A stretch of DNA of 64,000 bases from Hydractinia symbiolongicarpus (Eukaryota; Cnidaria; Hydrozoa; Anthoathecata; Hydractiniidae). Positions 1-64,000 of the stretch are shown here, piece after piece. The position numbers and the translations under genes were made by a program. The stretch is taken from positions 11,968,001 to 12,032,000 of the forward strand of contig NC_079884.1 of the NCBI RefSeq assembly GCF_029227915.1, given 5' to 3'. The first letter of the stretch is position 1. The number at the start of each line of letters is the position of its first letter. The notes under the pieces were generated by a model, which had not been told where the DNA came from, made no database searches, and saw only the letters and a list, made by a program, of their open reading frames with translations.

Positions 1-288
1 GGGTTTAAATATATTGAGAACAAAATCGTAGAAAACTCGCGTCCTTGTTTTTATTAATGGTGCTGAAAATTGCAGTAAATTAAAATTTTTGTCAAATTTA
101 TATTGTCAGATGTCAAAAAATATTGTTATATTTTTAAACGTCTGGGATCTAGGGTCTAAGAATATTGTGGAATTTACTTTGTTGTCAATAGTTTATTTTC
201 ATGTGATAAAATTACTCGAATTTTTGAAAGAATGTCGAAATTTAAAAAACGCCAAATAAATTAAATTGGATCAATAAGTCTTCTGATA

Positions 289-314
289 GGCAATGCTGGA
301 CTCGCGCAGCTGTG
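289..314. other. GC hairpin in the spacer followed by a T-run (representative)
   Basis: In an otherwise AT-rich spacer, S-type units contain TCGCGCA-GCTG-TGCGCGA, a 7-bp stem followed directly by T-rich sequence. L-type units read CGCGCA-GATG-TGCGCG, so the stem core persists while the loop differs. It recurs once per unit throughout the array. Function unknown. Confidence 0.45.
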
Positions 315-699
315 CGCGATTGTTTTTACTTTTTACCAACTGGTTTATACCAATTGCCCTAAAATCTGTAAAATAATAGATAAGGAACCATTTCTTTGTA
401 AGCCAATGTTTACAAATTCTTTACACGCCTTTACTTTAAAAAGGACATGCGTTAGAAGGAAATCAACCTACGGTTTTAAGGTTAAAAACTAGGCCTGTTC
501 TTTAGAGATAAAAATAATGACCCGGCTGCAAAGAATTTTGAAATTCTTAAAGAAAGAGTGTGAATACCAAATTAAACAGCCAGCATCTAAAGTATCTACG
601 CAAAGGTTCCTTGTAAAACATACGTGTTTATGAAAGTAAAAAAAAAAGACCAAAAGTGCCTGGTTAAGAATTTAATCCGAACTTGTTTCTACGTTTTCC

Positions 700-731
700 T
701 TCAAAAATTAAAGAGTATATTGGAAAGAAAA
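700..731 (-). terminator. Pol III T-run terminators at SRP RNA 3' end (representative)
   Basis: The RNA ends in a T4 run (728-731 on the plus strand as AAAA). A second run, TTTTT (plus CAAAAATT near 704-709), follows about 20-25 nt later in the units and could act as a backup stop. Copy 21 has lost the first run. Confidence 0.6.
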
Positions 732-1031
732 TCTTCGTTCGACTGTCTTGCGCGGGCTACCGAACACCACCTATTCACAGGCGCTATCCCACTACTGCTC
801 AGCGCGGGAACTTTTGCCTGCTGCGTTTCCGCCCTGGGCCGATACGTTCCTCATTATCGAACCTGGTACTACATGAATTCCTTCCTGTAGACCATGTTGA
901 CACTGAGCTTAGTGTGGACGCCTGATCGACATAGACAACTGACCGATAGTGGTCCCGAACTCAAGCCGTTCGTAAGTTTAGTCTCCAAGTAGCTGGATTA
1001 CAGGTGCACGCCACTACACCCAACTGACGGC
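728..1031 (-). ncRNA. 7SL: SRP RNA (7SL), array copy 1
   Basis: The minus strand matches metazoan 7SL RNA over its whole length. In RNA sense the Alu domain contains UGUAAUCCAGCUACUUGG. The S domain contains GGCCCAGGGCGGAAACGC (helix 8 with GGAA loop) and CAGUAGUGGGAUAGCGCC (helix 5 return strand), and it closes with UGUGAAUAGG. Helix 6 folds as GAA-[GGAA]-UUC around 879-888. Length (~300 nt) equals the vertebrate RNA. The 3' end is set by a T4 run (plus-strand AAAA at 728-731), a Pol III terminator. The 5' end is placed at GCCGUCAG by alignment to the conserved 7SL start and is approximate. This copy carries the ancestral-looking CACUA helix 5 strand. Confidence 0.97.
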
Positions 1032-1057
1032 GAAGGGTAAAAAGTATTAACTTATGC
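1032..1057 (-). promoter_or_regulatory. Proximal promoter element of SRP RNA genes (representative, copy 1)
   Basis: On the minus strand, directly upstream of the RNA start, all array copies keep TTAATACTTTTTACCCTTC, preceded by ATAAG, with a TATA-like stretch at about -25 to -14. The orphan gene keeps the same block although sequence further out has diverged. Position and AT-richness suit an upstream Pol III element as described for 7SL genes. The function is inferred. Confidence 0.55.
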
Positions 1058-1130
1058 TTTTTTATTATTCCTTCAAATCAAGAAAAAAATTTGCTTAGAG
1101 ATATCAACTGAATCTTACATTCTTTGTCCA

Positions 1131-1176
1131 GAATTGTGTTGAATACATAAAAGTAGCATTCGAAATTAGCGGTAGT
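1131..1176 (-). promoter_or_regulatory. Distal conserved block upstream of SRP RNA (representative, copy 1)
   Basis: A second block, GAATGCTACTTTTATGTATT on the minus strand, sits ~100-145 bp upstream of the RNA start in array units. It recurs at 61381-61427 upstream of the orphan at nearly the same distance (about 107 bp). The surrounding sequence is less conserved. A distal activator-type element is a reasonable guess; no known factor site is recognised. Confidence 0.4.
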
Positions 1177-2137
1177 TTCAAATTTCACGCGCTACTTTCC
1201 ATAAAATATTCCTCGCCTGATGAATTTATATTTTTTCTTTTCAACATTTTGCAAAAAGTGAGAACGTGTAAAGAAACGTTTGAATTCGATTCCACCTTAT
1301 GTTACTCCATCGCCGTATACAAATTAGATGACGTCCACCCAGGCAATTCTTCACATAGTATTTTTAATCAAAATACATTTTTCTATCTTCTTTTATGTTA
1401 AAAGCCAATAAATTTTTGTAAGGTATAATTTTCGCAATATTAAAAGTGTGTAGGGTTTAAATATATTGAGAACAAAATCGTAGAAAACTCGCGTCCTTGT
1501 TTTTATTAATGGTGCTGAAAATTGCAGTAAATTAAAATTTTTGTCAAATTTATATTGTCAGATGTCAAAAAATATTGTTATATTTTTAAAAGTTTATATA
1601 GTTTATTTTCATGTGATAAAATTACTCGAATTTTTGAAAGAATGTCGAAATTTAAAAAACGCCAAATAAATTAAATTGGATCAATAAGTCTTCTGATAGG
1701 CAATGCTGGACTCGCGCAGCTGTGCGCGATTTTTTTACTTTTTACCAACTGGTTTATACCAATTGCACTAAAATCTGTAAAATAATAGATAAGGAACCAT
1801 TTCTTTGTAAGCCAATGTTTACAAATTCTTTACACGCCTTTACTTTAAAAAGGACATGCGTTAGAAGGAAATCAACCTACGGTTTTAAGGTTAAAAAACT
1901 AGGCCTGTTCTTTAGAGATAAGAATAATGCCCCGGCTGCATAGAATTTTGAAATTCTTAAAGAAAGAGTGTGAATACCAAATTAAACAGCCAACAACTAA
2001 AATATCCACGCAAAGGTTCTTTGTAAAACATACGTGTTTATGAAAGTAAAAAAAAAAGACCAAAAGTGCCTGGTTAAGGATTTAATCCGAACTTGTTTCT
2101 ACGTTTTCCTTCAAAAATTAAAGAGTATATTGGAAAG

Positions 2138-2441
2138 AAAATCTTCGTTCGACTGTCTTGCGCGGGCTACCGAACACCACCTATTCACAGGCGCTATCCC
2201 ACTACTGTTCAGCGCGGGAACTTTTGCCTGCTGCGTTTCCGCCCTGGGCCGATACGTTCCTCATTATCGAACCTGGTACTACATGAATTCCTTCCTGTAG
2301 ACCATGTTGACACTGAGCTTAGGGTGGACGCCTGATCGACATAGACAACTGACCGATAGTGGTCCCGAACTCAAGCCGTTCGTAAGTTTAGTCTCCAAGT
2401 AGCTGGATTACAGGTGCACGCCACTACACCCAACTGACGGC
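2138..2441 (-). ncRNA. 7SL: SRP RNA (7SL), array copy 2
   Basis: Full length with T4 terminator. Differs from copy 1 in the helix 5 strand (CCCUA instead of CACUA) and by one change near the helix 8 return strand (plus CTGTTCAGC), shared only with copy 3. Confidence 0.97.
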
Positions 2442-3547
2442 GAAGGGTAAAAAGTATTAACTTATGCTTTTTTATTATTCCTTCAAATCAAGAAAAAAAT
2501 TTGCTTAGAGATATCAACTGAATCTTACATTCTTTGTCCAGAATTGTGTTGAATACATAAAAGTAGCATTCGAAATTAGCGGTAGTTTCAAATTTCACGC
2601 GCTACTTTCCATAAAATATTCCTCGCCTGATGAATTTATATTTTTTCTTTTCAACATTTTGCAAAAAGTGAGAACGTGTAAAGAAACGTTTGAATTCGAT
2701 TCCACCTTATGTTACTCCATCGCCGTATACAAATTAGATGACGTCCACCCAGGCAATTCTTCACATAGTATTTTTAATCAAAATACATTTTTCTATCTTC
2801 TTTTATGTTAGAAGCCAATTTATTTTTGTAAGGTATAATTTTCGCAATATCAAAAGTGTGTAGGGTTTAAAAATATTGAGAACAAAATCGTAGAAAACTC
2901 GCGTCCTTGTTTTTATTAATGGTGCTGAAAATTGCAGTAAATTAAAATTTTTGTCAAATTTATATTGTCAGATGTCAAAAAATATTGTTATATTTTTAAA
3001 AGTTTATATAGTTTATTTTCATGTGATAAAATTACTCGAATTTTTGAAAGAATGTCGAAATTTAAAAAACGCCAAATAAATTAAATTGGATCAATAAGTC
3101 TTCTGATAGGCAATGCTGGACTCGCGCAGCTGTGCGCGATTTTTTTACTTTTTACCAACTGGTTTATACCAATTGCACTAAAATCTGTAAAATAATAGAT
3201 AAGGAACCATTTCTTTGTAAGCCAATGTTTACAAATTCTTTACACGCCTTTACTTTAAAAAGGACATGCGTTAGAAGGAAATCAACCTACGGTTTTAAGG
3301 TTAAAAAACTAGGCCTGTTCTTTAGAGATAAGAATAATGCCCCGGCTGCATAGAATTTTGAAATTCTTAAAGAAAGAGTGTGAATACCAAATTAAACAGC
3401 CAACAACTAAAATATCCACGCAAAGGTTCTTTGTAAAACATACGTGTTTATGAAAGTAAAAAAAAAAGACCAAAAGTGCCTGGTTAAGGATTTAATCCGA
3501 ACTTGTTTCTACGTTTTCCTTCAAAAATTAAAGAGTATATTGGAAAG

Positions 3548-3851
3548 AAAATCTTCGTTCGACTGTCTTGCGCGGGCTACCGAACACCACCTATTCACAG
3601 GCGCTATCCCACTACTGTTCAGCGCGGGAACTTTTGCCTGCTGCGTTTCCGCCCTGGGCCGATACGTTCCTCATTATCGAACCTGGTACTACATGAATTC
3701 CTTCCTGTAGACCATGTTGACACTGAGCTTAGGGTGGACGCCTGATCGACATAGACAACTGACCGATAGTGGTCCCGAACTCAAGCCGTTCGTAAGTTTA
3801 GTCTCCAAGTAGCTGGATTACAGGTGCACGCCACTACACCCAACTGACGGC
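3548..3851 (-). ncRNA. 7SL: SRP RNA (7SL), array copy 3
   Basis: Appears identical to copy 2 across the RNA, including the CTGTTCAGC variant, so copies 2 and 3 look like a recent duplication. Confidence 0.97.
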
Positions 3852-4955
3852 GAAGGGTAAAAAGTATTAACTTATGCTTTTTTATTATTCCTTCAAATCA
3901 AGAAAAAAATTTGCTTAGAGATATCAACTGAATCTTACATTCATTGTCCAGAATTGTGTTGAATACATAAAAGTAGCATTCGAAATTAGCGGTAGTTTCA
4001 AATTTCACGCGCTACTTTCCATAAAATATTCCTCGCCTGATGAATTTATATTTTTTCTTTTCAACATTTTGCAAAAAGTGAGAACGTGTAAAGAAACGTT
4101 TGAATTCGATTCCACCTTATGTTACTCCATCGTCGTATACAAATTAGATGACGTCCACCCAGGCAATTCTTCACATAGTATTTTTAATCAAAATACATTT
4201 TTCTATCTTCTTTTATGTTAAAAGCCAATAAATTTTTGTAAGGTATAATTTTCGCAATATTAAAAGTGTGTAGGGTTTAAATATATTGAGAACAAAATCG
4301 TAGAAAACTCGCGTCCTTGTTTTTATTAATGGTGCTGAAAATTGCAGTAAATTAAAATTTTTGTCAAATTTATATTGTCAGATGTCAAAAAATATTGTTA
4401 TATTTTTAAAAGTTTATATAGTTTATTTTCATGTGATAAAATTACTCGAATTTTTGAAAGAATGTCGAAATTTAAAAAACGCCAAATAAATTAAATTGGA
4501 TCAATAAGTCTTCTGATAGGCAATGCTGGACTCGCGCAGCTGTGCGCGATTTTTTTACTTTTTACCAACTGGTTTATACCAATTGCACTAAAATCTGTAA
4601 AATAATAGATAAGGAACCATTTCTTTGTAAGCCAATGTTTACAAATTCTTTACACGCCTTTACTTTAAAAAGGACATGCGTTAGAACGAAATCAACCTAC
4701 GGTTTTAAGGTTAAAAAACTAGGCCTGTTCTTTAGAGATAAGAATAATGCCCCGGCTGCATAGAATTTTGAAATTCTTAAAGAAAGAGTGTGAATACCAA
4801 ATTAAACAGCCAGCAACTAAAGTATCTACGCAAAGGTTCCTTGTAAAACATACGTGTTTATGAAATTAAAAAAAAGACCAAAAGTGCCTGGTTAAGAATT
4901 TAATCCGAACTTGTTTCTACGTTTTCCTTCAAAAATTAAAGAGTATATTGGAAAG

Positions 4956-5259
4956 AAAATCTTCGTTCGACTGTCTTGCGCGGGCTACCGAAAACCACCT
5001 ATTCACAGGCGCTATCCCACTACTGCTCAGCGCGGGAACTTTTGCCTGCTGCGTTTCCGCCTTGGGCCGATACGTTCCTCATTATCGAACCTGGTACTAC
5101 ATGAACTCCTTCCTGTAGACCATGTTGACACTGAGCTTAGTGTGGACGCCTGATCGACATAGACAACTGACCGATAGTGGTCCCGAACTCAAGCCGTTCG
5201 TAAGTTTAGTCTCCAAGTAGCTGGATTACAGGTGCACGCCACTACACCCAACTGACGGC
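4956..5259 (-). ncRNA. 7SL: SRP RNA (7SL), array copy 4, GGAG helix 6 loop
   Basis: Helix 6 loop is GGAG rather than GGAA (plus-strand TGAACTCC), still a GNAR loop as SRP19 recognition requires. Also has GAAAACC for GAACACC in the 3' Alu-domain strand and one change beside helix 8 (plus GCCTTGGGCC). Helix 5 strand is CACUA. Confidence 0.96.
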
Positions 5260-6366
5260 GAAAGGTAAAAAGTATTAACTTATGCTTTTTTATTATTCCT
5301 TCAAATCAAGAAAAAAATTTGCTTAGAGATATCAACTGAATCTTACATTCTTTGTCCAGAATTGTGTTGAATACATAAAAGTAGCATTCGAAATTAGCGG
5401 TAGTTTCAAATTTCACGCGCTACTTTCCATAAAATATTCCTCGCCTGATGAATTTATATTTTTTCTTTTCAACATTTTGCAAAAAGTGAGAACGTGTAAA
5501 GAAACGTTTGAATTCGATTCCACCTTATGTTACTCCATCGCCGTATACAAATTAGATGACGTCCACCCAGGCAATTCTTCACATAGTATTTTTAATCAAA
5601 ATACATTTTTCTATCTTCTTTTATGTTAGAAGCCAATAAATTTTTGTAAGGTATAATTTTCGCAATATCAAAAGTGTGTAGGGTTTAAATATATTGAGAA
5701 CAAAATCGTAGAAAACTCGCGTCCTTGTTTTTATTAATGGTGCTGAAAATTGCAGTAAATTAAAATTTTTGTCAAATTTATATTGTCAGATGTCAAAAAA
5801 TATTGTTATATTTTTAAAAAGTTTATATAGTTTATTTTCATGTGATAAAATTACTCGAATTTTTGAAAGAATGTCGAAATTTAAAAAACGCCAAATAAAT
5901 TATATTGGATCAATAAGTCTTCTGATAGGCAATGCTGGAGGCGCGCAGATGTGCGCGATTATTTTTACTTTTTACCAACTGGATTATACCAATTGCACTA
6001 AAATCTGTAAAATAATAGATAAGGAACCATTTTTTTGTAAGCCAATGTTTACAAATTCTTTACACGCCTTTACTTTAAAAAGGACATGCGTTAGAAGGAA
6101 ATCAACCTACGGTTTTAAGGTTAAAAAACTAGGCCTGTTCTTTAGAGATAAAAATAATGACCCGGCTGCAAAGAATTTTGAAATTCTTAAAGAAAGAGTG
6201 TGAATACCAAATTAAACAGCCAGCAACTAAAGTATCTACGCAAAGGTTCCTTGTAAAACATACGTGTTTATGAAATTAAAAAAAAAGACCAAAAGTGCCT
6301 GGTTAAGAATTTAATCCGAACTTGTTTCTACGTTTTCCTTCAAAAATTAAAGAGTATATTGGAAAG

Positions 6367-6670
6367 AAAATCTTCGTTCGACTGTCTTGCGCGGGCTACC
6401 GAAAACCACCTATTCACAGGCGCTATCCCACTACTGCTCAGCGCGGGAACTTTTGCCTGCTGCGTTTCCGCCCTGGGCCGATACGTTCCTCATTATCAAA
6501 CCTGGTACTACCTGAACTCCTTCCTGTAGACCATGTTGACACTGAGCTTAGTGTGGACGCCTGATCGACATAGACAACTGACCGATAGTGGTCCCGAACT
6601 CAAGCCGTTCGTAAGTTTAGTCTCCAAGTAGCTGGATTACAGGTGCACGCCACTACACCCAACTGACGGC
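6367..6670 (-). ncRNA. 7SL: SRP RNA (7SL), array copy 5, GGAG helix 6 loop
   Basis: Shares the GGAG helix 6 loop and the GAAAACC variant with copy 4. Adds two private changes (plus ATTATCAAACC and CTACCTGAAC). Helix 5 strand is CACUA. Confidence 0.96.
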
Positions 6671-7778
6671 GAAGGGTAAAAAGTATTAACTTATGCTTTT
6701 TTATTATTCCTTCAAATCAAGAAAAAAATTTGCTTAGAGATATCAACTGAATCTTACATTCTTTGTCCAGAATTGTGTTGAATACATAAAAGTAGCATTC
6801 GAAATTAGCGGTAGTTTCAAATTTCACGCGCTACTTTCCATAAAATATTCCTCGCCTGATGAATTTATATTTTTTCTTTTCAACATTTTGCAAAAAGTGA
6901 GAACGTGTAAAGAAACGTTTGAATTCGATTCCACCTTATGTTACTCCATCGCCGTATACAAATTAGATGACGTCCACCCAGGCAATTCTTCACATAGTAT
7001 TTTTAATCAAAATACATTTTTCTATCTTCTTTTATGTTAGAAGCCAATAAATTTTTGTAAGGTATAATTTTCGCAATATCAAAAGTGTGTAGGGTTTAAA
7101 TATATTGAGAACAAAATCGTAGAAAACTCGCGTCCTTGTTTTTATTAATGGTGCTGAAAATTGCAGTAAATTAAAATTTTTGTCAAATTTATATTGTCAG
7201 ATGTCAAAAAATATTGTTATATTTTTAAAAAGTTTATATAGTTTATTTTCATGTGATAAAATTACTCGAATTTTTGAAAGAATGTCGAAATTTAAAAAAC
7301 GCCAAATAAATTAAATTGGATCAATAAGTCTTCTGATAGGCAATGCTGGACTCGCGCAGCTGTGCGCGATTGTTTTTACTTTTTACCAACTGGTTTATAC
7401 CAATTGCACTAAAATCTGTAAAATAATAGATAAGGAACCATTTCTTTGTAAGCCAATTTTTACAAATTCTTTACACGCCTTTACTTTAAAAAGGACATGC
7501 GTTAGAAGGAAATCAACCTACGGTTTTAAGGTTAAAAAACTAGGCCTGTTCTTTAGAGATAAGAATAATGCCCCGGCTGCATAGAATTTTGAAATTCTTA
7601 AAGAAAGACTGTGAATACCAAATTAAACAGCCAGCAACTAAAATATCCACGCAAAGGTTCTTTGTAAAACATACGTGTTTATGAAAGTAAAAAAAAAAGA
7701 CCAAAAGTGCCTGGTTAAGGATTTAATCCGAACTTGTTTCTACGTTTTCCTTCAAAAATTAAAGAGTATATTGGAAAG

Positions 7779-8082
7779 AAAATATTCGTTCGACTGTCTT
7801 GCGCGGGCTACCGAACACCACCTATTCACAGACGCTATCCCACTACTGCTCAGCGCGGGAACTTTTGCCTGGTGCGTTTCCGCCCTGGGCCGATACGTTC
7901 CTCATTATCGAACCTGGTACTACATGAATTCCTTCCTGTAGACCATGTTGACACTGAGCTTAGGGTGGACGCCTGACCGACATAGACAACTGACCGATAG
8001 TGGTCCCGAACTCAAGCCGTTCGTAAGTTTAGTCTCCAAGTAGCTGGATTACAGGTGCACGCCACTACACCCAACTGACGGC
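7779..8082 (-). ncRNA. 7SL: SRP RNA (7SL), array copy 6
   Basis: The terminator-proximal sequence reads AATATTTT. Private changes at plus CACAGACGCT, GCCTGGTGCG and CTGACCGACAT make this one of the more diverged copies. Helix 5 strand is CCCUA. Confidence 0.95.
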
Positions 8083-8734
8083 GAAGGGTAAAAAGTATTA
8101 ACTTATGCTTTTTTATTATTCCTTTAAATCAAGAAAAAAATTTGCTTAGAGATATCAACTGAATCTTACATTCTTTGTCCAGAATTGTGTTGAATACATA
8201 AAAGTAGCATTCGAAATTAGCGGTAGTTTCAAATTTCACGCGCTACTTTCCATAAAATATTCCTCGCCTGATGAATTTATATTTTTTCTTTTCAACATTT
8301 TGCAAAAAGTGAGAACGTGTAAAGAAACGTTTGAATTCGATTCCACCTTATGTTACTCCATCGCCGTATACAAATTAGATGACGTCCACCCAGCCAATTT
8401 TTCACATAGTATTTTTAATCAAAATACATTTTTCTATCTTCTTTTATGTTAGAAGCCAATTTATTTTTGTAAGGTATAATTTTCGCAATATCAAAAGTGT
8501 GCAGGGTTTAAATATATTGAGAACAAAATCGTAGAAAACTCGCGTCCTTGTTTTTATTAATGGTGCTGAAAATTGCAGTAAATTAAAATTTTTGTCAAAT
8601 TTATATTGTCAGATGTCAAAAAATATTGTTATATTTTTAAACGTCTGGGATCTAGGGTCTAAGAATATTGTGGAATTTACTTTGTTGTCAATAGTTTATT
8701 TTCATGTGATAAAATTACTCGAATTTTTGAAAAA

Positions 8735-9067
8735 ATGTCGAAATTTAAAAAACGCCAAATAAATTATATTGGATCAATAAGTCTTCTGATAGGCAATGCT
8801 GGAGGCGCGCAGATGTGCGCGATTATTTTTACTTTTTACCAACTGGATTATACCAATTGCACTAAAATCTGTAAAATAATAGATAAGGAACCATTTTTTT
8901 GTAAGCCAATGTTTACAAATTCTTTACACGCCTTTACTTTAAAAAGGACATGCGTTAGAAGGAAATCAACCTACGGTTTTAAGGTTAAAAAACTAGGCCT
9001 GTTCTTTAGAGATAAAAATAATGACCCGGCTGCAAAGAATTTTGAAATTCTTAAAGAAAGAGTGTGA
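8735..9067 (+). CDS. 110-codon ORF in L-type spacers (representative), unknown
   Basis: An open frame beginning MSKFKKRQINYIGS and ending NNDPAAKNFEILKERV, rich in Lys/Arg and Cys, with no signal peptide or domain I recognise. Near-identical intact copies lie at 17407, 18859, 28775, 31679, 33131, 34583, 36035, 37487, 38939, 40392 and 41844. A copy with an upstream extension spans 5769-6203. Frameshifted copies are at 15955 and 30228. S-type spacers have a TAA near codon 9, a frameshift after the GC hairpin and a TAG near the end. The intactness may only reflect recent amplification of the unit. Could be a relic of a captured exon or transposon, or a chance ORF. Confidence 0.2.
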   Translation: MSKFKKRQINYIGSISLLIGNAGGAQMCAIIFTFYQLDYTNCTKICKIIDKEPFFCKPMFTNSLHAFTLKRTCVRRKSTYGFKVKKLGLFFRDKNNDPAAKNFEILKERV

Positions 9068-9230
9068 ATACCAAATTAAACAGCCAGCAACTAAAGTATC
9101 TACGCAAAGGTTCCTTGTAAAACATACGTGTTTATGAAATTAAAAAAAAAGACCAAAAGTGCCTGGTTAAGAATTTAATCCGAACTTGTTTCTACGTTTT
9201 CCTTCAAAAATTAAAGAGTATATTGGAAAG

Positions 9231-9534
9231 AAAATCTTCGTTCGACTGTCTTGCGCGGGCTACCGAACACCACCTATTCACAGGCGCTATCCCACTACTG
9301 CTCAGCGCGGGAACTTTTGCCTGCTGCGTTTCCGCCCTGGGCCGATACGTTCCTCATTATCGAACCTGGTACTACATGAATTCCTTCCTGTAGACCATGT
9401 TGACACTGAGCTTAGTGTGGACGCCTGATCGACATAGACAACTGACCGATAGTGGTCCCGAACTCAAGCCGTTCGTAAGTTTAGTCTCCAAGTAGCTGGA
9501 TTACAGGTGCACGCCACTACACCCAACTGACGGC
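9231..9534 (-). ncRNA. 7SL: SRP RNA (7SL), array copy 7
   Basis: RNA sequence matches copy 1, including the CACUA helix 5 strand and the T4 terminator. Confidence 0.97.
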
Positions 9535-10683
9535 GAAGGGTAAAAAGTATTAACTTATGCTTTTTTATTATTCCTTCAAATCAAGAAAAAAATTTGCTTA
9601 GAGATATGAACTGAATCTTACATTCTTTGTCCAGAATTGTGTTGAATACATAAAAGTAGCATTCGAAATTAGCGGTAGTTTCAAATTTCACGCGCTACTT
9701 TCCATAAAATATTCCTCGCCTGATGAATTTATATTTTTTCTTTTCAACATTTTGCAAAAAGTGAGAACGTGTAAAGAAACGTTTGAATTCGATTCCACCT
9801 TATGTTACTCCATCGCCGTATACAAATTAGATGACGTCCACCCAGCCAATTTTTCACATGGTATTTTTAATCAAAATACATTTTTCTATCTTCTTTTATG
9901 TTAGAAGCCAATTTATTTTTGTAATGTATAATTTTCGCAATATCAAAAGTGTGCAGGGTTTAAATATATTGAGAACAAAATCGTAGAAAACTCGCGTCCT
10001 TGTTTTTATTAATGGTGCTGAAAATTGCAGTAAATTAAAATTTTTGTCAAATTTATATTGTCAGATGTCAAAAAATATTGTTATATTTTTAAACGTCTGG
10101 GATCTAAGGTCTAAGAATATTGTGGAATTTACTTTGTTGTCAATAGTTTATTTTCATGTGATAAAATTACTCGAATTTTTGAAAGAATGTCGAAATTTAA
10201 AAAACGCCAAATAAATTAAATTGGATCAATAAGTCTTCTGATAGGCAATGCTGGACTGGCGCAGCTGTGCGCGATTGTTTTTACTTTTTACCAACTGGTT
10301 TATACCAATTGCACTAAAATCTGTAAAATAATAGATAAGGAACCATTTCTTTGTAAGCCAATTTTTACAAATTCTTTACACGCCTTTACTTTAAAAAGGA
10401 CATGCGTTAGAAGGAAATCAACCTACGGTTTTAAGGTTAAAAAACTAGGCCTGTTCTTTAGAGATAAGAATAATGCCCCGGCTGCATAGAATTTTGAAAT
10501 TCTTAAAGAAAGAGTGTGAATACCAAATTAAACAGCCAGCAACTAAAATATCCACGCAAAGGTTCTTTGTAAAACATACGTGTTTATGAAAGTAAAAAAA
10601 AAAGACCAAAAGTGCCTGGTTAAGGATTTAATCCGAACTTGTTTCTACGTTTTCCTTCAAAAATTAAAGAGTATATTGGAAAG

Positions 10684-10987
10684 AAAATATTCGTTCGACT
10701 GTCTTGCGCGGGTTACCGAACACCACCTATTCACAGGCGCTATCCCACTACTGCTCAGCGCGGGAACTTTTGCCTGCTGCGTTTCCGCCCTGGGCCGATA
10801 CGTTCCTCATTATCGAACCTGGTACTACATGAATTCCTTCCTGTAGACCATGTTGACACTGAGCTTAGGGTGGACGCCTGATCGACATAGACAACTGACC
10901 AATAGTGGTCCCGAACTCAAGCCGTTCGTAAGTTTAGTCTCCAAGTAGCTGGATTACAGGTGCACGCCACTACACCCAACTGACGGC
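10684..10987 (-). ncRNA. 7SL: SRP RNA (7SL), array copy 8
   Basis: AATATTTT 3' end shared with copies 6, 9 and 10. Private changes at plus GCGGGTTACC and GACCAATAGTGG. The upstream T-run is one base shorter than usual (plus GGGTAAAAGT). Helix 5 strand is CCCUA. Confidence 0.96.
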
Positions 10988-12135
10988 AAAGGGTAAAAGT
11001 ATTAACTTATGCTTTTTTATTATTCCTTCAAACCAAGAAAAAAATTTGCTTAGAGATATCAACTGAATCTTACATTCTTTGTCCAGAATTGTGTTGAATA
11101 CATAAAAGTAGCATTCGAAATTAGCGGTAGTTTCAAATTTCACGCGCTACTTTCCATAAAATATTCCTCGCCTGATGAATTTATATTTTTTCTTTTCAAC
11201 ATTTTGCAAAAAGTGAGAACGTGTAAAGAAACGTTTGAATTCGATTCCACCTTATGTTACTCCATCGCCGTATACAAATTAGATGACGTCCACCCAGCCA
11301 ATTTTTCACACGGTATTTTTAATCAAAATACATTTTTCTATCTTCTTTTATGTTAGAAGCCAATTTATTTTTGTAAGGTATAATTTTCGCAATATCAAAA
11401 GTGTGCAGGGTTTAAATATATTGAGAACAAAATCGTAGAAAACTCGCGTCCTTGTTTTTATTAATGGTGCTGAAAATTGCAGTAAATTAAAATTTTTGTC
11501 AAATTTATATTGTCAGATGTCAAAAAATATTGTTATATTTTTAAACGTCTGGGATCTAAGGTCTAAGAATATTGTGGAATTTACTTTGTTGTCAATAGTT
11601 TATTTTCATGTGATAAAATTACTCGAATTTTTGAAAGAATGTCGAAATTTAAAAAACGCCAAATAAATTAAATTGGATCAATAAGTCTTCTGATAGGCAA
11701 TGCTGGACTGGCGCAGCTGTGCGCGATTGTTTTTACTCTTTACCAACTGGTTTATACCAATTGCACTAAAATCTGTAAAATAATAGATAAGGAACCATTT
11801 CTTTGTAAGCCAATTTTTACAAATTCTTTACACGCCTTTTCTTTAAAAAGGACATGCGTTAGAAGGAAATCAACCTACGGTTTTAAGGTTAAAAAACTAG
11901 GCCTGTTCTTTAGAGATAAGAATAATGCCCCGGCTGCATAGAATTTTGAAATTCTTAAAGAAAGAGTGTGAATACCAAATTAAACAGCCAGCAACTAAAA
12001 TATCCACGCAAAGGTTCTTTGTAAAACATACGTGTTTATGAAAGTAAAAAAAAAAGACCAAAAGTGCCTGGTTAAGGATTTAATCCGAACTTGTTTCTAC
12101 GTTTTCCTTCAAAAATTAAAGAGTATATTGGAAAG

Positions 12136-12439
12136 AAAATATTCGTTCGACTGTCTTGCGCGGGCTACCGAACACCACCTATTCACAGGCGCTATCCCAC
12201 TACTGCTCAGCGCGGGAACTTTTGCCTGCTGCGTTTCCGCCCTGGGCCGATACGTTCCTCATTATCGAACCTGGTACTACATGAATTCCTTCCTGTAGAC
12301 CATGTTGACACTGAGCTTAGGGTGGACGCCTGATCGACATAGACAACTGACCGATAGTGGTCCCGAACTCAAGCCGTTCGTAAGTTTAGTCTCCAAGTAG
12401 CTGGATTACAGGTGCACGCCACTACACCCAACTGACGGC
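12136..12439 (-). ncRNA. 7SL: SRP RNA (7SL), array copy 9
   Basis: Consensus apart from the AATATTTT 3' end and CCCUA helix 5 strand. Shares the shortened upstream T-run with copy 8. Confidence 0.97.
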
Positions 12440-13587
12440 AAAGGGTAAAAGTATTAACTTATGCTTTTTTATTATTCCTTCAAACCAAGAAAAAAATTTG
12501 CTTAGAGATATCAACTGAATCTTACATTCTTTGTCCAGAATTGTGTTGAATACATAAAAGTAGCATTCGAAATTAGCGGTAGTTTCAAATTTCACGCGCT
12601 ACTTTCCATAAAATATTCCTCGCCTGATGAATTTATATTTTTTCTTTTCAACATTTTGCAAAAAGTGAGAACGTGTAAAGAAACGTTTGAATTCGATTCC
12701 ACCTTATGTTACTCCATCGCCGTATACAAATTAGATGACGTCCACCCAGCCAATTTTTCACACGGTATTTTTAATCAAAATACATTTTTCTATCTTCTTT
12801 TATGTTAGAAGCCAATTTATTTTTGTAAGGTATAATTTTCGCAATATCAAAAGTGTGCAGGGTTTAAATATATTGAGAACAAAATCGTAGAAAACTCGCG
12901 TCCTTGTTTTTATTAATGGTGCTGAAAATTGCAGTAAATTAAAATTTTTGTCAAATTTATATTGTCAGATGTCAAAAAATATTGTTATATTTTTAAACGT
13001 CTGGGATCTAAGGTCTAAGAATATTGTGGAATTTACTTTGTTGTCAATAGTTTATTTTCATGTGATAAAATTACTCGAATTTTTGAAAGAATGTCGAAAT
13101 TTAAAAAACGCCAAATAAATTAAATTGGATCAATAAGTCTTCTGATAGGCAATGCTGGACTGGCGCAGCTGTGCGCGATTGTTTTTACTCTTTACCAACT
13201 GGTTTATACCAATTGCACTAAAATCTGTAAAATAATAGATAAGGAACCATTTCTTTGTAAGCCAATTTTTACAAATTCTTTACACGCCTTTTCTTTAAAA
13301 AGGACATGCGTTAGAAGGAAATCAACCTACGGTTTTAAGGTTAAAAAACTAGGCCTGTTCTTTAGAGATAAGAATAATGCCCCGGCTGCATAGAATTTTG
13401 AAATTCTTAAAGAAAGAGTGTGAATACCAAATTAAACAGCCAGCAACTAAAATATCCACGCAAAGGTTCTTTGTAAAACATACGTGTTTATGAAAGTAAA
13501 AAAAAAAGACCAAAAGTGCCTGGTTAAGGATTTAATCCGAACTTGTTTCTACGTTTTCCTTCAAAAATTAAAGAGTATATTGGAAAG

Positions 13588-13891
13588 AAAATATTCGTTC
13601 GACTGTCTTGCGCGGGCTACCGAACACCACCTATTCACAGGCGCTATCCCACTACTGCTCAGCGCGGGAACTTTTGCCTGCTGCGTTTCCGCCCTGGGCC
13701 GATACGTTCCTCATTATCGAACCTGGTACTACATGAATTCCTTCCTGTAGACCATGTTGACACTGAGCTTAGGGTGGACGCCTGATCGACATAGACAACT
13801 GACCGATAGTGGTCCCGAACTCAAGCCGTTCGTAAGTTTAGTCTCCAAGTAGCTGGATTACAGGTGCACGCCACTACACCCAACTGACGGC
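13588..13891 (-). ncRNA. 7SL: SRP RNA (7SL), array copy 10
   Basis: Same RNA as copy 9 (AATATTTT end, CCCUA strand) but with the standard upstream sequence. Confidence 0.97.
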
Positions 13892-14998
13892 GAAGGGTAA
13901 AAAGTATTAACTTATGCTTTTTTATTATTCCTTCAAATCAAGAAAAAAATTTGCTTAGAGATATCAACTGAATCTTACATTCTTTGTCCAGAATTGTGTT
14001 GAATACATAAAAGTAGCATTCGAAATTAGCGGTAGTTTCAAATTTCACGCGCTACTTTCCATAAAATATTCCTCGCCTGATGAATTTATATTTTTTCTTT
14101 TCAACATTTTGCAAAAAGTGAGAACGTGTAAAGAAACGTTTGAATTCGATTCCACCTTATGTTACTCCATCGCCGTATACAAATTAGATGACGTTCACCC
14201 AGCCAATTTTTCACATAGTATTTTTAATCAAAATACATTTTTCTATCTTCTTTTATGTTAGAAGCCAATTTATTTTTGTAAGGTATAATTTTCGCAATAT
14301 CAAAAGTGTGCAGGGTTTAAATATATTGAGAAAAAAATCGTAGAAAACTCGCGTCCTTGTTTTTATTAATGGTGCTGAAAATTGCAGTAAATTAAAATTT
14401 TTGTCAAATTTATATTGTCAGATGTCAAAAAATATTGTTATATTTTTAAAAGTTTATATAGTTTATTTTCATGTGATAAAATTACTCGAATTTTTGAAAG
14501 AATGTCGAAATTTAAAAAACGCCAAATAAATTAAATTGGATCAATAAGTCTTCTGATAGGCAATGCTGGACTCGCGCAGCTGTGCGCGATTGTTTTTACT
14601 TTTTACCAACTGGTTTATACCAATTGCACTAAAATCTGTAAAATAATAGATAAGGAACCATTTCTTTGTAAGCCAATGTTTACAAATTCTTTACACGCCT
14701 TTACTTTAAAAAGGACATGCGTTAGAAGGAAATCAACCTACGGTTTTAAGGTTAAAAAACTAGGCCTGTTCTTTAGAGATAAGAATAATGCCCCGGCTGC
14801 ATAGAATTTTGAAATTCTTAAAGAAAGAGTGTGAATACCAAATTAAACAGCCAGCAACTAAAATATCCACGCAAAAGTTCTTTGCAAAACATACGTGTTT
14901 ATGAAAGTAAAAAAAAAAGACTAAAAGTGCCTGGTTAAGGATTTAATCCGAACTTGTTTCTACGTTTTCCTTCAAAAATTAAAGAGTATATTGGAAAG

Positions 14999-15302
14999 AA
15001 AATCTTCGTTCGACTGTCTTGCGCGGGCTACCGAACACCACCTATTCACAGGCGCTATCCCACTACTGCTCAGCGCGGGAACTTTTGCCTGCTGCGTTTC
15101 CGCCCTGGGCCGATACGTTCCTCATTATCGAACCTGGTACTACATGAATTCCTTCCTGTAGACCATGTTGACACTGAGCTTAGGGTGGACGCCTGATCGA
15201 CATAGACAACTGACCGATAGTGGTCCCGAACTCAAGCCGTTCGTAAGTTTAGTCTCCAAGTAGCTGGATTACAGGTGCACGCCACTACACCCAACTGACG
15301 GC
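14999..15302 (-). ncRNA. 7SL: SRP RNA (7SL), array copy 11
   Basis: Consensus RNA with CCCUA helix 5 strand and T4 terminator. One change just upstream of the 5' end (plus GCGAATGGT). Confidence 0.97.
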
Positions 15303-16450
15303 GAATGGTAAAAAGTATTAACTTATGCTTTTTTATTATTCCTTCAAATCAAGAAAAAAATTTGCTTAGAGATATCAACTGAATCTTACATTCTTTGTCC
15401 AGAATTGTGTTGAATACATAAAAGTAGCATTCGAAATTAGCGGTAGTTTCAAATTTCACGCGCTACTTTCCATAAAATATTCCTCGCCTGATGAATTTAT
15501 ATTTTTTCTTTTCAACATTTTGCAAAAAGTGAGAACGTGTAAAGAAACGTTTGAATTCGATTCCACCTTATGTTACTCCATCGCCGTATACAAATTAGAT
15601 GACGTCCACCCAGGCAATTCTTCACATGGTATTTTTAATCAAAATACATTTTTCTATCTTCTTTTATGTTAGAAGCCAATTTATTTTTGTAAGGTATAAC
15701 TTTCGCAATATCAAAAGTGTGCAGGGTTTAAATATATTGAGAACAAAATCGTAGAAAACTCGCGACCTTGTTTTTATTAATGGTGCTGAAAATTGCAGTA
15801 AATTAAAATTTTTGTCAAATTTATATTGTCAGATGTCAAAAAATATTGTTATATTTTTAAACGTCTGGGATCTAAGGTCTAAGAATATTGTGGAATTTAC
15901 TTTGTTGTCAATAGTTTATTTTCATGTGATAAAATTACTCGAATTTTTGAAAAAATGTCGAAATTTAAAAAACGCCAAATAAATTATATTGGATCAATAA
16001 GTCTTCTGATAGGCAATGCTGGAGGCGCGCAGATGTGCGCGATTATTTTTACTTTTTGCCAACTGGATTATACCAATTACACTAAAATCTGTAGAATAAT
16101 AGATAAGGAACCATTTTTTTGTAACCAATGTTTACAAATTCTTTACACGCCTTTACTTTAAAAAGGACATGCGTTAGAAGGAAATCAACCTACGGTTTTA
16201 AGGTTAAAAAACTAGGCCTGTTCTTTAGAGATAAGAATAATGCCCCGGCTGCATAGAATTTTGAAATTCTTAAAGAAAGAGTGTGAATACCAAATTAAAC
16301 AGCCAGCAACTAAAATATCCACGCAAAGGTTCTTTGTAAAACATACGTGTTTATGAAAGTAAAAAAAAAAGACTAAAAGTGCCTGGTTAAGGATTTAATC
16401 CGAACTTGTTTCTACGTTTTCCTTCAAAAATTAAAGAGTATATTGGAAAG

Positions 16451-16754
16451 AAAATCTTCGTTCGACTGTCTTGCGCGGGCTACCGAACACCACCTATTCA
16501 CAGGCGCTATCCCACTACTGCTCAGCGCGGGAACTTTTGCCTGCTGCGTTTCCGCCCTGGGCCGATACGTTCCTCATTATCGAACCTGGTACTACATGAA
16601 TTCCTTCCTGTAGACCATGTTGACACTGAGCTTAGGGTGGACGCCTGATCGACATAGACAACTGACCGATAGTGGTCCCGAACTCAAGCCGTTCGTAAGT
16701 TTAGTCTCCAAGTAGCTGGATTACAGGTGCACGCCACTACACCCAACTGACGGC
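16451..16754 (-). ncRNA. 7SL: SRP RNA (7SL), array copy 12
   Basis: Consensus RNA with CCCUA helix 5 strand and standard flanks. Confidence 0.97.
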
Positions 16755-17902
16755 GAAGGGTAAAAAGTATTAACTTATGCTTTTTTATTATTCCTTCAAA
16801 TCAAGAAAAAAATTTGCTTAGAGATATCAACTGAATCTTACATTCTTTGTCCAGAATTGTGTTGAATACATAAAAGTAGCATTCGAAATTAGCGGTAGTT
16901 TCAAATTTCACGCGCTACTTTCCATAAAATATTCCTCGCCTGATGAATTTATATTTTTTCTTTTCAACATTTTGCAAAAAGTGAGAACGTGTAAAGAAAC
17001 GTTTGAATTCGATTCCACCTTATGTTACTCCATCGCCGTATACAAATTAGATGACGTCCACCCAGGCAATTCTTCACATGGTATTTTTAATCAAAATACA
17101 TTTTTCTATCTTCTTTTATGTTAGAAGCCAATTTATTTTTGTAAGGTATAACTTTCGCAATATCAAAAGTGTGCAGGGTTTAAATATATTGAGAACAAAA
17201 TCGTAGAAAACTTGCGACCTTGTTTTTATTAATGGTGCTGAAAATTGCAGTAAATTAAAATTTTTGTCAAATTTATATTGTCAGATGTCAAAAAATATTG
17301 TTATATTTTTAAACGTCTGGGATCTAAGGTCTAAGAATATTGTGGAATTTACTTTGTTGTCAATAGTTTATTTTCATGTGATAAAATTACTCGAATTTTT
17401 GAAAAAATGTCGAAATTTAAAAAACGCCAAATAAATTATATTGGATCAATAAGTCTTCTGATAGGCAATGCTGGAGGCGCGCAGATGTGCGCGATTATTT
17501 TTACTTTTTGCCAACTGGATTATACCAATTGCACTAAAATCTGTAGAATAATAGATAAGGAACCATTTTTTTGTAAGCCAATGTTTACAAATTCTTTACA
17601 CGCCTTTACTTTAAAAAGGACATGCGTTAGAAGGAAATCAACCTACGGTTTTAAGGTTAAAAAACTAGGCCTGTTCTTTAGAGATAAAAATAATGACCCG
17701 GCTGCAAAGAATTTTGAAATTCTTAAAGAAAGAGTGTGAATACCAAATTAAACAGCCAGCAACTAAAGTATCTACGCAAAGGTTCCTTGTAAAACATACG
17801 TGTTTATGAAAGTAAAAAAAAAGACCAAAAGTGCCTGGTTAAGAATTTAATCCGAACTTGTTTCTACGTTATCCTTCAAAAATTAAAGAGTATATTGGAA
17901 AG

Positions 17903-18206
17903 AAAATCTTTGATCGACTGTCTTGCGCGGGCTACCAAACACCACCTATTCACAGGCGCTATCCCACTACTGCTCAGCGCGGGAACTTTTGCCTGCTGCG
18001 TTTCCGCCCTGGGCCGATACGTTCCTCATTATCGAACCTGGTACTACATGAATTCCTTCCTGTAGACCATGTTGACACTGAGCTTAGGGTGGACGCCTGA
18101 TCGACATAGACAACAGACCGATAGTGGTCCCGAACTCAAGCTGTTCGTAAGTTTAGTCTCCAAGTAGCTGGATTACAGGTGCACGCCACTACACCCAACT
18201 GACGGC
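17903..18206 (-). ncRNA. 7SL: SRP RNA (7SL), array copy 13, diverged
   Basis: Carries several private changes: plus CTTTGATCGACTG and CTACCAAACACC in the 3' strand, CAACAGACCG in helix 5 and CAAGCTGTTCG near the Alu/S junction. T4 terminator retained. May be a weakened or non-functional copy. Confidence 0.93.
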
Positions 18207-19355
18207 GAAGGGTAAAAAGTATTAACTTATGCTTTTTTATTATTCCTTCAAATCAAGAAAAAAATTTGCTTAGAGATATGAACTGAATCTTACATTCTTT
18301 GTCCAGAATTGTGTTGAATACATAAAAGTAGCATTCGAAATTAGCGGTAGTTTCAAATTTCACGCGCTACTTTCCATAAAATATTCCTCGCCTGATGAAT
18401 TTATATTTTTTCTTTTCAACATTTTGCAAAAAGTGAGAACGTGTAAAGAAACGTTTGAATTCGATTCCACCTTATGTTACTCCATCGCCGTATACAAATT
18501 AGATGACGTCCACCCAGCCAATTTTTCACATAGTATTTTTAATCAAAATACATTTTTCTATCTTCTTTTATGTTAGAAGCCAATTTATTTTTGTAAGGTA
18601 TAATTTTCGCAATATCAAAAGTGTGCAGAGTTTAAATATATTGAGAACAAAATCGTAGAAAACTCGCGTCCTTGTTTTTATTAATGGTGCTGAAAATTGC
18701 AGTAAATTAAAATTTTTGTCAAATTTATATTGTCAGATGTCAAAAAATATTGTTATATTTTTAAACGTCTGGGATCTAAGGTCTAAGAATATTGTGGAAT
18801 TTACTGTGTTGTCAATAGTTTATTTTCATGTGATAAAATTACTCGAATTTTTGAAAAAATGTCGAAATTTAAAAAACGCCAAATAAATTATATTGGATCA
18901 ATAAGTCTTCTGATAGGCAATGCTGGAGGCGCGCAGATGTGCGCGATTATTTTTACTTTTTGCCAACTGGATTATACCAATTGCACTAAAATCTGTAGAA
19001 TAATAGATAAGGAACCATTTTTTTGTAAGCCAATGTTTACAAATTCTTTACACGCCTTTACTTTAAAAAGGACATGCGTTAGAAGGAAATCAACCTACGG
19101 TTTTAAGGTTAAAAAACTAGGCCTGTTCTTTAGAGATAAAAATAATGACCCGGCTGCAAAGAATTTTGAAATTCTTAAAGAAAGAGTGTGAATACCAAAT
19201 TAAACAGCCAGCAACTAAAGTATCTACGCAAAGGTTCCTTGTAAAACATACGTGTTTATGAAAGTAAAAAAAAAAGACCAAAAGTGCCTGGTTAAGAATT
19301 TAATCCGAACTTGTTTCTACGTTTTCCTTCAAAAATTAAAGAGTATATTGGAAAG

Positions 19356-19659
19356 AAAATCTTCGTTCGACTGTCTTGCGCGGGCTACCGAACACCACCT
19401 ATTCACAGGCGCTATCCCACTACTGCTCAGCGCGGGAACTTTTGCCTGCTGCGTTTCCGCCCTGGGCCGATACGTTCCTCATTATCGAACCTGGTACTAC
19501 ATGAATTCCTTCCTGTAGACCATGTTGACACTGAGCTTAGGGTGGACGCCTGATCGACATAGACAACTGACCGATAGTGGTCCCGAACTCAAGCCGTTCG
19601 TAAGTTCAGTCTCCAAGTAGCTGGATTACAGGTGCACGCCACTACACCCAACTGACGGC
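19356..19659 (-). ncRNA. 7SL: SRP RNA (7SL), array copy 14
   Basis: Consensus, with one private change in the Alu domain (plus GTAAGTTCAGTCTCC). Helix 5 strand is CCCUA. Confidence 0.97.
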
Positions 19660-20766
19660 GAAGGGTAAAAAGTATTAACTTATGCTTTTTTATTATTCCT
19701 TCAAATCAAGAAAAAAATTTGCTTAGAGATATCAACTGAATCTTACATTCTTTGTCCAGAATTGTGTTGAATACATAAAAGTAGCATTCGAAATTAGCGG
19801 TAGTTTCAAATTTCACGCGCTACTTTCCATAAAATATTCCTCGCCTGATGAATTTATATTTTTTCTTTTCAACATTTTGCAAAAAGTGAGAACGTGTAAA
19901 GAAACGTTTGAATTCGATTCCACCTTATGTTACTCCATCGCCGTATACAAATTAGATGACGTCCACCCAGCCAATTTTTCACATAGTATTTTTAATCAAA
20001 ATACATTTTTCTATCTTCTTTTATGTTAGAAGCCAATTTATTTTTGTAAGGTATAATTTTCGCAATATCAAAAGTGTGCAGGGTTTAAATATATTGAGAA
20101 CAAAATCGTAGAAAACTCGCGTCCTTGTTTTTATTAATGGTGCTGAAAATTGCAGTAAATTAAAATTTTTGTCAAATTTATATTGTCAGATGTCAAAAAA
20201 TATTGTTATATTTTTAAAAGTTTATATAGTTTATTTTCATGTGATAAAATTACTCGAATTTTTGAAAGAATGTCGAAATTTAAAAAACGCCAAATAAATT
20301 AAATTGGATCAATAAGTCTTCTGATAGGCAATGCTGGACTCGCGCAGCTGTGCGCGATTGTTTTTACTTTTTACCAACTGGTTTATACCAATTGCACTAG
20401 AATCTGTAAAATAATAGATAAGGAACCATTTCTTTGTAAGCCAATGTTTACAAATTCTTTACACGCCTTTACTTTAAAAAGGACATGCGTTAGAAGGAAA
20501 TCAGCCTACGGTTTTAAGGTTAAAAAACTAGGCCTGTTCTTTAGAGATAAGAATAATGCCCCGGCTGCATAGAATTTTGAAATTCTTAAAGAAAGAGTGT
20601 GAATACCAAATTAAACAGCCAGCAACTAAAATATCCACGCAAAGGTTCTTTGTGAAACATACGTGTTTATGAAAGTAAAAAAAAAAGACCAAAAGTGCCT
20701 GGTTAAGGATTTAATCCGAACTTGTTTCTACGTTTTCCTTCAAAAATTAAAGAGTATATTGGAAAG

Positions 20767-21066
20767 AAAATCTTCGTTCGACTGTCTTGCGCGGGCTACC
20801 GAACACCACCTATTCACAGGCGCTATCCCACTACTGCTCAGCGCGGGAACTTTTGCCTGCTGCGTTTTCGCCCTGGGCCGATACGTTCCTCATTTTCGAA
20901 CCTGGTACTACATGAATTCCTTCCTGTAGACCATGTTGACACTGAGCTTAGGGTGGACGCCTGATCGACATAAATGACCGATAGTGGTCCCGAACTCAAG
21001 CCGTTCGTAAGTTTAGTCTCCAAGTAGCTGGATTACAGGTGCACGCCACTACACCCAACTGACGGC
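20767..21066 (-). ncRNA. 7SL: SRP RNA (7SL), array copy 15, 4-nt deletion
   Basis: Has the GAAA helix 8 loop (plus GCGTTTTCGCC) and the CATTTTCG variant shared with copies 16-18. Unique 4-nt deletion in the 5' strand of helix 5 (plus CATAAATGACC near 20969-20979) shortens the RNA to ~300 nt and may impair folding. Confidence 0.94.
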
Positions 21067-22173
21067 GAAGGGTAAAAAGTATTAACTTATGCTTTTTTAT
21101 TATTCCTTCAAATCAAGAAAAAAATTTGCTTAGAGATATCAACTGAATCTTACATTCTTTGTCCAGAATTGTGTTGAATACATAAAAGTAGCATTCGAAA
21201 TTAGCGGTAGTTTCAAATTTCACGCGCTACTTTCCATAAAATATTCCTCGCCTGATGAATTTATATTTTTTCTTTTCAACATTTTGCAAAAAGTGAGAAC
21301 GTGTAAAGAAACGTTTGAATTCGATTCCACCTTATGTTACTCCATCGCCGTATACAAATTAGATGACGTCCACCCAGCCAATTTTTCACATAGTATTTTT
21401 AATCAAAATACATTTTTCTATCTTCTTTTATGTTAGAAGCCAATTTATTTTTGTAAGGTATAATTTTCGCAATATCAAAAGTGTGCAGGGTTTAAATATA
21501 TTGAGAACAAAATCGTAGAAAACTCGCGTCCTTGTCTTTATTAATGGTGCTGAAAATTGCAGTAAATTAAAATTTTTGTCAAATTTATATTGTCAGATGT
21601 CAAAAAATATTGTTATATTTTTAAAAGTTTATATAGTTTATTTTCATGTGATAAAATTACTCGAATTTTTGAAAGAATGTCGAAATTTAAAAAACGCCAA
21701 ATAAATTAAATTGGATCAATAAGTCTTCTGATAGGCAATGCTGGACTTGCGCAGCTGTGCGCGATTGTTTTTACTTTTTACCAACTGGTTTATACCAATT
21801 GCACTAAAATCTGTAAAATAATAGATAAGGAACCATTTCTTTGTAAGCCAATGTTTACAAATTCTTTACACGCCTTTACTTTAAAAAGGACATGCGTTAG
21901 AAGGAAATCAGCCTACGGTTTTAAGGTTAAAAAACTAGGCCTGTTCTTTAGAGATAAGAATAATGCCCCGGCTGCATAGAATTTTGAAATTCTTAAAGAA
22001 AGAGTGTGAATACCAAATTAAACAGCCAGCAACTAAAATATCCACGCAAAGGTTCTTTGTGAAACATACGTGTTTATGAAAGTAAAAAAAAAAGACCAAA
22101 AGTGCCTGGTTAAGGATTTAATCCGAACTTGTTTCTACGTTTTCCTTCAAAAATTAAAGAGTATATTGGAAAG

Positions 22174-22477
22174 AAAATCTTCGTTCGACTGTCTTGCGCG
22201 GGCTACCGAACACCACCTATTCACAGGCGCTATCCCACTACTGCTCAGCGCGGGAACTTTTGCCTGCTGCGTTTTCGCCCTGGGCCGATACGTTCCTCAT
22301 TTTCGAACCTGGTACTACATGAATTCCTTCCTGTAGACCATGTTGACACTGAGCTTAGGGTGGACGCCTGATCGACATAGACAACTGACCGATAGTGGTC
22401 CCGAACTCAAGCCGTTCGTAAGTTTAGTCTCCAAGTAGCTGGATTACAGGTGCACGCCACTACACCCAACTGACGGC
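22174..22477 (-). ncRNA. 7SL: SRP RNA (7SL), array copy 16, GAAA helix 8 loop
   Basis: Helix 8 loop GAAA instead of GGAA, plus CATTTTCG in the region between helices 6 and 8. No deletion. CCCUA helix 5 strand. Confidence 0.97.
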
Positions 22478-23584
22478 GAAGGGTAAAAAGTATTAACTTA
22501 TGCTTTTTTATTATTCCTTCAAATCAAGAAAAAAATTTGCTTAGAGATATCAACTGAATCTTACATTCTTTGTCCAGAATTGTGTTGAATACATAAAAGT
22601 AGCATTCGAAATTAGCGGTAGTTTCAAATTTCACGCGCTACTTTCCATAAAATATTCCTCGCCTGATGAATTTATATTTTTTCTTTTCAACATTTTGCAA
22701 AAAGTGAGAACGTGTAAAGAAACGTTTGAATTCGATTCCACCTTATGTTACTCCATCGCCGTATACAAATTAGATGACGTCCACCCAGCCAATTTTTCAC
22801 ATAGTATTTTTAATCAAAATACATTTTTCTATCTTCTTTTATGTTAGAAGCCAATTTATTTTTGTAAGGTATAATTTTCGCAATATCAAAAGTGTGCAGG
22901 GTTTAAATATATTGAGAACAAAATCGTAGAAAACTCGCGTCCTTGTTTTTATTAATGGTGCTGAAAATTGCAGTAAATTAAAATTTTTGTCAAATTTATA
23001 TTGTCAGATGTCAAAAAATATTGTTATATTTTTAAAAGTTTATATAGTTTATTTTCATGTGATAAAATTACTCGAATTTTTGAAAGAATGTCGAAATTTA
23101 AAAAACGCCAAATAAATTAAATTGGATCAATAAGTCTTCTGATAGGCAATGCTGGACTCGCGCAGCTGTGCGCGATTGTTTTTACTTTTTACCAACTGGT
23201 TTATACCAATTGCACTAAAATCTGTAAAATAATAGACAAGGAACCATTTCTTTGTAAGCCAATGTTTACAAATTCTTTACACGCCTTTACTTTAAAAAGG
23301 ACATGCGTTAGAAGGAAATCAGCCTACGGTTTTAAGGTTAAAAAACTAGGCCTGTTCTTTAGAGATAAGAATAATGCCCCGGCTGCATAGAATTTTGAAA
23401 TTCTTAAAGAAAGAGTGTGAATACCAAATTAAACAGCCAGCAACTAAAATATCCACGCAAAGGTTCTTTGTGAAACATACGTGTTTATGAAAGTAAAAAA
23501 AAAAGACCAAAAGTGCCTGGTTAAGGATTTAATCCGAACTTGTTTCTACGTTTTCCTTCAAAAATTAAAGAGTATATTGGAAAG

Positions 23585-23888
23585 AAAATGTTCGTTCGAC
23601 TGTCTTGCGCGGGCTACCGAACACCACCTATTCACAGGCGCTATCCCACTACTGCTCAGCGCGGGAACTTTTGCCTGCTGCGTTTTCGCCCTGGGCCGAT
23701 ACGTTCCTCATTTTCGAACCTGGTACTACATGAATTCCTTCCTGTAGACCATGTTGACACTGAGCTTAGGGTGGACGCCTGATCGACATAGACAACTGAC
23801 CGATAGTGGTCCCGAACTCAAGCCGTTCGTAAGTTTAGTCTCCAAGTAGCTGGATTACAGGTGCACGCCACTACACCCAACTGACGGC
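23585..23888 (-). ncRNA. 7SL: SRP RNA (7SL), array copy 17, GAAA helix 8 loop
   Basis: As copy 16, but the 3' end reads AACATTTT (plus AAAATGTTCG), a private change beside the terminator. Confidence 0.97.
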
Positions 23889-24995
23889 GAAGGGTAAAAA
23901 GTATTAACTTATGCTTTTTTATTATTCCTTCAAATCAAGAAAAAAATTTGCTTAGAGATATCAACTGAATCTTACATTCTTTGTCCAGAATTGTGTTGAA
24001 TACATAAAAGTAGCATTCGAAATTAGCGGTAGTTTCAAATTTCACGCGCTACTTTCCATAAAATATTCCTCGCCTGATGAATTTATATTTTTTCTTTTCA
24101 ACATTTTGCAAAAAGTGAGAACGTGTAAAGAAACGTTTGAATTCGATTCCACCTTATGTTACTCCATCGCCGTATACAAATTAGATGACGTCCACCCAGC
24201 CAATTTTTCACATAGTATTTTTAATCAAAATACATTTTTCTATCTTCTTTTATGTTAGAAGCCAATTTATTTTTGTAAGGTATAATTTTCGCAATATCAA
24301 AAGTGTGCAGGGTTTAAATATATTGAGAACAAAATCGTAGAAAACTCGCGTCCTTGTTTTTATTAATGGTGCTGAAAATTGCAGTAAATTAAAATTTTTG
24401 TCAAATTTATATTGTCAGATGTCAAAAAATATTGTTATATTTTTAAAAGTTTATATAGTTTATTTTCATGTGATAAAATTACTCGAATTTTTGAAAGAAT
24501 GTCGAAATTTAAAAAACGCCAAATAAATTAAATTGGATCAATAAGTCTTCTGATAGGCAATGCTGGACTCGCGCAGCTGTGCGCGATTGTTTTTACTTTT
24601 TACCAACTGGTTTATACCAATTGCACTAAAATCTGTAAAATAATAGACAAGGAACCATTTCTTTGTAAGCCAATGTTTACAAATTCTTTACACGCCTTTA
24701 CTTTAAAAAGGACATGCGTTAGAAGGAAATCAGCCTACGGTTTTAAGGTTAAAAAACTAGGCCTGTTCTTTAGAGATAAGAATAATGCCCCGGCTGCATA
24801 GAATTTTGAAATTCTTAAAGAAAGAGTGTGAATACCAAATTAAACAGCCAGCAACTAAAATATCCACGCAAAGGTTCTTTGTGAAACATACGTGTTTATG
24901 AAAGTAAAAAAAAAAGACCAAAAGTGCCTGGTTAAGGATTTAATCCGAACTTGTTTCTACGTTTTCCTTCAAAAATTAAAGAGTATATTGGAAAG

Positions 24996-25299
24996 AAAAT
25001 CTTCGTTCGACTGTCTTGCGCGGGCTACCGAACACCACCTATTCACAGGCGCTATCCCACTACTGCTCAGCGCGGGAACTTTTGCCTGCTGCGTTTTCGC
25101 CCTGGGCCGATACGTTCCTCATTTTCGAACCTGGTACTACATGAATTCCTTCCTGTAGACCATGTTGACACTGAGCTTAGGGTGGACGCCTGATCGACAT
25201 AGACAACTGACCGATAGTGGTCCCGAACTCAAGCCGTTCGTAAGTTTAGTCTCCAAGTAGCTGGATTACAGGTGCACGCCACTACACCCAACTGACGGC
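24996..25299 (-). ncRNA. 7SL: SRP RNA (7SL), array copy 18, GAAA helix 8 loop
   Basis: Same RNA as copy 16. Confidence 0.97.
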
Positions 25300-26406
25300 G
25301 AAGGGTAAAAAGTATTAACTTATGCTTTTTTATTATTCCTTCAAATCAAGAAAAAAATTTGCTTAGAGATATCAACTGAATCTTACATTCTTTGTCCAGA
25401 ATTGTGTTGAATACATAAAAGTAGCATTCGAAATTAGCGGTAGTTTCAAATTTCACGCGCTACTTTCCATAAAATATTCCTCGCCTGATGAATTTATATT
25501 TTTTCTTTTCAACATTTTGCAAAAAGTGAGAACGTGTAAAGAAACGTTTGAATTCGATTCCACCTTATGTTACTCCATCGCCGTATACAAATTAGATGAC
25601 GTCCACCCAGCCAATTTTTCACATAGTATTTTTAATCAAAATACATTTTTCTATCTTCTTTTATGTTAGAAGCCAATTTATTTTTGTAAGGTATAATTTT
25701 CGCAATATCAAAAGTGTGCAGGGTTTAAATATATTGAGAACAAAATCGTAGAAAACTCGCGTCCTTGTTTTTATTAATGGTGCTGAAAATTGCAGTAAAT
25801 TAAAATTTTTGTCAAATTTATATTGTCAGATGTCAAAAAATATTGTTATATTTTTAAAAGTTTATATAGTTTATTTTCATGTGATAAAATTACTCGAATT
25901 TTTAAAAGAATGTCGAAATTTAAAAAACGCCAAATAAATTAAATTGGATCAATAAGTCTTCTGATAGGCAATGCTGGACTCGCGCAGCTGTGCGCGATTG
26001 TTTTTACTTTTTACCAACTGGTTTATACCAATTGCACTAAAATATGTAAAATAATAGATAAGGAACCATTTCTTTGTAAGCCAATGTTTACAAATTCTTT
26101 ACACGCCTTTACTTTAAAAAGGACATGCGTTAGAAGGAAATCAGCCTACGGTTTTAAGGTTAAAAAACTAGGCCTGTTCTTTAGAGATAAGAATAATGCC
26201 CCGGCTGCATAGAATTTTGAAATTCTTAAAGAAAGAGTGTGAATACCAAATTAAACAGCCAGCAACTAAAATATCCACGCAAAGGTTCTTTGTAAAACAT
26301 ACGTGTTTATGAAAGTAAAAAAAAAAGACCAAAAGTGCCTGGTTAAGGATTTAATCCGAACTTGTTTCTACGTTTTCCTTCAAAAATTAAAGAGTATATT
26401 GGAAAG

Positions 26407-26710
26407 AAAATCTTCGTTCGACTGTCTTGCGCGGGCTACCGAACACCACCTATTCACAGGCGCTATCCCACTACTGCTCAGCGCGGGAACTTTTGCCTGC
26501 TGCGTTTCCGCCCTGGGCCGATACGTTCCTCATTATCGAACCTGGTACTACATGAATTCCTTCCTGTAGACCATGTTGACACTGAGCTTAGGGTGGACGC
26601 CTGATCGACATAGACAACTGACCGATAGTGGTCCCGAACTCAAGCCGTTCGTAAGTTTAGTCTCCAAGTAGCTGGATTACAGGTGCACGCCACTACACCC
26701 AACTGACGGC
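26407..26710 (-). ncRNA. 7SL: SRP RNA (7SL), array copy 19
   Basis: Consensus RNA with GGAA loops in helices 6 and 8. Its return to GGAA, although its spacer is close to that of copies 15-18, marks a conversion or exchange boundary. Confidence 0.97.
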
Positions 26711-27818
26711 GAAGGGTAAAAAGTATTAACTTATGCTTTTTTATTATTCCTTCAAATCAAGAAAAAAATTTGCTTAGAGATATCAACTGAATCTTACATT
26801 CTTTGTCCAGAATTGTGTTGAATACATAAAAGTAGCATTCGAAATTAGCGGTAGTTTCAAATTTCACGCGCTACTTTCCATAAAATATTCCTCGCCTGAT
26901 GAATTTATATTTTTTCTTTTCAACATTTTGCAAAAAGTGAGAACGTGTAAAGAAACGTTTGAATTCGATTCCACCTTATGTTACTCCATCGCCGTATACA
27001 AATTAGATGACGTCCACCCAGCCAATTTTTCACATAGTATTTTTAATCAAAATACATTTTTCTATCTTCTTTTATGTTAGAAGCCAATTTATTTTTGTAA
27101 GGTATAATTTTCGCAATATCAAAAGTGTGCAGGGTTTAAATATATTGAGAACAAAATCGTAGAAAACTCGCGTCCTTGTTTTTATTAATGGTGCTGAAAA
27201 TTGCAGTAAATTAAAATTTTTGTCAAATTTATATTGTCAGATGTCAAAAAATATTGTTATATTTTTAAAAGTTTATATAGTTTATTTTCATGTGATAAAA
27301 TTACTCGAATTTTTAAAAGAATGTCGAAATTTAAAAAACGCCAAATAAATTAAATTGGATCAATAAGTCTTCTGATAGGCAATGCTGGACTCGCGCAGCT
27401 GTGCGCGATTGTTTTTACTTTTTACCAACTGGTTTATACCAATTGCACTAAAATATGTAAAATAATAGATAAGGAACCATTTCTTTGTAAGCCAATGTTT
27501 ACAAATTCTTTACACGCCTTTACTTTAAAAAGGACATGCGTTAGAAGGAAATCAGCCTACGGTTTTAAGGTTAAAAAACTAGGCCTGTTCTTTAGAGATA
27601 AGAATAATGCCCCGGCTGCATAGAATTTTGAAATTCTTAAAGAAAGAGTGTGAATACCAAATTAAACAGCCAGCAACTAAAATATCCACGCAAAGGTTCT
27701 TTGTAAAACATACGTGTTTATGAAAGTAAAAAAAAAAAGACCAAAAGTGCCTGGTTAAGGATTTAATCCGAACTTGTTTCTACGTTTTCCTTCAAAAATT
27801 AAAGAGTATATTGGAAAG

Positions 27819-28122
27819 AAAATCTTCGTTCGACTGTCTTGCGCGGGCTACCGAACACCACCTATTCACAGGCGCTATCCCACTACTGCTCAGCGCGGGA
27901 ACTTTTGCCTGCTGCGTTTCCGCCCTGGGCCGATACGTTCCTCATTATCGAACCTGGTACTACATGAATTCCTTCCTGTAGACCATGTTGACACTGAGCT
28001 TAGGGTGGACGCCTGATCGACATAGACAACTGACCGATAGTGGTCCCGAACTCAAGCCGTTCGTAAGTTTAGTCTCCAAGTAGCTGGATTACAGGTGCAC
28101 GCCACTACACCCAACTGACGGC
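27819..28122 (-). ncRNA. 7SL: SRP RNA (7SL), array copy 20
   Basis: Same RNA as copy 19. Last gene of the central block of short units; the next unit is of the long type. Confidence 0.97.
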
Positions 28123-29271
28123 GAAGGGTAAAAAGTATTAACTTATGCTTTTTTATTATTCCTTCAAATCAAGAAAAAAATTTGCTTAGAGATATCAACT
28201 GAATCTTACATTCTTTGTCCAGAATTGTGTTGAATACATAAAAGTAGCATTCGAAATTAGCGGTAGTTTCAAATTTCACGCGCTACTTTCCATAAAATAT
28301 TCCTCGCCTGATGAATTTATATTTTTTCTTTTCAACATTTTGCAAAAAGTGAGAACGTGTAAAGAAACGTTTGAATTCGATTCCACCTTATGTTACTCCA
28401 TCGCCGTATACAAATTAGATGACGTCCACCCAGGCAATTCTTCACATGGTATTTTTAATCAAAATACATTTTTCTATCTTCTTTTATGTTAGAAGCCAAT
28501 TTATTTTTGTAAGGTATAATTTTCGCAATATCAAAAGTGTGCAGAGTTTAAATATATTGAGAACAAAATCGTAGAAAACTCGCGTCCTTGTTTTTATTAA
28601 TGGTGCTGAAAATTGGAGTAAATTAAAATTTTTGTCAAATTTATATTGTCAGATGTCAAAAATTATTGTTATATTTTTAAACGTCTGGGATCTAAGGTCT
28701 AAGAATATTGTGGAATTTACTTTGTTGTCAATAGTTTATTTTCATGTGATAAAATTACTCGAATTTTTGAAAAAATGTCGAAATTTAAAAAACGCCAAAT
28801 AAATTATATTGGATCAATAAGTCTTCTGATAGGCAATGCTGGAGGCGCGCAGATGTGCGCGATTATTTTTACTTTTTGCCAACTGGATTATACCAATTGC
28901 ACTAAAATCTGTAGAATAATAGATAAGGAACCATTTTTTTGTAAGCCAATGTTTACAAATTCTTTACACGCCTTTACTTTAAAAAGGACATGCGTTAGAA
29001 GGAAATCAACCTACGGTTTTAAGGTTAAAAAACTAGGCCTGTTCTTTAGAGATAAAAATAATGACCCGGCTGCAAAGAATTTTGAAATTCTTAAAGAAAA
29101 AGTGTGAATACCAAATTAAACAGCCAGCAACTAAAGTATCTACGCAAAGGTTCCTTGTAAAACATACGTGTTTATGAAACTAAAAAAAAAAGACCAAAAG
29201 TGCCTGGTTAAGAATTTAATCCGAACTTGTTTCTACGTTTTCCTTCAAAAATTAAAGAGTATATTGGAAAG

Positions 29272-29575
29272 AAATTCTTCGTTCGACTGTCTTGCGCGGG
29301 CTACCGAACACCACCTATTCACAGGCGCTATCCCACTTCTGCTCAGCGCGGGAACTTTTGCCTGCTGCGTTTCCGCCCTGGGCCGATACGTTCCTCATTA
29401 TCGAACCTGGTACTACATGAATTCCTTCCTGTAGACCATGTTGACACTGAGCTTAGGGTGGCCGCCTGATCGACATAGACAACTGACCGATAGTGGTCCC
29501 GAACTCAAGCCGTTCGTAAGTTTAGTCTCCAAGTAGCTGGATTACAGGTGCACGCCACTACACCCAACTGACGGC
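29272..29575 (-). ncRNA. 7SL: SRP RNA (7SL), array copy 21, probable degenerate copy
   Basis: The T4 terminator is broken to TTT (plus GAAATTCTTC at 29271-29280). A conserved helix 5 base is changed (plus GTGGCCGCC), as is its return strand (plus CACTTCTGCTC). A backup T5 run lies ~30 nt further on, so any transcript would be extended. Likely a pseudogene or a poorly expressed copy. Confidence 0.9.
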
Positions 29576-30722
29576 GAAGGGTAAAAAGTATTAACTTATG
29601 CTTTTTTATTATTCCTTCAAATCAAGAAAAAAATTTGCTTAGAGATATCAACTGAATCTTACATTCTTTGTCCAGAATTGTGTTGAATACATAAAAGTAG
29701 CATTCGAAATTAGCGGTAGTTTCAAATTTCACGCGCTACTTTCCATAAAATATTCCTCGCCTGATGAATTTATATTTTTTCTTTTCAACATTTTGCAAAA
29801 AGTGAGAACGTGTAAAGAAACGTTTGAATTCGATTCCACCTTATGTTACTCCATCGCCGTATACAAATTAGATGACGTCCACCCAGCCAATTTTTCACAT
29901 AGTATTTTTAATCAAAATACATTTTTCTATCTTCTTTTATGTTAGAAGCCAATTTATTTTTGTAAGGTATAATTTTCGCAATATCAAAAGTGTGCAGGGT
30001 TTAAATATATTGAGAACAAAATCGTAGAAAACTCGCGTCCTTGTTTTTATTAATGGTGCTGAAAATTGCAGTAAATTAAAATTTTTGTCAAATTTATATT
30101 GTCAGATGTCAAAAAATATTGTTATATTTTTAAACGTCTGGATTCTAAGGTCTAAGAATATTGTGGAATTTACTTTGTTGTCAATAGTTTATTTTCATGT
30201 GATAAAATTACTCGAATTTTTGAAAAAATGTCGAAATTTAAAAAACGCCAAATAAATTATATTGGATCAATAAGTCTTCTGATAGGCAATGCTGGAGGCG
30301 CGCAGATGTGCGCGATTATTTTTACTTTTTGCCAACTGGATTATACCAATTGCACTAAAATCTGTAGAATAATAGATAAGGAACCATTTTTTTGTAAGCC
30401 AATGTTTACAAATTCTTACACCCCTTTACTTTAAAAAGGACATGCGTTAGAAGGAAATCAACCTACGGTTTTAAGGTTAAAAAATTAGGCCTGTTCTTTA
30501 GAGATAAAAATAATGACCCGGCTGCAAAGAATTTTGAAATTCTTAAAGAAAGAGTGTGAATACCAAATTAAACAGCCAGCAACTAAAGTATCTACGCAAA
30601 GGTTCCTTGTAAAACATACGTGTTTATGAAAGTAAAAAAAAAGACCAAAAGTGCCTGGTTAAGAATTTAATCCGAACTTGTTTCTACGTTTTCCTTCAAA
30701 AATTAAAGAGTATATTGGAAAG

Positions 30723-31026
30723 AAAATCTTCGTTCGACTGTCTTGCGCGGGCTACCGAACACCACCTATTCACAGGCGCTATCCCACTACTGCTCAGCGC
30801 GGGAACTTTTGCCTGCTGCGTTTTCGCCCTGGGCCGATACGTTCCTCATTATCGAACCTGGTACTACATGAATTCCTTCCTGTAGACCATGTTGACACTG
30901 AGCTTAGGGTGGACGCCTGATCGACATAGACAACTGACCGATAGTGGTCCCGAACTCAAGCCGTTCGTAAGTTTAGTCTCCAAGTAGCTGGATTACAGGT
31001 GCACGCCACTACACCCAACTGACGGC
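30723..31026 (-). ncRNA. 7SL: SRP RNA (7SL), array copy 22, GAAA helix 8 loop (B type)
   Basis: First B-type unit of the dimeric block: GAAA helix 8 loop, CCCUA helix 5 strand, ACCUGUAAUCC in the Alu domain. Confidence 0.97.
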
Positions 31027-32174
31027 GAAGGGTAAAAAGTATTAACTTATGCTTTTTTATTATTCCTTCAAATCAAGAAAGAAATTTGCTTAGAGATATC
31101 AACTGAATCTTACATTCTTTGTCCAGAATTGTGTTGAATACATAAAAGTAGCATTCGAAATTAGCGGTAGTTTCAAATTTCACGCGCTACTTTCCATAAA
31201 ATATTCCTCGCCTGATGAATTTATATTTTTTCTTTTCAACATTTTGCAAAAAGTGAGAACGTGTAAAGAAACGTTTGAATTCGATTCCACCTTATGTTAC
31301 TCCATCGCCGTATACAAATTAGATGACGTCCACCCAGGCAATTCTTCACATGGTATTTTTAATCAAAATACATTTTTCTATCTTCTTTTATGTTAGAAGT
31401 CAATTTATTTTTGTAAGGTATAATTTTCGCAATATCAAAAGTGTGCAGAGTTTAAATATATTGAGAACAAAATCGTAGAAAACTCGCGTCCTTGTTTTTA
31501 TTAATGGTGCTGAAAATTGCAGTAAATTAAAATTTTTGTCAAATTTATATTGTCAGATGTCAAAAAATATTGTTATATTTTTAAACATCTGGGATCTAAG
31601 GTCTAAGAATATTGTGGAATTTACTTTGTTGTCAATAGTTTATTTTCATGTGATAAAATTACTCGAATTTTTGAAAAAATGTCGAAATTTAAAAAACGCC
31701 AAATAAATTATATTGGATCAATAAGTCTTCTGATAGGCAATGCTGGAGGCGCGCAGATGTGCGCGATTATTTTTACTTTTTGCCAACTGGATTATACCAA
31801 TTGCACTAAAATCTGTAGAATAATAGATAAGGAACCATTTCTTTGTAAGCCAATGTTTACAAATTCTTTACACCCCTTTACTTTAAAAAGGACATGCGTT
31901 AGAAGGAAATCAACCTACGGTTTTAAGGTTAAAAAACTAGGCCTGTTCTTTAGAGATAAAAATAATGACCCGGCTGCAAAGAATTTTGAAATTCTTAAAG
32001 AAAGAGTGTGAATACCAAATTAAACAGCCAGCAACTAAAGTATCTACGCAAAGGTTCCTTGTAAAACATACGTGTTTATGAAAGTAAAAAAAAAGACCAA
32101 AAGTGCCTGGTTAAGAATTTAATCCGAACTTGTTTCTACGTTTTCCTTCAAAAATTAAAGAGTATATTGGAAAG

Positions 32175-32478
32175 AAAATCTTCGTTCGACTGTCTTGCGC
32201 GGGCTACCGAACACCACCTATTCACAGGCGCTATCCCACTACTGCTCAGCGCGGGAACTTTTGCCTGCTGCGTTTCCGCCCTGGGCCGATACGTTCCTCA
32301 TTATCGAACCTGGTACTACATGAATTCCTTCCTGTAGACCATGTTGACACTGAGCTTAGTGTGGACGCCTGATCGACATAGACAACTGATCGATAGTGGT
32401 CCAGAACTCAAGCCGTTCGTAAGTTTAGTCTCCAAGTAGCTGGATTACAGATGCACGCCACTACACCCAACTGACGGC
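32175..32478 (-). ncRNA. 7SL: SRP RNA (7SL), array copy 23 (A type)
   Basis: A-type copy: GGAA helix 8 loop, CACUA helix 5 strand, CGATCAG in helix 5 and AUCUGUAAUCC in the Alu domain (plus ATTACAGATGC). One private change (plus GGTCCAGAAC). Confidence 0.97.
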
Positions 32479-33626
32479 GAAGGGTAAAAAGTATTAACTT
32501 ATGCTTTTTTATTATTCCTTCAAATCAAGAAAAAAATTTGCTTAAAGATATCAACTGAATCTTACATTCTTTGTCCAGAATTGTGTTGAATACATAAAAG
32601 TAGCATTCGAAATTAGCGGTAGTTTCAAATTTCACGCGCTACATTCCATAAAATATTCCTCGCCTGATGAATTGATATTTTTTCTTTTCAACATTTTGCA
32701 AAAAGTGAGAACGTGTAAAGAAACGTTTGAATTCGATTCCACCTTATGTTACTCCATCGCCGTATACAAATTAGATGACGTCCACCCAGGCAATTCTTCA
32801 CATAGTATTTTTAATCAAAATACATTTTTCTATCTTCTTTTATGTTAGAAGCCAATTTATTTTTGTAAGGTATAATTTTCGCAATATCAAAAGTGTGTAG
32901 GGTTTAAAAATATTGAGAACAAAATCGTAGAAAACTCGCGTCCTTGTTTTTATTAATGGTGCTGAAAATTGCAGTAAATTAAAATTTTTGTCAAATTTAT
33001 ATTGTCAGATGTCAAAAAATATTGTTATATTTTTAAACGTCTGGGATCTAAGGTCTAAGAATATTGTGGAATTTACTTTGTTGTCAATAGTTTATTTTCA
33101 TGTGATAAAATTACTCGAATTTTTGAAAAAATGTCGAAATTTAAAAAACGCCAAATAAATTATATTGGATCAATAAGTCTTCTGATAGACAATGCTGGAG
33201 GCGCGCAGATGTGCGCGATTATTTTTACTTTTTGCCAACTGGATTATACCAATTGCACTAAAATCTGTAGAATAATAGATAAGGAACCATTTTTTTGTAA
33301 GCCAATGTTTACAAATTCTTTACACCCCTTTACTTTAAAAAGGACATGCGTTAGAAGGAAATCAACCTACGGTTTTAAGGTTAAAAAACTAGGCCTGTTC
33401 TTTAGAGATAAAAATAATGACCCGGCTGCAAAGAATTTTGAAATTCTTAAAGAAAGAGTGTGAATACCAAATTAAACAGCCAGCAACTAAAGTATCTACG
33501 CAAAGGTTCCTTGTAAAACATACGTGTTTATGAAAGTAAAAAAAAAGACCAAAAGTGCCTGGTTAAGAATTTAATCCGAACTTGTTTCTACGTTTTCCTT
33601 CAAAAATTAAAGAGTATATTGGAAAG

Positions 33627-33930
33627 AAAATCTTCGTTCGACTGTCTTGCGCGGGCTACCGAACACCACCTATTCACAGGCGCTATCCCACTACTGCTCA
33701 GCGCGGGAACTTTTGCCTGCTGCGTTTTCGCCCTGGGCCGATACGTTCCTCATTATCGAACCTGGTCCTACATGAATTCCTTCCTGTAGACCATGTTGAC
33801 ACTGAGCTTAGGGTGGACGCCTGATCGACATAGACAACTGACCGATAGTGGTCCCGAACTCAAGCCGTTCGTAAGTTTAGTCTCCAAGTAGCTGGATTAC
33901 AGGTGCACGCCACTACACCCAACTGACGGC
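33627..33930 (-). ncRNA. 7SL: SRP RNA (7SL), array copy 24 (B type)
   Basis: B-type copy with GAAA helix 8 loop and a private change beside helix 6 (plus CTGGTCCTAC). Confidence 0.97.
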
Positions 33931-35078
33931 GAAGGGTAAAAAGTATTAACTTATGCTTTTTTATTATTCCTTCAAATCAAGAAAAAAATTTGCTTAGAGA
34001 TATCAACTGAATCTTACATTCTTTGTCCAGAATTGTGTTGAATACATAAAAGTAGCATTCGAAATTAGCGGTAGTTTCAAATTTCACGCGCTACTTTCCA
34101 TAAAATATTCCTCGCCTGATGAATTTATATTTTTTCTTTTCAACATTTTGCAAAAAGTGAGAACGTGTAAAGAAACGTTTGAATTCGATTCCACCTTATG
34201 TTACTCCATCGCCGTATACAAATTAGATGACGTCCACCCAGGCAATTCTTCACATGGTATTTTTAATCAAAATACATTTTTCTATCTTCTTTTATGTTAG
34301 AAGTCAATTTATTTTTGTAAGGTATAATTTTCGCAATATCAAAAGTGTGCAGAGTTTAAATATATTGAGAACAAAATCGTAGAAAACTCGCGTCCTTGTT
34401 TTTATTAATGGTGCTGAAAATTGCAGTAAATTAAAATTTTTGTCAAATTTATATTGTCAGATGTCAAAAAATATTGTTATATTTTTAAACGTCTGGGATC
34501 TAAGGTCTAAGAATATTGTGGAATTTACTTTGTTGTCAATAGTTTATTTTCATGTGATAAAATTACTCGAATTTTTGAAAAAATGTCGAAATTTAAAAAA
34601 CGCCAAATAAATTATATTGGATCAATAAGTCTTCTGATAGGCAATGCTGGAGGCGCGCAGATGTGCGCGATTATTTTTACTTTTTGCCAACTGGATTATA
34701 CCAATTGCACTAAAATCTGTAGAATAATAGATAAGGAACCATTTTTTTGTAAGCCAATGTTTACAAATTCTTTACACCCCTTTACTTTAAAAAGGACATG
34801 CGTTAGAAGGAAATCAACCTACGGTTTTAAGGTTAAAAAACTAGGCCTGTTCTTTAGAGATAAAAATAATGACCCGGCTGCAAAGAATTTTGAAATTCTT
34901 AAAGAAAGAGTGTGAATACCAAATTAAACAGCCAGCAACTAAAGTATCTACGCAAAGGTTCCTTGTAAAACATACGTGTTTATGAAAGTAAAAAAAAAGA
35001 CCAAAAGTGCCTGGTTAAGAATTTAATCCGAACTTGTTTCTACGTTTTCCTTCAAAAATTAAAGAGTATATTGGAAAG

Positions 35079-35382
35079 AAAATCTTCGTTCGACTGTCTT
35101 GCGCGGGCTACCGAACACCACCTATTCACAGGCGCTATCCCACTACTGCTCAGCGCGGGAACTTTTGCCTGCTGCGTTTCCGCCCTGGGCCGATACGTTC
35201 CTCATTATCGAACCTGGTACTACATGAATTCCTTCCTGTAGACCATGTTGACACTGAGCTTAGTGTGGACGCCTGATCGACATAGACAACTGATCGATAG
35301 TGGTCCCGAACTCAAGCCGTTCGTAAGTTTAGTCTCCAAGTAGCTGGATTACAGATGCACGCCACTACACCCAACTGACGGC
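35079..35382 (-). ncRNA. 7SL: SRP RNA (7SL), array copy 25 (A type)
   Basis: A-type copy, as copy 23 but without its private change. Confidence 0.97.
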
Positions 35383-36530
35383 GAAGGGTAAAAAGTATTA
35401 ACTTATGCTTTTTTATTATTCCTTCAAATCAAGAAAAAAATTTGCTTAAAGATATCAACTGAATCTTACATTCTTTGTCCAGAATTGTGTTGAATACATA
35501 AAAGTAGCATTCGAAATTAGCGGTAGTTTCAAATTTCACGCGCTACATTCCATAAAATATTCCTCGCCTGATGAATTGATATTTTTTCTTTTCAACATTT
35601 TGCAAAAAGTGAGAACGTGTAAAGAAACGTTTGAATTCGATTCCACCTTATGTTACTCCATCGCCGTATACAAATTAGATGACGTCCACCCAGGCAATTC
35701 TTCACATAGTATTTTTAATCAAAATACATTTTTCTATCTTCTTTTATGTTAGAAGCCAATTTATTTTTGTAAGGTATAATTTTCGCAATATCAAAAGTGT
35801 GTAGGGTTTAAAAATATTGAGAACAAAATCGTAGAAAACTCGCGTCCTTGTTTTTATTAATGGTGCTGAAAATTGCAGTAAATTAAAATTTTTGTCAAAT
35901 TTATATTGTCAGATGTCAAAAAATATTGTTATATTTTTAAACGTCTGGGATCTAAGGTCTAAGAATATTGTGGAATTTACTTTGTTGTCAATAGTTTATT
36001 TTCATGTGATAAAATTACTCGAATTTTTGAAAAAATGTCGAAATTTAAAAAACGCCAAATAAATTATATTGGATCAATAAGTCTTCTGATAGACAATGCT
36101 GGAGGCGCGCAGATGTGCGCGATTATTTTTACTTTTTGCCAACTGGATTATACCAATTGCACTAAAATCTGTAGAATAATAGATAAGGAACCATTTTTTT
36201 GTAAGCCAATGTTTACAAATTCTTTACACCCCTTTACTTTAAAAAGGACATGCGTTAGAAGGAAATCAACCTACGGTTTTAAGGTTAAAAAACTAGGCCT
36301 GTTCTTTAGAGATAAAAATAATGACCCGGCTGCAAAGAATTTTGAAATTCTTAAAGAAAGAGTGTGAATACCAAATTAAACAGCCAGCAACTAAAGTATC
36401 TACGCAAAGGTTCCTTGTAAAACATACGTGTTTATGAAAGTAAAAAAAAAGACCAAAAGTGCCTGGTTAAGAATTTAATCCGAACTTGTTTCTACGTTTT
36501 CCTTCAAAAATTAAAGAGTATATTGGAAAG

Positions 36531-36834
36531 AAAATCTTCGTTCGACTGTCTTGCGCGGGCTACCGAACACCACCTATTCACAGGCGCTATCCCACTACTG
36601 CTCAGCGCGGGAACTTTTGCCTGCTGCGTTTTCGCCCTGGGCCGATACGTTCCTCATTATCGAACCTGGTACTACATGAATTCCTTCCTGTAGACCATGT
36701 TGACACTGAGCTTAGGGTGGACGCCTGATCGACATAGACAACTGACCGATAGTGGTCCCGAACTCAAGCCGTTCGTAAGTTTAGTCTCCAAGTAGCTGGA
36801 TTACAGGTGCACGCCACTACACCCAACTGACGGC
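36531..36834 (-). ncRNA. 7SL: SRP RNA (7SL), array copy 26 (B type)
   Basis: B-type copy with GAAA helix 8 loop and no private change seen. Confidence 0.97.
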
Positions 36835-37982
36835 GAAGGGTAAAAAGTATTAACTTATGCTTTTTTATTATTCCTTCAAATCAAGAAAAAAATTTGCTTA
36901 GAGATATCAACTGAATCTTACATTCTTTGTCCAGAATTGTGTTGAATACATAAAAGTAGCATTCGAAATTAGCGGTAGTTTCAAATTTCACGCGCTACTT
37001 TCCATAAAATATTCCTCGCCTGATGAATTTATATTTTTTCTTTTCAACATTTTGCAAAAAGTGAGAACGTGTAAAGAAACGTTTGAATTCGATTCCACCT
37101 TATGTTACTCCATCGCCGTATACAAATTAGATGACGTCCACCCAGGCAATTCTTCACATGGTATTTTTAATCAAAATACATTTTTCTATCTTCTTTTATG
37201 TTAGAAGTCAATTTATTTTTGTAAGGTATAATTTTCGCAATATCAAAAGTGTGCAGAGTTTAAATATATTGAGAACAAAATCGTAGAAAACTCGCGTCCT
37301 TGTTTTTATTAATGGTGCTGAAAATTGCAGTAAATTAAAATTTTTGTCAAATTTATATTGTCAGATGTCAAAAAATATTGTTATATTTTTAAACGTCTGG
37401 GATCTAAGGTCTAAGAATATTGTGGAATTTACTTTGTTGTCAATAGTTTATTTTCATGTGATAAAATTACTCGAATTTTTGAAAAAATGTCGAAATTTAA
37501 AAAACGCCAAATAAATTATATTGGATCAATAAGTCTTCTGATAGGCAATGCTGGAGGCGCGCAGATGTGCGCGATTATTTTTACTTTTTGCCAACTGGAT
37601 TATACCAATTGCACTAAAATCTGTAGAATAATAGATAAGGAACCATTTTTTTGTAAGCCAATGTTTACAAATTCTTTACACCCCTTTACTTTAAAAAGGA
37701 CATGCGTTAGAAGGAAATCAACCTACGGTTTTAAGGTTAAAAAACTAGGCCTGTTCTTTAGAGATAAAAATAATGACCCGGCTGCAAAGAATTTTGAAAT
37801 TCTTAAAGAAAGAGTGTGAATACCAAATTAAACAGCCAGCAACTAAAGTATCTACGCAAAGGTTCCTTGTAAAACATACGTGTTTATGAAAGTAAAAAAA
37901 AAGACCAAAAGTGCCTGGTTAAGAATTTAATCCGAACTTGTTTCTACGTTTTCCTTCAAAAATTAAAGAGTATATTGGAAAG

Positions 37983-38286
37983 AAAATCTTCGTTCGACTG
38001 TCTTGCGCGGGCTACCGAACACCACCTATTCACAGGCGCTATCCCACTACTGCTCAGCGCGGGAACTTTTGCCTGCTGCGTTTCCGCCCTGGGCCGATAC
38101 GTTCCTCATTATCGAACCTGGTACTACATGAATTCCTTCCTGTAGACCATGTTGACACTGAGCTTAGTGTGGACGCCTGATCGACATAGACAACTGATCG
38201 ATAGTGGTCCCGAACTCAAGCCGTTCGTAAGTTTAGTCTCCAAGTAGCTGGATTACAGATGCACGCCACTACACCCAACTAACGGC
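37983..38286 (-). ncRNA. 7SL: SRP RNA (7SL), array copy 27 (A type)
   Basis: A-type copy with one further change close to the 5' end (plus CCAACTAACGG), shared with copy 29. Confidence 0.97.
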
Positions 38287-39435
38287 GAAGGGTAAAAAGT
38301 ATTAACTTATGCTTTTTTATTATTCCTTCAAATCAAGAAAAAAATTTGCTTAAAGATATCAACTGAATCTTACATTCTTTGTCCAGAATTGTGTTGAATA
38401 CATAAAAGTAGCATTCGAAATTAGCGGTAGTTTCAAATTTCACGCGCTACATTCCATAAAATATTCCTCGCCTGATGAATTGATATTTTTTCTTTTCAAC
38501 ATTTTGCAAAAAGTGAGAACGTGTAAAGAAACGTTTGAATTCGATTCCACCTTATGTTACTCCATCGCCGTATACAAATTAGATGACGTCCACCCAGGCA
38601 ATTCTTCACATAGTATTTTTAATCAAAATACATTTTTCTATCTTCTTTTATGTTAGAAGCCAATTTATTTTTGTAAGGTATAATTTTCGCAATATCAAAA
38701 GTGTGTAGGGTTTAAAAATATTGAGAACAAAATCGTAGAAAACTCGCGTCCTTGTTTTTATTAATGGTGCTGAAAATTGCAGTAAATTAAAATTTTTGTC
38801 AAATTTATATTGTCAGATGTCAAAAAATATTGTTATATTTTTAAACGTCTGGGATCTAAGGTCTAAGAATATTGTGGAATCTACTTTGTTGTCAATAGTT
38901 TATTTTCATGTGATAAAATTACTCGAATTTTTGAAAAAATGTCGAAATTTAAAAAACGCCAAATAAATTATATTGGATCAATAAGTCTTCTGATAGGCAA
39001 TGCTGGAGGCGCGCAGATGTGCGCGATTATTTTTACTTTTTGCCAACTGGATTATACCAATTGCACTAAAATCTGTAGAATAATAGATAAGGAACCATTT
39101 TTTTGTAAGCCAATGTTTACAAATTCTTTACACGCCTTTACTTTAAAAAGGACATGCGTTAGAAGGAAATCAACCTACGGTTTTAAGGTTAAAAAACTAG
39201 GCCTGTTCTTTAGAGATAAAAATAATGACCCGGCTGCAAAGAATTTTGAAATTCTTAAAGAAAGAGTGTGAATACCAAATTAAACAGCCAGCAACTAAAG
39301 TATCTACGCAAAGGTTCCTTGTAAAACATACGTGTTTATGAAAGTAAAAAAAAAAGACCAAAAGTGCCTGGTTAAGAATTTAATCCGAACTTGTTTCTAC
39401 GTTTTCCTTCAAAAATTAAAGAGTATATTGGAAAG

Positions 39436-39739
39436 AAAATCTTCGTTCGACTGTCTTGCGCGGGCTACCGAACACCACCTATTCACAGGCGCTATCCCAC
39501 TACTGCTCAGCGCGGGAACTTTTGCCTGCTGCGTTTTCGCCCTGGGCCGATACGTTCCTCATTATCGAACCTGGTACTACATGAATTCCTTCCTGTAGAC
39601 CATGTTGACACTGAGCTTAGGGTGGACGCCTGATCGACATAGACAACTGACCGATAGTGGTCCCGAACTCAAGCCGTTCGTAAGTTTAGTCTCCAAGTAG
39701 CTGGATTACAGGTGCACGCCACTACACCCAACTGACGGC
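39436..39739 (-). ncRNA. 7SL: SRP RNA (7SL), array copy 28 (B type)
   Basis: B-type copy with GAAA helix 8 loop and no private change seen. Confidence 0.97.
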
Positions 39740-40887
39740 GAAGGGTAAAAAGTATTAACTTATGCTTTTTTATTATTCCTTCAAATCAAGAAAAAAATTT
39801 GCTTAGAGATATCAACTGAATCTTACATTCTTTGTCCAGAATTGTGTTGAATACATAAAAGTAGCATTCGAAATTAGCGGTAGTTTCAAATTTCACGCGC
39901 TACTTTCCATAAAATATTCCTCGCCTGATGAATTTATATTTTTTCTTTTCAACATTTTGCAAAAAGTGAGAACGTGTAAAGAAACGTTTGAATTCGATTC
40001 CACCTTATGTTACTCCATCGCCGTATACAAATTAGATGACGTCCACCCAGGCAATTCTTCACATGGTATTTTTAATCAAAATACATTTTTCTATCTTCTT
40101 TTATGTTAGAAGTCAATTTATTTTTGTAAGGTATAATTTTCGCAATATCAAAAGTGTGCAGAGTTTAAATATATTGAGAACAAAATCGTAGAAAACTCGC
40201 GTCCTTGTTTTTATTAATGGTGCTGAAAATTGCAGTAAATTAAAATTTTTGTCAAATTTATATTGTCAGATGTCAAAAAATATTGTTATATTTTTAAACG
40301 TCTGGGATCTAAGGTCTAAGAATATTGTGGAATTTACTTTGTTGTCAATAGTTTATTTTCATGTGATAAAATTACTCGAATTTTTGAAAAAATGTCGAAA
40401 TTTAAAAAACGCCAAATAAATTATATTGGATCAATAAGTCTTCTGATAGGCAATGCTGGAGGCGCGCAGATGTGCGCGATTATTTTTACTTTTTGCCAAC
40501 TGGATTATACCAATTGCACTAAAATCTGTAGAATAATAGATAAGGAACCATTTTTTTGTAAGCCAATGTTTACAAATTCTTTACACCCCTTTACTTTAAA
40601 AAGGACATGCGTTAGAAGGAAATCAACCTACGGTTTTAAGGTTAAAAAACTAGGCCTGTTCTTTAGAGATAAAAATAATGACCCGGCTGCAAAGAATTTT
40701 GAAATTCTTAAAGAAAGAGTGTGAATACCAAATTAAACAGCCAGCAACTAAAGTATCTACGCAAAGGTTCCTTGTAAAACATACGTGTTTATGAAAGTAA
40801 AAAAAAAGACCAAAAGTGCCTGGTTAAGAATTTAATCCGAACTTGTTTCTACGTTTTCCTTCAAAAATTAAAGAGTATATTGGAAAG

Positions 40888-41191
40888 AAAATCTTCGTTC
40901 GACTGTCTTGCGCGGGCTACCGAACACCACCTATTCACAGGCGCTATCCCACTACTGCTCAGCGCGGGAACTTTTGCCTGCTGCGTTTCCGCCCTGGGCC
41001 GATACGTTCCTCATTATCGAACCTGGTACTACATGAATTCCTTCCTGTAGACCATGTTGACACTGAGCTTAGTGTGGACGCCTGATCGACATAGACAACT
41101 GATCGATAGTGGTCCCGAACTCAAGCCGTTCGTAAGTTTAGTCTCCAAGTAGCTGGATTACAGATGCACGCCACTACACCCAACTAACGGC
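40888..41191 (-). ncRNA. 7SL: SRP RNA (7SL), array copy 29 (A type)
   Basis: A-type copy sharing the CCAACTAACGG variant with copy 27, one dimer period away. Confidence 0.97.
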
Positions 41192-42340
41192 GAAGGGTAA
41201 AAAGTATTAACTTATGCTTTTTTATTATTCCTTCAAATCAAGAAAAAAATTTGCTTAAAGATATCAACTGAATCTTACATTCTTTGTCCAGAATTGTGTT
41301 GAATACATAAAAGTAGCATTCGAAATTAGCGGTAGTTTCAAATTTCACGCGCTACATTCCATAAAATATTCCTCGCCTGATGAATTGATATTTTTTCTTT
41401 TCAACATTTTGCAAAAAGTGAGAACGTGTAAAGAAACGTTTGAATTCGATTCCACCTTATGTTACTCCATCGCCGTATACAAATTAGATGACGTCCACCC
41501 AGGCAATTCTTCACATAGTATTTTTAATCAAAATACATTTTTCTATCTTCTTTTATGTTAGAAGCCAATTTATTTTTGTAAGGTATAATTTTCGCAATAT
41601 CAAAAGTGTGTAGGGTTTAAAAATATTGAGAACAAAATCGTAGAAAACTCGCGTCCTTGTTTTTATTAATGGTGCTGAAAATTGCAGTAAATTAAAATTT
41701 TTGTCAAATTTATATTGTCAGATGTCAAAAAATATTGTTATATTTTTAAACGTCTGGGATCTAAGGTCTAAGAATATTGTGGAATCTACTTTGTTGTCAA
41801 TAGTTTATTTTCATGTGATAAAATTACTCGAATTTTTGAAAAAATGTCGAAATTTAAAAAACGCCAAATAAATTATATTGGATCAATAAGTCTTCTGATA
41901 GGCAATGCTGGAGGCGCGCAGATGTGCGCGATTATTTTTACTTTTTGCCAACTGGATTATACCAATTGCACTAAAATCTGTAGAATAATAGATAAGGAAC
42001 CATTTTTTTGTAAGCCAATGTTTACAAATTCTTTACACGCCTTTACTTTAAAAAGGACATGCGTTAGAAGGAAATCAACCTACGGTTTTAAGGTTAAAAA
42101 ACTAGGCCTGTTCTTTAGAGATAAAAATAATGACCCGGCTGCAAAGAATTTTGAAATTCTTAAAGAAAGAGTGTGAATACCAAATTAAACAGCCAGCAAC
42201 TAAAGTATCTACGCAAAGGTTCCTTGTAAAACATACGTGTTTATGAAAGTAAAAAAAAAAGACCAAAAGTGCCTGGTTAAGAATTTAATCCGAACTTGTT
42301 TCTACGTTTTCCTTCAAAAATTAAAGAGTATATTGGAAAG

Positions 42341-42644
42341 AAAATCTTCGTTCGACTGTCTTGCGCGGGCTACCGAACACCACCTATTCACAGGCGCTAT
42401 CCCACTACTGCTCAGCGCGGGAACTTTTGCCTGCTGCGTTTCCGCCCTGGGCCGATACGTTCCTCATTATCGAACCTGGTACTACATGAATTCCTTCCTG
42501 TAGACCATGTTGACACTGAGCTTAGTGTGGACGCCTGATCGACATAGACAACTGATCGATAGTGGTCCCGAACTCAAGCCGTTCGTAAGTTTAGTCTCCA
42601 AGTAGCTGGATTACAGATGCACGCCACTACACCCAACTGACGGC
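42341..42644 (-). ncRNA. 7SL: SRP RNA (7SL), array copy 30 (A type)
   Basis: Last array copy. A-type like its neighbour copy 29, so the A/B alternation stops here. Its 5' end is the normal GACGGC. T4 terminator intact. Confidence 0.97.
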
Positions 42645-43278
42645 GAAGGGTAAAAAGTATTAACTTATGCTTTTTTATTATTCCTTCAAATCAAGAAAAA
42701 AATTTGCTTAAAGATATCAACTGAATCTTACATTCTTTGTCCAGAATTGTGTTGAATACATAAAAGTAGCATTCGAAATTAGCGGTAGTTTCAAATTTCA
42801 CGCGCTACATTCCATAAAATATTCCTCGCCTGATGAATTGATATTTTTTCTTTTCAACATTTTGCAAAAAGTGAGAACGTGTAAAGAAACGTTTGAATTC
42901 GATTCCACCTTATGTTACTCCATCGCCGTATACAAATTAGATGACGTCCACCCAGGCAATTCTTCACATAGTATTTTTAATCAAAATACATTTTTCTATC
43001 TTCTTTTATGTTAGAAGCCAATTTATTTTTGTAAGGTATAATTTTCGCAATATCAAAAGTGTGTAGGGTTTAAAAATATTGAGAACAAAATCGTAGAAAA
43101 CTCGCGTCCTTGTTTTTATTAATGGTGCTGAAAATTGCAGTAAATTAAAATTTTTGTCAAATTTATATTGTCAGATGTCAAAAAATATTGTTATATTTTT
43201 AAACGTCTGGGATCTAGGGTCTAAGAATATTGCGGAATTTACTTTGTTGTCAATAGTTTATTTTCAGTTGATAAAATT

Positions 43279-43811
43279 CTCATAACGTTTCTTTCTAAAC
43301 GGTCAAGATCTTCCTGCTTCGCTGTCCATGTCTCACTACTGTACAACATAACACTTCTTACACAATCCTCATACAACATACCTTTTACCTCAATTGACAA
43401 GACTGTGCTAGTCAACAAAGGAAGTAACTCTCTGAACTTTTTCCAAACAGAACCTATCCTGCAAGTAGGACTTCTTCCAGCACTCCCTTCACTGCCCAAC
43501 ATATCACGTAAGTAACAGAAGTTCTCAACTATCTCTAACAAACTACTGTTGTACATTATTAAAGCTGGAAATACTTCATTCTCTATAATCTCACCTCTGC
43601 AACGCTTGCATACAAACTGAATGTCAGCTCTTAACCTTCCACTATTACTACTGCACTTTTTATGTACCCAATGCTTGCAAGTCTGACAAAAAATTGAGTT
43701 ACTACCAATCCCTTTCCTGCAAACTCCACAAGGCCACTATCCAACTACAAGGTCACACTTAACTGCAATGCTACTAATCATGACTTTAGACTTTGCTGTA
43801 TTCACCTTAGT
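43279..43811 (-). mobile_element. LINE fragment at the array's right border
   Basis: Matches the internal part of the LINE at 49450-52605 (roughly its 49826-50355), covering the PHD-like finger and the sequence after it. It is truncated at both ends and has an in-frame stop near 43739. Its left end abuts the cut SRP unit at 43278/43279 with ATT shared by both partners, suggesting microhomology-mediated joining rather than normal retrotransposition. Confidence 0.85.
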
Positions 43812-44309
43812 CTAAATATTAGTACGACGGAATCGCATGTTAAACTTGTAGGATCCAACTTTATGGTTAAATCTTAGATATCTTAAACTTGATAAAGATT
43901 TTAGTCATGTCGCAGGTTTAATAAAACATTTCCAAAATACCACCACAAGCAATGATACTTAATAAATGGATATGCTAAAACGTTTTCGTTTCTCGCTTTT
44001 GAATTTTAAGTCTAGTGTTGTACTGTTAAAGTATTAATTTTCACAAATCACGTTTTGGACATTTGCACATTTTGCAAGTTCCAGATAATACCACGGGATA
44101 ATACCTATCTATATTATAATGCCCGTATACGTCTGTCCGTCCGTCCGTCAAAATCAAGTGTGTAAATAGTATGTGTCCTAAAATTATCAAATAATGACTT
44201 TCTGCCTACTTTCTCAATTATTAACAATTACAGTGCACAGTGTAACACTTTATATGTACTACAGCAGACAACTTAAGGCGAACAAAAAAATTTGTGCTGG
44301 ACGATTCGA

Positions 44310-44417
44310 AAAACTCTTCCATATTCCTCCCCTTATAAAATAAACAGCATACAGGCGTTTTACTTTTGCGTCTATTTTTTGGGAACCCCTTGTTTGCCTT
44401 CAGATAATTACGAAAAC
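44310..44417. repeat. Repeat shared with the upstream flank of the orphan SRP gene
   Basis: Contains AACAGCATACAGGCGTTTTA and CGTCTATTTTTTGGGAACC. The same sequence with scattered changes lies at 61460-61553 in the same orientation. There it directly continues the upstream region of the orphan SRP gene. It could be a dispersed repeat or the relic of another SRP locus flank. Confidence 0.7.
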
Positions 44418-45105
44418 GTTCTCACCAAATTTGAGCCTGGGTATATGTTTACGTTAAGCGAACATTTTTTTTTATTATTCAAATCTTACTAGAGTGGCTC
44501 GTTCGCTACTTTGAAAAGTTTGTTTATTCAAAAGAAAATAGGTTTGTGTACTAGGCTACATGATCTGAAAATTTCATAAGGTCATCATAGTATGCTTATA
44601 ACAAGCCAACGAGCTCAATTTTTTCCACATAATAAAGCCTCGGGAACACGGAAACAATTTGTCATGCGATTAAAACAAAAAAACGATGTTGCAAGCGCAT
44701 GAAAACAAATTACTAGAACTTGCAAGATTCTTTCCTAAATTTTCTTTTGCTGAAACAAAAATGAAATCAATTTTTGTTTTGAAAGTAGAAACATATTTCT
44801 AAAGTAAAAACCTCTTGTGTCCCCGCACCTTAAGTGGAATTTTTATATCATTTTTGTTTTTCACCAATCAAATTTATTCATACAAATCAAAACAAACCAG
44901 AAATATTTTATAACATACAAGCATCAAAAGCAAGATGGCGGAAAGTCAAAGCGGGCAACCAAACCAAAAGCTTTTTGATGAAGAAGCCTTAACAATTTTT
45001 ATAAAGATCTCACTTTGGTGATTAAAGTCCATTCTCAAATAACCTTTAAATGCTTTAAGGAAGGGGAACCTAACTGTTCCATTGGAGTAAAAAGTAGATA
45101 TGGGA

Positions 45106-45179
45106 CACGAGCAATTTTTTTTTCATGCGCGTGCAATTGAGCAATGTTGCATAGAACGCGCATGAAAATTTTTCTCGTG
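45106..45179. repeat. Inverted repeat (hairpin) with ~24 bp arms
   Basis: Left arm 45106-45131 (CACGAGCAATTTT...CATGCGCG) pairs with right arm 45157-45179 (CGCGCATGAAAATTTTTCTCGTG region) across a ~25 bp loop. Possibly a tiny MITE relic; no target duplication is evident. Confidence 0.6.
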
Positions 45180-45657
45180 CGCCGTTAGCTTTAAAACATT
45201 CTTTTTATAAGAATTTAGTGATTTTTAAATATATACACGTTGTTAAATATTGTTACAAAACATTCTTGACTCCATATATATTGCGTTACATAAAGAACCA
45301 AATAAAAAAGAATTCAAAAGTAAAATTTATTCGATATTTGAGGTCGCGTTTCCACTACAAGTGAGGTCAAGGTCTGTGGACAAAACGTTTTGAACTCATT
45401 CATCGTATGAACGAAAACCAGCCTTAAAAAGTAAGAAAGTCGCGCAATTTGTTAAGTAGCAATTTTTTCACAGGCTCGTCATAAACATGCAATGCTGAGA
45501 AAATATTTTTACTCGTCGCTGAGGGATATATTGACATCTTCACATTTTCTGAAAAAAAAAGCGCATCGAGCTACAACTTTAATTGATGCTTGCAAAATAT
45601 AAATCGGCTATCCAAATGCAACTTACAATGAGCTATACCAGATGGAACAAAACAATG

Positions 45658-45833
45658 CTATTTAAACTTCAAATCAGTTCCGTCTTCGATAATTCCGATC
45701 TCTAGCAGTTCCTGTATTTTGTTCTTATCGTACTCCAATATGTCTTCCAAAACTTCCAACGTGTGCTCTCCACGCAGAGGCGGATGCAGAGGAGGTACCA
45801 GTATAGACGTGCCATTATAATCAACGGCCGGAC
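45658..45833 (-). CDS. SUGCT: SUGCT exon 12 and stop
   Basis: Completes ...[17 protein letters not shown] and runs through [17 protein letters not shown] to a TAG at 45658-45660. PPLRGEHT is the usual C-terminal signature (PxLGxHT) of the family, here with Arg in place of Leu. Confidence 0.93.
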
Positions 45834-48800
45834 CTAAAAATAGATTTGTATCTTACCCCATCTTTGTGGCTTTGGATATTTTATTCCTTCAAGCTACATT
45901 TTCAATTTTAAATGAAAAGGTTAACTTAGGAATTCTTGAACTGTAACTAAATTTTATAAAAGACAGATACGAATTCGACACTATAGTTACCTGGTACAAC
46001 AACTTGACCTGCAGTTGGATGTGGTATTTTAAGGACCATGTCAAGATCATATACTTGCGGGTCATCAAATACCTCTCCTATTGTATTCACACGACCACAA
46101 GGTACACCAGCGTCATGTAGAATATCCAACCAATATTTACTTGGTGCTTCTGATAATCTGAGCAAAATTATATTCAATAGATTAAATCCGGCTTGTGTTG
46201 ACAAACTATACGAGAAGGCTTTAAACAGGCATGCACACATAACGACTAATCTCATAGGAGTAGGCGTATAACTATTAAGTTCATATGTTACAACGACAAA
46301 ATTTGGTAGGAAGATAGCTGTTTTGTTTATTGCGATTATTCAATCTTTTTAAGTAACCCTTTTTGAGAAAATGCATTCGTACGAAGTCTCAATAATAGAA
46401 CACTAAACTTTAAAAGGAGTATATCTAACTACAATTAACTTCTTAACGAAGAAGACTTTTGGCATTCAGCTCCTTTTATACCTTTCCGCTATATTGAACA
46501 GCAGCAAAATAATAATTTTTTGAGGGTAGTAATTTTCGCGAATCCAAAAAAGTAACATTTCGCAAGCCTTATTTTTTGCGAAAAACTAAGAGGGTTATTT
46601 ACGGTTAAAACGGAGATTGAAATATATATAAATCTAATTTTTTTTTTCACTAAACACGACTTCTGCCACCTGCTGCCTAAAAATCGACAGTGTTTGGCAT
46701 TGTCGGAAAGGAAATTAAATCCCTTTGCTTATGGACTCACTTTTGGCATTTCAGTGATCGTGCATTATGGTTAATAGACTGCATGACGCTATTTTAGTCT
46801 TGCTCCCACGCAGATATGACTCGTACAGAAAATTTAATTACGTATTTTTTAAATGAGTTACTTATCAACTAAGAACGAAAAAAATGAACGCAACAAAACT
46901 AATCATACTTTGCTTGTATGGTTTTTATCAATGTCTCTCTGTTCACAACACGCTTCGGGTTTGTCAGATATCTTCTATCAGTTGCTAACTGTGTCAGTCC
47001 GATCGCCTATAGCAAAAAAAGATTACACGCAGAATATCATCAACACAACAATTCCAGCATAGAAACATAATTAAAATTTGTTTTGTGATATTCGAGAATT
47101 GCTTCCCAAATTGTAGGTTTTGTCCAGATGTCATTTCCTTGCAAAAATAATTCCACACGAAAATTATTTTTCGTAAAGTATACCTTACACATGTTTTGAA
47201 AATGTTTGTTGTTAGCTGCAGCCACTACAATATCATGCTCATCACCGGTATTGAAAGCCTGAACAATAAAATATTAGCACATTCAAAACACAAGAAAGTT
47301 AATTCCTTGCCTAGCTACCAGTAGAATCAGTGATAGCAAGGGAGCTCTCATCGTTTGAGTGAGTGAATATACGCCCTATGAAGCGCATTTTATCCTTTTT
47401 TAAGAGTTTAAGGGCCAGTTGGGCCTTACAACACAGTGAGATTGAAATTAAAATGAAAAGAGCGCCTATTAATACAACTTTTATATCTCTTATTTAGAAT
47501 AGTAAACAAACAAACAAATACCTGATATGGTACGATAGTACCATGTGCAGTACCATGCCTCTTACCCACGTGACCAACATTGAGATAGTTTGCTGCAATG
47601 TGAGACAAAAACGCCACCTGTACAAAGAGGGAAGTAAAAATTCAGAAGATAAAAAAATAGCTGAGTAGTGAAAACAAAAGTAATAAAGACAAAAAAACAA
47701 AAAAAGAAAAGAAAAGCAGTGAATTTTTAAGGTGAATAAATAACTGGAACATTGATCTTGATATCGTTTCCTGAAACCGTTAGTGGCGTTGAAATGTGAG
47801 CGGTAATTACGCTAATGGCGTTGATATGAGTGGCATTTATGACATTGGCAAAAGGCTCTTACTTGTGATTGAAGAAGAGAAGCATCTATTTTTTTCCCAA
47901 CACCACTTGACACTCTTTCATACAGTGCTGCAAGGATGGCTCCGTGTGCATACATTCCTGTCATGATATCTGTAATGGACACACCCACTACACATGGGTC
48001 TCCATCCTAAATAATATTAACCAGCGAACATATTTAACCACTCTTAGCATAATTATGTAAAAACAAACAATCATTTTGTTGGTATGATACAAACCTCTGG
48101 TCCTGTTATACTCATTAATCCACCAATCCCACTTGCAACTAAATCGTACCCAGGCTTTTTTCGGTCTGGACCACGTGCACCAAATCCACTGATGGAGCAA
48201 TACACAATTCTTGGGTTAATCTCTTTTAATACGTCATATCCAAAACCCATCGAGTTCATCTTATTGGGTGTAAAGTTTTCAACAAAAACATCACTTCGTT
48301 TCACTAACTAAAAACAAGTTTATCTCAGTTCTTGTAAATAATGTTAACTAAACTTTGGGTATTTTTCAAAAAATAAACCCTTCATATAATACATATTTTG
48401 TATAATTAACTAAAATATGGCAAACTTACATCATATATCAGATCTTTTCCTTCTGGCTTTGTCAAGTCCACGGACACTGACTAAATAAAAGTTACAACAT
48501 GTTTGAGTACATTACTGTAAACACAAAAAAAGCTTTAGAAGACGATAACTAGTTCAGCAGATGTTAAAAAAATAATTTAAAATAATTTAAAATAAAACTT
48601 TGACCGATAAAATACATTCTCAATAGATTCTTATGGAATATATTAGTTAAAAAAAATCAAGTTGAATTTTTTTAATTTTTCAAAATAAACAAATTTTTTC
48701 ATGCACAAAATTTAATAGAAAGCCCTTGAAGGTTTAAATATTTGCGATATTCAGATAGAGGCCAGAAACAATGGGGGTTAATTGCTGGTCAAATTTAAGG

Positions 48801-51800
48801 CAGTAGGCATGAAAACAAACATACTGACATTATGTTTAACAAACTATTTAATTACTGTGCTATTTTTTGTTGAAAACACAACGTTCTATTAAATTTTAGT
48901 GTTTTAAAATTATATTTTGGGAGGCTGATGTACAACAATTATTTTATTTAAAAGAAAAAAGACATGGGAATGGCTATTTAACCCTATTCAGGTTGGGTCT
49001 GAGTGCCCCAGTCAAAGGTTGGGTGAGGGGGGAGCCCTACCCCTATATTTACTGATCTACTTGCTTATTTTGAAAAATATTTGGCACAAATGTTAGCTGA
49101 CATAAAATAACTAAAGTGGCAGAAGTATTTTTAGTTTTTGTAATAAATTGCTGATTTGTAATTTTTTTGAGCATATAATATGCAAATATGCTCTAAAAGA
49201 TCAAATTGCACAATTTTTTTCTTCTGAGCCTGGAATATTTGTTCTTTAGTCTTTTATTTTAATTACAGGTCTACCTATTGTTATTATTATCTTATTATCT
49301 TATGTTGATTATGGAAACTTCAAACAGTTTCTACATAATACTTAGCACATTTGCGTTTTCAATGATATTTACGCCAACATTTACGTAATAGGGTGCCTAT
49401 TGTGCTAAAACTGTTAATTAAGCCAAATATGCTGGCGTTTATTGGGCCCACATCATCAATCATCATCATTCTCGGCTTAACGTCTGTTTTCCATGCTAGC
49501 ATGGGATTGACGGGGTATATTAATGACCCTCTTCCAATCTGATATAGAATGTGTTAGATCTAAACTCAACTTCCTCTGTATCAAGTCTGTCCTTATAACC
49601 TCCTGCCAAGTCTTTCTCGGTCTGCCTCTGGGCTTTGCCCCAGGAACTATCAAGTCTCTACACTTTCTTACCCAATTATCCTCCTCCATTCTTTCCAAGT
49701 GCCCCGGCCAATTCAATCTTCTTATCTGGATAACATCTTTAATTCTACGGAGACTTAGCCTGCTTCTTAGCTCATCTGAACTCTTTCTGTCTCTCAGACT
49801 GGCGTTACACATCCACCTAACCATTCTCATATCATTCCTTTCTAAACGGTCAAGATCTTCCTGCTTCACTGCCCATGTCTCACTACCGTACAACATAACA
49901 CTTCTTACACAGTCCTCATACAACCTACCTTTTACCTCAATTGACAGGACTCTGCTAGTCAACAAAGGAAGTAACTCTCTGAACTTTTTCCAAGCAGAAC
50001 CTATCCTGCAAGTAACACTTCTTCCAACACCCCCTTCACTGCCCAACATATCACCTAAGTAACAGAAATTCTCAACTATCTCTAACGAGCCACTGTTGTA
50101 CATCATTAAAGCTGGAAATACTTCATTCTCTATAATCTCACCTTTGCAACGCTTGCATACAAACTGAATGTCAGCTCTTAACCTTCCAATAATACTACTG
50201 CACTTCTTATGTACCAAATGCTTGCAAGTCTGACAAAAAATTGAGTTACTACCAACCCCTTTCCTGCAAACTCCACAAGGCCACTTTCCAACTACAAGGT
50301 CACACTTGGCTGCAATGCTACTAATCATGACTTTAGACTTTGCTGTGTTTACCTTTAGCCCTTTCTCTTCTAGCCCTTTCTTCCACTTCTCAAACTTTTC
50401 AACTAATTCTTCCAACGATTCTGCTATGAGAACCAAATCATCTGCATACAATAACTCCCATGGACAACCTGTTCTGAACTCCATCGACAGCGCTTCTAAG
50501 ACTAGAATAAACAACAAAGGACTAAGTACAGAACCCTGATGTACACCAACATTTACACTAAATTCATCACTACGTGAATCGTTAATCCTGACACGACTTC
50601 TAGCATTGCTGTACATAGACTGTACCATCGTAACTAGCCACTCATCCACACCTAATTTTCTCATAGCCCACCAAATAACTTTACGAATCAAATTATCAAA
50701 AGCTTTCTCTAAATCTACAAAGGCAAAATAGAGATTCTTTCTTTTTCCTAAATACTTTTCCTGAAGCTGTCTGAGTAAAAATATTGCATCTGTAGTGCCA
50801 CGGCCTGGAACAAAACCAAATTGCATCTTATCTATATCAATTCTTTCTCTAAGTAACTTATCAATCACTCTTTCAATAACTTTCATTACTTGATCAACCA
50901 ACTTCAAACCTCTATAGTTACCCCTTTCTAATGCATCACCCTTGCCCTTGAAACAATTCACTATTACACTCGACTGCCACTCACTCGGAATAGCACCATC
51001 CTTTATAATCTGGTTAGCAAGACTTGTAATAAGCTCAACTCCAATATATCCAGATGCTTTTACCATCTCTGCAACAATACCTGATACTCCTGCAGCCTTG
51101 CCAATCTTCAATTTCCTAATAGCCTCCACTACCCATTCTGTCTTGATCTGCATAGCTGGCCCTTCTACAACATCATCATCAGACAAATTATCCTCGTCCC
51201 AATCAAACTCAGTGTTAAGCAACCTCTGATAATGATTCTTCCAAGCTACCCTTTTCTCCTCCTCTGTGCTAGCCAAAACACCTTCATCATTACGTATACA
51301 CTTCTCACCTACAACATCTTGATTAGTCTTCTTCATTTGCTTTGCTATCTTGAATACCTCATTGCACTGGTCTTCCTTTCTTAACACATCTGCAAATCTG
51401 TTTCTCTCTGCTTCTGATTTTGCCTTATACACTGCTGTACGAGCACGACGCTTAGCTTCTAAGTAAATATTTTTACTACCACCTGACTTCCACTCTTTCC
51501 AAAGTTTCCTCTTTTCCTTTATACACTGGTCAACCTCATTATTCCACCACCAGGCCTGTCTATGTCTAGCTTGTCCTTTCGTCCACCCACAGGTATCATC
51601 AAAAGCCTCTAGAAGACAATTCTTCAAAGTAGTCCAAGCACTTTCAACATTGTCACTATCACATTGACCATTGTGGGCTAACTGCTGAACTTTTGCACTA
51701 AATTGTCTTGCTACAACCTCTTCCTTCAGCTTCCAGACTTTTCGACGGGGCCTGTACTTTCCCTTGGCTTCTTTAACACTCTTCAAGATAATATCACAAA

Positions 51801-54800
51801 CTAGCAACCTATGCTGGGAAACACACTCTTCCCCCGATATAACATTCACGTCCTTCACCACTTTCTTGTCTGACTTTCTAACCAGGAAGTAATCTATCTG
51901 TGTCTTACAACCACCTGACTCATATGTTATCAGCCTACTCTGTCTCTTACTGAATGATGTGTTACAAACCACCATGTCCGTTGCCATTCCAAACTCAAGC
52001 AATCTCTCCCCTTCCTTATTTCTGCTCCCAAATCCATAGCCTCCATGCACACCTCTATAACCTTCTGATGACTTTCCAACATGACCATTAAAGTCGCCGC
52101 CCACCATGACTAGTTCAGTGTCTCCAAACTTTGATGTGACTGCTATTAACTCATCATAAAATTTATCTTTATCTTCCTCACTGAGTCCACACTGTGGAGC
52201 ATAAACTGACAGAAAAGTGACAATCCTATTACCTATCAAAAACTTTATCACTATAATACGACTATTAACACGCATAACATCTATTACTTTTTCTACCCAC
52301 TTCTCTGCAACGAATATGCCAACTCCTCCATATCCATCACTATTACCAATCCAAAAAAGCTTATACCTTGCTCTCCTACCTTCCACAAATCTCACTGAAG
52401 CTCCTCTCCACCTGACTTCCTGAACACAACACATTTCAACAGATCTATGTTCTAACATTTCAACTACTTCACCTGCTCTACCTCTCAGACTACCAACATT
52501 TACACTAGCCATCATCAACCTAGTGTTATCTACCTTGCGCAAAATAACATGTGAGGGTGCAATAAGGGCATAAACACCACACAATAAATTATAAATCTCA
52601 CACAATAAATTATAAATCTAATGTATTGATCACATATTGTAAAATGCGCTTAATATTCGAAAAAAAATCCAGTTGAATTTTTGCATAAAAGACCTTAGAA
52701 ATATGGGCGTAGCTGGTCACCTGTTGAGTAATAGTCAATAGAAACTTATTTACTATTCACGTAAAATAATCCAGGCAAACAAAAGTTACAAGTAAAAAAC
52801 GGAACGGTAGGGTATTTCCGCCCCCGAACCTGAATAGGGTAATAAGATTTCGAATACCTAAAATCTTAGAGATGACAATAGTATACTAAATTCATAACCA
52901 TTCCATTAAAAAGCTTAATAAGTTAATACTAAAAATTTACCAAGCAAATAAGAAAACAAAATTTGCAAATCAGGATCATTAGTTGCAAAAAGTAATAACT
53001 TTCCATACTATATACTAGAAGATAAAACATATTACCTTTTTATTCCTGTTAATGGAGAGGTAGTAACAACTTTCACCACCAACAAAAGGAGGACCCCAAT
53101 GTCGTGTATCATCACCAACACCTAATTAACAAATAATACTGACCTGTAATATCTGTTTGCACTTAGAGTTCAATTCTCATGTTTGAAGGCTCCATAATTT
53201 AGAAATATTGTTTTTCTTATAATCATGTATAGATTGATTTTTTCTTTTCAATTTTCGTCAATAATGAAGATTGTTTCTTAACTGCTTTGGCCACAATCAT
53301 ACTTAACAACCATTTTTTATATTATGTTGAAAATGAAGCGGATTTAATTCAGAATTGGTTAAAAATGGCTATTATCGAATTCATACATATTTTCGGAAAC
53401 ACAAGATTGAAAAGAAACAGCAATTAATTTTTTAACTAATATTCCTTCTTTGAAAAAAAGGCTCACTAATCTTGGCAAATATTTCGATTTTTAAATCGAT
53501 TTGTCTTGCTCTTTTTTGTTTATATATTTTAATATATAAAAAAGAGTATGCATGTCCATTGTTCTCAATGCAACTCATAACATTACGTAAACGGAAAGTG
53601 GTGTATAAAATAATATAAAAAGATTTGTCAAAAACTCCTTTATACCTGGTCTTTCTACTTTGATAACTTCAGCACCCATGTCGCCCAGAATTTGGGTGCA
53701 ATAAGGACCGGCCAGTACTCTAAAAACAAACCAAAAAAAAAGGATTTTAAGGTTTCAACGTGAAACAACATTACTGTGGAAAGTTTAACATTTCTTGAAC
53801 ATGATAGTTTAGTAGGCAATGCTTCGGGAGATCCTTTTCCCATCATTGGGCAAAATTAACCAATCAGAAACGAGTTGATAATTACAGTTAATTATGATAA
53901 TTAACATTTTTTGACCTAGATGGAGATAACTACTTCTTCTTTATGGCTGGTAACCAAATCTCAAGAAGTTGATACGAGATGCTGCTTATGTGTTTGTCAC
54001 ATTTTACACTGTTGATGCTTTCATTTATCTTTCTAGCTGTTGTTCTGGATTCTCTGCTAACAATTTTCTTCTGATTCCAATTAAACTGATGACTTGTGCT
54101 TCAGCTGTGGTCCGCAATTTCATTTTTCTCACATCTTCATTTCTTGTTGAAACTGTTGCTTAAAGGGAACCCAATGTTGGACTTATAGAGCTTAAAAAAT
54201 TAGCTAACAAGTCTTTTTAAATATTTTAAAAAGCTCTTCTCCTTCTAAAGAAATTCACATTTAAAGAATTTTTATATTTAATTATGCTGCATGAATTATG
54301 ATGTCATATTTCAGTAATAGCAAATTTTGACATTTCCTTTCAGTAAGTTTAGACCTCTCAAGGGGTGTACATTCAAACTTTATCAATGCATAGATATTGA
54401 TTAGCATAACAAGTCCAAATTTGCTATTACTGAAATATGACATCATAATTCATGCAGCATAATTAATTCTGAAATTCTTTAAATGTGAATATCTTGAGAA
54501 CGAAAACAGCTTTTTAAAAAATTTAAAAAAACTTGTTAGCTAACTTTTTAAGCTCTACAATATATAAGTCCAACATCATTTTGTACCTCGGGTTCCCTTT
54601 AAACATCCATTTTGTTTCACCTATACTGCATGTAATAGTGTTGGATATGGAGGAGTTCGCATATTCGTTGCAGAGAAGTGTGTAGAAAAAGTAGTAGATG
54701 TTATGCGTGTTAATAGTCGTATTATAGTGTAAAGTTTTGATAGGTAATAGGATTGTCACTTTTCTGTCAGTTTATGCTCCACAGTGTGGACTCAGTGAGG

Positions 54801-57800
54801 AAGATAAAGATAAATTTTATGATGAGTTAATAGCAGTCACATCAAAGTTTGGAGACACTGAACTTGTCATGGTGGGCGGCGACTTTAATGGTCATGTTGG
54901 GAAGTCATCTGAAGGTTATAGAGGGGTGCATGGAGGCTATGGATTTGGGAGCAGAAGTAAGGAAGGGGAGAGATTGCTTGAGTTTGGAATGGCAACGGAC
55001 ATGGTGGTTTTGCAACACATCATTCAGTAAGAGACAGAGTAGGCTGATAACATATGAGTCAGGTGGTTGTAAGACATAGATAGATTACTTCCTGGTTAGA
55101 AAGTCAGACAAGAAAGTGATAAAGGACGTGAAAGTTATATCGGGGGAAGAGTGTGTTTCCCAGCATAGGTTGCTGGTTTGTGATATTATCTTGAAGAGTT
55201 TTAAAGAAGCCAAGGAAAAGTACAGGCCCCGTCGAAAAGTCTGGAAGCTGAAGGAAGAGACTGTAGCAAGACAATTTAGTGCAAAAGTTCAGCAGTTAGC
55301 CCACAATGGTCAATGTAATAGTGACAATGTTGAAAGTACTTGGACTACTTTGAAGAATTGTCTTCTAGAAGCTTCTGATGATACCTGTGGGTGGACGGAA
55401 GGACCAGCTAGACATAGATATACCTGGCGGTGGAATAATGAGGTTGACCAGTGTATAAAGGAAAAGAGGAAACTTTGGAAAGAGTGGAAGTCAGGTGGTA
55501 GTAAAAATATTTACTTAGAAGCTAAGCGTCGTGCTCGTACAGCAGTGTATAAGGCAAAATCAGAAGCAGAGAGAAACAGATTTGCAGATGTGCTAAGAAG
55601 GGAAGACCAGCGCAATGAGGCATTCAAGATAGCAAAGCAAATGAAGAAGACTAATCAAGATGTTGTAGGTGAGAAGTGTATACGTAATGATGAAGGTGTT
55701 TTAGCTAGCACAGAGGAGGAGAAAAGGGTAGCTTGGAAGAATCATTATCAGAGGTTGCTTTGTCTGATGATGATGTTGTAAAAGGGCCAGCTATGCAGAT
55801 CAAGACAGAATGGTTAGTGGAGGCAATTAGGAAATTGAAGATTGGCAAAGCTGCAGGAGCATCAGGTATCGTTGCAGAGATGGTAAAAGCATCTGGATAT
55901 AATGGAGTTGAGCTTATTACAAGTCTTGCTAACCAGATTATAAAGGATGGTGCTATTCCAAGTGAGTGGCAGTCAAGTGTAATAGTGAATTGTTTCAAGG
56001 GCAAGGGTGATGCATTAGAAAGGGGTAACTATAGAGGTTTGAAGTTGGTTGATCAAGTAATGAAAGTTATTGAAAGAGTGATTGATAAGTTACTTAGAGA
56101 AAGAATTGATATAGATAAGATGCAATTTGGTTTTGTTCCAGGCCGTGGCACTTCAGATGCAATATTTTTACTCAGACAGCTTCAGGAAAAGTATTTAGGA
56201 AAAAGAAAGAATCTCTATTTTGCCTTTGTAGATTTAGAGAAAGCTTTTGATAGAGTGCCACATAAAGTTACTTGGTGGGCTATGAGAAAATTAAATGTGG
56301 ATGAGTGGCTAGTTACGATGGTACAGTCTATGTACAGCAATGCTAGAAGTTGTGTCAGGATTAACGATTCACTTAGTGATGAATCTAGTGTAAATGTTGG
56401 TGTACATCAGGGTTCTGTACTTAGTCCTTTGTTGTTTGTTCTAGTCTTACAAGCGGTGTCGATGGAGTTCAGAACAGGTTGTCAATGGGAGTTATTGTAT
56501 GCAGATGATTTGGTTCTCATGGCAGAGTCGATGGAAGAATTAGTTGAAAAGTTTGAGAAGTGGAAGAAAGGACTAGAAGAGAAAGGGCTAAAGGTAAACA
56601 CAGCAAAGTCTAAAGTCATGATTAGTAGCATTGCAGCCAAGTGTGACCTTGTAGTTGGAAAGTGGCCTTGTGGAGTTTGCAGGAAAGGGGTTGGTAGTAA
56701 CTCAATTTTTTGTCAGACTTGCAAGCATTGGGTACATAAGAAGTGCAGTAGTATTAGTGGAAGGTTAAGAGCTGACATTCAGTTTGTATGCAAGCCTTGC
56801 AAAGGTGAGATTATAGAGAATGAAGTATTTCCAGCTTTAATGATGTACAACAGTGGCTCGTTCGAGATAGTTGAGAACTTCTGTTACTTAGGTGATATGT
56901 TGGGCAGTGAAGGGGGTGATGGAAGAAGTGTTACTTGCAGGATAGGTCCTGCTTGGAAAAAGTTCAGAGAGTTACTTCCTTTGTTGACTAGCAGAGTCCT
57001 GTCAATTGAGGTAAAAGGTAGGTTGTATGAGGCCTGTGTAAGAAGTGTTATGTTGTACAGTAGTGAGACATGGGCAGTGAAGCAGGAAGATCTTGACCGT
57101 TTAGAAAGGAATGATATGAGAATGGTTAGGTGGATGTGTAACGCCAGTCTGAGAGACAAAAAGAGTTCAGATGAGCTAAGAAGCAGGCTAAGTCTCCGTA
57201 GAATTAAAGATGTTATCCAGATAAGAAAATTGAATTGGCTGGGGCACTTGGAAAGAATGGAGGAGGATAATTGGGTAAGAAAGTGTAGAGACTTGATAGT
57301 TCCAGGGGCAAAGCCCAGAGGCAGACCTAGAAAGACTTGGCAGCAGGTTATAAGGACAGACTTGATACAGAGGAAGTTGAGTTTAGATCTAACACAGTCT
57401 AGATCAGATTGGAAGAGGGCCATTGATATACCCCGTCCAACCAAAGCTAGCATGGAAAACGGACGTTAAGCCGAGAATGATGATGATGATGATGCATCAC
57501 AATCTTCACACAGGGTGTTGTAAACAATATTGCTTTGTCTTTCTGTTTAGACAAAGTGCTTAGTAGGGTGTTTTAGACTTAACAATGCATTTGATCTTGT
57601 GTTGCCTTAAAACGTAACGAAGGATGTCCCTGGTACCTAGTAGAAAGGATAGGAATGCTGGTGCCACAAATTCCTCCCATGTTTCCTTGTTGTTTTGGTT
57701 GCATTTTTTTTCATTTTACCTTTTCTACGTACATGATGACTTTTTGGCTGTATCCATTTGCTATTAATGCATTCTTTACATGTCGAATTTCTTCTTTCCT

Positions 57801-59209
57801 CTCCTTTTTGCTGACTACTCTGTTAGCACGATTCAGTAATGAAGATATGACACTTTCTTTGCAAGATTTCTGATGGTTTGATTCAAAGTTAAGGTACTGG
57901 TCAGTGTGTGTTGATTTACATTACACTGAAACGGAAATGGTACTATTCTTGCGTCTGACGAAAGTGTCAAGGCAAGTGATACTTCCATCTTGTTCAACCT
58001 CAACAGTATAAAATTATGTTGGACTTTATATAACAGAGCTTAAACAGCTGGTTAGCAAGTATTTTTAAATTTCTATTTTTTTAAAAAAGTTCTATCGTTC
58101 TAAAGATGTTTACACTTAAAAAATTTCAGAATTAAATTGTGCTGCACGGATGTTATATTCGGAGATAGATAGATAGACTTTATCAATGCATAGATATTAT
58201 AAAGGTGAATTGATAAACTCCAAGGCCTTTTAATTATTTGCTGACGACCCCATAATTTGGGATATGTATGTCGGTTTGCAATCAAATTTTGTGAGTAAAC
58301 ATATTGGGTCTATACAAGCTTGGAGATAAAAAGACGCAATGTACCTTCTTTACATGTAATTAATTCCATGCAGTCAAGAGTGCGGTTGATCAAGGCAAAC
58401 AGATGCTTACTTATCAGTTCCTGAAAATTACAGCATAACGAAAACACTACTTGCTCTTATATTAAAGGGATTTAAACAAATTGATCAGTATATTTTTAAA
58501 ATAACTTGCTGTAAGCCTGTGGAAAAATTCACAAAAAAAACAGCCAGCAAAAAAACACAAAAGACTTTGCCCACTGCTAATATGGAATATTAAGAACCTA
58601 TGAATTATCATTAAACAGCTTTAAGTACTTGAGCCTATACAAAAAGTGTATTTTTATGCATAATACCTTGTCATATCACAAACTCGGACACCATTTAATG
58701 GACCTCTATCTTCCTCCCAGTCATCTTAAAAAATGATATATATTTTATATTAAAGTAAATATTTTAAACAAGATAAGAAAAATTAATGTGTATATAGCTA
58801 TTCAGGCTTTTCTGGAAAGGCCTACAATAGCACATGCACACACTCCTACACACACAGATTGATTAGGGCTATTGATATATATTTATAGCACGCGCACATT
58901 CATAAATTATATAGGGAGCTCCCGATCAACGTAGTACACCTAAAACACACGAAAAAAAATCCTCATAAATTCACACTCGCAAAACTCTCACACGTGCTTT
59001 CTGAAAAAGTATTGGGTATATACTATACATAAAAACTTTAAAAGTAAAACAATAAGTGGTAGTTAAAGAAAGGTATACACAAAAGAAAGAAATAGCATAC
59101 CTGACACTCCATGAAACTTCGATTTAAATATCTTTGATGAAGTACAAGCAGCATTGGCAATTTTTTTTAACTTTAAAAGTTGTTTCTTTATGTGTCGAGA
59201 ATGCAACAT
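45658..59209 (-). CDS. SUGCT: SUGCT-like family III CoA-transferase, mitochondrial (12 exons, spliced)
   Basis: Spliced CDS of 1347 nt (448 codons plus stop). Exons 5'->3' are 59101-59209, 58667-58724, 53646-53719, 53036-53121, 48430-48480, 48095-48307, 47863-48006, 47522-47617, 47184-47258, 46909-47006, 45991-46157 and 45658-45833. Every intron is GT-AG and all phases agree. The first ~36 residues are basic with no Asp/Glu, suiting a mitochondrial presequence. The body follows the CaiB/BaiF fold family: TRVLAGPY (55-62), [12 protein letters not shown] (70-81), YLSINRNKK (101-109), [20 protein letters not shown], then [15 protein letters not shown] with the likely nucleophilic Asp at 210, [20 protein letters not shown] and [13 protein letters not shown] moves CoA between succinyl-CoA (or HMG-CoA) and dicarboxylates such as glutarate. 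Length and motif order equal the vertebrate enzyme (~445 aa). The exact substrate is inferred. Confidence 0.9.
45991..46157 (-). CDS. SUGCT: SUGCT exon 11
   Basis: Encodes [35 protein letters not shown] and [11 protein letters not shown]. Donor CAG|GTAACT splits a Gly codon. Confidence 0.93.
46909..47006 (-). CDS. SUGCT: SUGCT exon 10
   Basis: Encodes [20 protein letters not shown] then [12 protein letters not shown] plus two bases. The TN..RV.NR motif matches the family. The split Lys codon is completed by exon 11. Confidence 0.9.
47184..47258 (-). CDS. SUGCT: SUGCT exon 9
   Basis: Twenty-five codons, [20 protein letters not shown] then QNMCK. Donor AAG|GTATAC. The frame reads on open into the intron, but family length and the next exon support splicing here. 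Confidence 0.88.
47522..47617 (-). CDS. SUGCT: SUGCT exon 8
   Basis: Thirty-two codons, [17 protein letters not shown] then [12 protein letters not shown], phase 0. Confidence 0.95.
47863..48006 (-). CDS. SUGCT: SUGCT exon 7, catalytic Asp
   Basis: Begins [20 protein letters not shown]. The Asp of TDIMTG (residue 210) corresponds to the family's nucleophile that forms the aspartyl-CoA intermediate. Phase 0 at both ends. Confidence 0.95.
48095..48307 (-). CDS. SUGCT: SUGCT exon 6
   Basis: Seventy-one codons in phase 0, with [25 protein letters not shown] and [19 protein letters not shown], the most conserved stretch of family III CoA-transferases. Confidence 0.95.
48430..48480 (-). CDS. SUGCT: SUGCT exon 5 (51 nt)
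   Basis: Seventeen codons, [17 protein letters not shown], in phase 0 at both ends, so skipping it would keep frame. Confidence 0.9.
49450..52611 (-). mobile_element. LINE (RTE-like) copy 1, apparently intact ORF
   Basis: A non-LTR retrotransposon ending in an ATG-repeat tail (minus ATGATGATGATTGATGATG, 49450-49470), as common in RTE-type elements. It lies inside the TIR element in intron 4, in the same orientation as the host gene. The 5' end is uncertain; a direct duplication of CACAATAAATTATAAATCT lies at 52581-52619. Clade assignment is by resemblance only. Confidence 0.85.
49477..52605 (-). CDS. LINE ORF: endonuclease, reverse transcriptase, PHD-like finger
   Basis: 1042 codons without interruption. 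Residues ~30-270 form an AP-type endonuclease (Asn36, Glu63 in QEVRW, GGDFNGH with Asp171/Asn173, Asp238, SQHRLL with His265). RT spans ~485-760: FVDLEKAFD with Asp631, [13 protein letters not shown], and YADD at 720-723. A C4HC3 set follows (Cys777, 780, 791, 794, His799, Cys802, 817, 820), with PHD-finger spacing. The C-terminal ~200 residues include [17 protein letters not shown] and GRPRKTW. The nicking and target-primed reverse transcription roles follow from the family. After the motif A Asp, NLIR replaces the usual RVPH. The true start may differ from the first Met. Confidence 0.92.
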   Translation of the reverse strand: MCEIYNLLCGVYALIAPSHVILRKVDNTRLMMASVNVGSLRGRAGEVVEMLEHRSVEMCCVQEVRWRGASVRFVEGRRARYKLFWIGNSDGYGGVGIFVAEKWVEKVIDVMRVNSRIIVIKFLIGNRIVTFLSVYAPQCGLSEEDKDKFYDELIAVTSKFGDTELVMVGGDFNGHVGKSSEGYRGVHGGYGFGSRNKEGERLLEFGMATDMVVCNTSFSKRQSRLITYESGGCKTQIDYFLVRKSDKKVVKDVNVISGEECVSQHRLLVCDIILKSVKEAKGKYRPRRKVWKLKEEVVARQFSAKVQQLAHNGQCDSDNVESAWTTLKNCLLEAFDDTCGWTKGQARHRQAWWWNNEVDQCIKEKRKLWKEWKSGGSKNIYLEAKRRARTAVYKAKSEAERNRFADVLRKEDQCNEVFKIAKQMKKTNQDVVGEKCIRNDEGVLASTEEEKRVAWKNHYQRLLNTEFDWDEDNLSDDDVVEGPAMQIKTEWVVEAIRKLKIGKAAGVSGIVAEMVKASGYIGVELITSLANQIIKDGAIPSEWQSSVIVNCFKGKGDALERGNYRGLKLVDQVMKVIERVIDKLLRERIDIDKMQFGFVPGRGTTDAIFLLRQLQEKYLGKRKNLYFAFVDLEKAFDNLIRKVIWWAMRKLGVDEWLVTMVQSMYSNARSRVRINDSRSDEFSVNVGVHQGSVLSPLLFILVLEALSMEFRTGCPWELLYADDLVLIAESLEELVEKFEKWKKGLEEKGLKVNTAKSKVMISSIAAKCDLVVGKWPCGVCRKGVGSNSIFCQTCKHLVHKKCSSIIGRLRADIQFVCKRCKGEIIENEVFPALMMYNSGSLEIVENFCYLGDMLGSEGGVGRSVTCRIGSAWKKFRELLPLLTSRVLSIEVKGRLYEDCVRSVMLYGSETWAVKQEDLDRLERNDMRMVRWMCNASLRDRKSSDELRSRLSLRRIKDVIQIRRLNWPGHLERMEEDNWVRKCRDLIVPGAKPRGRPRKTWQEVIRTDLIQRKLSLDLTHSISDWKRVINIPRQSHASMENRR
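53036..53121 (-). CDS. SUGCT: SUGCT exon 4
   Basis: Encodes [20 protein letters not shown] then LSINRNKK, the conserved GDDTR and NRNKKS region. The intron after it (48481-53035) holds nested transposons. Confidence 0.92.
53646..53719 (-). CDS. SUGCT: SUGCT exon 3
   Basis: Encodes [20 protein letters not shown] then VERP, with the family's [12 protein letters not shown] signature. Lies, together with exon 4, between two inverted LINE copies. Confidence 0.92.
54164..54598. mobile_element. Palindromic MITE with TTAA target duplication
   Basis: Flanked by TTAA at 54160-54163 and 54599-54602. Ends AGGGAACCC / GGGTTCCCT. The two arms are inverted copies over more than 150 bp (left CTGCATGAATTATGATGTCA, right the reverse complement), separated by a ~70 bp centre, so the transcript could fold into a long hairpin. 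TTAA is the piggyBac-type target. No coding capacity. Lies in intron 2. Confidence 0.8.
54632..57494 (+). pseudogene. LINE copy 2, 5'-truncated and frameshifted, antisense in intron 2
   Basis: Same element as copy 1, in inverted orientation. It begins at the codon matching residue ~88. Breaks include a TAA at 54730-54732, a frameshift near 55008, CAG to TAG at 55077-55079 and a ~31 bp deletion near 55760. From 55760 to 57469 the RT, PHD-like finger and C-terminus stay open, with [19 protein letters not shown] and C4HC3 present. Ends with an ATG repeat at 57477-57494. Dead as an element. Confidence 0.93.
58014..58200. mobile_element. Diverged relic of the intron 2 MITE
   Basis: Shares ATGTTGGACTT, GAGCTTAAA, TTAGCAAGT, TTCTAAAGA and TTTATCAATGCATAGATATT, in order, with the left arm and centre of the MITE at 54164-54598. 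It lacks the right arm. A short GATA repeat lies within it. Confidence 0.6.
58667..58724 (-). CDS. SUGCT: SUGCT exon 2
   Basis: Encodes [18 protein letters not shown] plus two bases of the Arg codon completed in exon 3. This is the first conserved strand of the CoA-transferase fold. Acceptor TTTTTTAAG, donor AAG|GTATTA. Confidence 0.88.
59101..59209 (-). CDS. SUGCT: SUGCT exon 1: start and presequence
   Basis: Starts at the ATG at 59207-59209 ([13 protein letters not shown]...), the first Met of an open, basic segment. Donor CAG|GTATGC, leaving one base (G) of a split Asp codon. Confidence 0.82.
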
Positions 59210-60924
59210 TGTTTACAATTCTCTTTTATTCCTAATATGTAGACCTAGGATCAAAATTAAAAAATTAAACATTTCTAGTGTACCAGCCATTTAAATTAAT
59301 TCCAGTTTATTTTTAAATGATTTCTTTCAAGGAAACATTTTCTTTCCACTCACAAAGAATATGAACTCTTTTATTTTTTTAAGCAAATTTTCTGGGTAGC
59401 TCAAGGTTCAAGAGGAACTGAAATTAAATTTGAACTATATATATGTATTCTTCTAATTCTTCTTAAAAAATTTCACTAATTTGCAGTGAATTATATTTCT
59501 TTTTTTGAATGGATTTCTTTGATTACTGTTGTCTGTTGCTTATATTTTTTACCTACAGATGCTTGTGCATGTGGCAAAAAAAAAACCTTTTTAACTTTTG
59601 TAAGCATTAACAATTTGAAATTTATCATTGTAATTTAAAGATTTCAAATTTTATAAGAGTTTGGCCGTAATATTCAACTAAAGTGACACATTTTTACTGC
59701 AGTTGATTTGCATAGTCATTTCTCCATAAAACATCAAATGTTTTGCTACTAATAGAGGCAGTTGTACCTAGTGTATAAAGTTGAAAATTTTGCATTTCCA
59801 TAAATTTCAATGGTGATCATTTTTTTCTTGTTGGTCATTTGTTGAAAATGATAAGAAAACTTTAAGCATGTTAACCCGGCTCTAAGAATATTTGCATTAT
59901 ATATGGAAGAAAGGCAATGCAGGATAAACAAAATGGCAATGTGAGATTAATTAGTCAATTAAAAGTTAGTTATAGCAAGCTTCTAACAAATAACTTTGTT
60001 TAATAGTATTTTTTCCAATGCTCTTATTGCAGAAAAAAGTCTGCAAAGCATGACTAGTTGTCACCAGCACCTTATTAGGACAGTGTTTAAAACAGATCGT
60101 TTCCCATTTGACCCCAGTTGCTGACAGTTTATTGATTGGTATCGCTACCTAAAATGTATATACATCAAACATATTTTTAAAGTTATTTATAAAAGGAAAA
60201 CGTCATGTGGTTTGGAATAAACCTGATAAGCATTAAAGCAAAATGCAGCTGAGACAGGTTTACACTGGGCAACCCCGTCACTCTAAAAGGTAGAAAAGTC
60301 TAGAAAAAAAGTCACAGGAACAACTATTTGTATTTGCATGGGCCAAATACCCAAATTACCAAACACCCAACACTAAGCACTAAACTGCTACATACTAAAG
60401 CATAAACATAAATGGCAGACTTACTGCGCAAATACAGTCGTGAAGGTGATAAAAAAAACTTTGAGGTTCGAATCTCATGAACATAGTTACTTAACTTTTT
60501 TTATTACAAGGTAAACCTAAATTTATTAAAATACATATAAAGCAAAAAACACATCATTTACCTTTATGATTTTTTTTTTCGTTTCTCCTTGAAGTCAAAA
60601 ATATGCGAATCAAGAATAGCGCCGGGCACCCTAACTAAATCTCTGTTGGATTAAATTAAAAGATATCGTTCACTACAGCCTAAATGTTGGTTATGTCAGA
60701 ATAAAAATGTGAATCTATGAAGAAAAAGAGAGTATGGCCTGGTGAACTAGTTTTGCATAAGTAAAGTAAGTAACTTAGTTATTTGCATAAGTAAATTGCG
60801 CAGCTTGCCACTAAGCTATCAACAACAAGTTGAAAAACGTTGAAACGCTGTTGTGAATTATTTACTTTGGTTTGTATATAACTATTTTCAATCAACTACT
60901 AGCGTAAAGTGAAAACGCTTATAA
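59210..60924. other. Upstream region of SUGCT
   Basis: AT-rich sequence, no gene recognised. It should contain the promoter and 5' UTR of the CoA-transferase gene, but no specific element can be pointed to. Confidence 0.4.
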
Positions 60925-60971
60925 AATTGTTTCAAAGTTTCCTTATAAAAATCAAGAGATCTATTAAAAAG

Positions 60972-61275
60972 AAAAACTTCGTTCGACTGTCTTGCGCGGG
61001 CTACCGAACACCACCTATTCACAGGCGCTATCCCACTACTGCTCAGCGCGGGAACTTTTGCCTGCTGCGTTTCCGCCCTGGGCCGATACGTTCCTCATTA
61101 TCGAACCTGGTACTACATGAATTCCTTCCTGTAGACCATGTTGACACTGAGCTTAGTGTGGACGCCTGATCGACATAGACAACTGACCGATAGTGGTCCC
61201 GAACTCAAGCCGTTCGTAAGTTTAGTCTCCAAGTAGCTGGATTACAGGTGCACGCCACTACACCCAACTGACGGA
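60972..61275 (-). ncRNA. 7SL: Orphan SRP RNA (7SL) gene outside the array
   Basis: A single full-length SRP RNA gene about 18 kb from the array and on the same strand. The RNA matches array copy 1 (CACUA helix 5 strand, GGAA loops) almost perfectly, while its flanks are diverged. The terminator is a stronger T5 (plus AAAAA at 60972-60976). Homology to the array unit extends from about 60925 to about 61475. The contrast between an almost invariant RNA and drifting flanks indicates that this copy is under constraint or is regularly corrected by the array. Confidence 0.97.
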
Positions 61276-61300
61276 GAAGGGTAAAAAGTATTAAGTTATC
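61276..61300 (-). promoter_or_regulatory. Proximal promoter element of the orphan SRP RNA gene
   Basis: Keeps TTAATACTTTTTACCCTTC as in the array, with only a few differences (GATAAC in place of CATAAG just upstream). Confidence 0.55.
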
Positions 61301-61380
61301 GTTATTTTCTTAAAATTATTTTTAACTTTTTTTTTTAATAGTTTTACTAATATTAACCGGATTTTACATTTTCCCGCCTA

Positions 61381-61427
61381 GAATTTTGTTAAATACATAA
61401 AAAGTAGCATTCACAATCAGCTGTAGG
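61381..61427 (-). promoter_or_regulatory. Distal conserved block of the orphan SRP RNA gene
   Basis: Matches the array block (minus GAATGCTACTTTTTATGTAT), with one extra T and a few substitutions. Confidence 0.4.
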
Positions 61428-61459
61428 TAAACTAAGTTTTAAATTTACACACGCCTCTT

Positions 61460-61553
61460 CAATAAAATATTTCTCACCTTATAAAAAAACAGCATACAGG
61501 CCTTTTACCTTCCCGTCTATTTTTTCGGAACCCATTGTTTGCCCTTAGATAAT
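61460..61553. repeat. Partner copy of the 44.3 kb repeat beside the orphan SRP gene
   Basis: Contains AACAGCATACAGGCCTTTTA and CGTCTATTTTTTCGGAACC, matching 44310-44417 at roughly 80-85% by eye. Confidence 0.7.
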
Positions 61554-61736
61554 AACTATATAGGTTTGATCATATTTATCATAAATTATCAAAATCTTCT
61601 TATCGCATATGCACCAACGAGAATTGTATTCTCTAAAAAGCTTAGAATACACCTTTCCCGAATTTATATTTTGTAAAATATTGCGTGCATGAAAACGAGG
61701 CAAATCTTGGTAAACATTATTCGCGTTCATATAAAC

Positions 61737-62255
61737 ATGGAGGAAGACAATACTATGAGAGATATTTTGCTTAAAATAATTGAGCAAAATATAGATTTAG
61801 TCTTCGATGAAACTGAAGAAAAAGGGTGAGGGAAAACATGGAGTGAATGCCACCGTTCACGATAAAAGAAATTGAAATGCATCGACAAAATAGTTGTAAA
61901 CAGCACGGTGTGGCAATTATTATGACTTTGGAGCGTGGCAGAAAGTTTAGGGATGAACTATACATATCTGCTGATAGCATTTTTACAACAACAACTGCAT
62001 TTGCTCCAAGTAAAAACAGAATTTTTTGAAAGACTTAGTTATGGTCAGCCCTGTAAAAAGTAATGCTGACAAAAAGGTATCCATCTAACGTTATATGATC
62101 CTAGAATTAATGATAGTTTGTGTAACATAAATCCAAGAATATTAAAACTGCAAGAAGATATGCTTATGGTTGACAAACGGGTTGGTTTTGCTCATTGTAT
62201 TGAGAGTACACGAAAAAGAAAAAACAACATTAAATATGCGAACTTTCTTGTTTGA
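61737..62255 (+). pseudogene. Broken ORF, possibly SWIM/YqaJ-type mobile protein
   Basis: Three open pieces in different frames. 61737-61829 reads MEEDNTMRDILLKIIEQNID... 61847-62029 reads MPPFTIKEIEMHRQNS... with LERGRKFRDELYISADSIF. 62070-62255 reads LYDPRINDSLCNINPRIL... with DKRVGFAHCIE. The latter two resemble segments I associate with cnidarian SWIM-finger/YqaJ-domain proteins. The finger itself is missing, and frameshifts and stops separate the pieces. The family call comes from memory of the motif pattern and is tentative. Confidence 0.35.
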
Positions 62256-64000
62256 TCTACATTGTCACACCAACTAGTACCGTTAGAACAATCTTGATGG
62301 TATCATCAAGATTGTTACTAATATTAATATATCTCAAATACTTCAAATAAATCAAAACATAACGAAACACAACCCTATGAGTTTATTGATGTAAATCCTT
62401 TATTAATCCCACAAGATTGGGGTAAATTAAATCAACATTACACACACAGCTAGCTGTTCAGTAAAGTCGTTTATAGTATCATCAATTAGTTTTTCTTTTA
62501 ACATTGAATTCCTCAGTTTTGATAGTTTCTAATTCATCAGGAGTGAAAAAACCAGGTTGTTCTTCAGTGATCTCAGCAGAATCAGATGAAGAACTTTCAT
62601 ATGTGCTTTCAGAATCTGTTTCGACTACTACAGGAAGTGCTCTTTTTTCGGACTTTTCCTTTTTTGTGTTGTATTATTTTGTTTGAACGTAAATATATAT
62701 GGCACAGAGCCATTAATGTTTTCCGTTCACAACCAAAACTTAGTTTTACACAGTGTACTTCAAAGTGGACTTCGCATACTTTTGTGTTCTTGTTTACTGT
62801 GAACACATCACACCTCCCTTTCTACGATATCTTGAAATGATGCTTACCCATTGTTTTCTCAAACTTGGATCCGCTGGAAATGAAAACATTCCAATGCCTG
62901 TTTAACTCTGGGTTTATTAAGAGTAGAACTTTTGCATAACAGTACGCAACAAGAGTTACCAGGTCAAGAGGCTGATATACCTGGATAGATTAAATTATGA
63001 TAAATTTCTTGCTGACCTTTCTGATTGCTACTCGCCATCACAAATACATATTCTTCTTTTACAAGACAAGTATGTTTTTAAATACATTATAAGTGGTTTC
63101 GTTAAGAAAAACCTGCAATCCTTTAGAAAAATACACAATAAAAGATCATTCACAACGCATAAAAGTATCACACTCACCAGCTGTATTTTTAGTGTTTACA
63201 AAGTTTACTAAGAAGTGCCTCGTTTTCATGCCGATGATGTAATCGATAATTTAAATTCGGGAAAGGTGTATTGGAAAATTAAAATCCGATTGGAATTTCG
63301 TCGAAAGGACTCTACTGAATACCCCGTCATAAGTGGGTTTTTTCTTCTTTTGACACTCGTGAACGACATTTTAGAATAGGCCCTGGAATTATGCGCGATT
63401 ACCTTGTTTTTGTCTGTCGGGTTGGTTCATCACCTTTTCGCTAGGGCTCGTTTTATATTTTCTGACATCTTGAGGGCGAAAGGAAGGTCTTAAAAGGAAG
63501 GTCAATCTTAAAAAAATACAAGATGACCCCAGGATGGAGTTTCTTAGATCACCTCTTAAAAAATTTTACAATTTTATGATGGTAATGAGCTCCTGAGAGG
63601 AGGGGCCATGAAATAGTCTGAAGTTGCATAAGCTGAAATATTTATTTTTTAGAACACACTACTACATCTTTAATTTCAGCCATCAATAAATAAATTTTTC
63701 TACTTTTTTTTTTCTTTTAAATACTTTTACTATTTTTTTTCTAATCCAGAAGACTGGAAGTTACAAAGTAATAAATTAAATAGGAAGATGTTAAAATAAA
63801 TAATATTTTAATTTAGTATTTATAACTACTATATTTTCGTTTTAAAACTATAAACAACAACAAAAATGGTTCTAGGACCAATAAATATATCCTAGCAGTT
63901 AAAACATGGAAAATAGAGCAGCTCTAATATTTTCAAGTTGACAAAGTTTTTCACATCTCGTTTGCAATAAATGTGTTTAGTTTTTTGTTAAAAAGCAGAA
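62256..64000. other. Right end of the window, no gene recognised
   Basis: Apart from the 62287 hairpin and the right arm of the inverted repeat at 63200-63275, I see only AT-rich sequence with short frames lacking recognisable domains. The frame across 63211-63330 reads EVPRFHADDVIDNLNSGKVY. The opposite strand of the left arm reads LPRFHARNILQNINSGKVY, so the repeat may derive from coding sequence. Confidence 0.4.
62287..62316. repeat. Perfect 13-bp inverted repeat
   Basis: AACAATCTTGATG (62287-62299), loop GTAT, then CATCAAGATTGTT (62304-62316). Stands alone in non-coding sequence directly after the broken ORF. Confidence 0.7.

Follow-up and report, generated by a model that had tools for sequence, protein, structure and literature searches.

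A tandem row of 61 SRP RNA genes and a nearby solo gene in the genome of Hydractinia symbiolongicarpus

Introduction

The 5S rRNA genes of very many eukaryotes are arrayed as rows of near-identical Pol III units that undergo concerted evolution. The 4.5SH RNA of rodents is a shortened 7SL derivative that lacks the S domain and serves another role. Its gene, which descends from 7SL and is transcribed by Pol III, is reportedly linked in tandem by the hundreds (PMC10137851, PMC7279448). In fungal rDNA, SRP RNA is found inside the tandem rRNA unit and is thus multiplied along with it (PMC9849065). Metazoa_SRP (RF00017) has expanded in mammals, most of all in primates, whose genomes hold from 6,798 to 48,336 copies, and the copies of highly variable families in mammals largely overlap transposable elements (PMC13197249). 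A single SRP RNA copy is reported for the tunicate Didemnum (PMC5006418), and eight probable candidates, one of them almost canonical, for Schistosoma (PMC2770079).

Schnitzler et al. 2024 (PMC11067881) described tandem arrays of noncoding RNA genes in both Hydractinia genomes, each with tens or hundreds of near-identical genes at roughly even spacing. Their sentence on arrays common to both genomes names rRNAs, U1, U2, U5, U6, U3 and tRNAs and leaves SRP RNA out, and SRP RNA arrays are named for the draft genome of H. echinata. The novelty of an SRP RNA array in Hydractinia is limited by this brief report, whose passages on arrays describe neither the number of SRP RNA copies nor their unit, a solo gene or a pattern of mutation; its supplements may list the array. 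A preliminary description of the present locus in H. symbiolongicarpus had considered such an array unusual in animals, which fits the Didemnum and Schistosoma counts but must be qualified by the arrays already named for H. echinata.

A single row of SRP RNA genes

The window analyzed here, a stretch of 64,000 nucleotides of contig NC_079884.1, was searched with Rfam models and placed within the 481-Mb assembly, from which the whole-array counts were taken. Thirty-one matches in the window exceeded the RF00017 gathering score of 70 bits, 30 of them in the array and one at a solo gene. The preliminary description had claimed at least 30 full-length, head-to-tail SRP RNA genes and had proposed this model as the check; RF00017 matched all 30 units, each over model positions 1-299 on the minus strand, at 215.6 to 235.9 bits. 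Also borne out were the claims of one gene per unit of 1.41 or 1.45 kb and of a unit having no other recognizable RNA gene, as the genes in the window are spaced by 1407-1412 or 1451-1453 bases and no other Rfam family reached its gathering score in the window. One of the 30 units, searched at E ≤ 1, returned RF00017 and an overlapping sub-threshold match to mir-1268, and nothing else. Phage records gave no match to one array unit.

The window contains the right half of the array (1..43275, minus strand), with 30 gene-bearing units of which the first is cut by the window edge; the right end of the array lies at 43275-43278. As had been anticipated, the array continues past the left edge of the window, where 31 further full-length copies and one partial copy were found. 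The single head-to-tail row, all on one strand, thus holds 61 full-length SRP RNA genes and one partial copy in approximately 87 kb (C10:11923295-12010637), with both ends inside a single contig. Gene spacing over the whole row is mostly 1.41 or 1.45 kb and is regular throughout except at the left edge (c01-c03). All 61 copies span RF00017 positions 1-299, as do the solo gene and an orphan copy, full-length and above the gathering score. A 24-mer from the SRP RNA gene occurs at 67 sites genome-wide, 63 of them at the array locus; of the other four, three are fragments and one is a copy that is close to full length but diverged.

Besides the genes treated individually below, the window holds, all on the minus strand and with their RF00017 scores, gene 2 (2137..2434, 226.5 bits), gene 3 (3547..3844, 226.5 bits), gene 5 (6366..6663, 234.7 bits), gene 8 (10683..10980, 220.7 bits), gene 9 (12135..12432, 227.8 bits), gene 10 (13587..13884, 227.8 bits), gene 11 (14998..15295, 229.9 bits), gene 12 (16450..16747, 229.9 bits), gene 13 (17903..18199, 221.6 bits), gene 14 (19355..19652, 228.7 bits), gene 16 (22173..22470, 224.7 bits), gene 17 (23584..23881, 222 bits), gene 18 (24995..25292, 224.7 bits), gene 19 (26406..26703, 229.9 bits) and gene 20 (27818..28115, 229.9 bits).

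The row shares with the Hydractinia arrays already described tens of near-identical, evenly spaced copies with near-identical spacers, and with 5S rDNA the repetition of a Pol III gene in near-identical units along a row. The 5S rRNA matches listed for the same genome form clusters on C11 and C9, and those on C11 are spread across 14.1-15.9 Mb, whereas the SRP RNA row is confined to its 87 kb. RNase P RNA gave seven matches among 16 scored, with no comparable row among the matches listed. U6 gave four matches of 48 scored, one of them over the cut-off, a count that is uninformative because U6 arrays are reported for Hydractinia (PMC11067881). In the fungal case SRP RNA is part of an rRNA unit, whereas it is the sole recognized RNA gene of the Hydractinia unit searched. 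Primates and Hydractinia both have high RF00017 copy numbers, but here the copies are full-length genes in regular units at one locus, unlike the largely transposon-overlapping copies of variable families in mammals.

Homogenization of the units

A single indel, which spans 42 aligned columns and has a net length of 41 bases, sets the two spacing classes apart. With long-indel columns left out, the 59 complete units are 96.5-100% identical, with a median of 98.0%, and two pairs of units are identical. There are 18 distinct gene sequences among the 30 window genes, and 44 among the 61 copies of the array. Neighboring units in the window are separated by 16.1 differences, compared to 25.5 in random order, and none of 5000 shuffles gave a value as low; that neighbors are most alike is the pattern expected from unequal exchange.

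A two-unit alternation runs through units 22-30 (P 0.0016, for a block picked after inspection). It opens with gene 22 (30722..31019, 226.1 bits) and continues through gene 23 (32174..32471, 227.7 bits), gene 24 (33626..33923, 227.3 bits), gene 25 (35078..35375, 233.5 bits), gene 26 (36530..36827, 226.1 bits), gene 27 (37982..38279, 233.5 bits), gene 28 (39435..39732, 226.1 bits) and gene 29 (40887..41184, 233.5 bits) to the last gene of the array, gene 30 (42340..42637, 233.5 bits), all scored with RF00017 on the minus strand; unit 27 equals unit 29 in sequence. The four-gamete test was failed by 302 of 741 site pairs. The genes at the left edge, c01-c08 with seven full copies, carry 5-9 changes versus a median of 2 elsewhere, and theirs is the sole diverged edge. 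The row thus displays the neighbor likeness, the recombinant units and, on the left only, the diverged edge of rDNA-like concerted evolution.

The solo gene and the ancestry of the array

The solo SRP RNA gene (60972..61268, minus strand), which was absent from the preliminary description, lies to the right of the array at a distance of 18 kb and has the top RF00017 score in the window, 238 bits. Its predicted fold has an energy of -103.6 kcal/mol, and those of the window array copies, from -96.3 to -102.2 kcal/mol, are every one weaker. The solo gene is separated from any array copy by 1 to 10 changes; all array copies have one derived base in common and 0-9 further changes. T293 is found in the solo gene, and A293, C112 and A196 are variants specific to the array. 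Genes 1 (727..1024) and 7 (9230..9527), both on the minus strand with 235.9 bits, differ from the solo gene only by T293A. Identity between array and solo genes reaches 296/297, but is only 85% over 566 aligned bases for the whole block common to the solo gene and an array unit (60924..61485, minus strand), which includes flanks of approximately 200 bases on the 5' side and 47 bases on the 3' side. The solo gene apparently keeps the ancestral sequence, and the array would stem from a solo-type gene duplicated together with its flanks.

The solo gene alone might supply SRP RNA. The row could then be a satellite-like repeat with SRP RNA genes as passengers, mostly silent or drifting, and most of the functional RNA would come from the solo gene. 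We consider this explanation possible, though unlikely. It is in keeping with the solo gene having the highest score and the most stable predicted fold among the 31 genes in the window, with the presence of at least one change from the solo gene in every array copy, and with a genome in which tandem repeats make up 15.7% of the assembly (PMC11067881).

Possible signs of function and sequence changes in the copies

Sequence signs that would fit Pol III transcription argue against passengers. The promoter-like element TTAATACTTTT is kept within 40 bases upstream of 58 of the 61 array copies, and is present at the solo gene too. Nearly all copies have TTAATA near -26 and end in a T-run, and the terminator, as a run of at least four T, is retained in 60/61; in gene 21 (29271..29568, minus strand, RF00017 216.3 bits) the run is cut to three.

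The SRP54-binding helix 8 core and its GNRA loop are unchanged in the solo gene and in 45/61 copies. The other 16 copies are changed within positions 187-208, by G196A in nine, C188T in two, G192C in two, and A190T with G201T, G191A and G204C in one each. G196A alters the GNRA loop of helix 8. The G191A and G204C changes, both within the helix 8 core, belong to gene 4 (4955..5252, 233.1 bits) and gene 6 (7778..8075, 215.6 bits, the minimum RF00017 score in the window), respectively, each on the minus strand. A112C disrupts a pairing in helix 5 and is carried by 28/61 copies, and the frequencies of both A112C and G196A favor the passenger explanation. Gene 15 (20766..21059, minus strand, RF00017 218.7 bits) has lost four nucleotides, positions 86-89. 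Three conserved motifs were compared, and 24/61 copies are altered in one of them; only ten of the 61 copies are without a broken pair (48-293 aside), a motif change or an indel change. Both counts weigh against a row of expressed dosage copies.

Base pairs appear to be broken at a random rate, as passengers would predict. Using the pairs of the RF00017 model, 95 of 118 of which are standard in the solo gene, pair-breaking changes account for 26 of 66 singletons among the 61 copies, compared to 27.9 expected, and for 8 of 25 shared changes, compared to 11.5 expected (P 0.084). Selection against pair-breaking was likewise not significant among the 30 window genes, where 14 of the 31 distinct changes broke a pair and 13.3 were expected to.

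Mutation in the gene and in the spacer

Singletons have a higher density in the gene than they have in the spacer, with an odds ratio of 1.70 for 59 units (P 0.011) and of 1.82 for the 54 core units (P 0.007); these ratios take account of site class (CpG, other G/C, A/T), and the P values are uncorrected, several contrasts having been tried. At other G/C sites alone there was no singleton excess (0.112 in the gene versus 0.104 in the spacer). Over the whole array, shared variants showed no excess in the gene over the spacer, and the ratio of singletons to shared variants was 43:24 in the gene versus 94:111 in the spacer (P 0.011). Within the window, the density of segregating sites is no higher for the gene than for the spacer (P 0.11), but rare variants are over-represented in the gene, at 23:6 versus 42:39 (P 0.015). 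Polishing errors could imitate singletons.

If singletons but not shared variants are in excess in the gene, this would be compatible with weak selection on transcribed copies and, contrary to a row of passengers, would suggest activity together with removal of variants. The region upstream of the gene also speaks against passengers: the 300 bases preceding the gene have 12 segregating sites, fewer than the 69 in the 855 bases of the remaining spacer (P 0.018, window).

Explanations for the row

Taken together, we think it probable that the row is a dosage array of expressed copies under selection at the level of the pool, accompanied by a solo gene of the ancestral type. The array copies would be expressed, selection would act on the pool of copies and not on single copies, and the row would likely boost SRP RNA output. 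A demand for secretion, as in nematocyst-making cells or eggs, as the reason for the array is speculation. Should the copies be active, SRP RNA would be one more RNA whose dose is set by tandem gene number in an animal.

An extension of the dosage explanation, which we put forward tentatively and hold to be rather improbable, is that SRP RNA would be supplied in the manner of 5S rRNA, by a transcribed and mutation-prone row of 61 genes yielding mixed SRP RNAs that include common helix 5 and helix 8-loop variants, next to a strictly conserved solo reference; the locus would then be a natural record of Pol III transcription-associated mutation. Active copies would make it a rare natural experiment, with 61 near-equal Pol III genes, their spacers and an apparently ancestral solo copy. 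The row makes it testable whether Pol III transcription raises mutation in its own gene, and whether cells tolerate mixed SRP RNA variants in the particle.

It is very unlikely that the row encodes a nascent 7SL-derived RNA with a function apart from SRP, like rodent 4.5SH RNA. Unlike the shortened 4.5SH, 61/61 copies extend over the full SRP RNA model and so contain the S domain. A 4.5SH-like or SINE-like 7SL derivative was likewise rejected as a candidate class, as no copy has lost the S domain.

That the assembly multiplied one or two true units is scarcely credible, even with units so nearly identical and two pairs indistinguishable outside the long-indel columns, given the many distinct and spatially ordered gene variants, the diverged left edge, the orphan unit, the two row ends within one contig, the SRP RNA arrays named in the independent H. 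echinata draft and the two arguments against artefacts offered for Hydractinia noncoding RNA arrays (PMC11067881).

Protein partners and the right edge of the array

No match to SRP19 was found in the genome in an exon-by-exon search with three candidates scored, a negative result that is uninformative at this exon-level scope. The SRP54 M-domain exon gave a single match with two candidates scored, and there is thus no sign of a partner protein amplified in step with the RNA.

The truncated last unit of the array (43060-43278) is abutted by a non-LTR retrotransposon fragment of 533 bp (43276..43808, minus strand), which is 94% identical to an element at 49.4-52.7 kb. A CoA-transferase gene neighbors the array.

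SRP RNA genes at the C10 locus

The RF00017 covariance model (gathering score, 70 bits) identified 30 full-length SRP RNA genes between window positions 727 and 42637, all on the minus strand and scoring 215.6-235.9 bits. The genes were spaced 1407-1412 or 1451-1453 bases apart, and the two unit lengths represent a single unit type with or without a 41-base (net) stretch. No further RNA family was found in the single unit searched at E≤1, and no other Rfam family reached its gathering score in the window. The preliminary description had claimed at least 30 such genes at 1.41/1.45 kb with no other recognizable RNA gene in the unit, and had proposed the RF00017 search; given the model matches, the regular spacing, and the lack of a second RNA family, its account of the array holds. 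It overlooked only a solo SRP RNA gene to the right, at 60972-61268 on the minus strand (238 bits).

A true number above 30, with the array continuing leftward, had also been claimed, and this was borne out when 200 kb more around the window, which occupies C10:11968001-12032000, was fetched from the assembly (480.9 Mb, 76 contigs). Using the solo gene as query, blastn found 64 places in this neighborhood: an orphan copy (c00) at C10:11897321, an array at C10:11923295-12010637 in which 61 copies are full-length and one, c02, is partial, and the solo gene at C10:12028972. No more copies lay rightward of the solo gene up to C10:12082000. Infernal agreed with blastn on the stretches it was given: L030 and L031 together held 10 full-length copies plus a partial one, L027-L029 held 21 copies, and L034 contained the orphan (172.8 bits); L035-L041 were covered by blastn alone. 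The array is real and larger than first seen.

The genome was then probed with a 24-mer from the Alu domain, allowing up to 3 mismatches. This gave 67 sites, 63 of them at the C10 locus, while the reversed control gave none. Of the other four, one was a divergent copy located on C15 (87.5%, 128.5 bits) and three were fragments, on C5 (51 nt), C8 (34 nt), and C13 (34 nt). Within the limits of this probe, almost all SRP RNA genes of the genome are therefore at the C10 locus. All of the best 40 of 71 candidates scored in a genome-wide DNA search were located there, as were all of the best 26 of 1533 scored with RF00017.

The C5 fragment (C5:22457330-22457380) is an exact copy of the SRP RNA 5' end (positions 2-52), whose flanks, in the 1.4 kb fetched, match neither the array unit nor the solo region. 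C8:13869801-13870600 and C13:15324501-15325300, both minus strand, hold two interspersed repeat copies, 73% alike over 472 bp, in which the common part starts about 5 nt ahead of a 34-nt head corresponding to 7SL RNA positions 18-51. These could represent a candidate 7SL-headed SINE-like family.

Relation to known arrays

In Schnitzler et al. 2024 (PMC11067881), evenly spaced tandem arrays of noncoding RNA genes are described in both Hydractinia genomes; those named are of rRNAs, U1, U2, U5, U6, U3, and tRNAs, and SRP RNA arrays are named for an independent H. echinata draft. The present array is therefore a member of an already reported kind. Excerpts on other organisms attribute one SRP RNA gene to a tunicate (PMC5006418) and eight candidates to Schistosoma (PMC2770079), and describe SRP RNA within the rDNA of fungi (PMC9849065) and rodent 4.5SH RNA, derived from 7SL (PMC10137851, PMC7279448). 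We found no account of the array counts, the apparently ancestral solo gene, or the mutation pattern in the literature searched, which was available in part. From its sequence, the array is most likely a putative dosage row for SRP RNA.

Origin and upkeep of the array

A single base, T293A, separates the solo gene from the array gene in all 61 copies, and copies c33 and c39 carry no other change. The orphan retains T293, so A293 is probably the derived state. Outside the gene, the alignment of solo region and unit extends only ~200 bases into the upstream flank and 47 into the downstream one, giving a shared block of 566 bases that is 85% identical overall; the orphan has most of the unit spacer in four pieces at 79-88%. 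From this, an older repeat probably existed before the present row became uniform.

Across the 59 complete units, with long-indel columns excluded, identity was 96.5-100%, and the mean difference between units grew with distance, being 20.2 at lag 1 and 31.1 at lag 40. Adjacent units in the window differed at a mean of 16.1 positions versus 25.5 when shuffled, with none of 5000 shuffles as low, and all four combinations were present in 302 of 741 pairs of informative sites. Units 22-30, a block picked after inspection, alternate in pairs, and genes at the left edge have 5-9 changes each, compared with a median of 2. Such variation has the pattern expected from unequal exchange together with gene conversion.

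State of the gene copies

A terminal run of at least four T was present in 60/61 copies, upstream TTAATACTTTT was retained in 58/61, and TTAATA sits near -26 by manual count. The commonest change, A112C (28/61 copies), disrupts a helix 5 pair, and G196A (9/61) converts the helix 8 loop from GAAA to AAAA. At least one of the motifs at 12-15, 23-37, and 187-208 was altered in 24/61 copies, and 10/61 had no broken pairs (48-293 excluded), motif changes, or indels. In the window, the 300 bases upstream of the array genes had 12/300 segregating sites versus 69/855 in other spacer (P 0.018), and perhaps constitute an extended promoter.

Singletons were denser in gene than in spacer (Mantel-Haenszel odds ratio 1.70, P 0.011, stratified by CpG, other G/C, and A/T sites; the incomplete units of c01, c02, and c03 excluded), as also in core units (1.82, P 0.007). 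Singleton densities in gene versus spacer were 0.300 versus 0.121 at CpG sites and 0.127 versus 0.070 at A/T sites, with no excess at other G/C sites (0.112 versus 0.104). No gene excess over spacer was seen for variants shared by two to three or more copies. Ratios of singleton to shared variants were 43:24 in gene versus 94:111 in spacer (P 0.011), and 39:18 versus 80:94 in the core (P 0.004); the singleton and ratio P values are nominal, several contrasts having been tried. Against this excess stand the pair-breaking by array changes, at about the random rate, and the solo gene's predicted folding energy, the lowest among the 31 genes in the window. Part of the singleton pattern could be produced by polishing errors or by hidden effects of sequence context. 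Our own reading is that array genes would receive more new mutations than spacer, and that fewer of these would spread. Raised mutation is possible in transcribed Pol III genes, as in tRNA genes.

Neighboring and other genes

Between the array and the solo gene is a succinate-hydroxymethylglutarate CoA-transferase gene (45661-59164, minus strand, 12 coding pieces; CoA_transf_3, 390.6 bits), whose best solved relatives are 9br7 and 9br6 and whose listed protein matches include Hydra, Hydractinia, and Clytia entries. H. symbiolongicarpus protein P0129 is only 56% identical to it, and is therefore probably a paralogue encoded on the same chromosome as the array. Three copies of a non-LTR retrotransposon, one a fragment, are 94-96% alike (49380-52700, minus; 54632-57494, plus; 43276-43808, minus). 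Their domains are a reverse transcriptase and a PHD finger, the latter just below cut-off in one copy, with an endonuclease domain in one copy; two copies sit between CoA-transferase exon pieces, and one has an unbroken 1046-codon frame.

For control RNAs and SRP54, only the best candidates were scored. The SRP54 M domain gave one exon match among the best 2 scored. Searches for U6, with 4 matches among the best 48 scored and one of these above the cut-off, and for SRP19, with no match among the best 3 scored exon by exon, gave little information. The best 47 of 16011 5S rRNA candidates cluster in two separate regions, C11:14.09-15.87 Mb and C9:12.18-12.60 Mb; some neighboring C9 matches are 1250 bases apart, and several on C11 are at 569 bases or near-multiples. 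Among the best 16 of 8931 RNase P RNA candidates were seven matches, one on C8 and, in two similar places on C1, four strong and two weak. The C1 groups (C1:11501158-11507080 and C1:15079863-15085779) lie 3.6 Mb apart with near-equal internal spacing, and look as they might after segmental duplication.
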